This document shows, piece by piece, positions 1 through 64,000 of a DNA stretch of 64,000 bases (position 1 is the first letter of the stretch; each line of letters opens with the position of its first letter). The notes below the pieces were generated by a model. It saw nothing but the letters and a program-made list of their open reading frames with translations, was not told where the DNA came from and searched no databases. Source of the stretch: Labyrinthula sp. Ha. Its lineage: Eukaryota; Sar; Bigyra; Labyrinthulida; Labyrinthulaceae. The position numbers and the translations under genes are program-made. The stretch covers positions 1 through 64,000 of the forward strand of contig JAALGZ010000064.1 in NCBI GenBank assembly GCA_015227615.1. Direction: 5' to 3'.

Positions 1-4
1 AGTG

Positions 5-119
5 TGTAAAAAGTAAGTATTTAAAAGTATTTCTTGTATTATGTATTGTGTCTTATGTAGTTAATTGATAATTGCCCAAAATATATATTTAATTGTAACT
101 TGTAAATCTGTAAATGCTA
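5..119 (-). repeat. 3' LTR of the copia element
   Basis: This 115-bp repeat matches 4734-4848 at all but about two positions. On the element's own strand it is the downstream LTR. It is short for a copia LTR. The boundary at the window edge is inferred from the other copy. Confidence 0.85.
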
Positions 120-199
120 ACTTCGTGCCCGCAAAATGTAAACGGGGATTAGGTAAAAAAAGGTAAAACCATTAAAAAAAACCTAATTTGTGTCGTAAG

Positions 200-3100
200 T
201 TAGATTAAAGTATGTTTCCATTGAAATTTTGAAGTTGCAGCTTTCCAAAACTTATTAAATGTTATAAATTCTAAAGGTTTAGTAAGAGCATCTGAAAAAT
301 TGAACTGTCTTGAAATGTAGGCAACAGTCAGATTAGAATTTTTGAGATGAGATTTAATGAATGCTACCTGTACTGCTGCAAACTTGTACCTAAGTGTTAA
401 AGGTCTTTGTAATGTCTTTACAGTTGATGCTGAATCAGTAAGAATGCCGAGCTTTGCGTTTGAATTTGTCATTTCAGTAACTAAGCCTTGAATGTAAAGT
501 AGGTGTTTAGTTGCTCTGTAGACTTCGTAAAGTTCTGCATTAGGAGCAGAAGTAGCAATGATTGCCTGATTTGAAGCATGTGCAGAAACTAAAGTGCTGT
601 CAAGGTAGAGGTACCTACCTGAAGTTGATCTTCTAGAAATTGCGTTAGTTGCAAAAGAGGCGTCAACTACAGCAACAATTTGATGAAATTTAGTAATTGT
701 TTCCATTCTGAAGGTTCTTTTGAAAGATCGATTCTGTTGTAAGTAGCCTAGTAGGCTTTGAAGTGCAATCCAGTGTTTAACTGATGGTTCAGTAGACCCA
801 GTTGCAATCTTACTTAGAGCTAACAAAATGTCCAACCTGGCATGTCTCAAAAAGCCTAAGCTACCCAAACACTCTCGAAAAGGCACTTTGTGTTTAAGTT
901 TTTCCACTGGTTGTGTGTCAAAATCAGATTGAATCGGAATGTTAGAGATTTTGATGAAAGACTGAAATTTGTTTAAAGTCTTGCGCAAGTAGCTTTCTTG
1001 TTGAAGGTAGTAGTTTCCAAGCTCATCTCTCTCAATCACGCACCCAAGGAAGTCAACTGTTTGGTTGATTTCAGTAGTTTTTAACTTGAAATGTTTCTTG
1101 AGTGCTTGAGTGCAATGTTGAATTCTAGCAAGAGTACCCAGTAAAAGTAAATCGTCAACGTAAGAAAGAATGTAGATGTCTTTTCCAAAGAAAACACATT
1201 CATCGTACTGCGATTGGTTAAGTTTGAGTGATGTTTTCATGATGTTTGAAAAACGATTCCACCAAATTAGTGGTGCCTCACGTAACCCGTAGAGGTTTCT
1301 TTTAATTAGTAAGACGTGATCTTTTCTAAGTGAGAAGTCAGGATGTCCTTCAGGAATTTCTGCAAAAAGTTTAACATCTTTTGGTAGAGGTGCGTAGAGA
1401 AAAGCAGCTTCTACATCTGCTGTTCTGAATGAAAATTGCTGTTGAGCAGCTAGAGTTAGAGCTGTTGCAAGGCTGTCTAGGTGTAGAGTAGGAGAAGAGT
1501 AGTCTGCTTGAAGTTTGTACTTTTGATGACGTCCATTGAAGACAAGTCGAGCTTTTGCTAGACCACTTCTTTTTCTTGTTAAAACAAAGATTAATTTTCC
1601 AACCTCGTCGTTTGTGTTAATTTCTGAGCGTTTCACGATGCTAAGAACATTTCTAGAATGCATGTGATGAAGCTCCTTCTGAATTGCCTTGTCGTACTCT
1701 TCCTTTTGTGGATGGTTGGCGAGGTCTTTGTACATTCTCGGGTGTTGCTTAAGTTTTGAGTCTAAAATCATTTCTTTTAGTTTTTCTTTTTGTCTGGGAG
1801 TTCGATTTTTAATCTTGTGTTTCTTTGACTCTGAAGTTTCGTAAACAAAGTAGTTTAAGGAGTTTTCAAAACGTTTTGGAAGTTTAAGTGTTCTTCCTGT
1901 TCGAGAGTGTGTTTGTTTGAAGATCGGGTGCTGTTGTGTACCTTCAGTGTCTAAGGTGCTAGGTTCAACAGGTGCAGTTGCGGGTGTTTCTTCATCATCT
2001 TCTGGAAGATTGGTTTCTTCTGGTGTAGTACTAAAGTTGCTAGTTTCAAAGTTTAGAGATTGACTTGGTTCTTTGATTGAATCATCATCAGTGCCACTAC
2101 TCTTTGTAGAGTCAGCTTCGTAAAGATTCATTGAATGTTTTGAAATTTTAATCAACGGTAACTTTTCTGCTCTTGAAATTGAATCATGAAATTTAGTTTC
2201 TACGAAATGAATGTCTTGTAATTGTGCATGTGAGATTCTTTTTGTTCTTTTGTTTAGTAAGGTACAAGTAAGGAAAGATCCAAGTGGATCGAAGCCAAGA
2301 AAAATCAATGGAATTGAAACATCATTGAACTTGTCTTTTCTTTGCTGAGTTGGCACAATTTTGTGTGCTAAACATCCAAAAACTTTTACATGTTGGAGCT
2401 TTGGTTTGTACCCATGAAAAACTTCAAGAGGGGTTAGGTTTTCCAAGGCGATGTGAGGTAATCTGTTTTTAATGAAGGAAGCGTGGTTGAAAGCAAATTT
2501 CCACCAGTCAGTGGAGAGTTTTGCATGTTTAAGCGCAAATCTAGGAAGTGTTCTAAGTGAAAGAATTGAACGTTCTGCTAAACCATTTGTTTCTCCATGT
2601 CTTTCCGGAGTTGCAAGTTTAAAACGGATTTTGTTTTCATGAAGTGTGCTAAGAAATTCTGTAGTTAAAAATCCAGTTTGTCTGTCCAAAACAAGAAGAT
2701 TGCAAGTTGTTTTTGACTGGCTAAGTAAATTGGAAAAGCTGTGTTTCAAGTCAGTTGATTTGGTTGAGAGTGAGAACGATGTCCAAATCCATCGAGTAAA
2801 TTGATCAGCAACCACCAACATGCATCCTGTGTGGTGCCTGCTTGGTAGCAGCAGGTCCAAATGCCAAACCTGATTTTTCTTCCGTGCCTTAGTCTTAAGG
2901 AGCGAATCAGTTTTCAAAGGCATTCGTCTCATCTTGGTTAAGGCACATGTTTCACAGTCCGAGCTAGTAAATTTCTCGTTTTCAAAAAGCCCAAGGTGAG
3001 AAAGTTTGTTTGTTGATGCATGCATGAACCTGTAGTGCCAGATCGAGTCTGGTGAATGATCCAGGGTTGTGTAGCAAGGATCCGTGCTGTGTTCAATCCA

Positions 3101-4696
3101 AGCTTTACTGATGCCATTAATGTTCTGAAGCTTGCTGTGCTCACCATTTGCAAACTTGATCGATCCATGTGAAGGATCGTAGTTGATGTTGCATCCCAAC
3201 TGGTAGAGGAGCTTGTTTGAAAGTAAACATGTTTCTGCATCTTTGATGTAGTAAGCTGGAAGTGTTAGAGATCTTGTAGTGTCAGAAAATTTGATCTGAA
3301 CTGTTCCAACATCTGTGATCATCACTTTGTTTTTCAAAACTTGAATCGTGTTTTCGTTTTTGTAAAGGTTTAGATGAGTAAAGAAGCACGGGTCGTTAAA
3401 AACATTGCAACTAGAACCAGTGTCAATGACACAAGAGACCAAATTCTGTCCTTCTGTTTGTGAGTTCTTGACATTTTCTTCAGCCAGGTAAGATTGGGAG
3501 GTATATTTGTTTGTAAGGAAAGTGACAAATCTTTCAGGAGCTACAAGTGGTTTTTCTTCTGTGATGTAAGTTGCTACATTTGAGGGCTGAGTTTGTTTAC
3601 CTGTGTTGTTGAATGTCTTTGGTGTTCTGTTTTTCCTGTTCTTAAGACTTTGTAGAAACCTTCTTTCACTGGCAAATCTGGTACACACGCTTTCCAAATG
3701 GTTTCTTCTTCCACATGAGCATGTGTTTCCTTTTGCTTTGCAGCTCCTGTAATGATTGTTGAATCCGCTGGAAAAGTTTTCACCGCACAAGACGCAGGTG
3801 TTTTGTGGAAGTCTAAAGTTGTTTGAGCTCTTCTGATTGTTAGTTTGGTAGTTTGTGAAGTTTACTGTAAGAGTTTCGTCATGTGGTAAAATGCCTCTGG
3901 GATCGTGTGCGTAGACCTTAGAAGAGATTTGAGACTGAACGGTGTTAAGTTTTTCAGTGCTTGTTAAATCTAAATTTGTAAGTGTAGAAAGTAGAATGTT
4001 GTTGCTAGTTCGATTTTCCTTGATCTTTGAAACGTAAATCATTGCCTGGTCAAGCGTCTTCGTAAACATTCCATGTTGTGTACAGAAGGTTAGAGCTTTG
4101 TCGAATTTTTGATTGAAATCCATTAGACTTTCTTCGTTTTTCCATTTTAAGTTCATGAAAGTTGAAAAGATTGCAGAAAGTTGCGTGTCACGTGACAGGT
4201 AAAAGCTGTGACCTAGAGTTCGAATGATTTTGTTCAGTCTGTAAGGGTAGGTGAGACTTGTAAGGTAGTCAATTTGTTCGGGAAAGAATGTGATCAAATG
4301 ATCAGAAATGAATTCGTCCGCATCTTCGGAAAGGACAAAGTAGTCTGTTTTGGTAGCATTTGAAAAATCAGGAAGTTGCTCTGGGTTGATTGAGTCCACC
4401 AGTAAGTCCAAGTGTTTTCTTCCCATTTCTCTGCAGACTTTGTTAAGTTGGACAGCTTCACCAGCTTTTTCTGTGTTTTCCACTACTGTTCCATCACTTG
4501 AGTAAGTAGACTCTACGCAGGTAAGATTCAGCTGCTTAATGTACAGCTCAATGAACCTCTTGAGTGTGATGAAGTTTTCTTGCGTTCTCAAATCCAAAAC
4601 CTTATTTTTGAGTGCGTCAGAGAGAATTAACTTCGCAGCTTTCGTCGTTTGAGGGAGAATAGTATTGTCCTTAAATCTAACAGTGTAGAGGACCAT
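200..4696 (-). CDS. Copia gag-pol polyprotein
   Basis: A single 1498-residue reading frame carries the whole copia polyprotein. A gag-like N-terminal part is followed by Cys/His clusters near residues 297-335 (CVLCGENF, then CSCGRRNHLESVC). The aspartic protease motif DTGSS is near residue 424. The GAG-pre-integrase zinc-binding segment is near 553-600. The integrase core begins near 611 (HLDLLLP) and ends with the NGLAERS helix. Reverse transcriptase carries LYGLREAPLIWWNRF and the catalytic YVDD near 1179. RNase H begins near 1345 (VVDASFA) and holds the ELYEVYRATKHLL helix. The start is the ATG at 4696, about 37 bases inside the 5' LTR. Having gag and pol in one frame is usual for many copia elements. 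No extra domain such as a methyltransferase is present. Confidence 0.93.
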   Translation of the reverse strand: MVLYTVRFKDNTILPQTTKAAKLILSDALKNKVLDLRTQENFITLKRFIELYIKQLNLTCVESTYSSDGTVVENTEKAGEAVQLNKVCREMGRKHLDLLVDSINPEQLPDFSNATKTDYFVLSEDADEFISDHLITFFPEQIDYLTSLTYPYRLNKIIRTLGHSFYLSRDTQLSAIFSTFMNLKWKNEESLMDFNQKFDKALTFCTQHGMFTKTLDQAMIYVSKIKENRTSNNILLSTLTNLDLTSTEKLNTVQSQISSKVYAHDPRGILPHDETLTVNFTNYQTNNQKSSNNFRLPQNTCVLCGENFSSGFNNHYRSCKAKGNTCSCGRRNHLESVCTRFASERRFLQSLKNRKNRTPKTFNNTGKQTQPSNVATYITEEKPLVAPERFVTFLTNKYTSQSYLAEENVKNSQTEGQNLVSCVIDTGSSCNVFNDPCFFTHLNLYKNENTIQVLKNKVMITDVGTVQIKFSDTTRSLTLPAYYIKDAETCLLSNKLLYQLGCNINYDPSHGSIKFANGEHSKLQNINGISKAWIEHSTDPCYTTLDHSPDSIWHYRFMHASTNKLSHLGLFENEKFTSSDCETCALTKMRRMPLKTDSLLKTKARKKNQVWHLDLLLPSRHHTGCMLVVADQFTRWIWTSFSLSTKSTDLKHSFSNLLSQSKTTCNLLVLDRQTGFLTTEFLSTLHENKIRFKLATPERHGETNGLAERSILSLRTLPRFALKHAKLSTDWWKFAFNHASFIKNRLPHIALENLTPLEVFHGYKPKLQHVKVFGCLAHKIVPTQQRKDKFNDVSIPLIFLGFDPLGSFLTCTLLNKRTKRISHAQLQDIHFVETKFHDSISRAEKLPLIKISKHSMNLYEADSTKSSGTDDDSIKEPSQSLNFETSNFSTTPEETNLPEDDEETPATAPVEPSTLDTEGTQQHPIFKQTHSRTGRTLKLPKRFENSLNYFVYETSESKKHKIKNRTPRQKEKLKEMILDSKLKQHPRMYKDLANHPQKEEYDKAIQKELHHMHSRNVLSIVKRSEINTNDEVGKLIFVLTRKRSGLAKARLVFNGRHQKYKLQADYSSPTLHLDSLATALTLAAQQQFSFRTADVEAAFLYAPLPKDVKLFAEIPEGHPDFSLRKDHVLLIKRNLYGLREAPLIWWNRFSNIMKTSLKLNQSQYDECVFFGKDIYILSYVDDLLLLGTLARIQHCTQALKKHFKLKTTEINQTVDFLGCVIERDELGNYYLQQESYLRKTLNKFQSFIKISNIPIQSDFDTQPVEKLKHKVPFRECLGSLGFLRHARLDILLALSKIATGSTEPSVKHWIALQSLLGYLQQNRSFKRTFRMETITKFHQIVAVVDASFATNAISRRSTSGRYLYLDSTLVSAHASNQAIIATSAPNAELYEVYRATKHLLYIQGLVTEMTNSNAKLGILTDSASTVKTLQRPLTLRYKFAAVQVAFIKSHLKNSNLTVAYISRQFNFSDALTKPLEFITFNKFWKAATSKFQWKHTLI

Positions 4697-4733
4697 TTGC
4701 CAGTCGCAACCAAGTAAATATCAAGTATGAAAG

Positions 4734-4848
4734 TGTAAAAAGTAAGTATTTAAAAGTATTTCTTGTATTATGTATTGTGTCTTATGTAGTTAATTGATAA
4801 TTGCCCAAAATATATATTTAATTGTAACTTGTAAATCTTTAAATGCCA
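4734..4848 (-). repeat. 5' LTR of the copia element
   Basis: This is the upstream LTR on the element's strand, 115 bp, nearly identical to 5-119. The sequence just inside it does not start with TGG, and I could not match it to a particular tRNA. Confidence 0.85.
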
Positions 4849-6027
4849 ACTCCTGCTAGCTCACCTTTAAATACTTTTTCAACTCAGTAGCCGCAACAAT
4901 TTCTCCGATAGTTCTCAACTGTATTAGGTTTTGCTTCCCTTGGGCGTGAAAACTACTGAAAGATTGATTTTCCTGATCTGAAGTCAATTCAGCTGTAAAG
5001 TAGGAAATAGGGGAGCAAATTTATTTGTTGCAAAATAGGGTAATAACATAATTCCCAACTCACTCCATTGAAGCAGAAGAATCGAGCAATTCAACGCCTA
5101 TGAATGCACAAAAATCGTCTCAATTTTGTGGCAGACTGAGTATTGCACTATATAAGTGTTCTAATTGTAGGATTTGGTTCCAAGAGGTTAGAAAGAGAAA
5201 AGGGATTAATTTTAAAATACATATGAAAATAAGTTAACTTCTAACAGGATTATTTACTTCCGCGAATGCAAATATTCAAAGGAGATTTAGCATCTTTGCC
5301 CAGTAAAGAAAACATTCTAGATTTCTTTGCAAGAGTAAAGACTAGAATGGGTTAGCAAATATTAATATATAATGTAAGTCACGAAATAGTGGTTTTATTG
5401 GCAATCTTCATGAAGTGTGGTAGCAGTTTGTATGTTTTGGTAGTACATGCTTTATAAATTGCACTCATGGTTTATTTAATGAAACATATGAACATTTAAA
5501 TGAAACAGTTGGTAATATTTCGAAAAGAATCAGACGCTTATACCCAAACTATTTTTATTTTTTTTATTCTCTATGAATTTATAGGATACTTTTTGGTTAA
5601 AGGGAGTATTATCTGCTTCGTGGAATTTACAATGGAATGATTACCGTGATACTAAAAGTTTTTCTATAAAAGTCATACCGTTATAATAGTGGTAGAATTA
5701 TAAGAAGTTATTTCCACAGTGTAATATTTCACCTCATTTATAGAATTTATTTTCTTGGACTTTATCCCTGTCTTCTTTTATCTTTCTTATCATCAACATC
5801 ATGTAAATAAATTTATATTATCTAATCGAAAACTTACCGAAAAGAATGTATTATTGGATTTTCTATCAAGTACAGTTCAAACAAATATACAGTGACAAAA
5901 TCATCCAAAATCATCCAAAATCATCATAATCATCATCTTTTCTTAAACTCGATATATATTTTGTTGTCAATAGTGGACATTCCATCATTTATTCAAAACA
6001 GTTTCATTTCAAATAGAAACATAAAAA
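4849..6027. other. Intergenic, no gene recognised
   Basis: This AT-rich stretch lies between the copia element and the membrane-protein gene. No reading frame longer than chance expectation, RNA gene or element end was recognised, apart from the small tandem repeat at 5897-5937. Confidence 0.6.
5897..5937 (+). repeat. Short tandem repeat (AAAATCATCC then ATC)
   Basis: Three tandem AAAATCATC units pass into a short run of CATCAT/AATCATCATC, about 41 bp in all. It lies about 90 bp upstream of the membrane-protein start. No function is evident. Confidence 0.8.
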
Positions 6028-7537
6028 ATGACTAAACATAAAAATAAGAATAAAACATGGACGAAGATTGGAAATTGTTTAGGGAACACTGCAACTAATT
6101 GTGTGAAACCGTTTATTTGTGAGAGAAAATATGAAGAAGTGGATTATCTTCGCTTTCCCAAGTTTCCAAACCTAACACCTCCAAGAAGTTGCACCAAGGA
6201 AGAACAATTCTTCATAAGTTACAAAAAAGTCCTTGTAAAAGGAATGGTTGGAACCGTATAATCTTATAGTGTTTATTTATATTTAGGTTCTTGTTGCATT
6301 AATCGTATGGTTTTTTATACTATTCGATCAAGGAAGTGCTAACGGGTTCATTGAATCTACAGGCACCCCTGATTTCCGCCAATTTTTCTCTGCGAGCTAT
6401 TGTGATGATTAGTTTGTCGAAGAAGATGATGATTTCTCTTTGGAGGCTGCATTTCAAGAGGCAATTACACAAAATTGTGAGAGCCTACAGGAGTTGTCCT
6501 TAAAGTTGTCACAACTTGATCCAAATGAAACGGATTTTGAGGTTGAATGTAAAGATCTATCAGAGATTGAAAATTCTGGTGAAGGAGACCAAAACAATGA
6601 AGACAATACAAGTGCAAATAACAATACTGGTTCCTCTAGTACTTTTGCTAAGGAATTTTGTAAATTTAAAACGATGGTAATTCTTATCAATTGGGTATTA
6701 CTTCTTCCTGTTCTCTTAGAAAGTATTGCGGTAATTGGAATACTATTAGTTTCTAGTGTAAAGGGAAAAATAATTATTGGAATTGCAAATGGAGCATATG
6801 TTGGAGAGGATGACATCATTTCCGAATGTATTTCAGAAAACCCAATTCAACGTTTGTGGTTTTCTTTCATTGGGTTATTCTTGTTACCGCTGAAGTTGGT
6901 TGGTGGAAATTGCTATTGTCATTCTTGTGCATTTAGCTGTTCATGTATCTGTAAGTGCTGCGTTATACCTAACTGTAGAAAGGTTAGATTTTTTTGTAGT
7001 AGTTGCGAGAGATGGGGAGACTGTTGTTCGCTCTTTCGTTCAATACTTTGGTTGTTGTGGTATACTATGATCCTTTTACCAGATCTTGTACTCAGTTGCA
7101 TGCTCTTTCCAGTTTCATATTTTGTCTTGCTGCAAAGAAATTCTCTTGAAAGTTTAATAGTTGGTCTAGCTGCTGTTCAATTCTTTGCCCGGATTGATGA
7201 TTTATTCGTAAATAAGTTATTTTACCCTAGGAGAAGTACTGCTGGAATTCTTCAAAACTATGCTGATCCTCATCCAAGAGCAGTTAACGCTAGGTACAGA
7301 CCATTTAGGCAGTATGAAGCTACAAAAAACCACTTTGATTTCGGACTAGCACCAGATCCTATAGAGAGTACTGGAATGTGTCAATCTTGTTGCTCGTTTT
7401 CTTTCGACGAAATGAAGGATAAGCTTTCTTCCTGCTGTACAGAAGAGGAAAAAAGAAAAGAGAGTCGTTTATTTTTTCGTAATTTTGAAAAAGAAGCTGC
7501 TCCAGAGGCTATGGTGATGCTCGCAAAAGATATTTAA
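6028..7537 (+). CDS. Unrecognised Cys-rich multi-span membrane protein
   Basis: Exon 1 (6028-6255) encodes a basic, Lys-rich start (MTKHKNKNK) and the segment PFICERKYEEVDYLRFPKF. A 31-nt intron (6256-6286) is supported because removing it adds a typical membrane helix (VLVALIVWFFILF). The long exon then encodes an acidic Asn/Ser-rich linker, at least three hydrophobic helices (for example MVILINWVLLLPVLLES and LWLLWYTMILLPDLVLS), a dense Cys cluster between helices (CYCHSCAFSCSCICKCC) and a cytosolic-looking tail. One in-frame TAG (6410-6412) lies between exon 2 and the acidic linker. I cannot tell whether this is a sequencing error, a further small intron, read-through or a disabled gene. 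The final stop is TAA at 7537. The family is not recognised; a membrane channel or sensor would be only a guess. Confidence 0.6.
6256..6286 (+). other. Probable 31-nt intron
   Basis: It starts GTATAA and ends ATTTAG. It falls in phase 0 after codon 76. Removing it bypasses a stop and opens a hydrophobic membrane helix. Its length and borders resemble the better supported 27-29-nt introns of the Roco and SF3A3-like genes. Confidence 0.65.
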
Positions 7538-8000
7538 GTATTAATTTTTAAATCTTAGAATCTTAAGTGATTTTTTTGTTTTTTAATATCTGGAGCTTTT
7601 GCCTGAAGATGTTTCATACAGTATTCGAAGTTTATGTTTACTATTTACTAAATTCAGTGTTAAGCGTTTTAAATTGAACCAAGAAACAAAGATGTAACCC
7701 AAAGTTAAACCATGGTGACGTAGTAAGAAAATAGAATTCATAAATTTTCTGAAGGATAAATAAAATGATGTTTTTGTTTATTCTATACAGCTAAGATTTG
7801 TTCTTACTCTGAGAGTCAAATTTTTCGAACATTAATTATACATATCTTTTTTAAATATATTGTTGTTTATATTAAAGCGTTTTAAGTGTCCACAAGATAA
7901 ACCAAACGTCCGCGGATAAGGTTCTTAGGTTGTATAATAATCGGCTTCAATAACAATAATATAAAACTTTTAGCTTTTGTTTTGATTATTCTTTCTTTTA
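7538..8000. other. Intergenic, no gene recognised
   Basis: This is the 3' flank of the membrane-protein gene, up to the GTTAT target duplication of element A. It is AT-rich and shows no supported feature. Confidence 0.6.
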
Positions 8001-8005
8001 GTTAT

Positions 8006-8766
8006 ATTGCGTTTATCGTCTTCCTGTAATTTACTCTTAAGACGTCCGCGGAAGAAAAAACCAATCACAAACACAACTTGGACCTTGTAAAAGACCTCAG
8101 ATCCAATAAAATAGGGTTTCGCGTTAGATATAAACTCAATAAACTTCCTTTTATAATTCACTAAAAAACTCTTTTTCTCTTTTTTTTATATCGCTTAACA
8201 GTTAGTAAAAAACGGAAATATATGTCAAATACTACTTTCAACTTTCCTGAATATTGTATATTTCAACTCAGTTCCAACACCATATTATGCAGGATTCCTA
8301 TACCAAAATTCCCAAATGACCATGTCATCCCTCAATCGTAACTAACGATATCTCGTTTTTAATTTATATCAACAAATGTCACCAAATGTAAATTCATAGG
8401 AGAAAACATCGATGAACAAACCACCCTTTCATCTCATCACGGGCGAATTTTATCACATAATACGAAAGAGAAAAGACTGTAAATTAGGTTCTCGATTTGA
8501 CCAAATCAACTGTAACTCTTCGAAAACACTTCAGAATAAACCAAAAACTTCACAATATCTTCGTATCATCTCATAAATTCATATTATACCAAAATTTCAC
8601 TTGTATATCAACATTTACCAAAGTTTCTTTCACATCTTTATTTCTTAGTAACATCAAGAACATCAAAGACAAGCATTTTTGGAATCAACCACCTGAGACA
8701 CAGCTGAAACAAAACATATATCGCAACTACATTAAACCATAAGATATTTCACATAAAACCACAACA
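8006..8766 (-). repeat. 3' LTR of element A
   Basis: This 761-bp LTR is over 99 percent identical to 13366-14126. On the element's strand it starts TGTTGTGG and ends CGCAAT. The end in AAT instead of CA is supported by the position of the GTTAT duplication. A small open frame inside both LTR copies is not treated as a gene. Confidence 0.92.
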
Positions 8767-8789
8767 CTGCCCCTTTCAGCATCAGGTGG
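8767..8789 (-). other. Polypurine tract region of element A
   Basis: On the minus strand, GAAAGGGGCAG lies directly before the 3' LTR. This is the usual place and composition for the plus-strand primer of an LTR element. Confidence 0.7.
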
Positions 8790-11700
8790 TTATAACTCAT
8801 TTCCAACAGTGAACCAATTCTTCCTCAAATTATTTTTCCGTCCAAATAGTTCCAAAAAACGAGTTTCCTTCTGACAACTGTTCTCTAACAACTCATATAA
8901 TTCCACTGGTTTTTGGGCGTTACCAGTTCTTTTACCATATAATATTTCTTTGCCCAATGATCTTGTAACTAAAACCTTCGGTAGCTCACCTTTGACCCCT
9001 AAAATGCACTCCTCCGTGCAACGCATTGTAAGGTTACCGAGTGTGGATAATATTTTATTGTGTCCATTTGTTTTTATCCAAATAAAACGTCCCATCATGC
9101 GAATTCCGTTTCGATGAAATAATTCTTGAACAATATTTTCCTTTCCTTTAATAACCCAAACGCAACAGAGGGTGTTATGCATCACTGCTTTCAAATTCAA
9201 CTTCAAGATCTCATCATCAGATAAAGTAGAGTAAGACACAGCTGGTCCTCTAACAGGATCCCCGGAGAACACTCTCCATGGGGGATCTACAATCAAAACA
9301 TCAAACTTCTTCTGCGTTTCAGTTAAAAAACATCTAACATCACCTTTGTAAAACCTCCCAACACCTTCTGTGTTCCAAATATAGGCCACACAGTTCAATT
9401 CCTTAAAATCCACTTTAACTAAGTTTGGTGTATCGCACTTTCTTACTTCATATTCTGCATTTCTCATTGGAAAAATATAATTCTCACATAAACTTTCTTT
9501 TACTTCTTCTAACTTTCCTTCAATATCTTTTTCTCTCTTTCTTAGATCACTCCAAAGTTGTTTCAGAAATAATAGAAAACTCTCTTTTCCTCCTACAAAC
9601 TTCGGAAAACAATCATCCAAACTACTATCTTCTTGTTTAACATATTCTAACATCATCTTAACTCCCTCCGTATTTGTTAAATTAAACACTTTCAATTTTT
9701 TTTCCTTTTCTTTCTTCAATTCTTCAAGGCTTTCTCCTAAATCCCTTTTCTGTAAGTTAAATAATAAAACTTCGTCAATCACCTCCCAGCCGACATCCGC
9801 TAGGTTCAAACTTGCTGGATGTCTAGGTGAGACATGAAGCATATCAACCGCTCTCCAAAAATCTAACTCTGTATCGCGACTGTTAGCTCTAGAAATAGCT
9901 TTACAAATAACTTCTAAATCAGCTTCAGTTTTATGGTATTTAGGGTTCAACCACCTCGATAAACAATCAGCTGGAATATTCTGGTAGCCGTCTAAATGAC
10001 AAGCTACCAGGTTTAATTCCATAAACTCCATTGCCCAACGATTTAATCTAGAAGTATGGGACTTTAACTTCGCTTCTCTTGGATTTAATATCTGAACCAA
10101 ATTCTTATGGTCAGTAAATAACACTTTCTCTTTAGCATTGTACTTTAAATAGTACGGAAACTTCTTGACTGCCATTAAAACAGGAAATAATTCTTTGCAC
10201 GAAATGTGCCAATTCAATGCTGATCCTACAAAACTTCCAGAGCTCATACCAATTACTCTGAAATTGCTTAGGAATGGATTCAATCTATCAACCTTCTCAG
10301 AAGTTTGCGAAATATATAAACTGTAAAATCTTTCACTTGCATCTGTGAATAAATGCACGTCTTCTTTTGGATCATAAAAACCAAGCGAATAACTCATAGA
10401 GTCTTTCAACGCTTGCATCATTTCTTCGTAAGTCCTCTCCATTTCTTCAGTCCAGTCAATGGGTACTCTTCTTCTCTCCAAATTCTTCATTTTACCTGTA
10501 ATTTTGTGACTCCCAAGTAACAGTTTTCTTATTTTTGAGAACCCCGGAATAGTCGCTGAAATGAAGTTCGCGGTATAAATAAGTTGAGCAAGTTCGTGTA
10601 AATAAGTAGGTTTTACTCTCTCCAACAACCCTTTAGCATAACTGTTGTCAAAGCTCCAACCATCCTTATTCACTTCACGACCGCAAAACGTCAACTTATC
10701 TGCTACCAACTCACATTTCTCCACATTTAAACGCAATTCCTTCTTCTGAATTTGTGTTAAAAACCTAGACGTATTATCATAGAGTTCTTCCATCGTACCC
10801 CCCATGATAATACTGTCGTCGATCCATTGCATGGCCTTCCTAGGCCAGAGGCCTGAAGGCATTAAAACTTCCTCAATTTGGCGCATAGAAAATAAACTAG
10901 GGGTATTGCACCACCCCTGTGGTGCCCCTAGGAAAGAATATGATACCCCCCATGGGGTTGTAAACGTGAAAAACTCACCAGCTTGCTCTTTGCAAGCTAA
11001 ATAATCAAAGCCAGAAAGTAAGTCAAATCCACAAAAATGCGCATTTCCTTTCACGCGATCCAATTGCAGCTCAATTTTTGGTAGCGTATTTGAAACTTTC
11101 TTCGTAACTCTGTTTAAAGGTCGAAAATCGACCACCAACCTAAAACGTTTAGGTCCCTTCTTGGGCACAACCAGCACACTCATTGCTGTTGTGGGATTTT
11201 TATTCACTTGAATAATACCAGCTTTAACCATATGATTGATCCGAGCGTGTAAGAAATCCTCTTGCTCTTGGCCTAGGGGTAGTTGTTTCTGAACGCCAAC
11301 TTGAGCCCCTTCAATTATATCACATCTTATCGGGATAATCTTCGACAGCTTCGTATAACTATTTGAATCCCCAAAGGTCTGAGCATGTTGCAAAAATAAC
11401 CCTGTGAACTTCCGTTTCCACGCTAAAGAATCATCAAAGTTGGCCACTGGTATATTCTCCAACTTCTCTCGAATAATATTCCTCATTCTTTCATTGTCTT
11501 TTTCAATATCAGTAACCTCTGCACCTGCTCCTAAATCAATGTTTTCAATGTCTAAAAACTCCTCCTCGTTGGGCCAATCCCAACCAAAAACTTGAGGAGG
11601 AATGTTTTTCTCGTTGCTCGGATATATTTCTTTTATCTCAATATCCCTCGCAGCTTCATCTTCCACACCAACGTTGCTAACAAACCATTTAGCAAAACTA

Positions 11701-13240
11701 GTTTTTGTCTTCCCCTTAACCTTCATCTTACTTTCCATGGCGCTAAGGGGGTCCAACCCGTAACGACACAGCACGTCGTTACCTATTATCAGGTCATCCC
11801 ATTCCGGCACTTCCAGGATTAGGACTTCAACCTCTTCAAAAACAAGTGGTTCCAACTCGGGTTTATCACTTTCCACCCACATTTTCCCAATAAATCCCAC
11901 TTCATGTACGGGGTATATAACACCCCCCGCGGCCTGTACTCTCACCGGCCTTCCCAACTGCTTAAGACCATCACATAGCTTCTTATGCTTGCTGTTAAGT
12001 GCACTTCTAAATGCTCCTGAGTCCAACAAACATTTAAGTTTCTTTCCAGATAAATATGAATCAACAAAAGCGTTATCCTTCACCGCTTTTATTTTATAAA
12101 AACCATCGTCGTGGAAAACTTTAGATGAACTTATAACACTCTTCACCTCATTAAGTTTCACACTTCCTATTTCAGTATCCTTCTTTCCACCAAAAAACTT
12201 ATTTGGACATCCACCAACAGCTCTAAACATCTTACTTCCGAAATACTCCTTAGCCATATCTTCCACTTTATCCTCTTCTTTCTTTATCGACGCAGACTTG
12301 GTCACCTCATACAACTTCTCCTTCTTCCTTTCTTTATATCTTGCTAACCTTCTCTGCATTTCATCTAAACCAGGATAAGGTAGTGCAGGCTTTCCTGCCT
12401 TCTTTTCATAACAGAATCTCTGCGTGTGCCCGTAAATCCAGTCGTGTTCACACAGCAGCTCGTTTCCTTTAGGCAACTGACCCTGATCTTTCGGCATCTG
12501 CGCAGACTTTATCTCATACTTCTGCTTCCGCGATGCAACCGGGTGTTGCTTTGTGGATTTAATCTTATCCGCACAAAAAACTTTAAACTCCTTTCTCACA
12601 TGTCTTGGAGGTATGCACGATAAAATATATTTCTTTAACTCTTGGCGATCAGCTTCCTCTAGTTCTGGTTTCAAATTTAAATCATCATAGCGTACCCAGA
12701 TGTGTTTGGGTAACAAATCAAATATAGCCTTAGCGATCTTCCTTGGCTTCCGTCTTGATTCAGGAGGTAGTAAAGAGAGAACTTCTTCTACTTCTTGGAA
12801 AAGAACTTCGACTGCCTCTTCCTCGTCCATCTCCTTCTTAAAAACGACCTGTTTCCTAATAAGGCCTTCAGCGCTTCCGGCATCTTCGACCTTCAATCTT
12901 ACTATCTTCTTCTTGATTGCATTAATTATTTCATCATTAGAACCCAAACACCTAAACATTCCATTTGCTTGTAAACTAGCTTCCCTAATTTCTGCCTCAG
13001 CATAACATACTTTCGCTGATCTTCGTTAATTCTTTCATATTGGTAAATAAACTTCTCCATGCTACGGAGTGTAAAACTTTCCAAGATAGATATCTCTGCT
13101 TGCATTCCTGCAAAGTTATTTAGCATCGCTTCCATTCTCCTCTGCGATTCTTCTTGTTGCTTCAATAAAATCTCCTCAAACATTTTCATGACCTGGGCCA
13201 TGTTAGGAGCTCTTTCACTCATATCTACTTCCCACTCCAA
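8790..13240 (-). CDS. Element A gag-protease-RT-RNase H-MT-A70 region
   Basis: The gag part begins at the ATG at 13240 and is homologous to the gag of element C. It has a zinc knuckle (LCEHDWIYGHTQRFC). The protease motif LLDSGAF is near 12020. Reverse transcriptase shows VVDFRPLN, FDLLSGFDYL and the catalytic WIDD near 10820. RNase H shows LFTDASERFYSLYI and FTDHKNL. A Lys/Glu-rich stretch follows, and then a domain of the MT-A70 family ends the protein: DPPW at 9276-9287, an SYSTLSDDEIL segment, FIWIKTNGHNK, and a C-terminal ELFGRKNNLRKNWFTVGNEL. These match the order of motifs in METTL3/IME4 proteins, where DPPW is the catalytic motif and the last segment helps bind S-adenosylmethionine. 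Whether its target is DNA or RNA cannot be read from the sequence. Confidence 0.9.
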
Positions 13241-13353
13241 AGTAGCTTCTCTTGAAAATAAATTGCCGTAAATCTTGAATAGCAGGTAAGCTTATTAATA
13301 AAACCTTCTTTAAAACCCAATAAAAAATATATGATGGTTCTTCCCTAAGTATA

Positions 13354-13369
13354 CAATATTGCAATATTG
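13354..13369. other. 16-bp perfect palindrome at the primer-site position of element A
   Basis: CAATATTGCAATATTG reads the same on both strands and straddles the inner edge of the 5' LTR, which begins at 13366. A TGG-type tRNA primer site would be expected here but is absent. Element C has almost the same sequence in the same place. Confidence 0.75.
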
Positions 13370-14126
13370 CGTTTATCGTCTTCCTGTAATTTACTCTTAA
13401 GACGTCCGCGGAAGAAAAAACCAATCACAAACACAACTTGGACCTTGTAAAAGACCTCAGATCCAATAAAATAGGGTTTCGCGTTAGATATAAACTCAAT
13501 AAACTTCCTTTTATAATTCACTAAAAAACTCTTTTTCTCTTTTTTTTTATCGCTTAACAGTTAGTAAAAAACGGAAATATATGTCAAATACTACTTTCAA
13601 CTTTCCTGAATATTGTATATTTCAACTCAGTTCCAACACCATATTATGCAGGATACCTATACCAAAATTCCCAAATGACCATGTCACCCCTCAATCGTAA
13701 CTAACGATATCTCGTTTTTAATTTATATCAACAAATGTCACCAAATGTAAATTCATAGGAGAAAAACATCGATGAACAAACCACCCTTTCATCTCATCAC
13801 GGGCGAATTTTATCACATAATACGAAAGAGAAAAGACTGTAAATTAGGTTCTCGATTTGACCAAATCAACTGTAACTCTTCGAAAACACTTCAGAATAAA
13901 CCAAAAACTTCACAATATCTTCGTATCATCTCATAAATTCATATTATACCAAAATTTCACTTGTATATCAACATTTACCAAAGTTTCTTTCACATCTTTA
14001 TTTCTTAGTAACATCAAGAACATCAAAGACAAGCATTTTTGGAATCAACCACCTGAGACACAGCTGAAACAAAACATATATCACAACTACATTAAACCAT
14101 AAGATATTTCACATAAAACCACAACA
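13366..14126 (-). repeat. 5' LTR of element A
   Basis: This 761-bp copy is the partner of 8006-8766. Its outer flank is the GTTAT duplication at 14127-14131. Confidence 0.92.
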
Positions 14127-14131
14127 GTTAT

Positions 14132-14932
14132 TAACAGTTATTAAGATTAGAAAAATAGTACCAAGGTCATTAATATAGAAAGTACTTACGATGTTCCAAT
14201 ACCTGATTTTTACAAAACTTTCTTGAAGTCATTTTTATTACCCTTTCCAGCATAATTTCACATAGCCAAGGATATTCCATATCCTAATTCTCCAAAAATT
14301 CTATTTTCGGTACTGTAAATCTCTTCCATATTAGTTCAGTAAAATATCGCCATATCACGTAAATGCAAATTTGTAGGAGTTTTTTCCGGGAATATTGTAC
14401 ACCAATTATCATGAAACCACAGAGGCAAATATCAAAATACAACCAAAACCACAACAACCAAACAACAAGAAACCACAAAACTAACAGAAAAACAAAGCTG
14501 AATGCTATCCAGACGCTACAAGAAAAATCTTTTCTCACCGAGACTTCAAACCCGTATTCAACGTTTTCCAAAACTGCTCGAACGGATATTTTTGTCATGT
14601 CTAATCGATATTTGATAAAGGGTTAATGTATCAAAATTATCGATAAGAATCGATGTTAGGCAAATGAAAAAGAAAAGGAAGGACGAAGAAAAAGATCAAA
14701 TATCTTTTTCAAAAGGATATTTTTTTTAAATGCTTTTGCGTTAATATCAAACATTAGGGAAAAGTTTCATTATTCTATTGAAGATATATTTCTGTGTAAA
14801 CAAAGAGTGATAATTAATTTGTGGTTTTAGCTATGAAGACTTTGGATACTTTGAGGAATGTGATTTTTCTTTTGTTTAGTTAATAAGATGATACGCCACT
14901 AAAGTAATACTATTTAAATAAATACATTTTCA
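14132..14932. other. Intergenic, AT-rich
   Basis: No supported gene. A CCACAA/ACAACC-rich patch near 14400-14500 gives open frames on both strands that look like composition effects. Confidence 0.5.
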
Positions 14933-15475
14933 TTATTTTTTGAATTTTCTCTTGTTATATTTTCTGGTTGCGTATTTTTGTGCGTTCTTATATTTGTCAT
15001 TTGAAATGGAACGACTTGACTCAAGGAAGTCTACCAGCTTTCTAAGAAGATCAAGGATTATTTTCTTTTTGGTTCTGGAAATCTTGGCAGAGAGTCTATT
15101 TTTTTCTTTGGTATGGTTATCTCTCTGACTTGAACCTTCTGGTTGTTCTGCTTTAAGTTTTGTATACTTTTCATTGTCAATAAGCAGCAACTCAAGAAGA
15201 TTAATTTCATTACTGAAACTTACACAATCAACACTTTTTAATAGCATTAAAACACTTTTATAATTTATTTCGCTTTTTTCTCGTCTCAGCTCTTTGGCAA
15301 TTTTTTCTAATCTACTTTCTCTGAACTTTGTCTCGTTGACCAACTCTTGCAACGCTTTAATGTACTTCTTTTTCTTTTCTCTTGCCTCCTTTGATGATTC
15401 TTTACTTTGTTCTCTTCCTGAATCCTCTGTCAACTTTCTACTTATATTTATATTCGACATATTTATATTTGACAT
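14933..15475 (-). CDS. bZIP-like basic-region protein
   Basis: A 180-residue frame starts at the ATG at 15475. A longer frame only gains a TTG start and is not preferred. Near the C-terminus NRLSAKISRTKKK fits the bZIP basic signature (N, seven residues, then R, with a small residue and SR in place). It is followed by a Leu-rich stretch (IILDLLRKLVDFL) that could zip for two or three heptads. An N-terminal block (SKEAREKKKKYIKALQELV) looks like a weaker second copy of the same basic-then-Leu pattern. The start contains a small MSNIN repeat. The family role would be DNA binding as a dimer, in the nucleus. The assignment rests on one short motif, so a chance basic coiled coil remains possible. 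Confidence 0.5.
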   Translation of the reverse strand: MSNINMSNINISRKLTEDSGREQSKESSKEAREKKKKYIKALQELVNETKFRESRLEKIAKELRREKSEINYKSVLMLLKSVDCVSFSNEINLLELLLIDNEKYTKLKAEQPEGSSQRDNHTKEKNRLSAKISRTKKKIILDLLRKLVDFLESSRSISNDKYKNAQKYATRKYNKRKFKK

Positions 15476-15505
15476 ATTTATATTTTTCTGGACCTTTATT
15501 TTCAA

Positions 15506-18500
15506 TTAGGTTTTGTTTTAACGGACGAAAAAATCCACAAATCTTAACGGTTATTCACAAATTTTAACTGCAATTAATAGAAAATGAAAATTCGAGGAAA
15601 TTTCTTCCAGAACAGAAGAAAAGCCAACAAAAACTGAATCAAGAAAATAAAAAATAACGAATCCTTCTCGTTAATGCTAATCAATACATCTTAGAAGCTT
15701 TCGTAACTATTAAAAATGTTTGAAAGGTTATGGCTATCAGATAAATACGTGCATAGAAGTATTTATTTTTCTTCCTGTTTTGATTTTACGACGAACTAAG
15801 AAAGGAATATTTAAATACCAAAGAAAAATTTAACAAGAAGATAATTAAGAAACGAAATGCTTGAAATTTAATATGTAGAAGTATTTCAACTAGCCAATAA
15901 TTTGCTTGGGAAATTATCCAAAAAGAATTTCTTTATGAAAGAATATAGTTTCGGTAAGGTTCATTACAGGAGTTTGCTTGGATTATAGGAAAAGTATTTG
16001 ATCAGTCTTTATTTTCTTATATTTTTCTTCGTCTAAGTAATTCATTCGAACCTTACTATATTTGTTTATTTACAATTACTCTACAATGTTCTTTTGCTCT
16101 TCGTTTGAACTGGATTTGTATCGTTCTTGTTTCATTCATAAAGAGGCATTTCAAAGAAAACATGTTTTAATTAAGGAAATTCTATTGATATTATAGTTTT
16201 TATTTTGTTAGTTTTAAAGAAAGTCTACTTTTTTCGTGTTCCATAAATCACTTTCAAAGTATTTCCTGCTGATTCAAGAAAGATAGTAAAGGTAACCTAT
16301 TTATTTGAAGTTAAGAAAATAAAATAATGACGCACACATTTTTCCTTATTATTTCTTTAGAATATTTATATACAAGTGATATATTTTGTTAATTTATGCT
16401 TGAACACATCTTATTTTATAAGAATCATTTTTCCTCTACATAAACTTTATAATAAAATATCTCAATATATCAATTGAATTTACCCCAATAATTGACCTGA
16501 GCAAATAGTTTAGAACGATGAATTAATAAACTCTTAATATGATTTGTGATGATTGTTTTTCTTCTTCAAAGTTGTGCCTGTCAATTAGCTAATTACTAGC
16601 TGCGCCATTATTTCCAATCAAGTAAGAATGAAATGTCCTGGATAAGTATTTAATAAGCGGAATATAAATTAATGTTGACAATTCCTGACTTGTAAATTTA
16701 ATGTGGTGATGTTTAAGAAAAATTTTCAAAAATATGTGAGAAGTTTTGTGACAACACTAGTTCGCCATTGGACAAAAGAATTAGATGAGATAAGTCAAAC
16801 AAGCATGAGAGTTGTCTTCAATAAACTTGCTAATATTCCAAGTTCCAGCTTTGAGCCAAGAAAGCGGGACTACTCTAACGAAAAAAAACTGTTAATAAAA
16901 GAGGAAGCTCTCTCACTTATTTATTTCTGCACAATTAATTGTATATTTATTATAGAGAGTTTTACATTTTCAATAGATTCAATTTTATATTAGTTCGAGT
17001 ATTGAAATAAACAAAACTATACTTTGAAGGTATTTCTGCAACTGTTTGGGCTTAAGTGATCACTATAAGAGAAATAAGAAGATTTGTATCAAGAAAGGGT
17101 TCAAAATATAAATCTTATATTTATTCTGATAAAAGAAAACCTCAAATGAAAAACTTATATTATCATATTATAGTTTTATAAGAGGTAATTGCTAATTTAG
17201 CTGAGCTATTCACTAATACGTAAACCATAATTTTATTAAAAGGAAGATATTATAAAGTTCAATGGAAAGCATGTTTTTAAAAATCTGATAAATAAAAGGA
17301 AAAAAATATTGTTTTTTTATAATTGCTTCATCTGAAGGTGTCAAAGAAAGTTTTATCATCTACATAACTTGATAGAATACAAAAAATATTACAGTCTTTT
17401 AAAACATCTTACCAAAAATCAAGAAGAAGCATAACGAAACCATTTTTTAATCTAACTCTAAAGATTCCTAATGAAAATTTGTTTTATTCCATGAAACTAT
17501 ACTCTGTAGAAACGGCACACCTAAGAGATCATATACCAAAGATCACCGAGACAAATCTTTTTATAATACATGATGCTTCTTGCTGTAATCTTAGATTTCC
17601 TGTCATGAAGTTAGAATATTTGTTACTTTCCTCTTAAATTCGTATTTCTCGATCGTAGAAAAATAAAATATGTTTCTGGTTCTGTTAATGATTTTGCTCG
17701 TGTTGTACATTTAATTTCGTTATCTTTTTGTAAAAGCTAGAATGGAAAAGAATTTCTTGAAGATGACAATGTTTCAAAACATCTTGCACAGGTTTTGCTG
17801 TCTCTTTTTCCCAAATACTTTACTTCGTATCTATTTCTTAAATGAACACGAAAAATTGATTGTGATTGCAGGTTGGAGATATTGGTGTTAATATTTTCAG
17901 ATCAGTTTCTTCCTTTGAAAATTTTGACCTCTCCGACATACACTTGAATGAGAAGAATAATCTACAAAGTAGTTTTAAAGAAGAACCCAATTGCAACTAT
18001 TCTATTACAAGACTTTCTACAAAGCAAAAAGAAACAACCATTAGATATTTAAACTTTCCTTGTTCCGCACTTGATAGAAAAAATAAATAAATTTCGTCTA
18101 CCTTGCTGTTCACAAAATGTTTTTTTGTAGCCAGTCGATATCTTAAAGAATTGAAGAGTCTTTCTAATGCTCAAGTGATTTTGTTTTTTTTGTTTTTCTC
18201 AACTGAGCTGTTCAATGAAAGGCAAAATAAATGTAATACCAACAAGAAAAAAGGAAAATGGAGGTGTAACAGTCAAGCTAGATATCTCTAGGTATCTGTG
18301 CAAACAACTATTTGCTTTGAAAACTACCTGGTTTACATGAGAAAAAAGTAGCTGCCCATTACAAGAAAATATCTCTTCGCAAACGCTGGTTTGAACTCAA
18401 AAGGCCATTTACGCAACGCTGGTAGAAAGATTTTGTGGCATCTGCAGGGCGGTCGTTCTAAAACTCATGAAAACCAGCTTTGATTTCTTGTCTTTGTATT

Positions 18501-18546
18501 CCAATAATCTAATCTTTTTCTAAAGAGAAAATGATGCCTTTAACCG
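15506..18546. other. Long AT-rich region, no supported gene
   Basis: Two weak plus-strand open frames exist. One at 16709-16993 starts with ATG (MFKKNFQKYVRSFVTTLV). The other at 17866-18090 (VGDIGVNIFRSVSSFENF) follows a TTGCAG that could be a splice acceptor. Neither resembles a known protein and both are short enough to be chance. No RNA gene or element end was recognised. Confidence 0.4.
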
Positions 18547-20088
18547 TTAGCTCAGGCTGTACACTTGTTTCTGAACAATTTTTTGGCCATCTGGTGTCTC
18601 AAACTCTTCCACAGCTTCAAACTCATTCTTAATTTGTCCCTCCAATTTGGAATACAACTTTCTAGCATTCTCAATTTTGATAATGTCATGAAAATGTCTT
18701 GTATTTGGTATTCTTAGAAGCTTCATTCCATTTGCATGTCGCCATTCTTGAAAGTGTTTATCAAAATTCTTTCTCCCTCTGTATGTAAAATTTCCACAAA
18801 TCTCGCACTCAAAACTTTCATGAAGACCTTCTAGTTTATACAACCAAAGTGGAACTGGTTCTCCATCTAATCCAACAAGCGCTTTTTTATTTGTTTTCTG
18901 TTTTTTAACTGCACGAACCGTTTCTTCAGCGGCATCTTGAGTTAAGTCATCAATAAAATTAAGAGAATGAAGTGCACGAAGTTCTCTTTCAGCTAAGAAG
19001 TTTTCTTCTTGATGTTCTTTAAAGGACATAGTTTCTTTCTTAGTAACTCTTTCTTTAGTTTTCGTTATTTTTCTACTCATTCCATCTTCTCGAACTACTT
19101 CTCTAATTATTTCTTCCAAGCAAAATAAATACAAAAAAGAAATATTTGTTTTCAGAATATTTTTTTAGGATACCGAAAGCTTTTCACTTTGAAATCTTTT
19201 AAATCTATTTTACTAAGCTCCAACATTTCTATTTTTTCATCCTCTTTCTCAATAGCAAGTTTTAATCTTTTTTCTTGATCTTCTTTTCTTCCTCCAACTT
19301 TTAAACTTCGTTTTTGGAGTTCAGTTTTTGTATTTTCAGAAACTATTTTAAAAGATCCAATATATTGAACAACTTTTTACTTTGCAACAGATTGAATATC
19401 AAGTTCAGCCAAAGGTTGAGTTCTATTGAAGAAATCAAGAAGATATTTTGCTAAATCCTCCAAATATTTCTTGTATCTCGTTGTGAATTTAACCTTGGAA
19501 TAATCGTAAGCTTCGAATACAATAAAAGAATCCAAAAAAGCAGAATAACTTACTTTTTCCTCTTTCATACTCGAATATTCGGAATAAAAAATTTGCAGAT
19601 CTAAACTTTGTCCATTAAATTCCTCAATAGAGAAAACAAGTTTTTCTGAAATTTTAAACTCGATTTTCTCAATTAAACTCTTTTCAATTTCAGAGATATT
19701 AACTTTTCTTATTTCTGACCCAGAATTCACCTGAGCGGTTATATAATTAGTATTTTTTATTGCATTATACTCTTCGTAGAATATTTGAGCATTTTGTTTT
19801 CGCTTTGATATCTCTAAAGATAAAAGTTTAGAATCAAATCCTTCCTTAATTTTTTCCTTTATTCTTAATGCTTCGTTCAAAGCTTCACTAAGAATTAAAC
19901 AAAGAAGAAAAATACTTGATAAAGTGTTCGTTTCGAAGATCCAATAATTGACTGCCAACAGCTTTTCGCTGAAGAGTTGTGTTTGCAGTTGTTATCTGTC
20001 TTAATCTTAGATTTGTTGTAATTAATTTCTCACATGCTTCAAGTTCTTCAATATTTCTTCGAAGTATTTCTAAGGCAGTTGATGACAT
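18547..20088 (-). CDS. SF3A3: SF3A3/Prp9-like splicing factor 3a subunit 3
   Basis: The C-terminal exon (to the TAA at 18547) contains the hallmark matrin-type zinc finger of this family: PVPLWLYKLEGL, then FECEICGNFTYRGRKNFDKH, then EWRHANGMKLLRIPN. In known SF3A3 this part belongs to the U2 snRNP SF3a complex that recognises the branch point. Exon 1 (20088-19916) gives an N-terminal helix, and a 28-nt intron (19888-19915) joins it in frame to exon 2 (EALNEALRIKEKI, ending LLDFFNRTQPLAELDI). A SAP-like segment (TELQKRSLKVGGRKEDQEKR) follows in the same frame but beyond an in-frame TAA near 19377. The junction to the last exon, about 19130-19190, also does not resolve into a clean GT..AG intron. 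Either small introns or base errors are unresolved, or this copy is disabled. The family assignment itself is firm. Confidence 0.85.
19888..19915 (-). other. 28-nt intron in the SF3A3-like gene
   Basis: On the minus strand it starts GTATTT, is pyrimidine-rich, and ends TTCTTAG. It interrupts a codon in phase 2. Removing it joins exon 1 to a conserved exon 2 in frame. Confidence 0.88.
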
Positions 20089-20239
20089 TACATATATTAT
20101 GGGTTGTTGCAGAAAGTGTGATATTGAATATTATTTCCGATTGGATATGTTTGCAAAGTTGGAACGTAAGAAAGATTTTAGTTAAAGTTTCATCACTAGA
20201 GTTTCTTATCGTGGTAAACGTTAACCAACGTTGAAAAAT

Positions 20240-22770
20240 ATCTAAATTTTCCTTAACGATATTAAAATTAAGATGTCCTTAACACATCGTGAATTTTGCG
20301 GAAGTTGATGTTAAGAAAATTCTTACGATACTTTTTGGGTTTCTAAGATCATTTAACTATGTAATATTCTTCCAAAATCATATCTCCATAATGTTTTCTG
20401 CTTACTTTCTTACACTGAAATAATAAAATTGCAACAAAAGCTTACTCAGAACCAAATGCAACATATAATCAACATCGTTTCCAAGCTATTTGATATGAAA
20501 CTCTTCCTATGGCTACTAACTTTAGCCTTGAAATTGTCTAAGTCTCAGCTCAAAAATTTACTCCTAGAGAGTAGAAAAATAATCTAAATACCTTCTCTAC
20601 ATAGTTTTAAACAATTAATTCTAGTCTCTCAGAGAGAAGGAAACTGATAAAATAGAGGTAAAACCTTGGCGATAGTTAAAATATTTCCTAATCTTCATAG
20701 AGAAAAGTTCGTATCTTGGCTCAGACTTGATTTCAAAAAAAAAAGGAAAATTACCCCGTTTGAAGATTAGCTCAAATTACTTTATACCAATAAAAAGAAA
20801 TTAGCTTTGTGCAAAATTAACAACAAAATATGTGAGTCTTAACGTACAAAATCATGACAAGAAATTTCATATCAATACTTGACCCAGTTATAGTGATTTG
20901 TTTTAATAATTTGTTGCTATTTTATATCAAAAACATTATTAGGTGTATAAAATTCATTTTTTAATGTAGTATTTTAGTTGTATTTACGTTATATGGCATG
21001 TATATATGACACTAGAACTTGTCACTCATATATTTTTGAAAAATGTATTAATTTCATGTCATAATTTTGTTACAAGTATATTTCACTCAAATTAATCCTA
21101 CACATTTAGCATCGCCTATGAGATGAGTATTGAAAACAATGTTTGACCACCCACTTTTAAAGTTTGTAATAGTAGTAGTTTATCCAGCTATCATATTTAA
21201 TTCTTTTTGTGACAACCTGCATTTTGGTAGAGTTATTAAATAATTGTAGACCTTATTTATCAATGAAATTTTGTAGTTAAACAAATTGAAATAAAGTCTT
21301 TTAAAGTTATTCTAAATTACTTTCTAGCTAAATAAGATAATGTAGGATTTGAAAATTTTAATTTCATGTAGAATACCAAATACCACCAAAATATAGCCCA
21401 GTCTCTTTATATTGGCCAGAAAACAGTTAAGAAAAGATTATATAACCAATCAAATTTCTCAATGATGGCTCTTATATTCAAGTTACTACTTGTAGTAACC
21501 AATATTATTTTACAGTTTTTTACGGGCGTTTATAACTGTATCATTTTTTCAAAATGCAGTATACTGGCAACATACTCTAAAATACATTTTACGGTGCTCT
21601 CCAAACTTCAAGATGTATTGCAATTTTATTCTCGCACTTACCTAAATGAAAATTTATAGGATTAAAAAAACTGTAAAGAGACCATGGTTACTGAAAATAA
21701 TACAAATAGTGTTTGTTACCCTTTGTCACAAAATTTTCCTCAAATATAATATTGTCACGCCAATGTGTTTCAAATAAAAAAAAATTTCCAGGCATGTATT
21801 TTGTTAATTTATTTGATGAGAATGGGCACTTTAAACAATAAAAAAGGCTAATTTAAGGAGTCCTTTTCACTAAGTTTACAGATGTCTAAAAACCATACAT
21901 TCAAATGTAACAACACGAAAAACAGCTCTATAGTTGATATAATATTTCTCAAACCCTAATTATTCACTATATCTAATTTCTGAAATCGTTTCTCAGGATT
22001 TTTTTCTCTAGTTAGTTATAGCTGAGCTCAACTTCACTCAGAAAAGTTAAATGTTGAGTATCTACACATCTGAAAATACGAAATCACTCAGTTTTGCTAT
22101 AATCCACTAAATTTTTGCACTAAATAGCACCAAAAAACTAAATAGCACGACCTGTAACATTTAATTCTTTTTTTAGGGTATTTTTTTAAGAAAAGTTGAT
22201 ATTGGCCTAAAATACCGTTTTCTTCAATTTCAATCCGTTTAATATCTCCACAAATTCTGGTCTAAAGCTTAAGAATACCTTATCAGTTAAAAGAACGGGT
22301 TAATTTTGAGTTAGGGAAAATATTGCTTGAGAATTGGAGGATTCTGTATAGATTTCCTAACAGTGTATTCTTTTCCCCAAGATCTCAGAAACTCTGAAAA
22401 AGATACACTTAAATGTCAAATGTTCCTGAATAGGTAATAGCAAGCAATGAAAATTTAGCAATAATTGTCACTACCTTCAAGTATAGAGAAATTATAGTTT
22501 TTTTTTGGAATTTTTTCATCAAATTAAAAAAAAATCCCTGGTAGCCAAAACAATACTTATTTGGGGTAATGCAATATTGATATGTACTCTACTTTCGGGT
22601 AGTTAAGGCTGAGTCTCTAAATGATCAAAAGAAAAAAATATGACTCAAATTTTATCTGAGAGAAAATTTTGTAACCTAAAATAGAAACGGTTAAATTTTG
22701 ATGTTTTCAATTGTTTTTATTTTATAAATCTCTCTCATTGTATTTGAAGTAATTACATAAAAATATATGT
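20240..22770 (+). repeat. Dispersed non-coding repeat, copy 1
   Basis: By eye this about 2.5-kb segment aligns in the same direction with 49130-51690. Shared landmarks include CTAGAGAGTAGAAAAATA (about 20563 and 49431), ATACCACCAAAATATAG (about 21382 and 50247) and AAGATCTCAGAAACTCTGAA (about 22379 and 51280). The copies are clearly diverged and hold no long reading frame. It could be an old non-autonomous element or a segmental duplication. The ends are approximate. Confidence 0.7.
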
Positions 22771-23248
22771 TATTATTTCAGTTATGCCCCTGACATAGCA
22801 TTCAAATAGATGTATGTATACAGAGGTTTTTTACAAAACGTAACATTTAATTTCATTTATGAAAAAAAATATTTTTACTATTATCTGGTGTATATTATGC
22901 CAAAGGGTAATAATGATGTTTATAAAAGTTAAACAACTTAATTTTTTGATATATAAGACCTATTTATTATTTTGATAAAAAATAAAACACCTAAACTATA
23001 ATTATATAATTTTTTTCTAAAATGTTTGAAATAGAAGTTATTCAAGCGTACTTGTGTTTATTACCGTCGTTACATATATTTTATTTTATCCTTATACTGT
23101 GAAAGCTCAGTGGAACATTACCCAAATTCAGCAATACCAAAAAAAGACACCAACGATGTCGTTAGATTTATTCGAGCATAAATAAGAAAAAAAGGAAGGG
23201 GAAAATAGCAAATAGATGCTGATTAGGGGATAATTAGACATTATATTT
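22771..23248. other. Gap between repeat and old copia element
   Basis: Very AT-rich, with no supported feature. Confidence 0.5.
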
Positions 23249-23340
23249 TGTTGAAGGTAGTATTGTGTATTTAGATTATTCTGGTACCAACCAGACTTTA
23301 AGTATTAAAAAAGGGATAGAAATTTAAGTATCGTTCAACA
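23249..23340 (+). repeat. 5' LTR of the old copia element
   Basis: A 92-bp repeat alignable with 28389-28481 through the shared AAGTATTAAAAAAGG(G/A)ATAGAAAT core. It starts TG and ends CA. Confidence 0.82.
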
Positions 23341-26300
23341 GGTTAAGAGCCAAAAAACAACAATTTCTACTGAAGTAAGGAAGCAGGTTTCTAGGTAGCT
23401 ATTCAAAAAATTAAGGAAAGCTGAAATAATAATTTAAATAAACTTGATTCTGAGTTTGTAAGAGAAAAGAGTTTAACTCATCAGTAGAAACGATTTCTGT
23501 TAATAACTTATCTTGAAGCAATACCATATTTTTTAGGACGGCACATACCTAAAAGTGTATTACTGCACACCAAACCCAAACATCAAAAAGAAACCATAAA
23601 TATAAAAATGAAAGGCTTACCAAAGCCAAGAAAAAAGGAAACCTCTTTTCACCATTGGAAGGAAGCCATCATATCATTCCTTGAAAAAAAACTTAATAGT
23701 TTACGTTTTGAGAGATCATAGTAATTCAATATACATAAAAAACCGACACTTTCTCCTCTATCAAAAACAAAAAATACAGAAGACGAACCTTTTTATGAAG
23801 AAGACATTACAAAGAGAATAAAAAAGAAAATAAGGAATTTAAAAGATCGGAAACCAAGGTATATACACCAGACTCTATTGATACCCCCAATGTTGTTACT
23901 AAAGCTGTCTCTAAAGTCAACATTTGTAAGTACAAGCGAAAAGAAATTATTGAAGTTTTTCCGAAACAGAAAAAAAGTACATCAAACCTAAACTAAACTA
24001 TGCCTCAAACTCTGAAGAATTCAAAACTATTCTAAGAGCTACAGTAACTATGGATTTCATGCATTACATAGCTGAAGATAAAAACACATTTTAAAGTTTT
24101 AAAAGTTTAGTTGAATATTTTGAAAAAAATTCAGATGGTCAACTAGTTAAGTTTCAACGGAAACTGGAAGAGATACAGTTTAGCAACATGGAACATTACT
24201 TAAACGAATATAAAAAACATTTGCTCAGTTTCAAATGTACGGAGGATATTCGTCAAAAAGTATGGTTGAAGGATTTATTAGAAAAAATACCTGATGAAAA
24301 GTTATCCTCAATGAGGTTTATATGCTCCGCAGAAAATTTAAATAACGCCATCAGATATTTTACAAAATTCCAAGCCAAAATGGAGCTCAAGTTCAATAAA
24401 TACGAAGAATAAATTAATACTATGCTTGACGATGATGTAAGAATAAACAAATTTAAGTCGAAAAAAACAGAAGAATATTAAATGGAAAAAATGTACGGGA
24501 TGTGGAGACTATAAAGCCGAGTACCCAACAAAACAGGAAGTCTGTTATGGATGGGGATCGAATGACCATAAATACAATGACTGCAAATTCAAGCTTCTGA
24601 AAGTTAGCAAAGTGGACATACAGGAATAGGGCGAGAACGAATAAAGTGCAACTGAAATTTATGAAGACAATATTAACAACAGAATAAGCGAAATTTCATT
24701 ATATACGACAAAATTAAAAATACCTTCAAGGATTTTTAAAGTTAGTACAAAATAAAACAATGACTTGTTGAGATAAGTTAGTTTTGGTTTGTAAATATAG
24801 AAGAATGAGCTGATGTTCTGACCTCTAGTAAATCAAATATAGTGATAGATGTAAGTTGAGTGGGTGAGGTATAACAGAACCTTTGTTGAGAGCCAAGCGG
24901 AGCTTTTGTGGGTAATAAGAGGCTGATGTAAATTAATATTTGATTAAAAGCAGTTGTATTTATAAGAAGTAGATTTCATTGATAATTGGATAAATCGGTG
25001 GTAACGTCATATTGGAAGGCAACGGAAGGAGAAAAAGTGATGATGTGGTTTGGTGAAATACAGTTTTGACGATGATCGAATACGAGCTGTAGTTTACTGA
25101 ATAGACAGATACACAAGTTTTTTTAAGCCTTAAGTAATTGATAGAAGAACTTTACAAGGTTTTAAGAGACCAAGAAGAAAAGGAAGTTAATAAAAATTAG
25201 AAGTTCAAATTGAGAACTAGACGTACTCAATAGACGATTCTTGCAGATTCAAAAACGAGTTTCTAAACATAATCATAGACGGGGGAGGGGCTCTCACCAC
25301 ATAACACCTGATAAGAATATGTTGAAAAATACAAAAAAAACTAAAAAAACGTGCAAGTAAGTGGTATATTGACATCAAAATCGATAAACACAGTAACTGG
25401 AACATTAAATGTCCTACTCGAGAGTAATATTATCTTACAAATTCCTGATGTAATCTCAGTTTCCTCCCAGAAAGAGACAATTATCTCTGAATCTAAACTA
25501 ATCGAATAAGGTTTGTTACTCATAAGTCTCATAAAGAATATATAATAACTCAAAACGAAAGAGTTATTGATAAACTCGAAGAAAAAAACAAGATCGCTTT
25601 ACTCCTCATGGAACACCAAAATTTACCCGGAAACAGGCATTCGAGATACTTATGGGTGAAACTGCAAGCAAAGAAAAAGAAACTGAATTCAAGGATAGCC
25701 TACAACATTATAGGCTTGTACACTTAAATAATAAAATACTAAGAAGGAATAACATGCAAACTAATAAACATTGTTTTTTATCGGGTGCAGCGCAGAAAAG
25801 TTGGCGAAGAAAAAGAAAGGATCATGTATTTCAACTGAGAACACAACCCTCTTTCTGTCACAAAGGAAGTTTGAAAAGTTATACTATGATATTGTGAGAC
25901 CATTTCCAACCAGTTTATGTGGCTTCAAATACGTTGTTGCAGTAGTAGATTCGTTCACAATCTATATAATAATGATAACTACGAGAGCCAAAGAAAACAT
26001 ATCAAAAAAGCTTGAGAACGTGATCCTAAAAATTAAAAAAAGATACAACACAAGCGTTAAGTGTCTTTTTTAGACAACAACAGTGGGTTTATGAAGATTC
26101 AGCAATTTGCAGAGTCCAAAGGAATCAGCCTAGAAATTTCCTCAAGATATATACCAAGTGAAAATGGCAGAATTGAAAGGTATAATCACACAGTGTTCCA
26201 CAGCATGAGAGCGTTGCTTCAACAGACAAACTTAAGCATGAAGTATTGGACATTTGCCGCGTTATATTCTAAACTTATCCTAAACTATAACATAAGACTC

Positions 26301-28388
26301 AAGCCAAAGTCAGTTTACGAGCTCATAACTGAAAACAAGCTACAACTGAAGAAGATTGTTGTATTCGGGTCCAGGGGTTTTGTCAAATCGGTTAGAAAAT
26401 CCAAGTTCCTAGCAAATAAAAAAGCCATCTTCCTCGGCCATGGCACGAGATCAAAAATGATATTAGCCTATATTATATTCAACAGAAGAGTAAGCAAGAT
26501 AAGAGACACAGCGTTGTATGAGGAAGGTACTTTGCTTCAAAATAATGAATCGTTTCATAAAATTCTTCAACGTTTGAATGAAAAAGTAGGAAAGGAATCG
26601 ATCGAGAATATCATATCCTCGGAAAGTGATACAGAAACAGAAAATGCAGTTAAATTAGAAGAGAACAATGATACAGAAGCATGGAAGGACAGGACACAAA
26701 AAAAATCAAATCGAAAACGAAGGAAAACAGACCATGTTCCATCCAGTAGTATATGATAACATACGCAAAAGAGATATTTTAACAGAAGCCAGAACACGAA
26801 AGCCAGTTTTATATTCAGTTACGGTGTTCAAAGAAACAACTTCCCCGAAGAACTATGGACATATACAAAACCGGTCTGACAAAGCACAGTAGTTAAATGC
26901 ATACAATAAGGAAATCTTGGTACTAGAGTCTGTAGGAAACTTTGAAGTTGCCTTGCGCTCAGCTGACGAAGTTGTTATACCTATAAGAGAACTGTTCATA
27001 GCGAGAACAAATATGCAAGGTGAATATATAGCTAAAGTCAGAATTGTTGCTCGAGGGGATTACAGTAAATTTATTCTACCGAAAAGCCCCGTGGTTTACT
27101 CCCCAGTGATATCTATAATAGCAACAAGAATATTATCGATGCTCGCTCAAACATTCCCAGCAAGAATCCGCCAACTGGATGTTACTTCTGCACTTGTATA
27201 TGGTCAACTACCAAAAAAGTGTTTCTGGAGTTGCCAAATGTGTCAAAAAGAAAGACAGGGAGGAAAGAAAGTTTGAACGGCAACAAAAAATATCTATGAG
27301 CTTCAAGAAAACCCCAGAATATGGTACAACACAGTTACCAAAGTGTTCGAACAACTTGAACTGAAAAAATTACCCAACGAGAGCTGTATTTTTATAAATA
27401 AGAAGGGAATAAAATAGTTATGACAGTTCTTCTTTATGTTTACAATTTACTATGATCAGGACAAATGGAAGAAATAAAAGAATTTGAGGGAAAAAATGAA
27501 TCAAAGTTTCAAACTTAAAACAATCGAAAAAGTTGAAACCTTTGTGGGACATAAGTTTGAGAAGTTACAAGATGATGCATTAATCATCAATCAAGAAGAA
27601 AGAATTGAAAAGATCACAAGAAAATTTAAACTGGAGAACATGTAGGAAAGATCGACTCCACTATCTTCAAATGAACTAAAATCTATCGGTGAAAGAAAAG
27701 TTACGAATCTAAAACTGTATCAATCATTAGTATGAAATATTAACTACTTTGCAGGTATCTCCCGCCCAGATGTTTCGTGCAGTTCCCACTATCTGTCCAA
27801 GTCTCTAACTGAACCAACAGAAACACTACTGAAACGCATCATGAGGGTAATCAATTATTTATATAATACGAGAAAACTAAAGCTGAAAGTATTTCCCATG
27901 GAGGAGCAAAACGATGTTAAAATGCTGGTGGATACATCATATGCTTCAGATGAAGATAGAAAGAGTGTAACCGGATTCCTCGTATTTGTGAATGACACAT
28001 TAGTAGCATAAAAAAAGAAAGAAACACCCTATCATTACAATAAGTTCAACTGAAGCGGAATAAGTTTAAATTTCATTAGCCTTAAAGGAGTTGAAGTTTG
28101 TCCTACTCATCCTAGAAGAAATGAACATGTAATGCATAGTAGACGTATTTATGAACTCCCAGAGTGCTATTCGTATCGTGAAAAATAAAGAAGTAAATGG
28201 GAGAGGTAAGCATCTAGATATCTATTATAAGTTTGTTTGACTGATAGTCGACAGGTTGAAGGTAAAACTGAAGTATGTAAGAAGAGAAGATAACTGGAGT
28301 GATATTCTCACAAGAGCATCAAATAAAGATGAGTTTCAAAAACTAAGAAATTGAGTATTAAAGTAAGAGAACACAGAATAAGAGGAGG

Positions 28389-28481
28389 TGTTAAAGATAT
28401 TATTACGTATTTGGTTTTTTCTGGTTTCACCCAGAATATAAGTATTAAAAAAGGAATAGAAATATAAAGTAATTTTCAACA
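28389..28481 (+). repeat. 3' LTR of the old copia element
   Basis: A 93-bp diverged partner of 23249-23340, preceded by a polypurine tract. No matching target duplication could be read, as expected for an old copy. Confidence 0.82.
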
Positions 28482-29949
28482 CCTTTACATCTCATTTTTG
28501 GATTTTTGATATCTAGACATTGCAGCGCAATTTAATTTAATATCAAATTTTAATGAAATTAATTAAGATAGCTATTGATTTTGAAAGTTTAATCGGAAGG
28601 ATTTTTTCATCAAGGAGTTCCATGTGAAATCAGATACTTTCCTTTCTAGACTATTCTTAAAGCTAACGATTAGCAACCAATTCAAGTCAAGAAGAAATCA
28701 AAGAGCAAGGTATTTTATACAAAAAAAAAACAAAGCACAACTATATTAAGCTAATTTCTACCATCTTGAAAAGTTTTTAGAGAAGTTGAGGTATCAGAGT
28801 AAAAAGTTTATTACATTGTTTAGTTGGAGTATCCGGATATATTCAAGTAGTTCAAATAATGCTTAGAAATGTATTCAGCTATAGAAACCGGTAATGGAAG
28901 ATGGTAGATGAAACTTTTATGCTTAGTATTTATGAAGATTATTATATGAAGCTGTAATAAGTCTGTAGATAAGCAAAATTTTAACGTATCGTGTATCTCC
29001 TATGTTAATAGAGAGTATATTTAAAATAAATTTTAAATTACACTGTAACTTCTAGATGCACACATCAAACATCGTATGAAAAATTGCTCACACAAACCCC
29101 ATGAGTTCAAGAAGAAGTTTCAATTCCCCCACCGGCTTTACAATTTATTTCTCTATCACATGTTATTTTATTTCTCCTGCTAATCGGCACACTCAACATC
29201 ACAAATGCAAAATCAATAAGATTTTTTAGGATTTTCATTTTATGAAAACGAGAGTACATCTGTTTTTGCAGCATCAAAGGCTTTGAGCATTGTTATTTTC
29301 TTATTAAAATAGATTTCAAGATAGAAATATATATCTATAAACAATTTCAACCAGTAAGCTTAAATGTGTCTGAGTCAGTAGTCTTAAAACGCTCTAAATT
29401 GACTTGAGTTACGCTCGCTTGCTCTGTGTATCCTTTCTATATGTATTTGCTTAAGTGTTAACTAAGACGTATTCATACGGAGACACACCACTAAGTTTAA
29501 CATCTAAGACTATAGCTAAACGACAACAGGGTAAGACAAAAGGGAAGGCAGTGTATATAAGTCTTAGTACCAATAAAAGTAAAGCTAAAAATAAGATATG
29601 TATCATATAAATTTAAAATATGTTTCTAAGAAACAGATTTTACCGATTTCTAAGAATTGAATAAAATACTAAGACTCTCACTTTGATTGAAATCAAATGT
29701 GCTCATCGCATAAGCTACTATATTAAAACTGATTTAAGTTATTTGATTAATTATTTCTAAGTCATTAATGATATATCCTACAGTCTAGAATAAAATTTAT
29801 ATCCCTTGGCCGCTATACACATTACCTTCAAGAAGATGAGTTACTCTCTTATCTAGAATATATAATATTCCTTATATTACTTACTTAAAGTTACTAATAT
29901 AATTCCATTAAACAATAAGGAAGTTGTGAGTGCACGCATGTGGTTCTAT
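28482..29949. other. AT-rich region, no supported gene
   Basis: No gene or element end was recognised. Part of it may be the unrecognisable 5' portion of fossil D, but I see no reverse transcriptase motif to support that. Confidence 0.4.
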
Positions 29950-31809
29950 TTGAACTAACAGCCACCGTACAAGAAGCGATTGAAAAGACTATTTGCCTTT
30001 AACTTCGCCCACTCCAGATTACCAAGATAGTCTCTCTAAGAGTTACGGGAGAAAGATGTCTAAGGTACAAGCTCGAAGTTAAGTGGATCAAACTTAGTGC
30101 TGCGAACAATACTTACCAAGATCTTGTTACACTTTATTAAGATTTACAACTTTTAGTAAGAAACCTTATATTTAACAAAGTTCAAGATGAAAATGTTAAG
30201 GATCATCTACTTCAACTTTTAAAGAAAATGAATAAAAAAAATGCGCCAAAAAAAAATAAAAAAAGGGGAAAACCTAAGAAGAAAAAAGTAATACGCTTTT
30301 TAAAGATGACTAACTTTAATTTACCGAACAGTGGCAACATAATCGGATGGTACGAGGAAGAAAAAACTATTTTACCAAAACTTACATTAAGACACAGATG
30401 GGGCAAGTATGATGACTATTTATCTTTACCGTATCTTCCCTTTCAGAGTAAGAAGTAAACTCAGCATATGCTAAATATTCAATTAATTAAGATTTTCCAT
30501 GGCTTATGTCTTGAAGTCAACTTTGCCCCGCGATTTCTAGAAGACGTTTTAGGAATCACATCATTTCATAAAAAGTTACTTGGAAAGTTCGATATATTGC
30601 AGGAAAAAACTAAAATACTCGAACAATTTAAGTCTCAAGTTTATTCCACGGCAAAACTTAGTTTAAATAAAGTAAGTTTTTTTGAAGGTTATCAAACCTT
30701 AAACATCTGGATCTAATTCAAGCAAAGCTGCATAATGAATATTTTTAAGACGTTTTATCAAGACATCAATTATCAAATACAGATATTCTCAACAAAGTTC
30801 AATACTATAGGGAAGATATTACAGATTATTTCAAGCAGAATGTTACCTTTCCAGATAAACTTTATTAACTTTGTTTAACGATGCAGAATACTGGGATTAT
30901 TTATCATAGTTTTAATGCACTCTAAGAAACGAATAATTCCAACTCAGTCTAACTTAATCTAGAGAACATTTATATTACTAGAACTGAAGAAAACTTTTCA
31001 TAATCTATGTTTTCATTCGAACATTTAATTCAGATCCAGTTCATGGACCTATTGAATAGGGACAAGCTCATTCTGGAGTATGAAGGTGGAAATCAGTATT
31101 TACTAGCTGAAACACCTCTAACTATATTCTTAGAGCCAACTTGTTCAAAACACATTGTATCTAGTGTATGTGATATTCCTTATTCGAAGAACGGTGCTAA
31201 GAATTACATTTTTGACCTAGTGGTCATGGATCCACCTTGACCAGCTGGATCTTCTAACCCAACTTGAAGGGTTAAGCTAGATTATCCTTTATTATCACTC
31301 AATCAAGTTTCTAAAATTCAATTGCTTTTAAGGCATTGTCTCTATGGTAACTATTTGTTTATCTGGGTTACGAATACTTCTTATTTATGAACTCTACGAT
31401 GGGCTAAGTCTCATAGCTTTTACCTAATCGACGAAATTACATAGATTAAAATTACTGACAACGATAAACGTCATCTTAGTATGTGCCATGTGTTTCAATA
31501 CAGTCAAGAAAAGTGTTTAGTGTTTATTCGTAAGTAACATCCTTAGGTCAATTACCAGGACGTATTCAATGAAGATTTTTCTAATGATTTTAAAACTACT
31601 ATTTAAAACGAAACCTACCTTCCCTTCGGTCAAGCATGGAAAATTTTATTTACTTTGGGAGAGAAGCTTTCCTTCAAGACGTAACATAGAGTTCATTGGT
31701 CGTACGAATAACATTTGTGCTAGTTGGACCACTACTGGACTAGAACTGGATGCTAATTGCCACGTAGTTTACACCCAATCTACACAAGACACCTCTTAAG
31801 GTGGGGGGA
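29950..31809 (+). mobile_element. Fossil D: 3' part of a B-like Ty3 element with chromodomain, SANT and MT-A70
   Basis: On the plus strand three decayed domains appear in the same order as in element B. First is a chromodomain-like stretch near 30.05-30.2 kb (YKLEVKWIKLSAANNTYQDL). Second is a SANT/Myb-like stretch near 30.34-30.47 kb (GWYEEEKTILPKL, WGKYDDYLSL). Third is an MT-A70 domain from about 31.0 to 31.75 kb (FDLVVMDPP, LFIWVTNTS, and a final FIGRTNNICASWTTTGLELD). A G-rich tract (GGTGGGGGGA) at 31801-31809 sits where the polypurine tract of element B lies and probably marks the start of an LTR. The region is broken in many places and is old. Gag and reverse transcriptase are not recognisable here. 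Confidence 0.75.
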
Positions 31810-32018
31810 TGTCTCTGTCACTCCGAGACTCACTTCTCCAAGTTTTTCAAGATGTCTGGGCACTTGATGATGGTTTACTTGTATCATAGCATTGCCCATG
31901 ATGTAACACAGGGCTAATAAGTTCGTGTCGAATATAATATTTCATAGTTAAACATTAACGTGAATCTAAACATTTAGCTCCTGTAAGAAGGTGAAGACAC
32001 TTTACAACAACTTCATGA
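31810..32018 (+). repeat. Possible remnant of fossil D's 3' LTR
   Basis: It begins TGTCTCTGTCAC directly after the G-rich tract, the arrangement expected of an LTR start. No second copy was found in this window, so the call is tentative. Confidence 0.35.
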
Positions 32019-34730
32019 TTAGACTTCAGTTCGGTAGACTGTAATCACATCAAAATCAGAGCTTGATAACGGTATTTCAGCCTTAATTCGATCAATAACT
32101 TGAATAAGCCAAGCCCTATTTTCCCCTTGCACTATTGTAAGCCCAATAACCTTTTCTTCTCTTAAAATAAGATCTACAATAACTTCGGTACCAAATATAA
32201 ATCTTGCAAATCCCATGTAAAGCAGATGATCGGTGAGACCTTCTTCCTTTTGAAAAAGTGTAGTAAGTTTGACAAATAGTGCTGCACTTACAGGAGTCTG
32301 AAAAACCAACTCAATATCAGTAACCTTTGATGGTTGTATCTTTGTTCCCATCAAAACAGGAATTAGCTCTGGAACAATGAACATATCCTTTTCAATTTCT
32401 ACAGGGATTAAAACAAGACTTCTTATTGCAACTTGCAGAACGTAAGTTCTTTCCGCTTCAGTATATTCTCTTAGTAGAATATCAAAAAGTTCTCTACTAA
32501 TCTTTCCACTATCAACATATCTTCTGTATAGATGAAAGTTATTGCTACGCATTCGAAAAGCAAGTTCATGAAAACTTGGATCCCGGATGAACTTACCTAA
32601 CGCCTGAGCAAGATAAGAAGGAGCAAAAAATATGAAGTTTTGATAGTCATTAAGATCCAAGTTAGGGAGATAACAAATTAATCCAGCTTTTGAGTAGACT
32701 TCCAACATGCCATCAATTTCCTCAAGATCAAATCCGCAACGAGAAGCAGTAGTGCCAAATTGTTTAACACTCATTAAATTAGCCTCTTCTCTGCAACTAT
32801 CAAGGAAGAGTACCCAAGATGTTAACACAGCAAAATTAAGAAAACCCTGTTGTACTAAACCTGCAGAACCAGAAACAACCCTTCGAAAAAGTCTTTTAAT
32901 GATTTTAACCTCACGTGAATTATGTTGGGAATTATCAATAGGAAAAAAGATACACGATTTCGACTTCAAGAGATATAGTTTTGCAGAAAGAGAACTCGTA
33001 CACTGTACAATTTTATTATGTATATTATGGAGATTTTGATCCTCAATAAACTTTCGCTTGTATTTTTGTAGAAACGTTCCAACCAGAATAACCTTTGCCT
33101 TTGGAGCATTTTGTAGAATACTCTCACACCAGAACTTTAACCTTTGTAAATCTCCTTTTGAAGTTTTCACCATATTGAAAACAACAAAATATAGTGCGTT
33201 TGAATTCAAAAAAATTGGATGCACAGATGAAAAAATTTGTTGCCCCCCAAAATCGGAGACACGAAAGTAAACATCTGCAGTAGAAAATCCATAAGTATTT
33301 GTTTTCATCCCTTCAACAAATTTATCATCGCTAATTGTTCTATAGAGGAGTTCCTCTTCAAAATCAAGTTTGTATTTTGTACTAAACTCTTTTGTAAGAT
33401 CTAGTTCACCATTAAACGTTTTCGGAAGAATATTTTTAACCCTCTGAACACTCAACTCATATTTTGAGAGTGAAGCCCATTCATAGTTATTTGGATTAAC
33501 TGAAAATATATCTATATCATTAAGAACCAAAGTTGAATCGTTGTTAATCCTAAACCGTTTCTTGAACAAATTTCTAATAGTAGAGGTCTTTCCTACTCTT
33601 CCATCACCCAAGAACAAAACTTGACATTCATTAAGTGTTTGGTACTCACCATATAGGCAATGTAACATTATTTTCACATAACCATGCAACTTTTTCTTTA
33701 GAATACTTTCATTAAGAACATTTTTCGTGCAAACCTCAAATAAAACAAGTGAAGGATGGGTATCAACTAGAGCCTGAATTTCAGTAAATTTTTCTTCCTG
33801 AAAAGTCACCATGTCGACGCGCAAACTAAAGGTTTAAACACAACAAAGATGAACATATATTGCACCAAAGAAGGTAGATCGCGTAAGCATAACTTTGTTA
33901 AACGAGCAAGCCTCTCACTTTCCACAACTAAACCCTGTTGCTCAATACTGAAACTAATGTCAAGAATAATAAGTACGTAATAGAAGACAGTGTTGTCATT
34001 CTAGATATTTCATCTAGCACATGAAGTGCACCATTCGAGGTAAAAGTATTTTCGTTGAGCCTAATATAACAATATATACATATTTACATTATGATTCTCA
34101 GTTTTTGCCCTTTTAGAAAGAGAACAAAAGAATCATCACCTGGAACATTACACCGTAACAAACTAAATGATGAGAGAAGGAAAGCTTTACCTTAATGAAT
34201 CCACTTTCCATTGTTTCTTAGTATCATTTAGTGAATAGAAGTTTAGGCTATTTAGGTTGGTATATTGGAAGCTTTAGTAAAATAAGAGAATAAGAATACC
34301 TCAGTTCTCTTAAATTAGGAAACCTTTCAATAAAACTAGAGAGCACAGGGCCTAGAATATCCAGAGGGCAAACAAAAAAGCTAAAAATTATTTGAAAATA
34401 ACATAATAACGTAAGAAAAATAACTTGGTTATTTATCTGTTGTCGGGTTAAGAACAATTCTACCTCCTTCCTAAATACTTCCTCTTCTATAGGGCGGTAA
34501 TTATCATCATGCGACCTAGGATTAAGAAAAAACTGAGGAAACCATTGTAAAATGAAATGACCAGATCCTTTACTGCTTTCGAATTGTTTTTCGATGGATG
34601 GTGCTTTGAAAGGCATTACACAAATTTCTGGTGATCCTTCTCCTCGGGTTCGTTTTTTTTCTTTTCCGAGTGTTTTACTCCACTTGATTTGTTTCGTTAA
34701 ATCGTATTTTGGGCAATTAACAATTTGCAT
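32019..34730 (-). CDS. Roco protein: LRR-Roc-COR GTPase
   Basis: The last exon (33825-32019) holds a Roc GTPase domain with P-loop GDGRVGKTS and switch II DFGGQQIF, then a COR region to the TAA at 32019. The upstream exons are joined by five GT..AG introns of 27-29 nt, all phase 2. The six exons total 2571 nt, exactly 857 codons, starting at the ATG at 34730. Exons 2-5 (81, 75, 84, 93 nt) each encode about one leucine-rich repeat, and every junction falls at the same repeat position (NLREL/S, KVDSL/S, KLRII/M, TLSSI/T, SLVQY/I). LRR, then Roc, then COR is the standard Roco order. Known Roco proteins are dimeric GTPases in signalling; I see no kinase domain after COR here. A sixth in-frame 30-nt intron at 34381-34410 is possible. 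Confidence 0.88.
33826..33854 (-). other. 29-nt intron 5 of the Roco gene
   Basis: It starts GTTCAT and ends CCTTTAG on the minus strand, phase 2. It joins the last LRR exon to the Roc-COR exon. Confidence 0.82.
33948..33976 (-). other. 29-nt intron 4 of the Roco gene
   Basis: It starts GTACTT and ends GTTTCAG, phase 2. An earlier TAG six bases upstream would not keep the frame. Confidence 0.8.
34061..34087 (-). other. 27-nt intron 3 of the Roco gene
   Basis: It starts GTAAAT and ends TATTAG, phase 2. It removes an immediate in-frame stop. Confidence 0.83.
34163..34190 (-). other. 28-nt intron 2 of the Roco gene
   Basis: It starts GTAAAG and ends CATTTAG with a pyrimidine-rich middle, phase 2. 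It removes an immediate in-frame stop. Confidence 0.85.
34272..34299 (-). other. 28-nt intron 1 of the Roco gene
   Basis: It starts GTATTC and ends TTTTACTAAAG, so a TACTAA-like branch motif lies right by the acceptor. Phase 2. Removing it continues the leucine-rich repeat begun by NLREL. Confidence 0.85.
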
Positions 34731-37449
34731 AGTGCGTTAACAAAGTTTCGAAACACAACTATATACAAATCCAAAGAAAGGAAACAAGAATACAACTAAA
34801 ATCAATAGAAAATAAAAAGTGAGCTTAGATAGCAATTGGACCCTATAGAGTAATTTATTATCTGATAAAAGGGTGGAGACAATGAAAACGTGTGCTGCAG
34901 GACAAATTAAGGTGTTTGAAAAGAATTATTAATTCTTGAAGGCTGCTGCACAAAAAAGATTTGATTCAGACAGTAGAAAACTAAAAATATTTAGAATTAT
35001 ATGTATATATATGGAAGGAACCAAAAGTGTCCTTTTGAAGTAAACATTAAGTTTGTTAAGACCAGAAAGATCTACATTTTCGTTATAATTAAACTAAGAC
35101 ACCTCGGACATTTATCAGTCGACGGGTGACTAATAACTTCAACACAAGATTGCCCGAGAAAGTGACTAGTCAAAGGGTCACAAATTAAACTCAAAGATAC
35201 AAACAAGTGCTCTCGAACGAACTTAGGAGAAACTTAGTTATCTAGTTCCAGTCAATAGATCAAATTCCGAAAGGTTTAAAGTACTACAAAGTGATTGTTA
35301 TCCTAGTATTCGGAGAAACGAATACAACAATCTTTTATTTCACTTTTAAGTTCGATCTTAATTCTTATGACCTTGGCTCAAACGGCCACTGTCTAAAATA
35401 CCTATTTTTACCCTAGGACAATACGGGTAACTCAATATTACAAGTTCAAATACTATACTAACTCTATTAAATACCACAAAATAGACAAAAACAGGGTTCA
35501 AACAGACATGAGTTTAGAATTGATGCCAATATAAAAAACAAGTTTCAGCAATCACTGACATTTAAATTAGGTTCATTTAAGTGCTTGAAAAGGTAAAGTT
35601 AACTAATAATCACGTGGAATTTGCTCTTGTCATAGAAGTTCCTTGAAATTTACTTGACATAGAATTAATTAGGAGAAAGATGAAGAAGGGTAAAAGTGTA
35701 ATAGTTATTGTAGGAGAACAAAATATGGTGTTTTTAATGCAATATGGTGAAATAACTACGGTTAGAGATGAAATTTTAAGGATTTAATCCAATAGAACTA
35801 CAAATAATGGAGCATAATTAAATGGATTAACCTTTTGCAATAATTCAGAAGCACCTTGCCGATGTGTATTCTAACGGTATTCGATTAGACAAAACTCATT
35901 ATATATCATGTTACAAGCTACTTGTATTGTTCCCTTTAGATAAAGATTTTTTCATGAGTAACACTTTCATGGATTCTGAGAACGCCCCAGGTATTATCAA
36001 TGGCTGCAAAGTACTTAGCTTGGAAAATGCGAAGGCTATCATGAACGATGGATCCGAAACTTTAGTCCAAGTGGCTAAAGAGTTTAATACGAATTATGTG
36101 CAGTAGAATAAGCATGTTGTAGCATCTCTTGAAACTTGTTGCGTTTCTTTAGCAAGAGGTGGTATATCTAATTTTCGCAGTAGTGTTCAAAGAACAATAT
36201 TTTGAGCTCTTAATTTAAAATGAGTCTAATTTGAATAAAAGTAAAAAGTTCATTAGATAGCAAGATTATTTCATATCCATGGGCAATCATGAGCTTTGTC
36301 TCAGCTCAAATTCTATTTTAGAAGATCAGCAATAAATTCCTTAAAACATATTTTTACTTCCTTATATCTCCAAATTTATGGTGCAACTTCATTCTTAGTA
36401 AATATTTATTACAGTAATTTAAAAATATAAAATTTTGAATAGTATTCTGGATACCAATACTTGCGTCAGTAATTTTTGGTTTACTAGATTATAGTTTCTA
36501 AATAAATATAGATTCTAACCACTATAAATTAGCTATTGCGAAACTGCTTAATTTTCAATACACGTATACCGTAAATTACTGAAACTAAAACTCAAAGTCT
36601 ATTTATTTTGTATTCATAGAAAATTTTTGAGCTTTAATTCTGTTTTTGTATAATTTCCTCGGTTATTTGCTGCTTCCATGCATCTAAATATAGTATTGGT
36701 ATTGACCTTAAGAGATAAATTAATTACATCATTAAAAGTACTCTTGCTGCACATGAACTTTTGGCTATTTAAACGTCCATCTGGGAGTCCCAGAATAAAT
36801 TGTTTTGCATTATCTTAAGACTCAGAGCTGTCATCCAGGTAAAACTGTGAGAGTCTTTTCTAAAAATATTGAACTGTAAGGCGAGGTCGCTGTATTGGAT
36901 ATCATAATATTTCTTAGGCTTTCGATTCCTATTGTGACGTTGTCTTTCCCGTAGTTAATACGGATTTGTATCATAGCCTTAAACAAAATTAATCTGCTGT
37001 CAGTATGATGACAGAATTTGATAGTTGCAGAGATTCTCTAAGCGTGTATAACCCCAGGTTTATTTGAAGCAAGATATTACATTTCCTGGAAATAGATTCT
37101 TATCATAGTAGTATGTGATAACATGTTCTTATTTTTCTACCCCGGTGGCAGTCACAAACTGCGCTGGTAAATTCTTGATGTTCACTAAAAACCAATATCT
37201 CAGTCAAATCTCCACATACCCGCGTAAAATAATATTAATGTAAGGTTTCACTATATAATTTTTTCCAGGAGCTAATATTTTCTCAAATATTTTTTTCGTA
37301 TGTCCGGTCTGGACATTCTAAAATCCTTAAAAAGAGTACAAAACCACAACCTTGAATTAAAACGAACACTGATTTGACGAAGGTTGTTATGGAACTCATC
37401 CATGAAGATACTTCGAGGTGAGGTCTAAACCTTTTGCAATGATTAAACG
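34731..37449. other. Long AT-rich region, no supported gene
   Basis: One 80-codon open frame at 35864-36106 (plus) contains a plausible stretch (VLSLENAKAIMNDGSETLVQ) but has no match I know. It may be part of a larger unrecognised or decayed gene. No repeats, RNA genes or terminal inverted repeats for the downstream hAT transposon were identified. Confidence 0.4.
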
Positions 37450-39117
37450 GAGTTTTAATGTTGAAAAATCCGAATTAACGACAAAAGCGCACGTATTCAA
37501 GCTTCCTTGCAGATATTGCCCAAGATTGATGACTTGGTGCAGTAAAAAAGGCTCTACTGGTCTGATGGATCGCTTAAAAACACATGTACACTAAGGAACT
37601 ATTGACAAAATAAAAGAAGAACCTGAAAGAAAGCGCAGAGGAAAAAGCAAACACATTCTTGAGTTTAAGAACTCTGAAAAATCTGATGTTCACAATGAAT
37701 CTCTATTGAACTTTTTGATAAGGAAGAATATTCCTTTGAGCTTGTTGAGATGTGAAGAGTATAAGAATACAAAGAATGCGGGTGACCTCGTTAGCGAGAA
37801 CACGGTGAGAACTTATATGAAGCACATGGAACATCTTTTTATAGAAAAGATCAAACAAGAAGTGGATTTAGAATTATTTTGCTTAGTCATAGATGGTTGG
37901 GCTTACCAAGGTTACAGTTTTAATGGTATCTACTTATTCTTTGACAAGAAGAGGAAAATTATGCTTCGCCTTCTTGGAGTGTTTTCTTTTGAGAAAGGAA
38001 CCCAGAAAGTAAGTGATATCGTTTACTTCCTGAAAAATTTGTTGAACAAGATTGGTCTTGATGAATCATTGCTGGTTGCAATTGTTGCCGACGAAACAAA
38101 CACGAACAAAAAAATTTGCAGAGATCTTGGAACGCAGTTTGTAGGCTGTATTAGCCATCGTTTGGCTCTAGGTGTTAGAGCATATATCAAATCTGAACCA
38201 GAGTTACCCGAAGCTTTAGACAAAGTGCAGTTGCTTTTTTCGCAAGATCAAGAAGCCAAAAAAATTAACAGCAGCTCGTAGAGAGCTTAACAATGAAGTA
38301 GTTATTCTTTCAAATGTATCACGTTGCAGTGGAGACTTTCTTATGATGCAAAGGTACCTTGAGATTTGGATGTTCTGTGCGCAGCTTGAAGACGATGAAG
38401 TTAGTGGTCTTATTTTGGGAGAGGAAGAAACAAGAACTCTGGAAAAACGTGTCGACTTTCTTGCTACCTGCGACCGCTACGCAGTTGCTCTTCAAAAAGG
38501 AAGGTTTAATCTTGGAGTTGGGAAGAAAGCTGCTGCAAATCTTTTGAGAGATTATGAAATTCATCCATCTATGTTGAAATGTCTTGAAGATGATGCAGAT
38601 AATTTGGTTGAGTTTGGTAGTTTTGAAACTGGGGTGTTTAAAGTTTATTGGGAGGAATAAGATGAACTTGATCAAGCCGAAGTAGAAGCTTTGTCCAGCT
38701 TAGTAAAAGATCCTTCTGAAGAAGAAGTGAAGACTCCACCTGGTGATTCTGTGCTTACAGAGTTCGCTGCTCAGAAAAGAAAAAGCAGAAAGAAGAGTAC
38801 TTTCACAGATGTGAGCTTCATCCCGGCGACTTTGTGCAGTGTAGAAAGATTGTTTAGCCAGTACAAATTGTTTCTTAATGACAAGATAAATAGAATGATG
38901 CCTGTAGCTTTAAACAGAGTTGGTTTCTTGAAGATGAATCAAGATGGGTTTATGGATCTCAGCGTTTATTTTTCTGTAATAAACGAGTTTCGTGTTCTTA
39001 TGATGGCGAAGAAGACAAAGAAACGGAAGCCAAGAGTGAAGAAGAGGAAAGAGAAGAAGAGTCACTTGAAGAAATTCGTTCCTGTGACAAAGAGGTGCAT
39101 AGCGACGTTGAAACTTA
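37450..39117 (+). mobile_element. Decayed hAT-family DNA transposon
   Basis: A transposase-derived region runs 5' to 3'. It has a BED-type zinc finger near 37490-37590 (LPCRYCPRLMTWC then RLKTHVH), a catalytic region from 37706 (LELFCLVIDGWAY, and FVGCISHRLALGV near 38130), and the hATC dimerisation segment near 38817-38935 (FIPATLCSVERLFSQYKLFL). The frame is broken. A stop lies just after the zinc finger, the frame shifts at an A-run near 38255-38265, and an in-frame TAA lies near 38658. It is therefore inactive. I could not find terminal inverted repeats or an 8-bp duplication, so the outer limits are those of the transposase region only. The SHR and hATC motifs remind me of oomycete and protist hAT copies. 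Confidence 0.85.
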
Positions 39118-40097
39118 ATGTTCAAGGCTTATTAATTAGTTTTATCTTTTCCTCATATAAATATTTATTACAGTGTAAAAGTTTAGCCCAAACTTAACCT
39201 TCTGACCTATGTAACTCTAGAGAATAATGTACAGTTTTGATGGAAAAAAGCATCAATATTTTAAATAAACTTGCGGGTGGACCGGGTGAGGTTCAGGGTT
39301 TCCCACTTTTGCCGGTCTCTCGATAGTGTTTTCTCTTATTTTGACATCCCCATTTGAGTCCATACAGAAAAGTGAAACTTATAAATCCACAAAGCCACAT
39401 TTGAGCATCACTGCTCAGGAATCCACCTTTCTTACCTGACACCCAGTCAGCACGTACTCTTTTGCATAATCTAACAGTTGTATTCGAACTACATTTACCA
39501 TTTGAAAACAAAACACTTGAAATGTTGCCAAACAATTTAAAAAAAACATAAAACTCTGGGTCCATGTGTTTTAAAGAGAGTTTCAAACGTTCAATATATT
39601 AAGCAACCATTAATAGATAACGCTACGAAGAATTAACAGCACGATGGATTTAGTTTCAATTCTTGCGTATGTAGTGAGCTATTGAACTTTTGTCAACAGG
39701 AGCCGAGACAGTTTGTCAAGTTATACAGTTACCTTTTTCTATGGGTCGTTAGTTTTGCTGACAGGAAGTCTAATAAAGATAAACAGTTTCAGAATTAGGT
39801 TTAAGTAGAGCAACTGGGGGATGTTGAAGCTGGAATAATTTCATGACAATGCTGTATTGAAGGAATTTGTGAATGTAAAAGGGGAATACGGAATAAGAAT
39901 AGAAGGAGTACCTTCGGTGAAACTAAGAGGGCAATACAGAAGAAAATTTCTACACAATATAAAAAAGGAGTATTAATGAAAAAAACAAGGTTAACATGGT
40001 TTAAAGAAGGACGAAACTCAAAAGACATACTGAATACTAGAAGAAAAGTAGAAAAGAAAGAAGCTAAGATGTACTTAAACTGGGTTTATTAATTTGC
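39118..40097. other. Gap between hAT and element B
   Basis: No supported gene. An open frame of 97 codons on the minus strand (39293-39586) has no recognisable motif. Confidence 0.45.
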
Positions 40098-40101
40098 CTA
40101 G

Positions 40102-40228
40102 TGATGTAAGCCGTTATAATATTGTAGCTCGATTGTAATATATACGTTAGAGAGTCTTAAGAGATAATTTGAAATACAGAAGTTACAAAGTTTACAAATA
40201 TTCATAAGACCCTTTGGACTATAAATCA
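40102..40228 (+). repeat. 5' LTR of element B
   Basis: 127 bp, beginning TGATGTAAG and ending AAATCA, identical by eye to 47157-47283. This is very short for a Ty3-type LTR. Confidence 0.93.
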
Positions 40229-40240
40229 TTGTTCGAACAA
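40229..40240. other. 12-bp palindrome directly inside the 5' LTR of element B
   Basis: TTGTTCGAACAA is self-complementary and starts at the first base after the LTR, where a primer site should lie. Its core also resembles the T-arm of tRNAs (GTTCGAAC), so priming from an internal tRNA segment is an alternative to fold-back. Confidence 0.7.
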
Positions 40241-40398
40241 CGTTCCCTATAGCCGGAGGACGTATATTTACATATTTTTAGGCAAATACAAACACGAAGA
40301 GATACACACGATCATCGTCAAGAGCAACTAAGGACTTCATCTTTGCGTCCCTGTCACCAAGAAGGAAAAGAAAGCCTATAAGAGTTCATAAAAAGAAA

Positions 40399-42071
40399 GT
40401 GATGGAGCAAGAAGACACTCACACTCCAGAGGAAAGCTCTCCCACAGCAGCTAGACAGTTACCTGATCCTTCGTCCCCGACCTCTCCTAGGGACGATACA
40501 CAGTTTCAAAGGTACTTTTTGCAGCCACATCCAGCTCCGCTGATGCCGCCCCCGTTTCTGCGCTCCTTGAAGCCAGAGGATGTGATATCTTTTCTTCATA
40601 GTTTCCACAATGCTGACGCTGCGGTCAGGATTAGTGGGGGACAACCTCTCAGCATCCAGCCATATATCGACGGACGTGTGATCAGAAAGTTAAAAGAAGC
40701 CAAGGGATATAGCACCTCTGCTGAAACCCTCAAAGAACTTAACAATATAGTTGAAGACTACGATAGAAGCAAAAAGAAGATGCTCTACACATCCTGGACA
40801 GCAAACTCGCTTGGGATTTAACGGAGCCTACTGAAGAAAGAAGGGTGAACGCATACATAGACACCATATTGGAAATAATGAACGTAGAAGATTTGAAGAG
40901 TGACAAGAAGATGGAGACCAAGGCAGTGAAACTGGCCCTTAAAAATTTACCCAGTAAGTATGAATTGGAGCCGTCGGACCATGATAGATTAAAAAGCCTA
41001 CTCTCAAACGCAAGAGCAAAGATTTTATCAGCCGATGAAATAGAATTATTGGAGGCGGGTGAAAGAAACATGAAGGGAAAAGGTGGCGCTCCAATCACAC
41101 ACGAGAAGATTAACAACCTGAAGAAGCTCCTTATTTACAAAGCCTCAGTGTTGAGAGATACGAAGAGGGAGGCAGAAGACCTTCACGGTTTGGATAGGAA
41201 AAAGAATAGAGCAGTTTTGAAAGTGGCTGATGGATTAACTCATAACACAGCTGAGCAACTTGTGGCCACACTTGCGAACCTTTTATCTCCGAAACCAACT
41301 ACGACGCCACACAGCTACGTAAATGCGGTCAGGAACACACAGGGCACGACGTTTCCTTCTTCAAGCGCGTTAGATTTAAATAGTCCTCTGAAAGCTCAAG
41401 GAAATCCTCCTGCGAACATCGTCTGTTATTTCTGCGGCGGCGATGGACACAGGGTTAGCGAATGCGTGACGCTAAAGAACATCAACATGGAGAGAGCGGC
41501 AAAGGGTCTATCCCCAGCGTATGTACCCAGATTCAATAGAAGACAAGGAGATAGAGGCTATGCGAACACTAGAAGACCAAGCTTCAAGTCCCCTTCAAAA
41601 GAACGCCGCGCGCTGCCGGACATTATGATCAAGAACTTCGATGGAATGAATGGGGCAAGGCTTAATGCACAGAAGGCTCAAGTGGAACTCTTCTCTCCAG
41701 ACCTCAAGTGGATCCCTGTTAAAGGTGCATTGGACTCTGGCGCCGGGATGACAGTGGGCGGAGTCAAAGCTCATGGAAACTTCTGCACGAACTTGGAAAC
41801 TTTAAGGAACGATAGACACGTAGTGCTCCCGAATGGATCCCGGATCCCGGTATCTATGCAGGGATATGTGGAAGCACGAGCTAAGCATGGAAGTGGAAAA
41901 GTGAACACGTTCAATCGCCTGAGGGTATTCCTTTTAGATTTAGACGACTGGGATTGGTTTCTTATAGGTTTCCCAGAGTTAGCTGCGTTACAGGCCACGC
42001 CGGATCAAATACTTGCTCAGGTAGCTGTTATGCCAAAGCCCTCACTGAGAGATTACGTAAATGGAAAATAG
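40399..42071 (+). CDS. Element B gag and protease region
   Basis: A proline-rich N-terminal part is followed by a helical capsid-like stretch and a zinc knuckle of CCHC type (CYFCGGDGHRVSEC) near 41430. It ends in an aspartic-protease-like segment with GALDSGAGMTVGG near 41735 and a hydrophobic LDDWDWFLIGFPEL motif. This is the usual gag-protease content of a Ty3-type element: particle core and maturation protease. Confidence 0.85.
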
Positions 42072-42074
42072 GAA

Positions 42075-45000
42075 GTGGGCCTAGGGAAGGAGGCCTACCG
42101 CGTTCTTCCTTGGGAGCCACCAGTTTATGATGTAGCGGTGGATAAGACGGGACCAACTGCCGGCGAATCTACTAATTTACTTAACGATGATAGCTGGGAA
42201 AGATTCAAGAAGTCTATTTGTCCACCTCTGGAAGAATACAATATGGATAACAATGAAGTCTTCAGCGAAAAGGCGAGGATGTTAGGCGCCTTTATTGTAG
42301 AGGATGATATCTACGAACCAGAAACTATATTTGCCATTCGAGCATCAGACAATATGAAGAAAATGGAGCTCAAGAATAAATCTAACGACGATAAGATAAA
42401 AGAGTTCCAAGAGTTAAACCACGCGGAGAACGACCCAGTATTTATAGATTCGATAGAAAGAGATGTTAATGTGCATTTAAAGAAAGAGCAAGGATTTGGC
42501 GAGAATATCGACTTAAGAAGCGAGGAAGAAGAAAAACTATTTTTAGAAAGGGATGAGCAAGACGTTCTCAAAGCAATCGATGCAAAGATACAGGAAATAT
42601 CAGGATTAGATGAAGGTAGGCTTTCCCAGCTGAAGGACACCCTCCTCAGAAATAGCAGAGCTTTTGGATTGAAGTCTTCACCAGCAAGAATGTCGAGGAT
42701 GGACCCGATCATCTGCTTCCTGAAGGACGAAAAGGCAGAGATCATATCACAGCCTCGTTGGATGGGTCTTCATAAGATGGAAGTTTTAAGAAATAAGCTC
42801 AAGTCAATGGTGGATCGCGAACTTATTAGACCAACAAAGAATCCTATGTATGGATCTCCTGCATTTTTAGTCCCAAAACCTGGTAGACCAGGAGAATGGA
42901 GAATGGTGGTGGATATGAAGCTCCTTAACTCACACACGAGGAAGACGCCGCTTATTATGCCGAATCTTGAACAGCAGGTTTCATTCACAAAGGGCGCAAC
43001 CGTTTTTGGATCCTTTGACATCCTCAGTGGCTTTGACTATTTGCCCGTGGCGGAAAACTCCAGAAAATATTTCACGATTGTCACCTACTTCGGCTGCTAT
43101 GAAATGTGCGGCTCGCCACAAGGATGGGTCAATACTCCACAACTTTTCCAGAACAGAATGCTGACAGATATTTTGAGACCGCTGGATTTATTTGCTAAGA
43201 CATCTAATGGCGTCATCCAGTGGATAGACGACACGCTACTCTTCTCAGAGAGCTTCGAGAAATATATCTTGCTTTTGGATGCTTTCCTCAACAAGTTGAC
43301 GCAGCTAAACTTGAGGTTGAATATATCAAAGTGCAGCTTTTATGATACGGAAGCCATATGGTGCGGCAGGACGATAAATAGATTTGGATGGAGATTCAGC
43401 GAAAAATACTACAATAAGATTTTGGAAACTCCGAGACCTACATTTGCGCATGAACTCGCCCAGGTTTTATATCTCTGCAATTGGCTAGGACCGAGTATTC
43501 CACGTTTAGCTGAACTTAGGGACTTCTTCTCTCCGATGCTCCCAGCGGAAAGATCAATGAAAGAGCTCAAGAAAATGAATATTACACTTGAATGGAACCC
43601 AGAATTGGAATTAAGATGGGAGGAATTATTGAAAGAATTGAACGAATCCTCGAAAAGGAACATGGCACAGTATTCCAAAGAGATGAACCTGTGCGTATTT
43701 ATGGACGCTTCTATATATTTCTGGGCATTTATTCTTACTTCCTGTGAAAACGCGAACCCCGCAGATGACGATTGTAAAGTCGCTTTAGAAGATCAAGTAC
43801 ACTCTCCTTTATTTTTCTTGAGTGGTAAATTCCAAGGGCCGCAGATAGGCTGGCACATTAGCGCCAAGGAATTATACCCTTTAGTCCATGTGTTCAAGAG
43901 ACTTCCTTATTTGATCCTCGGCCAAGATAAAAGACTCACCGTATTTACTGATCACAGGAATTTAATCTTCATTTTGCACCCTGAATGGAACCCGAAGACT
44001 GCTTATTTGGATAGATTATATAGGTGGAGTTTATTATTTCAACAGGTGGATATGACAGTCCGTCATATTCCGGGCAAGAAAAACGTTCTAGCAGATCTAG
44101 TATCGAGATGGGGAAACCCTGGATATCCCCAGCATTTAGAATCTATTGACTCAGGAAAGACAAACTCTTTAGGTATAGTTGCTACGCTCTCGGGAGGCAC
44201 GTTCAACGAAAAAGAACTGGATAAAGGTAGGATTAGTTTTCTAAATCCGTATTATATTCACAGCTGGGAAAAGATTAGTTATTCTGATGTGTTAGAAGCT
44301 CAGAAGGAGGCGAATATAGTATCTGCAGACTCAGTGGAAAGAGATTTAAAGTATAAAAATGGAAAACTCATAATACCAACATCGTTGGTGATAAAGCTAA
44401 TGCTTCATAATCACCTCGCTAACAACCACGCCTCGATTAAAGAAGAAGAAAGAACATTGCAATCATTCAAGTTAAAGCTCCCAAAAGGAACTACCACGCT
44501 GGATCTTATCAAAAGGATAAGAAATAACTGCCTGCACTGCGGAGTTAAATCGAAGCTTATAAGGAGAAGTTTGAACATGAGTCCACTTAGCAAGATCCCG
44601 AGGGAGATCATTCATGCGGACTTTTTATATATCAACAAGTTTACACACTACTTAGTGTTAACAGATAACGCCACGAGAAAGATCTATTTAAGGCATTGTA
44701 CGTCAGATACCGCTGAAATCGTGGCCACTGCTCTTCTAGAATTTGTTGGAAACTTTCAATTGCTCGAAAATTTTACTTTATACACTGACAACGGCAGCTA
44801 CTTCGCAGGGAGAGTGTTAGAGGAGATCAGTAAACTACTCAAGTTTACCAGGAGTTTTTCAGTACAGTTTGCTCCTTGGACGAACGGGACAGCTGAGATA
44901 AGCAACTCGAAGATAATTCGGGTAATTAGATCACTAAGAAGCGAATTTAGATTATATGAGGAAGAAATTGGAAAGTTAACTGGAGTTATTATGAACGTTA

Positions 45001-47132
45001 TAAACAACTCACCTTCCACAATTAAAGCAGGGTATAGCCCGAATGAGTTATTTTTAAATACCAGAGTCCTTAATGGTATTGAAATGCTTTTGGATGAGGA
45101 CACAATATATGTTCCGATGAAAAATGAAGTGAGACGACCCAAGAATATTGATACAGTAATAAATAAATGCTTGGAGATAAGGCGGTTATGGGAGTCCAAG
45201 TTAAATGAGGCATATGAATTAACGAAACTTCGAAGAGATAAACAGAACAATAGAATGAATGACAGATTCAGGCCAAGTACGCTGCAATTTATGCCCTCCG
45301 AATGGGTACTATGCAGCAAAGCTGGAACTTTGGCGGCACGAGACAAAACGAAACCGATCTGGATTGGGCCATATAAGGTGATCAAGTCAATCCACAGGAA
45401 CACTTATCTCGTAACCGATTTATTAGGCAAGGACATGATTGTGCACGCTTCGAGGCTATGGCCATATGCTCCCCCTGAATTCGAACCAGCGGAACAGCTA
45501 GTTAAACTATTTCAAGTGGACAAAGCAGATCTTGAGGTAGAAAAATTGTTAGACGTGCAGTTTGAACAACGTCAATGGTGGCTTTTGGTTAAATGGTATG
45601 GATTTGATGAGGCTGATAACTCGTGGGAACCCCTATCCCCTTTAGCTGAGGATATTCCCGAAGTGGTTGAAGATTTTCTGTTAGAAATGAACACTAAGAA
45701 TTCTAAAAGAGCCTTGAAGAAGTTTTACTCGCTAACGAAAAAGAAAGCTAGTCACAGTATAAAGGCACTCTTTGAAGGTAACCCAAACTATCCTACACGG
45801 TCACCTGGATGGTTACCGATTGAAAAACAAATCCTCAGGATCCTGATTGCCAAGTTTGGTTGTGGAAATTGGAGTGAAATGATGGCACAAAATGCTTTAC
45901 CAGGGAAAAACAAGCAGCAATTAATAACTCAAGCTCAGAAGATACTATTTCGTCAAGCTATTGTCGCATACAAAGGCATACATTTGGATATTTATAGGGT
46001 TGGTAAAGCGAACAGATCTCTTTCAGATAAATATATTGTGAACAAGACCCCTTATTTAGATGAGTTCAAGCTTTTAAGATGGTGCTTCAACGCGATAAGA
46101 TTCACTTTGGACGACGATATATTACTGAATCTCAAGATACCTTTTTTCAGGAGGGGGAAAGATTTATTTACTATAGAAGTTCTTCGAAATCTAGAGGCAA
46201 TTGAGGAATTTGATGATTTTTATCCACATGCGGGATCATATGAAGAAACGCTCTCCTGGGTATGGTTTGGATATGAAGTAAATAGAGCTCTCAAAGGAGA
46301 TGAAGAACAAGTCATCAGGTGGTATAATGAAAATAAGAAGGACATCTTGGAGCGTTTCAAGAATAACTTACCAGAAAACACAAAGTTGGTGCAAGGTTTG
46401 GAAATGGACTTCGATCAGTTTCATTTTACCTTTTCCCTTAGGGACAGGAACATATATGAGGTAGAGGCCAGAAATGAACGTGACGTCAGGAGAGCCACAT
46501 TGTATTACGTTCCAGATGAAGCAAGAGTGCTTAACGCAGATGTTCTTCACCCAGATTTCAAAATGATATATACTGAATTTATGACTATCTCTCCAACAGT
46601 TATCATAATGGATCCGCCTTGGAAAATTGGATCTAAGGAGCCTACGCGTGGTGGCTCTTTAAACTACCACTGCTTTTCGGACAAAGACCTCCTTACTTTT
46701 GATTTTTCTTACTTTCAATCAACGGGATTTTTGTTACTATGGATCGTAAACTCTAAAAGGCATATAGCCGAGAAAATGATATCGACAAATGGCTATAAAA
46801 TACTGGACTCAGTGGTATGGGTCAAAGTTAGTAAACAAAACAAATTACAAATTGGGCCTGGATACTATTTAAGGCACGCATCAGAAATATGCTTGTTATG
46901 TGGTAAAGGCAACTACCGATCACTGATGTCGCATGGTCAGGTAGTAAATGTAATGTTTGAGCAACGAAGAAATCACTCTCAGAAGCCAGATGCTATATAC
47001 GAGTTGGCTATGAAGTTGGTGCCCAAAGGACCTTATCTGGATGTTTTCGCACGCTTCTCCAATGTCCGCAGCCATTGGAGTTCAATAGGGTTAGAAGTTA
47101 CGCCATCCCTTACAGGTGCCCATTTCAACTAA
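42075..47132 (+). CDS. Element B pol with chromodomain, SANT and MT-A70
   Basis: One open frame of about 1685 residues. Reverse transcriptase motifs are WRMVVDMKLLN near residue 276, FDILSGFDYL and the catalytic WIDD near 383. RNase H starts near 540 (CVFMDASIYFW) and includes FTDHRNL. The integrase zinc-binding part (HNHLANNH, CLHC) lies near 776-820. The D,D,E core has HADF near 846, YTDNG near 902 and GTAEIS near 939. A chromodomain follows near 1150-1205 (WLLVKWYGFDEADNSWEPLS), then a SANT/Myb-like domain near 1245-1297 (KFGCGNWSEM, LPGKNKQQ). An MT-A70 domain fills the last 180 residues, with the catalytic MDPPW near 1512 and a final QKPDAIYELAMKLVPKG segment. Chromodomains are known to guide Ty3-type integration to modified histones; a methyltransferase at this place is not something I know from the family. 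Confidence 0.93.
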   Translation: MGLGKEAYRVLPWEPPVYDVAVDKTGPTAGESTNLLNDDSWERFKKSICPPLEEYNMDNNEVFSEKARMLGAFIVEDDIYEPETIFAIRASDNMKKMELKNKSNDDKIKEFQELNHAENDPVFIDSIERDVNVHLKKEQGFGENIDLRSEEEEKLFLERDEQDVLKAIDAKIQEISGLDEGRLSQLKDTLLRNSRAFGLKSSPARMSRMDPIICFLKDEKAEIISQPRWMGLHKMEVLRNKLKSMVDRELIRPTKNPMYGSPAFLVPKPGRPGEWRMVVDMKLLNSHTRKTPLIMPNLEQQVSFTKGATVFGSFDILSGFDYLPVAENSRKYFTIVTYFGCYEMCGSPQGWVNTPQLFQNRMLTDILRPLDLFAKTSNGVIQWIDDTLLFSESFEKYILLLDAFLNKLTQLNLRLNISKCSFYDTEAIWCGRTINRFGWRFSEKYYNKILETPRPTFAHELAQVLYLCNWLGPSIPRLAELRDFFSPMLPAERSMKELKKMNITLEWNPELELRWEELLKELNESSKRNMAQYSKEMNLCVFMDASIYFWAFILTSCENANPADDDCKVALEDQVHSPLFFLSGKFQGPQIGWHISAKELYPLVHVFKRLPYLILGQDKRLTVFTDHRNLIFILHPEWNPKTAYLDRLYRWSLLFQQVDMTVRHIPGKKNVLADLVSRWGNPGYPQHLESIDSGKTNSLGIVATLSGGTFNEKELDKGRISFLNPYYIHSWEKISYSDVLEAQKEANIVSADSVERDLKYKNGKLIIPTSLVIKLMLHNHLANNHASIKEEERTLQSFKLKLPKGTTTLDLIKRIRNNCLHCGVKSKLIRRSLNMSPLSKIPREIIHADFLYINKFTHYLVLTDNATRKIYLRHCTSDTAEIVATALLEFVGNFQLLENFTLYTDNGSYFAGRVLEEISKLLKFTRSFSVQFAPWTNGTAEISNSKIIRVIRSLRSEFRLYEEEIGKLTGVIMNVINNSPSTIKAGYSPNELFLNTRVLNGIEMLLDEDTIYVPMKNEVRRPKNIDTVINKCLEIRRLWESKLNEAYELTKLRRDKQNNRMNDRFRPSTLQFMPSEWVLCSKAGTLAARDKTKPIWIGPYKVIKSIHRNTYLVTDLLGKDMIVHASRLWPYAPPEFEPAEQLVKLFQVDKADLEVEKLLDVQFEQRQWWLLVKWYGFDEADNSWEPLSPLAEDIPEVVEDFLLEMNTKNSKRALKKFYSLTKKKASHSIKALFEGNPNYPTRSPGWLPIEKQILRILIAKFGCGNWSEMMAQNALPGKNKQQLITQAQKILFRQAIVAYKGIHLDIYRVGKANRSLSDKYIVNKTPYLDEFKLLRWCFNAIRFTLDDDILLNLKIPFFRRGKDLFTIEVLRNLEAIEEFDDFYPHAGSYEETLSWVWFGYEVNRALKGDEEQVIRWYNENKKDILERFKNNLPENTKLVQGLEMDFDQFHFTFSLRDRNIYEVEARNERDVRRATLYYVPDEARVLNADVLHPDFKMIYTEFMTISPTVIIMDPPWKIGSKEPTRGGSLNYHCFSDKDLLTFDFSYFQSTGFLLLWIVNSKRHIAEKMISTNGYKILDSVVWVKVSKQNKLQIGPGYYLRHASEICLLCGKGNYRSLMSHGQVVNVMFEQRRNHSQKPDAIYELAMKLVPKGPYLDVFARFSNVRSHWSSIGLEVTPSLTGAHFN

Positions 47133-47145
47133 TTATATCTTCCTT

Positions 47146-47156
47146 GAGAGGGGGAA
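47146..47156 (+). other. Polypurine tract of element B
   Basis: GAGAGGGGGAA lies immediately before the 3' LTR. This is the standard plus-strand primer position. Confidence 0.8.
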
Positions 47157-47283
47157 TGATGTAAGCCGTTATAATATTGTAGCTCGATTGTAATATATAC
47201 GTTAGAGAGTCTTAAGAGATAATTTGAAATACAGAAGTTACAAAGTTTACAAATATTCATAAGACCCTTTGGACTATAAATCA
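47157..47283 (+). repeat. 3' LTR of element B
   Basis: 127 bp, identical to the 5' copy, followed by the CTAG duplication. Confidence 0.93.
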
Positions 47284-47287
47284 CTAG

Positions 47288-47603
47288 CTATAGAAAGAAT
47301 CAGAAGCAATAATCGTTAATGAATTGAAGAAAAAATTCCCAAGAATATACAATCCTTCATGGAAAGGTTAAAAACTTCCTAAAGGATAAATTTATGAATA
47401 GAAGGTTATTTAAACGCACTAATGAGAGATAAAAAACTGCATAGTCTCATAAAACATATTCTTATGTTTCCCATCTCAAACTTCAAACGCTTTTTGACAG
47501 ATCTTTATATCAGCTATTTTGGAAAACTTTACAAACCAATGAGCTAGCACTATGGCGAGGATAAGCCATAGCTTCCTAAGATGTAATAAGAGCAAAACTA
47601 AGC
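47288..47603. other. Short gap, no feature seen
   Basis: AT-rich spacer between element B and the kinase gene's 3' end. Confidence 0.5.
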
Positions 47604-48794
47604 TCATATAAACTTATAGTTATGGGGTATCACAGGTTCAAGAAGTTCTTTTCGCCTCTCTTCGCTAGACCATGGATATAAGCAAACACATCGAGTTCTT
47701 CCAATGTAATTAAACGTCATGCTTCGCGAAACAAAGTGACACACAAGATATTTAGCTTCTGAGAAGAATAGGGACTTGGTTACTAATTTTTTGTTTACGA
47801 AGCTATTCCAATTTTCCCTATGTGTATTCAAAATGGGAAAATTTAAAAGCTCAGATGCCGAAGGTCGGTGTTGAGGAATGGCTTCCATCATACGTTTCAA
47901 CAACTTCAGCGGTTCTTCCTTTCCGTAATCGCTTCTTGGGAAGGAAGTTTCATATTCTTCCATCATTTCAGAAACCCAGTCTTTCTTTTCTTGAGCTGTA
48001 ATCATGGCAGGAGCTTTCTTGGTATTCATTAACTTTTTTGTCTTAACTCCTGTAAGTACTTGAGCTAAAGTTACTCCTAGAGAGTAAATATCGGTCTTTG
48101 ATGTGACTTCATTGAGTCCAATTTGTTCTGGCGAAGCATACATAAAAGTTCCACGAACAAAATTAAATTGTAAAGGTTTTTCTGCCTTGAGTACTAACCC
48201 AAAGTCACACAATTTTGGGATGCCCTCCACGTCTAACAGTATGTTAGAAGGTTTTATATCTTGATGAATAAAACTTTTCTTATGAAGAAAGGATAAGGCG
48301 TGAATTATTGGATATATTACATGCATGGCCATAGGAAAAGATAAAACATCTCTACGTGATATTGCATCTTTTCCAAAGAGAAAAAATTCATGCACAAAAT
48401 CTATCAAACCAACAGGACAGAGTTCCATATAAAGATAAGTATAACTCAGGGAGTAAAAAGAATTATAATACCTTACAATAAATGGGTTTATTTGAGCTTC
48501 TTTTAGGCATCTAATTTCTGTTCTCGCAGATAACTTTTTAGTGTAATTTTCTTCCCCTGTAAGAAGATCATAAAGTTTCCAATACAAACCTGTTTTGATA
48601 AGTTTAACTGCCATATGAGTATCATATTTATTGAAACGTTTATCAAACCAATAAACACTTCCTCCTCCACCCTCTCCAAGTTGCTTCAAGTTTCTTGTAC
48701 GAATCCAGTGAGGTGTCTTTATTCTTCTTACAGTCATATTTAGTACAAACTCAAACGTTGGACTAATCAGAAGCAAATAGCATGAATGGGCCAT
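47604..48794 (-). CDS. Ser/Thr protein kinase, eIF2-alpha-kinase-like
   Basis: A 396-residue frame with a full kinase domain. It has a Gly-rich loop LGEGGGGSVY (about residues 40-50), the ATP-binding Lys in MAVKLIK, a conserved helix-C Glu in RTEIRCLKEA, catalytic loop HQDIKPSNILLD, DFG in LCDFGLVL and activation-segment end MYASPEQ. It continues with SKTDIYSLGVTLAQVL and RPSASELLNFP. The catalytic loop has HQD where most kinases have HRD; the catalytic Asp, the Lys and the Asn are kept, so activity is plausible. SPEQ with DIYSLGV is typical of the GCN2/PKR/PERK group, but no regulatory domain is attached. The start is the ATG at 48794; an inner ATG (MTVRRIKTPHW) about 20 residues on is an alternative. 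No introns are needed. Confidence 0.9.
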   Translation of the reverse strand: MAHSCYLLLISPTFEFVLNMTVRRIKTPHWIRTRNLKQLGEGGGGSVYWFDKRFNKYDTHMAVKLIKTGLYWKLYDLLTGEENYTKKLSARTEIRCLKEAQINPFIVRYYNSFYSLSYTYLYMELCPVGLIDFVHEFFLFGKDAISRRDVLSFPMAMHVIYPIIHALSFLHKKSFIHQDIKPSNILLDVEGIPKLCDFGLVLKAEKPLQFNFVRGTFMYASPEQIGLNEVTSKTDIYSLGVTLAQVLTGVKTKKLMNTKKAPAMITAQEKKDWVSEMMEEYETSFPRSDYGKEEPLKLLKRMMEAIPQHRPSASELLNFPILNTHRENWNSFVNKKLVTKSLFFSEAKYLVCHFVSRSMTFNYIGRTRCVCLYPWSSEERRKELLEPVIPHNYKFI

Positions 48795-49129
48795 ATGTCC
48801 CAGTTTGATTTCTTGTTCCGGTACTAGAATCTTAGTTAGCTTAGGTATTAATTGGGAGTGATTCCAAACGATGGGTGGGATTTGATTTATTGATAATTTA
48901 TCAATAGTAAATATACTGCTGTTTTTCCTATTGACCGATTCTGATAATTCACAAATCTTTTTGATAGATTATTGATAATCTAATAATAATAAATAATAAA
49001 TTGGGCGACATGGCCTTTGGCCAGGTGCTCAAAGAAGTACATATTTCATTTTGCCATCACATGGAATTAGTCTTTCTTATCGTACTTACCGTTAACTATA
49101 GTAAATTAAAATGCCCAAATTTTGATTAC
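48795..49129. other. Kinase upstream region
   Basis: AT-rich flank holding a perfect 9-bp inverted repeat with a 1-bp centre (TATTGATAATTTATCAATA, 48888-48906), about 95-110 bases upstream of the kinase start. It could be a regulatory site or chance in AT-rich DNA. Confidence 0.4.
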
Positions 49130-51690
49130 CGTTATTAACGATAAAAAATGTTAATTAACGATAATTAGCGGAAAATCAACGTTTAGAAGAATTAACGACA
49201 ACTTTCGGAACTCCCAAAATTTCTTAAAAATTTAATATTCTGTCCCAAATCATGTGTTCACAATATATTATGTTAATATTCTTTATTTAAAGGAATAAAA
49301 TTGAAGTAACCTGACTCGGAAGTAGAGGCAACATAGAAGCAACATCATGTGAAAATTATTCAAGATGAACATTTTCCTATGACTACTAACCTTACCCTTG
49401 AAATCACGTTAATCCAAGCTCAAAATAAACCCCTAGAGAGTAGAAAAATATTTCAAATCTCTATTCTAAGTAATTTTAAAGAATTAATTCTACTTGCTGA
49501 GAGAAAATGCAACTGAGAAAATAGAGGCAATACCTTGAACATAGCAAAAATTTTGCATAATCTTCATGAAGGAATGCTTGAAACATGGCTTAAACAGTTT
49601 TTCAGAAACAATTTAAAAAACCATTGGAAAGGAATCCCCCCATTTCTTATACACTCAAAAAAACGATTTCAGTTTTTAAGAAGTTATTCACGAGTAATGT
49701 ACGTCCTAATATCCGAATATCAAGGCAAAATTTAGAATATGAAGATTTTCCGCAGTAAAAGCCGTTTTTTTTCAGTCAATACTTCGTCTTTTAAAATTAA
49801 ATAAAATTCTAAGACACTTTAAACATTAGTTTCTAATATATCATTGCTTTTCCATTCTCTTTTACTTTAAAGTACTGGGGTTAAGCTGCGTCTTTCTATA
49901 TTTCAAGAATATTGGTCAATTTCAAGTCATGTTTTTGTTTCTTTTTTATTTCGCTTATTTTTATGTAAAGCTCTATTATAGCTTATATATGTTATTTTCA
50001 AAACTATTTCTACCTGCTGATTCTCTTTTTTTATATCTGGGGACTGGAAGATGCTTTTCTGTTCTGTTCTTTTCATCTCAAGCTATATTTTAAGTGAATT
50101 TTTAAATAATTGGAAAGTTTGTTTTCCAGTAAATGTTTCAAATTATTAAAAGCAAAAGAAAATTTTAGAAACATCTTTTAAACATCTCTCTAGCTATATT
50201 GGTTAGTATATGGTCTGAAATGATTAAATTCATGCAGAACACAGAATACCACCAAAATATAGCTCATTAATTTTATATCGATCAGAAAACAATGAAGAAA
50301 AAGGTTACACCACCTCTGTAAACTGTCAACGTTAGTTTTTATATTCAACTTTTACCTAGTAGTAAGTAACAGTGTTTTATGGCTCTTGTTATTACAGGGT
50401 GTTGAAAACTTTATCAGCGATTTTTTCAGAAATGCAGTATAATGGCCATATAATCAACAATACCTTTTCAACTCTTCTACAAAGCTCAAAACATATTCCA
50501 AACTTAACCTAGCACTTTATCACATAGAAATTTAGAGGATTAAAACTATATAAAGTATAAAAAAAACACGATTACTGAAAATAACGCAAATAGTATTTCG
50601 TTGTTTTTGTCACGAAATCTTTCTCAAATACAATATTATTACCCACAATGTGTTTCACATTAAAAAAACTTTCCAACCATGTGTTTTATCAATGTATTTG
50701 ATAAGGATGAGTACTTTAAACCCTAAGAAGGTTAATTTTAAAGATCCTTTTCACTATGTTTACAGATCTTTAAAAAAACATACATTAAAACGTAACATCA
50801 TGAAGAACAACTCTATAGATAATTTAATTCTTCTCAGACCCTTAGTGTTCACTATACCTAATTTTGAAAGCCATTTCTTAGGATATTTTTTCTCTATTTA
50901 ATTGTAACTGAGCTAAACTTCACTCAGAAAAGTCAAATGTTGAAAATCTGCACACCTCAAAATACGAAATCACTCAGTTTTGCTGTAATCCTGCAAACTT
51001 TTGTACTAGGGAGTCCCAAAAAAACTAAAAAAAAACACAACCTGTAACCTTTAATTCTGTTTTTTAGGATATTTTTAATGTTGTTTTTAACAAAAGTTGA
51101 TATTGAGCTAAAATGCTGTTCTTATCAACATCAATCCGTGTAATACCTCGAGAAATACTCGTCTAGAGCCGAAACAGACCTCACCAGTCGAGAGAACGGG
51201 TAAATTTAGGTCTAAAAACAACTTTGTTTGAGAATTGAAGCATTCTGCATAGACTTCCTAACAATGTATCCTATTTCCAAGATCTCAGAAACTCTGAAAA
51301 AGGATACTCTTAAATGTTAAATATTCCTGAATGGGTGATACCATGTAACAAAACATCTTGAAAAATGGTAGTCACACAGATGTATTGATGACTTAGGGTA
51401 TCTAAGGGTTTTGTTCATGGAGAATCCAGGAACCTCCCTATTAATCTCTACAATAGTTATTTGACATAATTTAACTTTACTACAAACTCAACTTTAAAAT
51501 AGCTAAAACTGAACTAGTAATAGTTCAAATATCAAGAACTTTGACTCTAACCTTATCTAGATTCCCTTTACAGTAATTTGAAAAAAAAATAAACTTTGAA
51601 GCTTTTTTTGATTTTAATTATACAAATCTCTGTCATATTATTGCAAATTCCTATATAAAAATACATTTTTTTACTTTTAAATATGATAAA
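49130..51690 (+). repeat. Dispersed non-coding repeat, copy 2
   Basis: The same-orientation partner of 20240-22770, aligned over about 2.5 kb with many indels. Both copies are preceded by a patch rich in TAACGATA/AACGTTA words (49085-49195 here). Open frames inside it are short and not shared with copy 1 in a conserved way. Confidence 0.7.
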
Positions 51691-52059
51691 TTGTTCAAAA
51701 ACACATATTAATTGGCGTGAAAAATATCACTAGTAATTAAGAAAGGTGCACGGTTTTATTTTTTGAAAAAATTATTATTGTGGTCGATTTTTTTTTACGT
51801 ATTTATGGAAGAAAAACGATATTTTTGGTCTGCAAAGTTAAACACCTTCCTCTTCTTTTGTGAAAATATACCTAGTATTATTTTAAGGATAAAACCATAC
51901 CTTTTGGTAATATATCTTTTTGAATTTTTTAGTAGGAGTTGCCTATCCAGTTACGTACTTTTTATTACGAATACATTCTTGGAGTACTGAAACACACAAT
52001 AAGTATCCATAATATATACCAACTGAAACACATCAAATAAAAGGATAAAGGGACGAACT
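51691..52059. other. AT-rich gap
   Basis: No supported feature. Confidence 0.4.
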
Positions 52060-52311
52060 GTGCAAGCAACCGGTAAAGAGTCTCCGGAAAAACAAAGCAC
52101 TTCACAGTTAGAAGCAGAAGAAGTTGAGGTAGAAAAAAGGTTGAAGCTGAAGAAGAATCAGAGAAGAACGAGGAAAGCGTTCTACAGTGGAGTTGAGTTT
52201 AAGGGTAACCTAAATTCAGAAAGAAACAAGAGCAAATTGAAAGCTCTAAAGTTTCTAAAAGAAATTCCTGAGTCTGTTTTAGAAGATTTTGATAAACTTA
52301 ATATTGTATAG
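52060..52311 (+). CDS. Possible small charged protein or exon
   Basis: An 83-codon open frame with protein-like composition: an acidic Gln/Glu-rich start, a basic middle (RLKLKKNQRRTRKAFYSG) and a Leu/Glu helix (LKFLKEIPESVLEDFDKLN). It has no ATG and would start at GTG, so if real it is probably a later exon after a small intron. I recognise no family. Confidence 0.3.
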   Translation: MQATGKESPEKQSTSQLEAEEVEVEKRLKLKKNQRRTRKAFYSGVEFKGNLNSERNKSKLKALKFLKEIPESVLEDFDKLNIV

Positions 52312-54129
52312 ACTCTAACTAAATAAGAATTGTTTTTCGTATTTTCTATCTTCATATGTATTTATATTTATTGTCGTTTTATGTGCGTCTCTGTTGTGGC
52401 AGAGAAAACAACCTTCTTTTATGCTAAAAGGAGCGTTACCATTAAAAGCCCTATATTCTTAGACAAACTTCTTAGAACAACCAAACTACTTATCAACAAG
52501 TTATTGGAATCCAGTATACCTTCATTTCTACTATGTTGCTTTCTAATGTTAAAATTTTTAACTTTTCTTCTATTAAATAGGCCCCATATCTGAGCGATTC
52601 ATAACTACGTGCGGGGTTTAATACCACTCCAGACTGTACATGGTAAAATATGCACAAACTTTTAAGTATTTCATTAAGTAGCACAAGGAAAGAGAATAAA
52701 CCAACCTGGAAAAGAAATAGCCGAAAAAGCAGCAAGGACAAGATTCACGTTTTTTTTCTTATAGGATGAAGATAATCGGAAAGCAACAGGAAACTGGACT
52801 GGAAAAGCTAAATAAGATATAGATAGATATATAGAATATTTAAGAGACTTGTTTTTATTTCATAGTCAAAACAAGAATAAGTACAAAATCAAATGAAAAA
52901 ATATTCATCTCCACGTAAGATTAAGCAAAAAATGAACAAAGCAAATAAAATCAGTTTTACACAGAATACAATAGAAGAAATATAGGTTTTGCTCCCAGTT
53001 GAAGATCTCTCAAATGGAATGAAATGTATTAACGTTGTTGATGATGACAAGTTCAACTTGAAAATCCCATCAGCACTGGATAAAATGTCCGTAAAAAAGA
53101 AACATATAAGTTGAGAAGATTAAGCCGCAGAAAGTAACCGGAAAACCAAAAGTGATTTTCTCAAGTTAGAAGAGAATTTATGGGGAAGGAGCAGATGAAG
53201 GACGAGAACTTCACGCTCCGAAACGATTTGAGGAACTGAGGGAAGTTTTTTGAAGTTAAGGCAACATTTTAAAATTTAAGTTCCAATACGAATAAAAATG
53301 GTTTATGTTTGTTCTTGGTTTTGCCTTCTTAATTCTAAGATTCTGCCTAAGAACTGTTTCAAGTTAAAGAATGAAGAAAAGAATACTTTCCAGGCTTAAG
53401 ATTAGCGTCATAAATAGCAAAAACACTTTAAACTTCCTACTCCACAAGCTTTATCTTTTCATTTCTCAATAAGTTGTTCTCAAAAGTTTACTTGGTTCAC
53501 GCTTGAAAAATCAAATTTCCCAAAATTTTTAAAACTAAAGATAAGCTAACGTTACAACGCGTCATTAACACTTAACTAACGTTAGTTGCGAAAATCAAGA
53601 TATTATTTACGTGCAATTGTAATAACGTTAACATATCGTTACTTAACGTTTCAGTGCCAACGATAGTGATGTCCATTCCAAATAGTAATATTTATAACAA
53701 CATTGCAGAGTTCCAATACCATATCTCATGTTAACCATATTACGGTAAACGTCTAAAAATCATAGAATATTAAAACCCAAAACTTCAATATGGTAGAAAA
53801 GAACTGCAGACTCAGACATTCTATATCATAACGTTACAAACCAAAACTAAAACATGTTCTCGGTTTGCAGGTTAACTTTTTTTAGTACTTGTGTAAAATA
53901 ATTTATTAACTGTTATATTTCTGTTTTAATATTAATGTACTATGATAGCTATCTCCCTGTCTAGTGATGACTTTATGTTGCATGGTTAACAGTATAAACG
54001 AAATTTTCGCACTGAGATCAAAATATTCCACAAACAAAACACAAAAATTTGAATAAAAAGACCACGAACACGTTGAAAAAGAGTTCCAAGCAATTGATTT
54101 TCTACACATTTTAAATATTTTAAAGAAGT
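52312..54129. other. AT-rich region, no supported gene
   Basis: The only notable item is a cluster of AACGTTA words at 53543-53650, including the palindrome CTAACGTTAG. It resembles the patches beside the two copies of the dispersed repeat. Confidence 0.4.
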
Positions 54130-54189
54130 ATGACAATGGATTGGAAAACTTCATTTGAAAATGCTGTCTCCGGTTGCTGGAAAGAGCTT
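54130..54189 (+). pseudogene. First 20 codons of an unrecognised gene, cut by element C
   Basis: An ATG at 54130 (a second at 54136) opens a 20-codon frame that runs to the last base of the AGCTT target duplication. The continuing frame on the far side of element C (from 61235) is in the same phase. The insertion therefore appears to have landed inside a coding exon. The gene's function is unknown. Confidence 0.6.
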
Positions 54190-54416
54190 ATTGAGAGTTT
54201 TCCGTCCAGTAAATATACTCTTCTCTAGACGCGGCCGAGTAGCAGTCGTGTAGAGGTAAACGTGAAAAGTAAAAGTTTTGTTCTTTTGTGTTACCCTTAA
54301 TAACTTAAAAGTGTGTGTTCGCTAACTACTATGTAAACCAATGACGTGGCGCGGTGTAAATGTAAATAACGAAATATAAATAAGAGATATTCATAAAAAG
54401 GTAGCAAACCGTAACA
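54190..54416 (-). repeat. 3' LTR of element C
   Basis: 227 bp, about 98 percent identical to 61003-61229. On its strand it starts TGTTACGG and ends CTCTCAAT, ending in CAAT like element A. Confidence 0.9.
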
Positions 54417-57400
54417 TTGCCCCCAATATCTCTGAAGTTAGAAACCCAGTTGGTTCCCAACAGTTAACCAGTCTCTTCTTAGGTTGTTATTTCTTCCAAA
54501 TAACTCCCATTTAACAGCATTATTATTGAAAACATTCTCAATTATCTGGTAAAGTTCAACTGTTTTCTCTGAATTTTCTCTTCTTACTCCATAGAAAACT
54601 TATTTACCTATAAATCTTCTTTCTAAATTATCAGGAAACTGTCCTCTTAAACCAATTAACACTTCTTCAATACAAGCTCCAGTAACATTTCCAAGTGTGG
54701 ATAAAATTCTTCCATCTTCATTTACTTTAACCCAAATGAGTCTACTCAAAAATCTTATCCCATTCTTTGCCACCCACTTAAGCACTAGCTCTTTTTTCTT
54801 AAATATAGTCCAAACAAACCACATATTATTTAGTGGCAATCCATTAACATCCAAGTTTAAAATCGCAGCATCATTCAAAACATCGTATTCAACTTTAGGT
54901 CCTCTCACAGGATCAGAGGAAAACACTTTAAAAGGAAGATCCACAATTAAAACATCTGGCTTCTCTTCTTGATAAAGAATAAAATCTTGAACTTCCTTAT
55001 TGATATATCTCGAACCACATGGTCTTTTCCAAACATAAAGCTCTACATTAAGTTCTTGATTAACTGCATGAACCATGTTGATTGTTTTGGACCATTTTAA
55101 TTGATATCCTCTAATGAAGACTTTAACTCCCTCAAATTTGTTCTTAACAATAACTTTCTGTTCCTCGAAACCTTCTGAAACATCATGCAAACGTTTTGGA
55201 TATCCTTTAATACACCACTTAATTTGTTGTCTAGACTCAGTCAAATCACCTTTATACTCAGGGTATTTATCCCAAGTACCGTCATCAGCAATAACTTGAG
55301 AAACTTCAGAATATAACTGCTTCAATCCTTCAATTGAAAATACATCATACACTACAAGTTTCACTTTAAAATTCTTGCTATTATTTTTTATATGCTGCTC
55401 AGCATATCTCCATACATTAAAGAATCTCTTCGTGTACTTAGTTTTATCACCAAGAGACTTCTTGTTCTTTAAATAATACTTTCCAGCCTTTAAATTATTT
55501 CTTCTCACCACATCTAAGTTAACTTTAAGACCATGCAAATGTTCTAGGCTTTGCCTTCTTAAATACCTTTGAAGGCGATTATAAATTTGTTGCTTAGATT
55601 TCCCAGGTAAACATTTTTTAAACTCAACAAAGTTTCCCATACCAAACTTAGCAACTAAAACCTTTAAAGTATAGGCCTCAAACAAAGACCAAGAATACTG
55701 AATTATCATACCTTTAGCAGTAACTACTATTCTATGACTCAATAACTTATGCAATAAGTCCTCAAGAGTTTCACGAGCTTTCCCCATTCTAAATACACGG
55801 CTCAATTCAGATCTGTATTTAGTCGGTGTATAATAACTTCAAAAACTGCACCAATTCTTTAACAAGAATATTATTTTTGTTTTTCTCTAAATATTTCAAA
55901 AGTATCAATGACACATCTTCATACATTATAACTGCTGCTTCCCAAGTGTTTCTATCATTGTCAAATCCATCTCCACTTGACACTAACTAGGAATTCATTT
56001 TCTGTTGTTTTCTTCAAATCTACAATAGAATCAACTTCTAGTTTGCCTTTATCTAAAATAATAACTACAGTAGTGTCTGGAGATGGTAAGAATGAACTTG
56101 GAGCAAATGGCACTAATAAAGATGTATGCCTGATCTTCGTATTTCCCATCAAATCCTTGACTTCGAATAGGTGTTCTGAAATCTGCATCGTTAACTGATA
56201 AGGTCCAGACCACCTAGGACGACTTTTATCCTTTTGCATATTACCTAAACCTTTCTCCAATAACCAGACGTATTCACCTAAGTTAAACTGAATAGGGGTA
56301 AGTCTCTTTCCTCTTCTTTTATTCGCAACATACCTATATTCAAGTCCTCTTTTATATGCTGTCTCTTGATAGTCGGTTTTTTTCTTAGATAACTCTGCGC
56401 TTCTCTGTTTCAAAAGATCTAAATCTTTCTCTCCCAGCTTCAAATTACCAGATTCTATTGATGCAAACTTTACCTCTTCAGCATAAATAAGTTCAAAAGG
56501 GGGCTTTTTAGGGTATCCACGACAAATAAGCGGGTTAGAGTTCAAAAACCTTGGACTAAAGTTAAAATACGAGGCCATTGATCCTCTTTTAATCCGAACT
56601 CAGATACCAATGATCTTAAGTTCTTCAAAACAGACTTATTTTGGACTTCAACTGTTCCTGCTGTTTGACTAATATAGGCTGCAGTCATTTTATGTAACCC
56701 ATTACTTTCTTTTAGAAACTTAGTTACAACTGCATTTACAAAGTGACTGCCTTGATCGGTTACTAATAAAAACTCATCAGCCAAAATAAAATGCGAATGC
56801 CATCTCCAGAGAGCATCTACAACCACTTCAGAGTTAGCAGTTTCTGCATAGGTTAGTAACGTCAACCTCGTCAAACTATCGATTAAAGTTAATACCTAAC
56901 CATGGGTATTGATGTATAAAAAGTCCGCGTACACAACTTTGCGAGCCTTATCCCCTAACTCGGTTATATTTAGGGGTCTTCTAATTATTAAAGATTTTTC
57001 TGGCAGTGCATGCACTGCTTTCTAAACCTAGTAATGGTTTTATTTAAAAGTTCCTTATCTTCAGCTTTAATTACATAATTCTTCACCATATAATTCCATT
57101 CAAATTTTCTTGCCCTATGATTAAAAACTAAATGAGCATGGCAAACAGCTACTAGAATTAAACTTCTAGTTAAAACTATTTTTTCATTTTCTTTTAGAAC
57201 TTCAATAAGTGAAGGAATATCTCTCTTTTGATATTTAAATACAAATAAATCATCCATAACTTGCCAATTACTAGCAGGAGGCTTAGCATCATGCACTGGA
57301 TGTCTCATACTAATGTGGTATGAATCAACGTTTTTCCAATATTAAGCTTCATCCCAAGAAGAGTTTATACTAATTATTTTATTTATTCTAGAGATATATT

Positions 57401-60400
57401 TTTCTTCTTCACTTTCTTCGATATAATCAGGGTTCGTCCAGCGCGACAAACAGTCGGTTGGAATATTTTTATCACCATCTAAATGGAAAACCTTTAACCC
57501 TATACTGATGAAGTCTATACTCCATCTCCCCAAAAGACTAACATAAGCTTTCGTTTTAACTTATTTAGGTTCAATGATTCTAACCAAATTGCGGTGGTTA
57601 GTGAATAAGACTTTTTCATGAGAGTTGGATAATAAATAATAAGGGTGCTTCTTTAGAGCCATTACCATCGGGTAAAGTTCCTTAGAAGAAATATGCCAGT
57701 TAAGCGGGCTACCTCCAAAGCTTCCACTATTAAGAGCAATAACTCTATATCTTGCTTTAAGAGGGCTCTCTATTTCAACGTCGTCAGGAATCTGACATAA
57801 ATATAAACTCCAGTATTTGTCGCTTGCATCAGCAAAAATATAGATGTTTTCATTTTGGTTATAATAACCCAAAGAACTCACTAGAGTTTTCTTCAAAGCT
57901 TCTTTAAGTTCAATAAAAGCTATTTCCATTTCTGAAGTCCACTCTATTAATAAGCGTTTTCTTTCAAGGTTCTTTAACTTACCAACTAATTTGAAATCAC
58001 CAAGTACAAATTTTCTTATCCTAGAAAACTCAGGTATAATTCCACATAAAAAATTTGCAGTATACACAAACTGCGCAAGCTCGTGCATATATTGAGGCTT
58101 AACTCTTTCTAAGAGTTTTGTAGCATAAGTAATATCATAATTATATCCTTTACCATTCAAAACTCTTCCGCAGAAAGTCGCCTTGCTGTCAATAAAACTA
58201 CATTTTTGGATGTTAATCCTCAAGTTACGAGCCTGTATCTGCTTTAAATATTTTTCTAGTATTTTTAATAAACCTTAAAACGTTGGGGACATAAGAACAG
58301 TGTCATCTATCCACTTCATGCTATTTTTAGGCCATAATCCAGCGGGGGTTAACACCTGGTGCATCTTTCGCATACTAAAAAGGGCGGGGGGTGTTACACC
58401 AACCTTGTGGTACCCCCTAAAGCTGTATGCAACCCCCCATGGAGTTACAAAGGTAAACAGTCTCCCCGCAGCCTTGTCACAACGTAAATAGTCGAAACCA
58501 GAAAGTAGATCAAAGGATGAAAAATAATTCATGTCTTGGGCTCTGTGTAATTGTAGCTCCAATTTAGGTAGAGTATTAGTAACTTTTTTTGTAGCATCGT
58601 TAAGAGGTCTGAAATCTACAACCATTCTAAACTTTTTAGGATCTTTTTTAGGTACTACTAGAGTACTCATGGCCGTTGTAGGATTAGGATTAACCTCGAT
58701 AATCCCAGCATCCAACATTTGTTGGATCCTCTTCAATAAAAAACTCTCCTGCTCATATCCTAAGGGGTGTTGGTTCAAGACCCCAACATTCCTCCCTTCT
58801 TTGAGTTCACACTCAATAGGAGTTAAATTAGAAAGAGAGGTGGGTGATTCTGAATCACCGAATGCTTTGACATTTCTCTTTAGCAAATTAAGGAGCTCAT
58901 CCTTCTTATTAAGATCGTCATCAAAATACTTTAAATTTAAACCTCCAACTTTATCTTCTAAAATATTAGTTAAAGGTTCTATATCTTCTTCTGAACTTAT
59001 ATCTAAGTTTGCCCCTTCGTCTATTATTTCAAAGTTAACCTCATCATCTTGTTCAGCAAAAATCACTGGATCTTTCTTCATCAATTTTTTTGGAAAAATA
59101 AGTTCATTAATAGTTGTAAATTGAGTTTCTTTTTTATCTAAAGAGTCATAGAAAATATCTTTTTCATAGTAAAAATCCTCAGAAAAAGCATCATAAAAAA
59201 TATCATCTTGATTAATGTAAAATACGCCTCTAGGTTCTATTGTAGCATCATCGACTTGAATAGTTTTCTCTTCTAACTTCAGAGTTTCTTCAAGCCAGTT
59301 AGCTCAATATTCAAGGGCATTTCCGCTTTGAACTTCTTTAAAATTTTTCTTCTTATTAAGTTTCTGCCTTAGAGACGTTACGGGATCCAACCCATGAGCT
59401 CTTAGTTGATCATTACCTATGATCAAATCATCCCACTGGGGTACATCCATGAGCATGCATTCAACGTTCGTGAAGGTGTAAAAGCCACCATCCAATCGAA
59501 CAATAACCTTGGCCAAAATACCAAGTTCAAATACCCAATAAACCCTTCCTCCAGCAACTTTTATAGCAAATGGGTTATCAAGAGTGATTGTCCTTGAACA
59601 ATATTTTCTGAGACGCATATTGATAGCACTTTTAAAAGCTCCACTACATAATAGTGCTGTGTATTTTTCTCCACCTTCTTCAAAATACACTTCAACTTCT
59701 GCATCCTCATCTAATTCACTATAATCATAAATGTGACCAGCAGGGATCAGGTTAGGTTTAAGTACTGTTGTACTTTTTATCATATTTAGTTTATTAGGGT
59801 TGAAAAGAGTTCTTCTAACAGTTTTTTGACCAGTAAACAGCTCAATATCTGTCGCTGGTTCTAACAGCTGCCCAGAAGGCACAGATTCAGCGGTATTTTC
59901 TTTGCATTAATAACTTGTTGGCTTACAGGTTTCGAGATGTCACCATCTGATTGACCTCCAACTTTGGCAGCTAGTTTTTTCGCCGCTCTTCTTTCCCTTC
60001 TTCTCTCCTTATATCTTTCCCACTTTTGCCTTAACTCTGGCTCCGTTGGGATGTTAGATTTTGGATTCTCATTTCTTTTCGCAAAGCACTTTGATTCTTT
60101 ATGGCCATATTCGTAACAATGGGTGCATAAGCTGGTAATTAATAACTCAGCTGGCATATCTTGACCCATATTCTCTACAGCTTCGACTTTAACTTTGGGT
60201 TTCAACTTCTTAGTTTTCGTCTTGTTCGTTGATTTGAACCTAGATCTAACATGGAAAGGTGGTAAGCTATCGAGAACATAATTCATTAAAGCATCTCTAT
60301 TCTTCTGCTTCAACTCTGGTTTAAGCCTCAGGTCTTCTTTTCTGACCCATACATAGTCAGGAAGTTTCTCGAAGATAGCTTCAGCAATAAGTCTAGGCTT

Positions 60401-60991
60401 CATTTCAGCCCCTGGTGGCATGATGTCCAATAACTCATCCACTTCTTTAAACATAATAACAATGGCTTCTTCTTCAAGAATATCTTCGTTAAAATAAATA
60501 TATTTCTTAATTAAATCTTCAGCAGATTTTAAATCTTTTCTCTTCTCTTGCTGAACTTTATCTTTTAAATACTTAATGATGTCTTGATCTGAATCAGTCT
60601 TTCCTAGAAACTTCAAGTGTTGGAATACTTTCCTAGACAACTTCTGAGCTACAGAAATAAGGCTCTTCTGCTCTTCAGTAAGCCTTTCATATTGAAATAG
60701 AAAATCTTCTATATCTCCAACATTTAAACTGTTCAACTCATCCAGTTTTACCAAACTAAAGTCGTTAAAAGATGTAACTAATGTCTCCAATACACCCGCC
60801 ATCTGATTAGCCTGCTGTTCAGACACCTCTTTTATTAGGCGAGTTATCTGGGCGTTATTTAAGTTCCTCCCCTCACCATTATCTCCCCTATTACTAGGAG
60901 ATCCAAACAAGGAAGCCATAGCTAGTGAATACCAAGATCAGTTCTTTGACAAAAGACAAATACCTCGCACAACTTCGTTTCTACAAAAACA

Positions 60992-61005
60992 AATATTGCA
61001 ATATT
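60992..61005. other. 14-bp palindrome at the primer-site position of element C
   Basis: AATATTGCAATATT is a perfect palindrome overlapping the inner edge of the 5' LTR by three bases. The same word lies at the same place in element A, although the LTRs of the two families are otherwise unalike. Confidence 0.75.
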
Positions 61006-61229
61006 GAGAGTTTTCCGTCCAGTAAATATACTTCTCTCTAGACGCGGCCGAGTAGCAGTCGTGTAGAGGTAAACGTGAAAAGTAAAAGTTTTGTTCTTTT
61101 GTGTTACCCTTAATAACTTAAAAGTGTGTGTTCGCTAACTACTATGTAAACCAATGACGTGGCACGGTGTAAATGTAAATAACGAAATATAAATAAGAGA
61201 TATTCATAAAAAGGTAGCAAACCGTAATA
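61003..61229 (-). repeat. 5' LTR of element C
   Basis: 227-bp partner of 54190-54416. Its outer edge is fixed by the AGCTC duplication and by the phase of the interrupted reading frame. Confidence 0.9.
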
Positions 61230-61234
61230 AGCTC

Positions 61235-62349
61235 TCAGTTCTCCCTGTGCTGGAGGATAATTTTTTTTCCTTCGCCGGACTTTCTTTTCAAGATCCACGA
61301 GTTAAGGAGCTAATTAATTCTGAGTTCTTTTCTAAGCTAGAAGCGATATCACAAGAATCCGGAGTTAGTGAGTTGAACCATACCGGTTTTGTGAAAGGTT
61401 TGTTTTGTCTCCTTTTACTTTGGAAACACACAGATTCAGGTATTGAATATACTGAGTCAAAAACATATGATTTGTTTAGTTCTTTTTATTTTAAGCAAGA
61501 GTGGAAGCTTCCTGCAGAGTATGAGTACCCACAAAGAGTATACAACGATTGCGTTCCTAGATTGGTGAGCTTTTTGGATGATATCAACAGTTCTACAACT
61601 CATAAACCTAATGAGATTGATGTCCCTCTAACTGAACACTTAAAGTTGCTCGAAGAGCTTATACTGTTTAATTTCATTGAGTTGGACGTGTTGGAAGACA
61701 CCACTTTTAAGGAAACCTAAAGCTGTACTCTGGAAACTTAATTCAAGGTGACAGCGAAGATGAACGACGACTTTTGTTTAATTTCTTATGGGAAGCTATT
61801 CTGGAAAATGAAACAATTGATCCTAGCTATTTCTTGAAAGGCGCTTCAGCACGTGGAAGTGTAGTCTGGAGACATTTGGTTTTGCGTTCCTGCTCTATGC
61901 TCCTACGCAAATGGGGTAAGTTCTCCAGTGAGAGTACAACTGCGTTTGCTGTTTTAGTGGTAAAGCAATTTCATGCGACTTATAAAAGAACTGAGATAGA
62001 TGCATTAGTGGGCGAGCAAAAAACTCTAAGTATCTCTAAAGGCAAAATTACGAAATCTGCTCCAACTGGTCCCCGGCCTGTTATGCCAGTCAAGCGGCTG
62101 TTTAGAAATTTTGCTCCGCTGACTGGTCAGAATGAAAACCCAGGCGATGAGAATGCTTTGGAAGTAATTTTACGCAACAGAGGGGCTAATGAGCTTCAGA
62201 TTGTGCACGAAGTCACAACCATTACGTTAGGACGCTACTTTGATAAGTATAAGAAGCTTTCTCTAAAGTTGGTAGGCGTAGAGATAGAAAATGTTGATTG
62301 GGATGAAGTCAAGGAAGAAATTCTGAATGAGGTAATTAAGTCTGAATAA
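61235..62349 (+). pseudogene. Main part of the unrecognised gene interrupted by element C
   Basis: The frame resumes after the target duplication and encodes an acidic, helical protein (EDNFFSFAGLSFQDPRVKEL; FFSKLEAISQESGVSEL) to a stop at 61720. A second stretch in another frame continues to the TAA at 62349 (SVVWRHLVLRSCSMLLRKW; LGRYFDKYKKLSLKLVGVEI). In that second frame protein-like sequence begins around GNLKLYSGNLIQ, so a single 1-bp change near 61710 seems to separate the two. No GT..AG intron explains the shift. The intended protein would be roughly 390 residues. I recognise no domain. The simplest reading is a host gene disabled by element C that has since begun to decay; a sequencing error at the shift is also possible. 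Confidence 0.6.
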
Positions 62350-63464
62350 GTTGCTCTAGTATTCATACAAAAATTATAACATGCAGACAATAAAGCTAGG
62401 TTTTTTCCTGAAAGTATTGCTGAAAAGGTCTTAGGAGGTCAATGCATTGTACACTTGTTTTTTTATTAATTGCATAGAGTCCTTTCGCTATTAAGCGAGA
62501 TAGTTCTTGGAGAGTCTTGCGGGCTTTGAGCTTGGCATCTTTTAGTAGCCTCTTCTTTCCCAGGTCTCAAATTAGGAGTGCAAAGATGTATCTTTCTTTT
62601 TTGCAGTTTAAAAAAATGAAAACTCAGCCTCTGTGAGTGGCTTAAGAGAAACGGGCTATACATTCAGTTTAGCTCTAAAACTACATCTAACAGCTTGTGA
62701 TCTTGAAAGGAAGGACGCGAGGAAAATAAACCTCAGCTCAGAACGAATAAAACATAAAAACACAATAGATTTCAGCCTTCTCAAAAATTCAATTACTTAA
62801 CACGTTGATCAGGTTGTATGAACAAGACCAGTGCAAGTTTCTTGTATTGTGTGGTTTCTCTGCCTCAACAGCTTAACGTCACGAGTTAACTGTGCTGAAA
62901 GAAGTTGTGTGTAACATTTTCTGACCTTGTAGATAATGAATTGACCTAACTAAGAACTAATTGAGTATTGCTCATTGTCCCAGATACTCTGGAATTTCCT
63001 AATTGAATCAGATGTACCCAACGACTTAAATAATAATTGTTGTCCATTTCTAGTATTTCTAAGGATGTAACACCTTTAGGAAGAGCTTTCAAAGTTTATT
63101 ATTTATTAGGGATTTGCACCTACTTGTTATTAAAAACAGTCCAGTTGACGTGGCCAAATTCGTGCTAACATAAACAAATCTTAGTCACAGTTATTCTTAT
63201 GCAGCTTAGTAGATATCTTGAGCTTAAAATACATTTTTTTTCTTTTTTCTTTTCAAGAATTAACGATTAAACGGCTAGCATTCCAAACAAACGAACTTAA
63301 ATTCAATTCCCTAAATGAACCAGTAGATGACATGGCATGGTGCATTTTACAGAAGAAAATAGCAGCAAAGAGCCTAAATATAACACGATCAGCTAACACC
63401 TGATTACTTAACGCCTCCCTCCATTCTCACAGCTACGTCATATCACACTTATTATCCTCTTGAA
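62350..63464. other. Region between the interrupted gene and fossil E
   Basis: No supported gene. The last 60-100 bases should contain the 3' LTR edge and polypurine tract of fossil E; a purine-rich stretch (GAATGGAGGGAGGCG on the minus strand, about 63411-63425) fits that. Confidence 0.4.
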
Positions 63465-64000
63465 ACTGATACCTCATTTCCAACGGTAATCCAAACACTT
63501 CTTAAATTATTGTTCCGTCCAAGTAAAACAATTTTCACAAAGTCCGTAGAAAGAATATCATCAACCAAATTTTAAGATTCGATAGGTTTCTCAGAGTTAC
63601 CTCTCTTCATACCAAATAGGCTTTCGGGGCCTATATATTTCTCCTTAACATCTTTCTTGGTAATTCTCCTTTTGCATCAATCAGACATTCCTCAACACAA
63701 CTATCAATATCATTTCCTAAAGCAGTAGATACTCGAACTGATTTCCCCATCTTTATCCATAATATTCACCCTAGAAAAGTTGAATCATTGTTTTCCATCA
63801 TCTGCAGAGTAAGTTTTTTTTTTGCCTTAGTATCCAAGCAAAAATAAAGAATTCTCACTGAATGCTTTCAGCTTGAATTTTAATAGATCTTCATCACTAA
63901 CTGTATCATAGAAATTCTGCTGACTTGTTGTAGGATTAACACTAAGCCTCCTATAGGGTGGAACCACAACCGGAACATCTTCACTAATTGAATCCACTTG
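63465..64000 (-). mobile_element. Fossil E: edge of an A-like element, MT-A70 part only
   Basis: Entering from the window's end on the minus strand, the sequence matches the 3' coding end of element A. It has a YDTVSDEDLLKFKLKAF segment like element A's SYSTLSDDEILKLNLKAV, and a nucleotide match to element A's final ELFGRKNN..NW..GNEL region near 63470-63530. It is broken and diverged, so older than A. The rest of the element lies beyond 64000. Confidence 0.75.

Follow-up and report, generated by a model that had tools for sequence, protein, structure and literature searches.

MTA1-like methyltransferase and p1-like domains at the end of pol in a lineage of Ty3-type retrotransposons from Labyrinthula

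DNA methyltransferases are known in retrotransposons of the LINE, DIRS and Gypsy types, and Dam-like enzymes have been recorded in DIRS elements (PMC5890265). What use the retroelements make of cytosine methyltransferases is unsettled. The DNA N6-adenine methyltransferase complex of ciliates, MTA1c, consists of MTA1, p1, p2 and MTA9, with the helix-turn-helix of p1 modelled in the minor groove. Its robust activity requires all four subunits: in Tetrahymena, almost no activity remains when p2 is missing from MTA1-MTA9-p1, the MTA1-p1-p2 combination is weak, and on RNA the activity of MTA1c is absent or weak (PMC9174199). The corresponding Rhizopus complex has been described as Mta1, Mta9 and P1 (PMC13297926). 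In AMT1-bearing eukaryotes N6-methyladenine (6mA) is symmetric at ApT and marks active genes, and in the species surveyed it shows no enrichment on transposable elements; the same survey, of 231 eukaryotes, calls the MT-A70 families "relatively static" and, in the accessible part of its text, mentions retrotransposons once, in another context (PMC12695648).

We analysed a 64-kb stretch (hereafter the window) at the start of contig C115 in the Labyrinthula sp. Ha genome, which comprises 50.84 Mb in 153 contigs. As judged by sequence homology, a Ty3-type lineage has taken up relatives of two subunits of a 6mA complex, MTA1/AMT1 and p1, joined in a single fusion that follows integrase and chromodomain and forms the C-terminal part of pol. 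The original prediction had listed five copies of Ty3-like elements carrying an MT-A70 domain; three of these, A, B and C, hold as LTR-paired elements enclosing the domain, and the other two, D and E, turned out to be broken pieces (Table 1). Paired LTRs with a short target site duplication (TSD), by which Ty3/gypsy elements are recognised, are present in A, B and C. The two LTRs of B (40102-40228 and 47157-47283) are identical over 127 bp, the 3′ copy is preceded by the purine tract GAGAGGGGGAA, and CTAG is found on both flanks. Those of A (8005-8766 and 13365-14126) show 3 mismatches and 2 gap columns in a 763-column alignment, with GTTA on both flanks, and those of C (54189-54416 and 61002-61229) show 4 mismatches in 228, with AGCT as TSD. 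For A and C the TSDs match once the LTR boundaries given by blastn are moved by 1-2 bases. At a fixed position, 4-bp flanks would agree by chance with a probability of about 0.006; given these shifts the joint chance of the three TSDs exceeds the cube of this value, and is still small. Around D, neither an RT match (tblastn) nor an LTR pair of at least 100 bases (repeat search) was found.

Table 1. Positions in the window of the elements, relics and predicted domains, with the basis of each assignment
Feature	Position	Strand	Content and basis
Element A	8005..14126	-	LTR to LTR; repeat search, blastn, tblastn
A pol	8790..13025	-	1411 aa: weak protease, RT, RNase H, MT-A70; Pfam, tblastn
A MTA1-like methyltransferase	8796..9305	-	PF05063 E 3.9e-28, 99.0 bits; MTA1 chain 7f4r_A E 5.7e-35; DPPW kept
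D relic	30288..31778	+	p1-like piece 30288-30641, frame-shifted MT-A70 31025-31778; tblastn
Element B	40102..47283	+	LTR to LTR; repeat search and blastn of both ends
B gag-protease frame	40767..42071	+	CCHC knuckle, DSGA protease motif; translation, Pfam
B pol	42072..47132	+	1686 aa; Pfam and solved relatives
B RVT_1	42870-43367	+	Pfam
B RNase H	43686-44045	+	Pfam
B integrase core	44598-44864	+	Pfam, 32.2 bits vs cut-off 32.6
B chromodomain	45534..45677	+	PF00385 E 1.6e-7, above cut-off; CBX3 chain 5e-4
B p1-like DNA-binding domain	45786..46028	+	homologue of MTA1c p1 subunit; p1 chain 7f4l_E E 2.6e-10
B MTA1-like methyltransferase	46359..47096	+	MTA1 chain 7f4l_C E 8.5e-42; DPPW kept
Element C	54189..61229	-	broken copy related to A; Pfam, tblastn, TSD
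C MT-A70	54447-55106	-	E 1.2e-6, 29.1 bits; DLPF and internal stop
C p1-like	55416-55820	-	tblastn
C integrase	56081-57191	-	tblastn
C RT	57327-58832	-	tblastn
E relic	63470..63991	-	MT-A70 in two frames, close to window end; tblastn

That the MT-A70 domain lies inside the LTRs of Ty3-type elements was confirmed for A and B by Pfam, blastn and the TSDs. Each of the two has one uninterrupted frame from RT to MT-A70 within its LTRs, so that the domain is not a host gene standing beside the elements. The PF05063 profile, when run on both pol proteins, gave significant matches (3.9e-28 in A and 1.2e-27, 97.4 bits, in B, there at residues 1509-1675 of the ORF 42072-47132), and A, B and C all score above its curated cut-off of 23.9 bits. 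The order in the pol of B is RT-RNaseH-integrase-chromodomain-p1-MTA1, with RT, RNase H and integrase in that succession by Pfam, and RT is followed by integrase in C as well (tblastn). In a comparison with solved chains, the closest relatives of the RT-RH-IN part of B were Ty3-G pol (4.1e-27) and then Ty3 RT (2.4e-25). In B the CCHC knuckle of gag, at residues 219-233, is weak (zf-CCHC 0.0033, under the curated cut-off), the protease motif DSGA was identified by eye, and the match to the integrase C-terminus, like that to the core, stays under its Pfam cut-off. The gag-protease frame of B stops at a TAG that is in frame with the downstream pol frame. In A no match to integrase, chromodomain or p1 was obtained with Pfam or tblastn. 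The bit score of A recurs at four other places in the genome, in open frames of 2107, 1285, 421 and 412 aa, and A probably belongs to a family of longer elements and has suffered an internal deletion; the RT of C is 53% identical to that of A. The p1-like domain, which had gone unmentioned in the original prediction, stands ahead of MT-A70 in B, C and D (tblastn). The catalytic DPPW predicted for A and B is indeed present, and these two are the only window copies to keep it, C reading DLPF and D reading DPP-stop at that position.

The element domain had been expected to be of METTL3/IME4 type, an affinity that did not survive comparison with all solved chains. For the domain of A, Tetrahymena MTA1 (5.7e-35) was followed by METTL3 (9e-21), METTL14 (2e-13) and a chain that we take to be METTL4-type, its record reading methyltransferase-like protein 2 (5e-4). 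For the C-terminal region of B the values were 8.5e-42 for MTA1 and 1e-19 for METTL3, and for the L001 copy, from another family of the genome, 8.5e-38 and 1.8e-30. In E values, MTA1 is thereby ahead of METTL3 by 14 orders of magnitude in A and by 22 in B, and the METTL3/IME4 placement was rejected. Values of this size can be reached across MT-A70 families, since human METTL3 gives 1e-34 against MTA1; the telling point is the ranking, with MTA1 before METTL3 in each domain tested (A, B and L001). Among the solved chains, which took in MTA1, METTL3, METTL14 and the METTL4-type protein, AMT2/5 being outside that set, the closest relative of the element domain is MTA1/AMT1, the ciliate DNA N6-adenine methyltransferase, as far as sequence similarity tells. 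No METTL3-type CCCH zinc finger was among the Pfam families of A and B at E <=0.01. In a tree of 13 sequences, a placement suggested along with the original prediction, the deep nodes, on which a grouping with AMT1 and a single or repeated capture of the domain would depend, were weak, and A and C formed long branches. Identity of the methyltransferase domain among the families of A, B, P0006 and L001 is only 26-34%.

The stretch of B between chromodomain and methyltransferase is homologous to p1, the subunit that binds DNA in the MTA1 complex. Only p1 chains matched it at E <=1 (best 2.6e-10), and no Pfam family matched it at that threshold; in C, Pfam detects a Myb domain (1.4e-4). A profile built from five element sequences (B, P0007, P0009, P0006 and C) gave p1 at 1.2e-18, c-Myb, the best non-p1 Myb protein, at 3.1e-7, and p2 at 0.18, and its match spans p1 residues 15-142 (about 128 residues), extending past the helix-turn-helix. 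A generic Myb domain was considered for the B stretch and rejected, because p1 is far ahead of c-Myb and the single sequence matches p1 chains only. In the L001 copy the p1 match reaches 3.4e-16, again with MTA1 behind p1. No chain of p2 or MTA9 was matched at E <=1 in the C-terminal region of B (45549-47129). As to the helical arm that binds p1 and p2, the alignment of B with MTA1 begins at about residue 128 and is weak ahead of the methyltransferase proper. A structure predicted for residues 1140-1686 of B from five sequences was poor (mean pLDDT 47.7).

Loss of D182, D209 or N360 abolishes the activity of MTA1c, and N359A and N370A lower it (PMC9174199). We inspected 14 positions, namely the SAM-binding residues given in that paper minus N-terminal ones with no side chain aligned to them, plus DPPW. 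A is identical to Tetrahymena MTA1 at all 14. D182, D209, N360, DPPW, K334 and R357 are kept in B, P0006, P0007 and P0009; the N359 position reads S in B and P0007 and H in P0009, as it does in METTL3, and the N370 position reads L in all four. C has lost both D182 and DPPW. The L001-L007 family (seven of the eight best genome matches) has DPAW instead of DPPW; both L001 and L003 read DPAW, and L001 has N at position 182. Between p1 and MT-A70, L001 and L003 also contain a DSGA protease-like stretch, which Pfam matches in L001 only (0.0075, under the cut-off). Selection was estimated in this DPAW family on six copies and 15 pairs, L006 having been left out for its broken frame, L005 being represented by its 335-aa part and L002 and L007 by their open parts. 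In the 7 pairs within subfamilies dN/dS was 0.09-0.23 in the methyltransferase domain, on small counts per pair (3-7 non-synonymous and 6-15 synonymous changes), and 0.07-0.28 upstream; in the 8 pairs between subfamilies synonymous change was saturated and dN of the methyltransferase domain was 0.185-0.193. These values show the methyltransferase domain of the L001-L007 family to be under purifying selection, and as the family so measured reads DPAW, its domain may serve something other than catalysis. Between B and P0007, identity is 79% in the methyltransferase domain, 82% in the integrase part, 83% in the chromodomain and 68% in p1. On the strength of the conserved SAM and DPPW residues, and of the purifying selection in another family, the enzyme of intact copies is probably active.

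The PF05063 search of the genome gave at least 150 MT-A70 matches, since 150 of the 354 candidates were scored and every one of these was over the cut-off. The domain is free of internal stops in 124 of the 150 scored matches and interrupted by a stop in 26, and 53 of them sit in an open frame of at least 1000 aa. Upstream of the methyltransferase domain, p1 was found in seven of the eight best-scoring loci, which are the top of the list and not a random sample. The eighth, L008, matches MTA1 at 1.4e-72 with 58% identity and has no p1 or RT match within its 3.5-kb locus; we take this AMT1-like gene outside the elements to be the putative AMT1 of the host. Relatives were also sought in a database of 5.8 billion proteins, in a search that reaches only proteins sharing 5-residue words and is not a measure of rarity. 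From the eukprot source came the B protein itself (P0005, 100%, possibly from the same assembly), proteins close to B (P0007, P0008, P0010 and P0011), a distant family with 25% identity and the same domain order (P0006), and two pol proteins with a chromodomain and no MT-A70 listed (P0013 and P0014). The source lgn, which we take to be a metagenomic assembly, yielded an MT-A70 domain alone of 182 aa (P0012) and a 2238-base contig, presumably from another organism, with integrase C-terminus, chromodomain, p1-like stretch and MT-A70 (P0009). Among the viral contigs searched there were no relatives.

How might an element profit from such a module? A possible sequence of events, to which as a whole, from the capture of p1 and MTA1 through methylation in the integration complex to a gain for the element, we give an even chance, would begin with the p1-MTA1 module staying with integrase in the integration complex, where p1 and integrase would together hold the new cDNA or the target DNA. 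The MTA1 part would then methylate adenines there, probably at ApT as in MTA1, and the new copy could begin its life with 6mA, a mark found on active genes in AMT1-bearing eukaryotes. An AMT1-like enzyme of the host could maintain the mark afterwards; the written 6mA could open the element's own chromatin, its upkeep being left to the host, and the element might gain in transcription, in escape from silencing, or in escape from attack on unmarked cDNA. This self-marking is supported by the location of MT-A70, which shares a reading frame with RT and is enclosed by LTRs flanked by TSDs, by Ty3-G as the best solved relative of the RT-RH-IN part of B, by the lead of MTA1 over METTL3, METTL14 and METTL4-type chains in A, B and L001, by a p1 homology that is specific and recurs with MTA1 behind it in the L001 family, by the retention of D182, D209 and N360 in A, B, P0006, P0007 and P0009, by the low methyltransferase dN/dS in L001-L007 and a B-P0007 identity in that domain near integrase and chromodomain levels, and by the AMT1-like host gene L008 together with the published association of AMT1-dependent 6mA with active genes. 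It is weakened by the dependence of MTA1 on p2 and MTA9, neither of which is matched in the C-terminal region of B, by the changes at N359 and N370 and the DPAW family, by A, which keeps its methyltransferase domain open with no p1 or integrase match, and by the lack of 6mA enrichment reported for transposable elements in the species surveyed (PMC12695648). The most far-reaching form of the idea, that a 6mA-writing arm marks each new copy at integration and that the host AMT1 pathway carries the mark through replication, giving a self-installed heritable activating state, is put forward tentatively and may well be wrong.

It could also be that the module steers integration, with catalysis secondary or absent: p1-MTA1 might tether the integration complex to the host AMT1 complex, to MTA9 or, near promoters, to linker DNA with methylated adenines. 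The module sits directly behind integrase and chromodomain, a place where targeting domains are found in other Ty3 elements, and the dependence of MTA1 on partners and the purifying selection on a DPAW family would fit such a function. Tethering accounts better than self-marking for the DPAW family and worse for the conserved SAM pocket of the others, since tethering would need neither DPPW nor the three essential SAM residues, all of which are retained in A, B, P0006, P0007 and P0009, and A retains the domain where integrase and p1 have no match; we regard steering by tethering as a serious contender, yet an unlikely one. The original prediction had left it undecided whether an element-borne writer of 6mA would mark DNA or RNA. 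METTL3 belongs to the MT-A70 family and retroelements have an RNA stage, so a writer of m6A on the genomic RNA of the element, serving packaging, translation or escape from RNA surveillance, is conceivable. It is improbable, given that MTA1 is closer than METTL3 in A, B and L001, that the domain is fused to a relative of the DNA-binding subunit p1, that Pfam lists no CCCH zinc finger in A and B at E <=0.01, and that MTA1c has no or weak activity on RNA (PMC9174199). A DNA mark would thus be likelier than an RNA mark, MTA1 being closer than METTL3 and the fused p1 belonging to the DNA-methylating MTA1 complex.

The domain might, on the other hand, be a passenger, a captured host gene that does little harm and has no present function. 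Many copies are broken, C, D and E among them, along with the 26 of 150 scored matches that have a stop inside, as expected of a passenger; its retention in families that are only 26-34% identical (A, B, P0006 and L001) and in P0009 from another source, and a methyltransferase dN/dS well under 1 in one family, if on small counts, make this decidedly improbable. That the domain is no feature of the elements at all, and reflects host AMT1 genes adjoining them or an assembly artefact, has next to no probability: the genome does hold the AMT1-like L008 with no element parts in its 3.5-kb locus, but in A and B the frame runs continuously from RT to MT-A70 within LTRs and TSDs, and the B protein is also found in the eukprot gene set (P0005, 100%), possibly from the same assembly. 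We therefore return to self-marking as the preferred reading. If it is true, it suggests that a mobile element may itself mark DNA epigenetically, with the host maintaining a mark written by its parasite. The relatives of the element enzyme write the other DNA mark, whose role in eukaryotes, at ApT in active genes, is opposite in sense to silencing.

In the literature searched, the scope of which left most subscription journals and preprints outside, we found no MT-A70 domain described in a retrotransposon. Eukaryotic adenine methyltransferases are reportedly the subject of a review published in 2016 by Iyer, Zhang and Aravind. The accessible part of the paper on methyltransferase-bearing retroelements does not mention MT-A70 (PMC5890265), and the MT-A70 families, "relatively static" in the survey of 231 eukaryotes (PMC12695648), have here multiplied in a parasite. 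Retroelements with a methyltransferase are known; for one with the MT-A70 enzyme class and with two captured subunits we found no earlier description. Closest in architecture are the chromodomain Ty3/gypsy elements (chromoviruses and others), which share the order RT-RNaseH-IN-chromodomain and to which the p1-MTA1 module is here added. KnitGypsy-Dnmt3, SymbioDIRS-Dnmt and SymbioLINE-Dnmt are likewise retrotransposons with a DNA methyltransferase, located in pol and under purifying selection in the Gypsy case, but their enzymes are cytosine DNMTs, whereas the present one is an N6-adenine MT-A70 enzyme with a DNA-binding partner (PMC5890265). The DIRS elements cited in the same source resemble A, B and C in being retroelements with an adenine methyltransferase, and differ in that their enzyme is of the bacterial Dam type and that they use a tyrosine recombinase. 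In Sola1-1_Ec32 of Ectocarpus, a transposon protein also joins DNA-binding (ParB-like) and N4C/N6A methyltransferase domains, although Sola1 is a transposase-bearing DNA transposon that has these prokaryote-type domains in a separate gene (PMC12477816). To the MTA1c of Tetrahymena, and to Mta1-Mta9-P1 of Rhizopus microsporus, the likeness lies in DPPW and the essential SAM residues (A and B) and in the p1 homologue (B and C); p2 and MTA9 are unmatched in the C-terminal region of B, and, in contrast to MTA1c, the elements fuse two subunits in one chain behind integrase and chromodomain and make them mobile.

One of the best-scoring MT-A70 loci of the genome-wide search, L008, which has no p1 or reverse transcriptase match within 3.5 kb, encodes at nt 1027-2004 of the locus a protein with 58% identity to Tetrahymena MTA1, and is likely the AMT1 gene of the host. 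Since such a gene is likely present, the host itself probably carries 6mA.

Within the window, the gag-protease and pol of element B, the Ty3-type copy at 40102-47283 (+), share one reading frame, interrupted between the two by one TAG (42069-42071) with G as the next base; this stop could allow translational read-through or have arisen by mutation. A Copia-type element at the window start has a single frame of 1506 aa, in which a Pfam scan detected RVT_2 and a weak integrase core, and no MT-A70 domain.

Further features of the window
Feature	Position	Description
Copia-type element	4-4851	119-bp LTRs, 98.3% identical
Likely host genes between elements	18550-19991, 32022-33833, 47607-48968	SF3a60/Prp9 splicing factor pieces, Roc/Ras GTPase, protein kinase
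Dispersed repeat	22000-22137, 50886-51023	138 bases, 84% identical

In another p1-MTA1 element family (L001-L007), a DSGA protease-like stretch is found between p1 and MT-A70 (L001, nt 853-1143; L003, same region), behind the chromodomain rather than in the usual gag-pol place. L003 harbors a second p1-like match (2922-3197) downstream of its first p1-MT unit, as if a further element copy followed, and a leucyl/phenylalanyl-tRNA protein transferase domain (2.7e-13) adjoins an element in L001 (2694-3497) of this eukaryotic genome. The MT domain of this multi-copy family has DPAW instead of DPPW as its catalytic motif, and its dN/dS is low. The domain may have a non-catalytic role like that of MTA9, a further subunit of the ciliate MTA1c complex.
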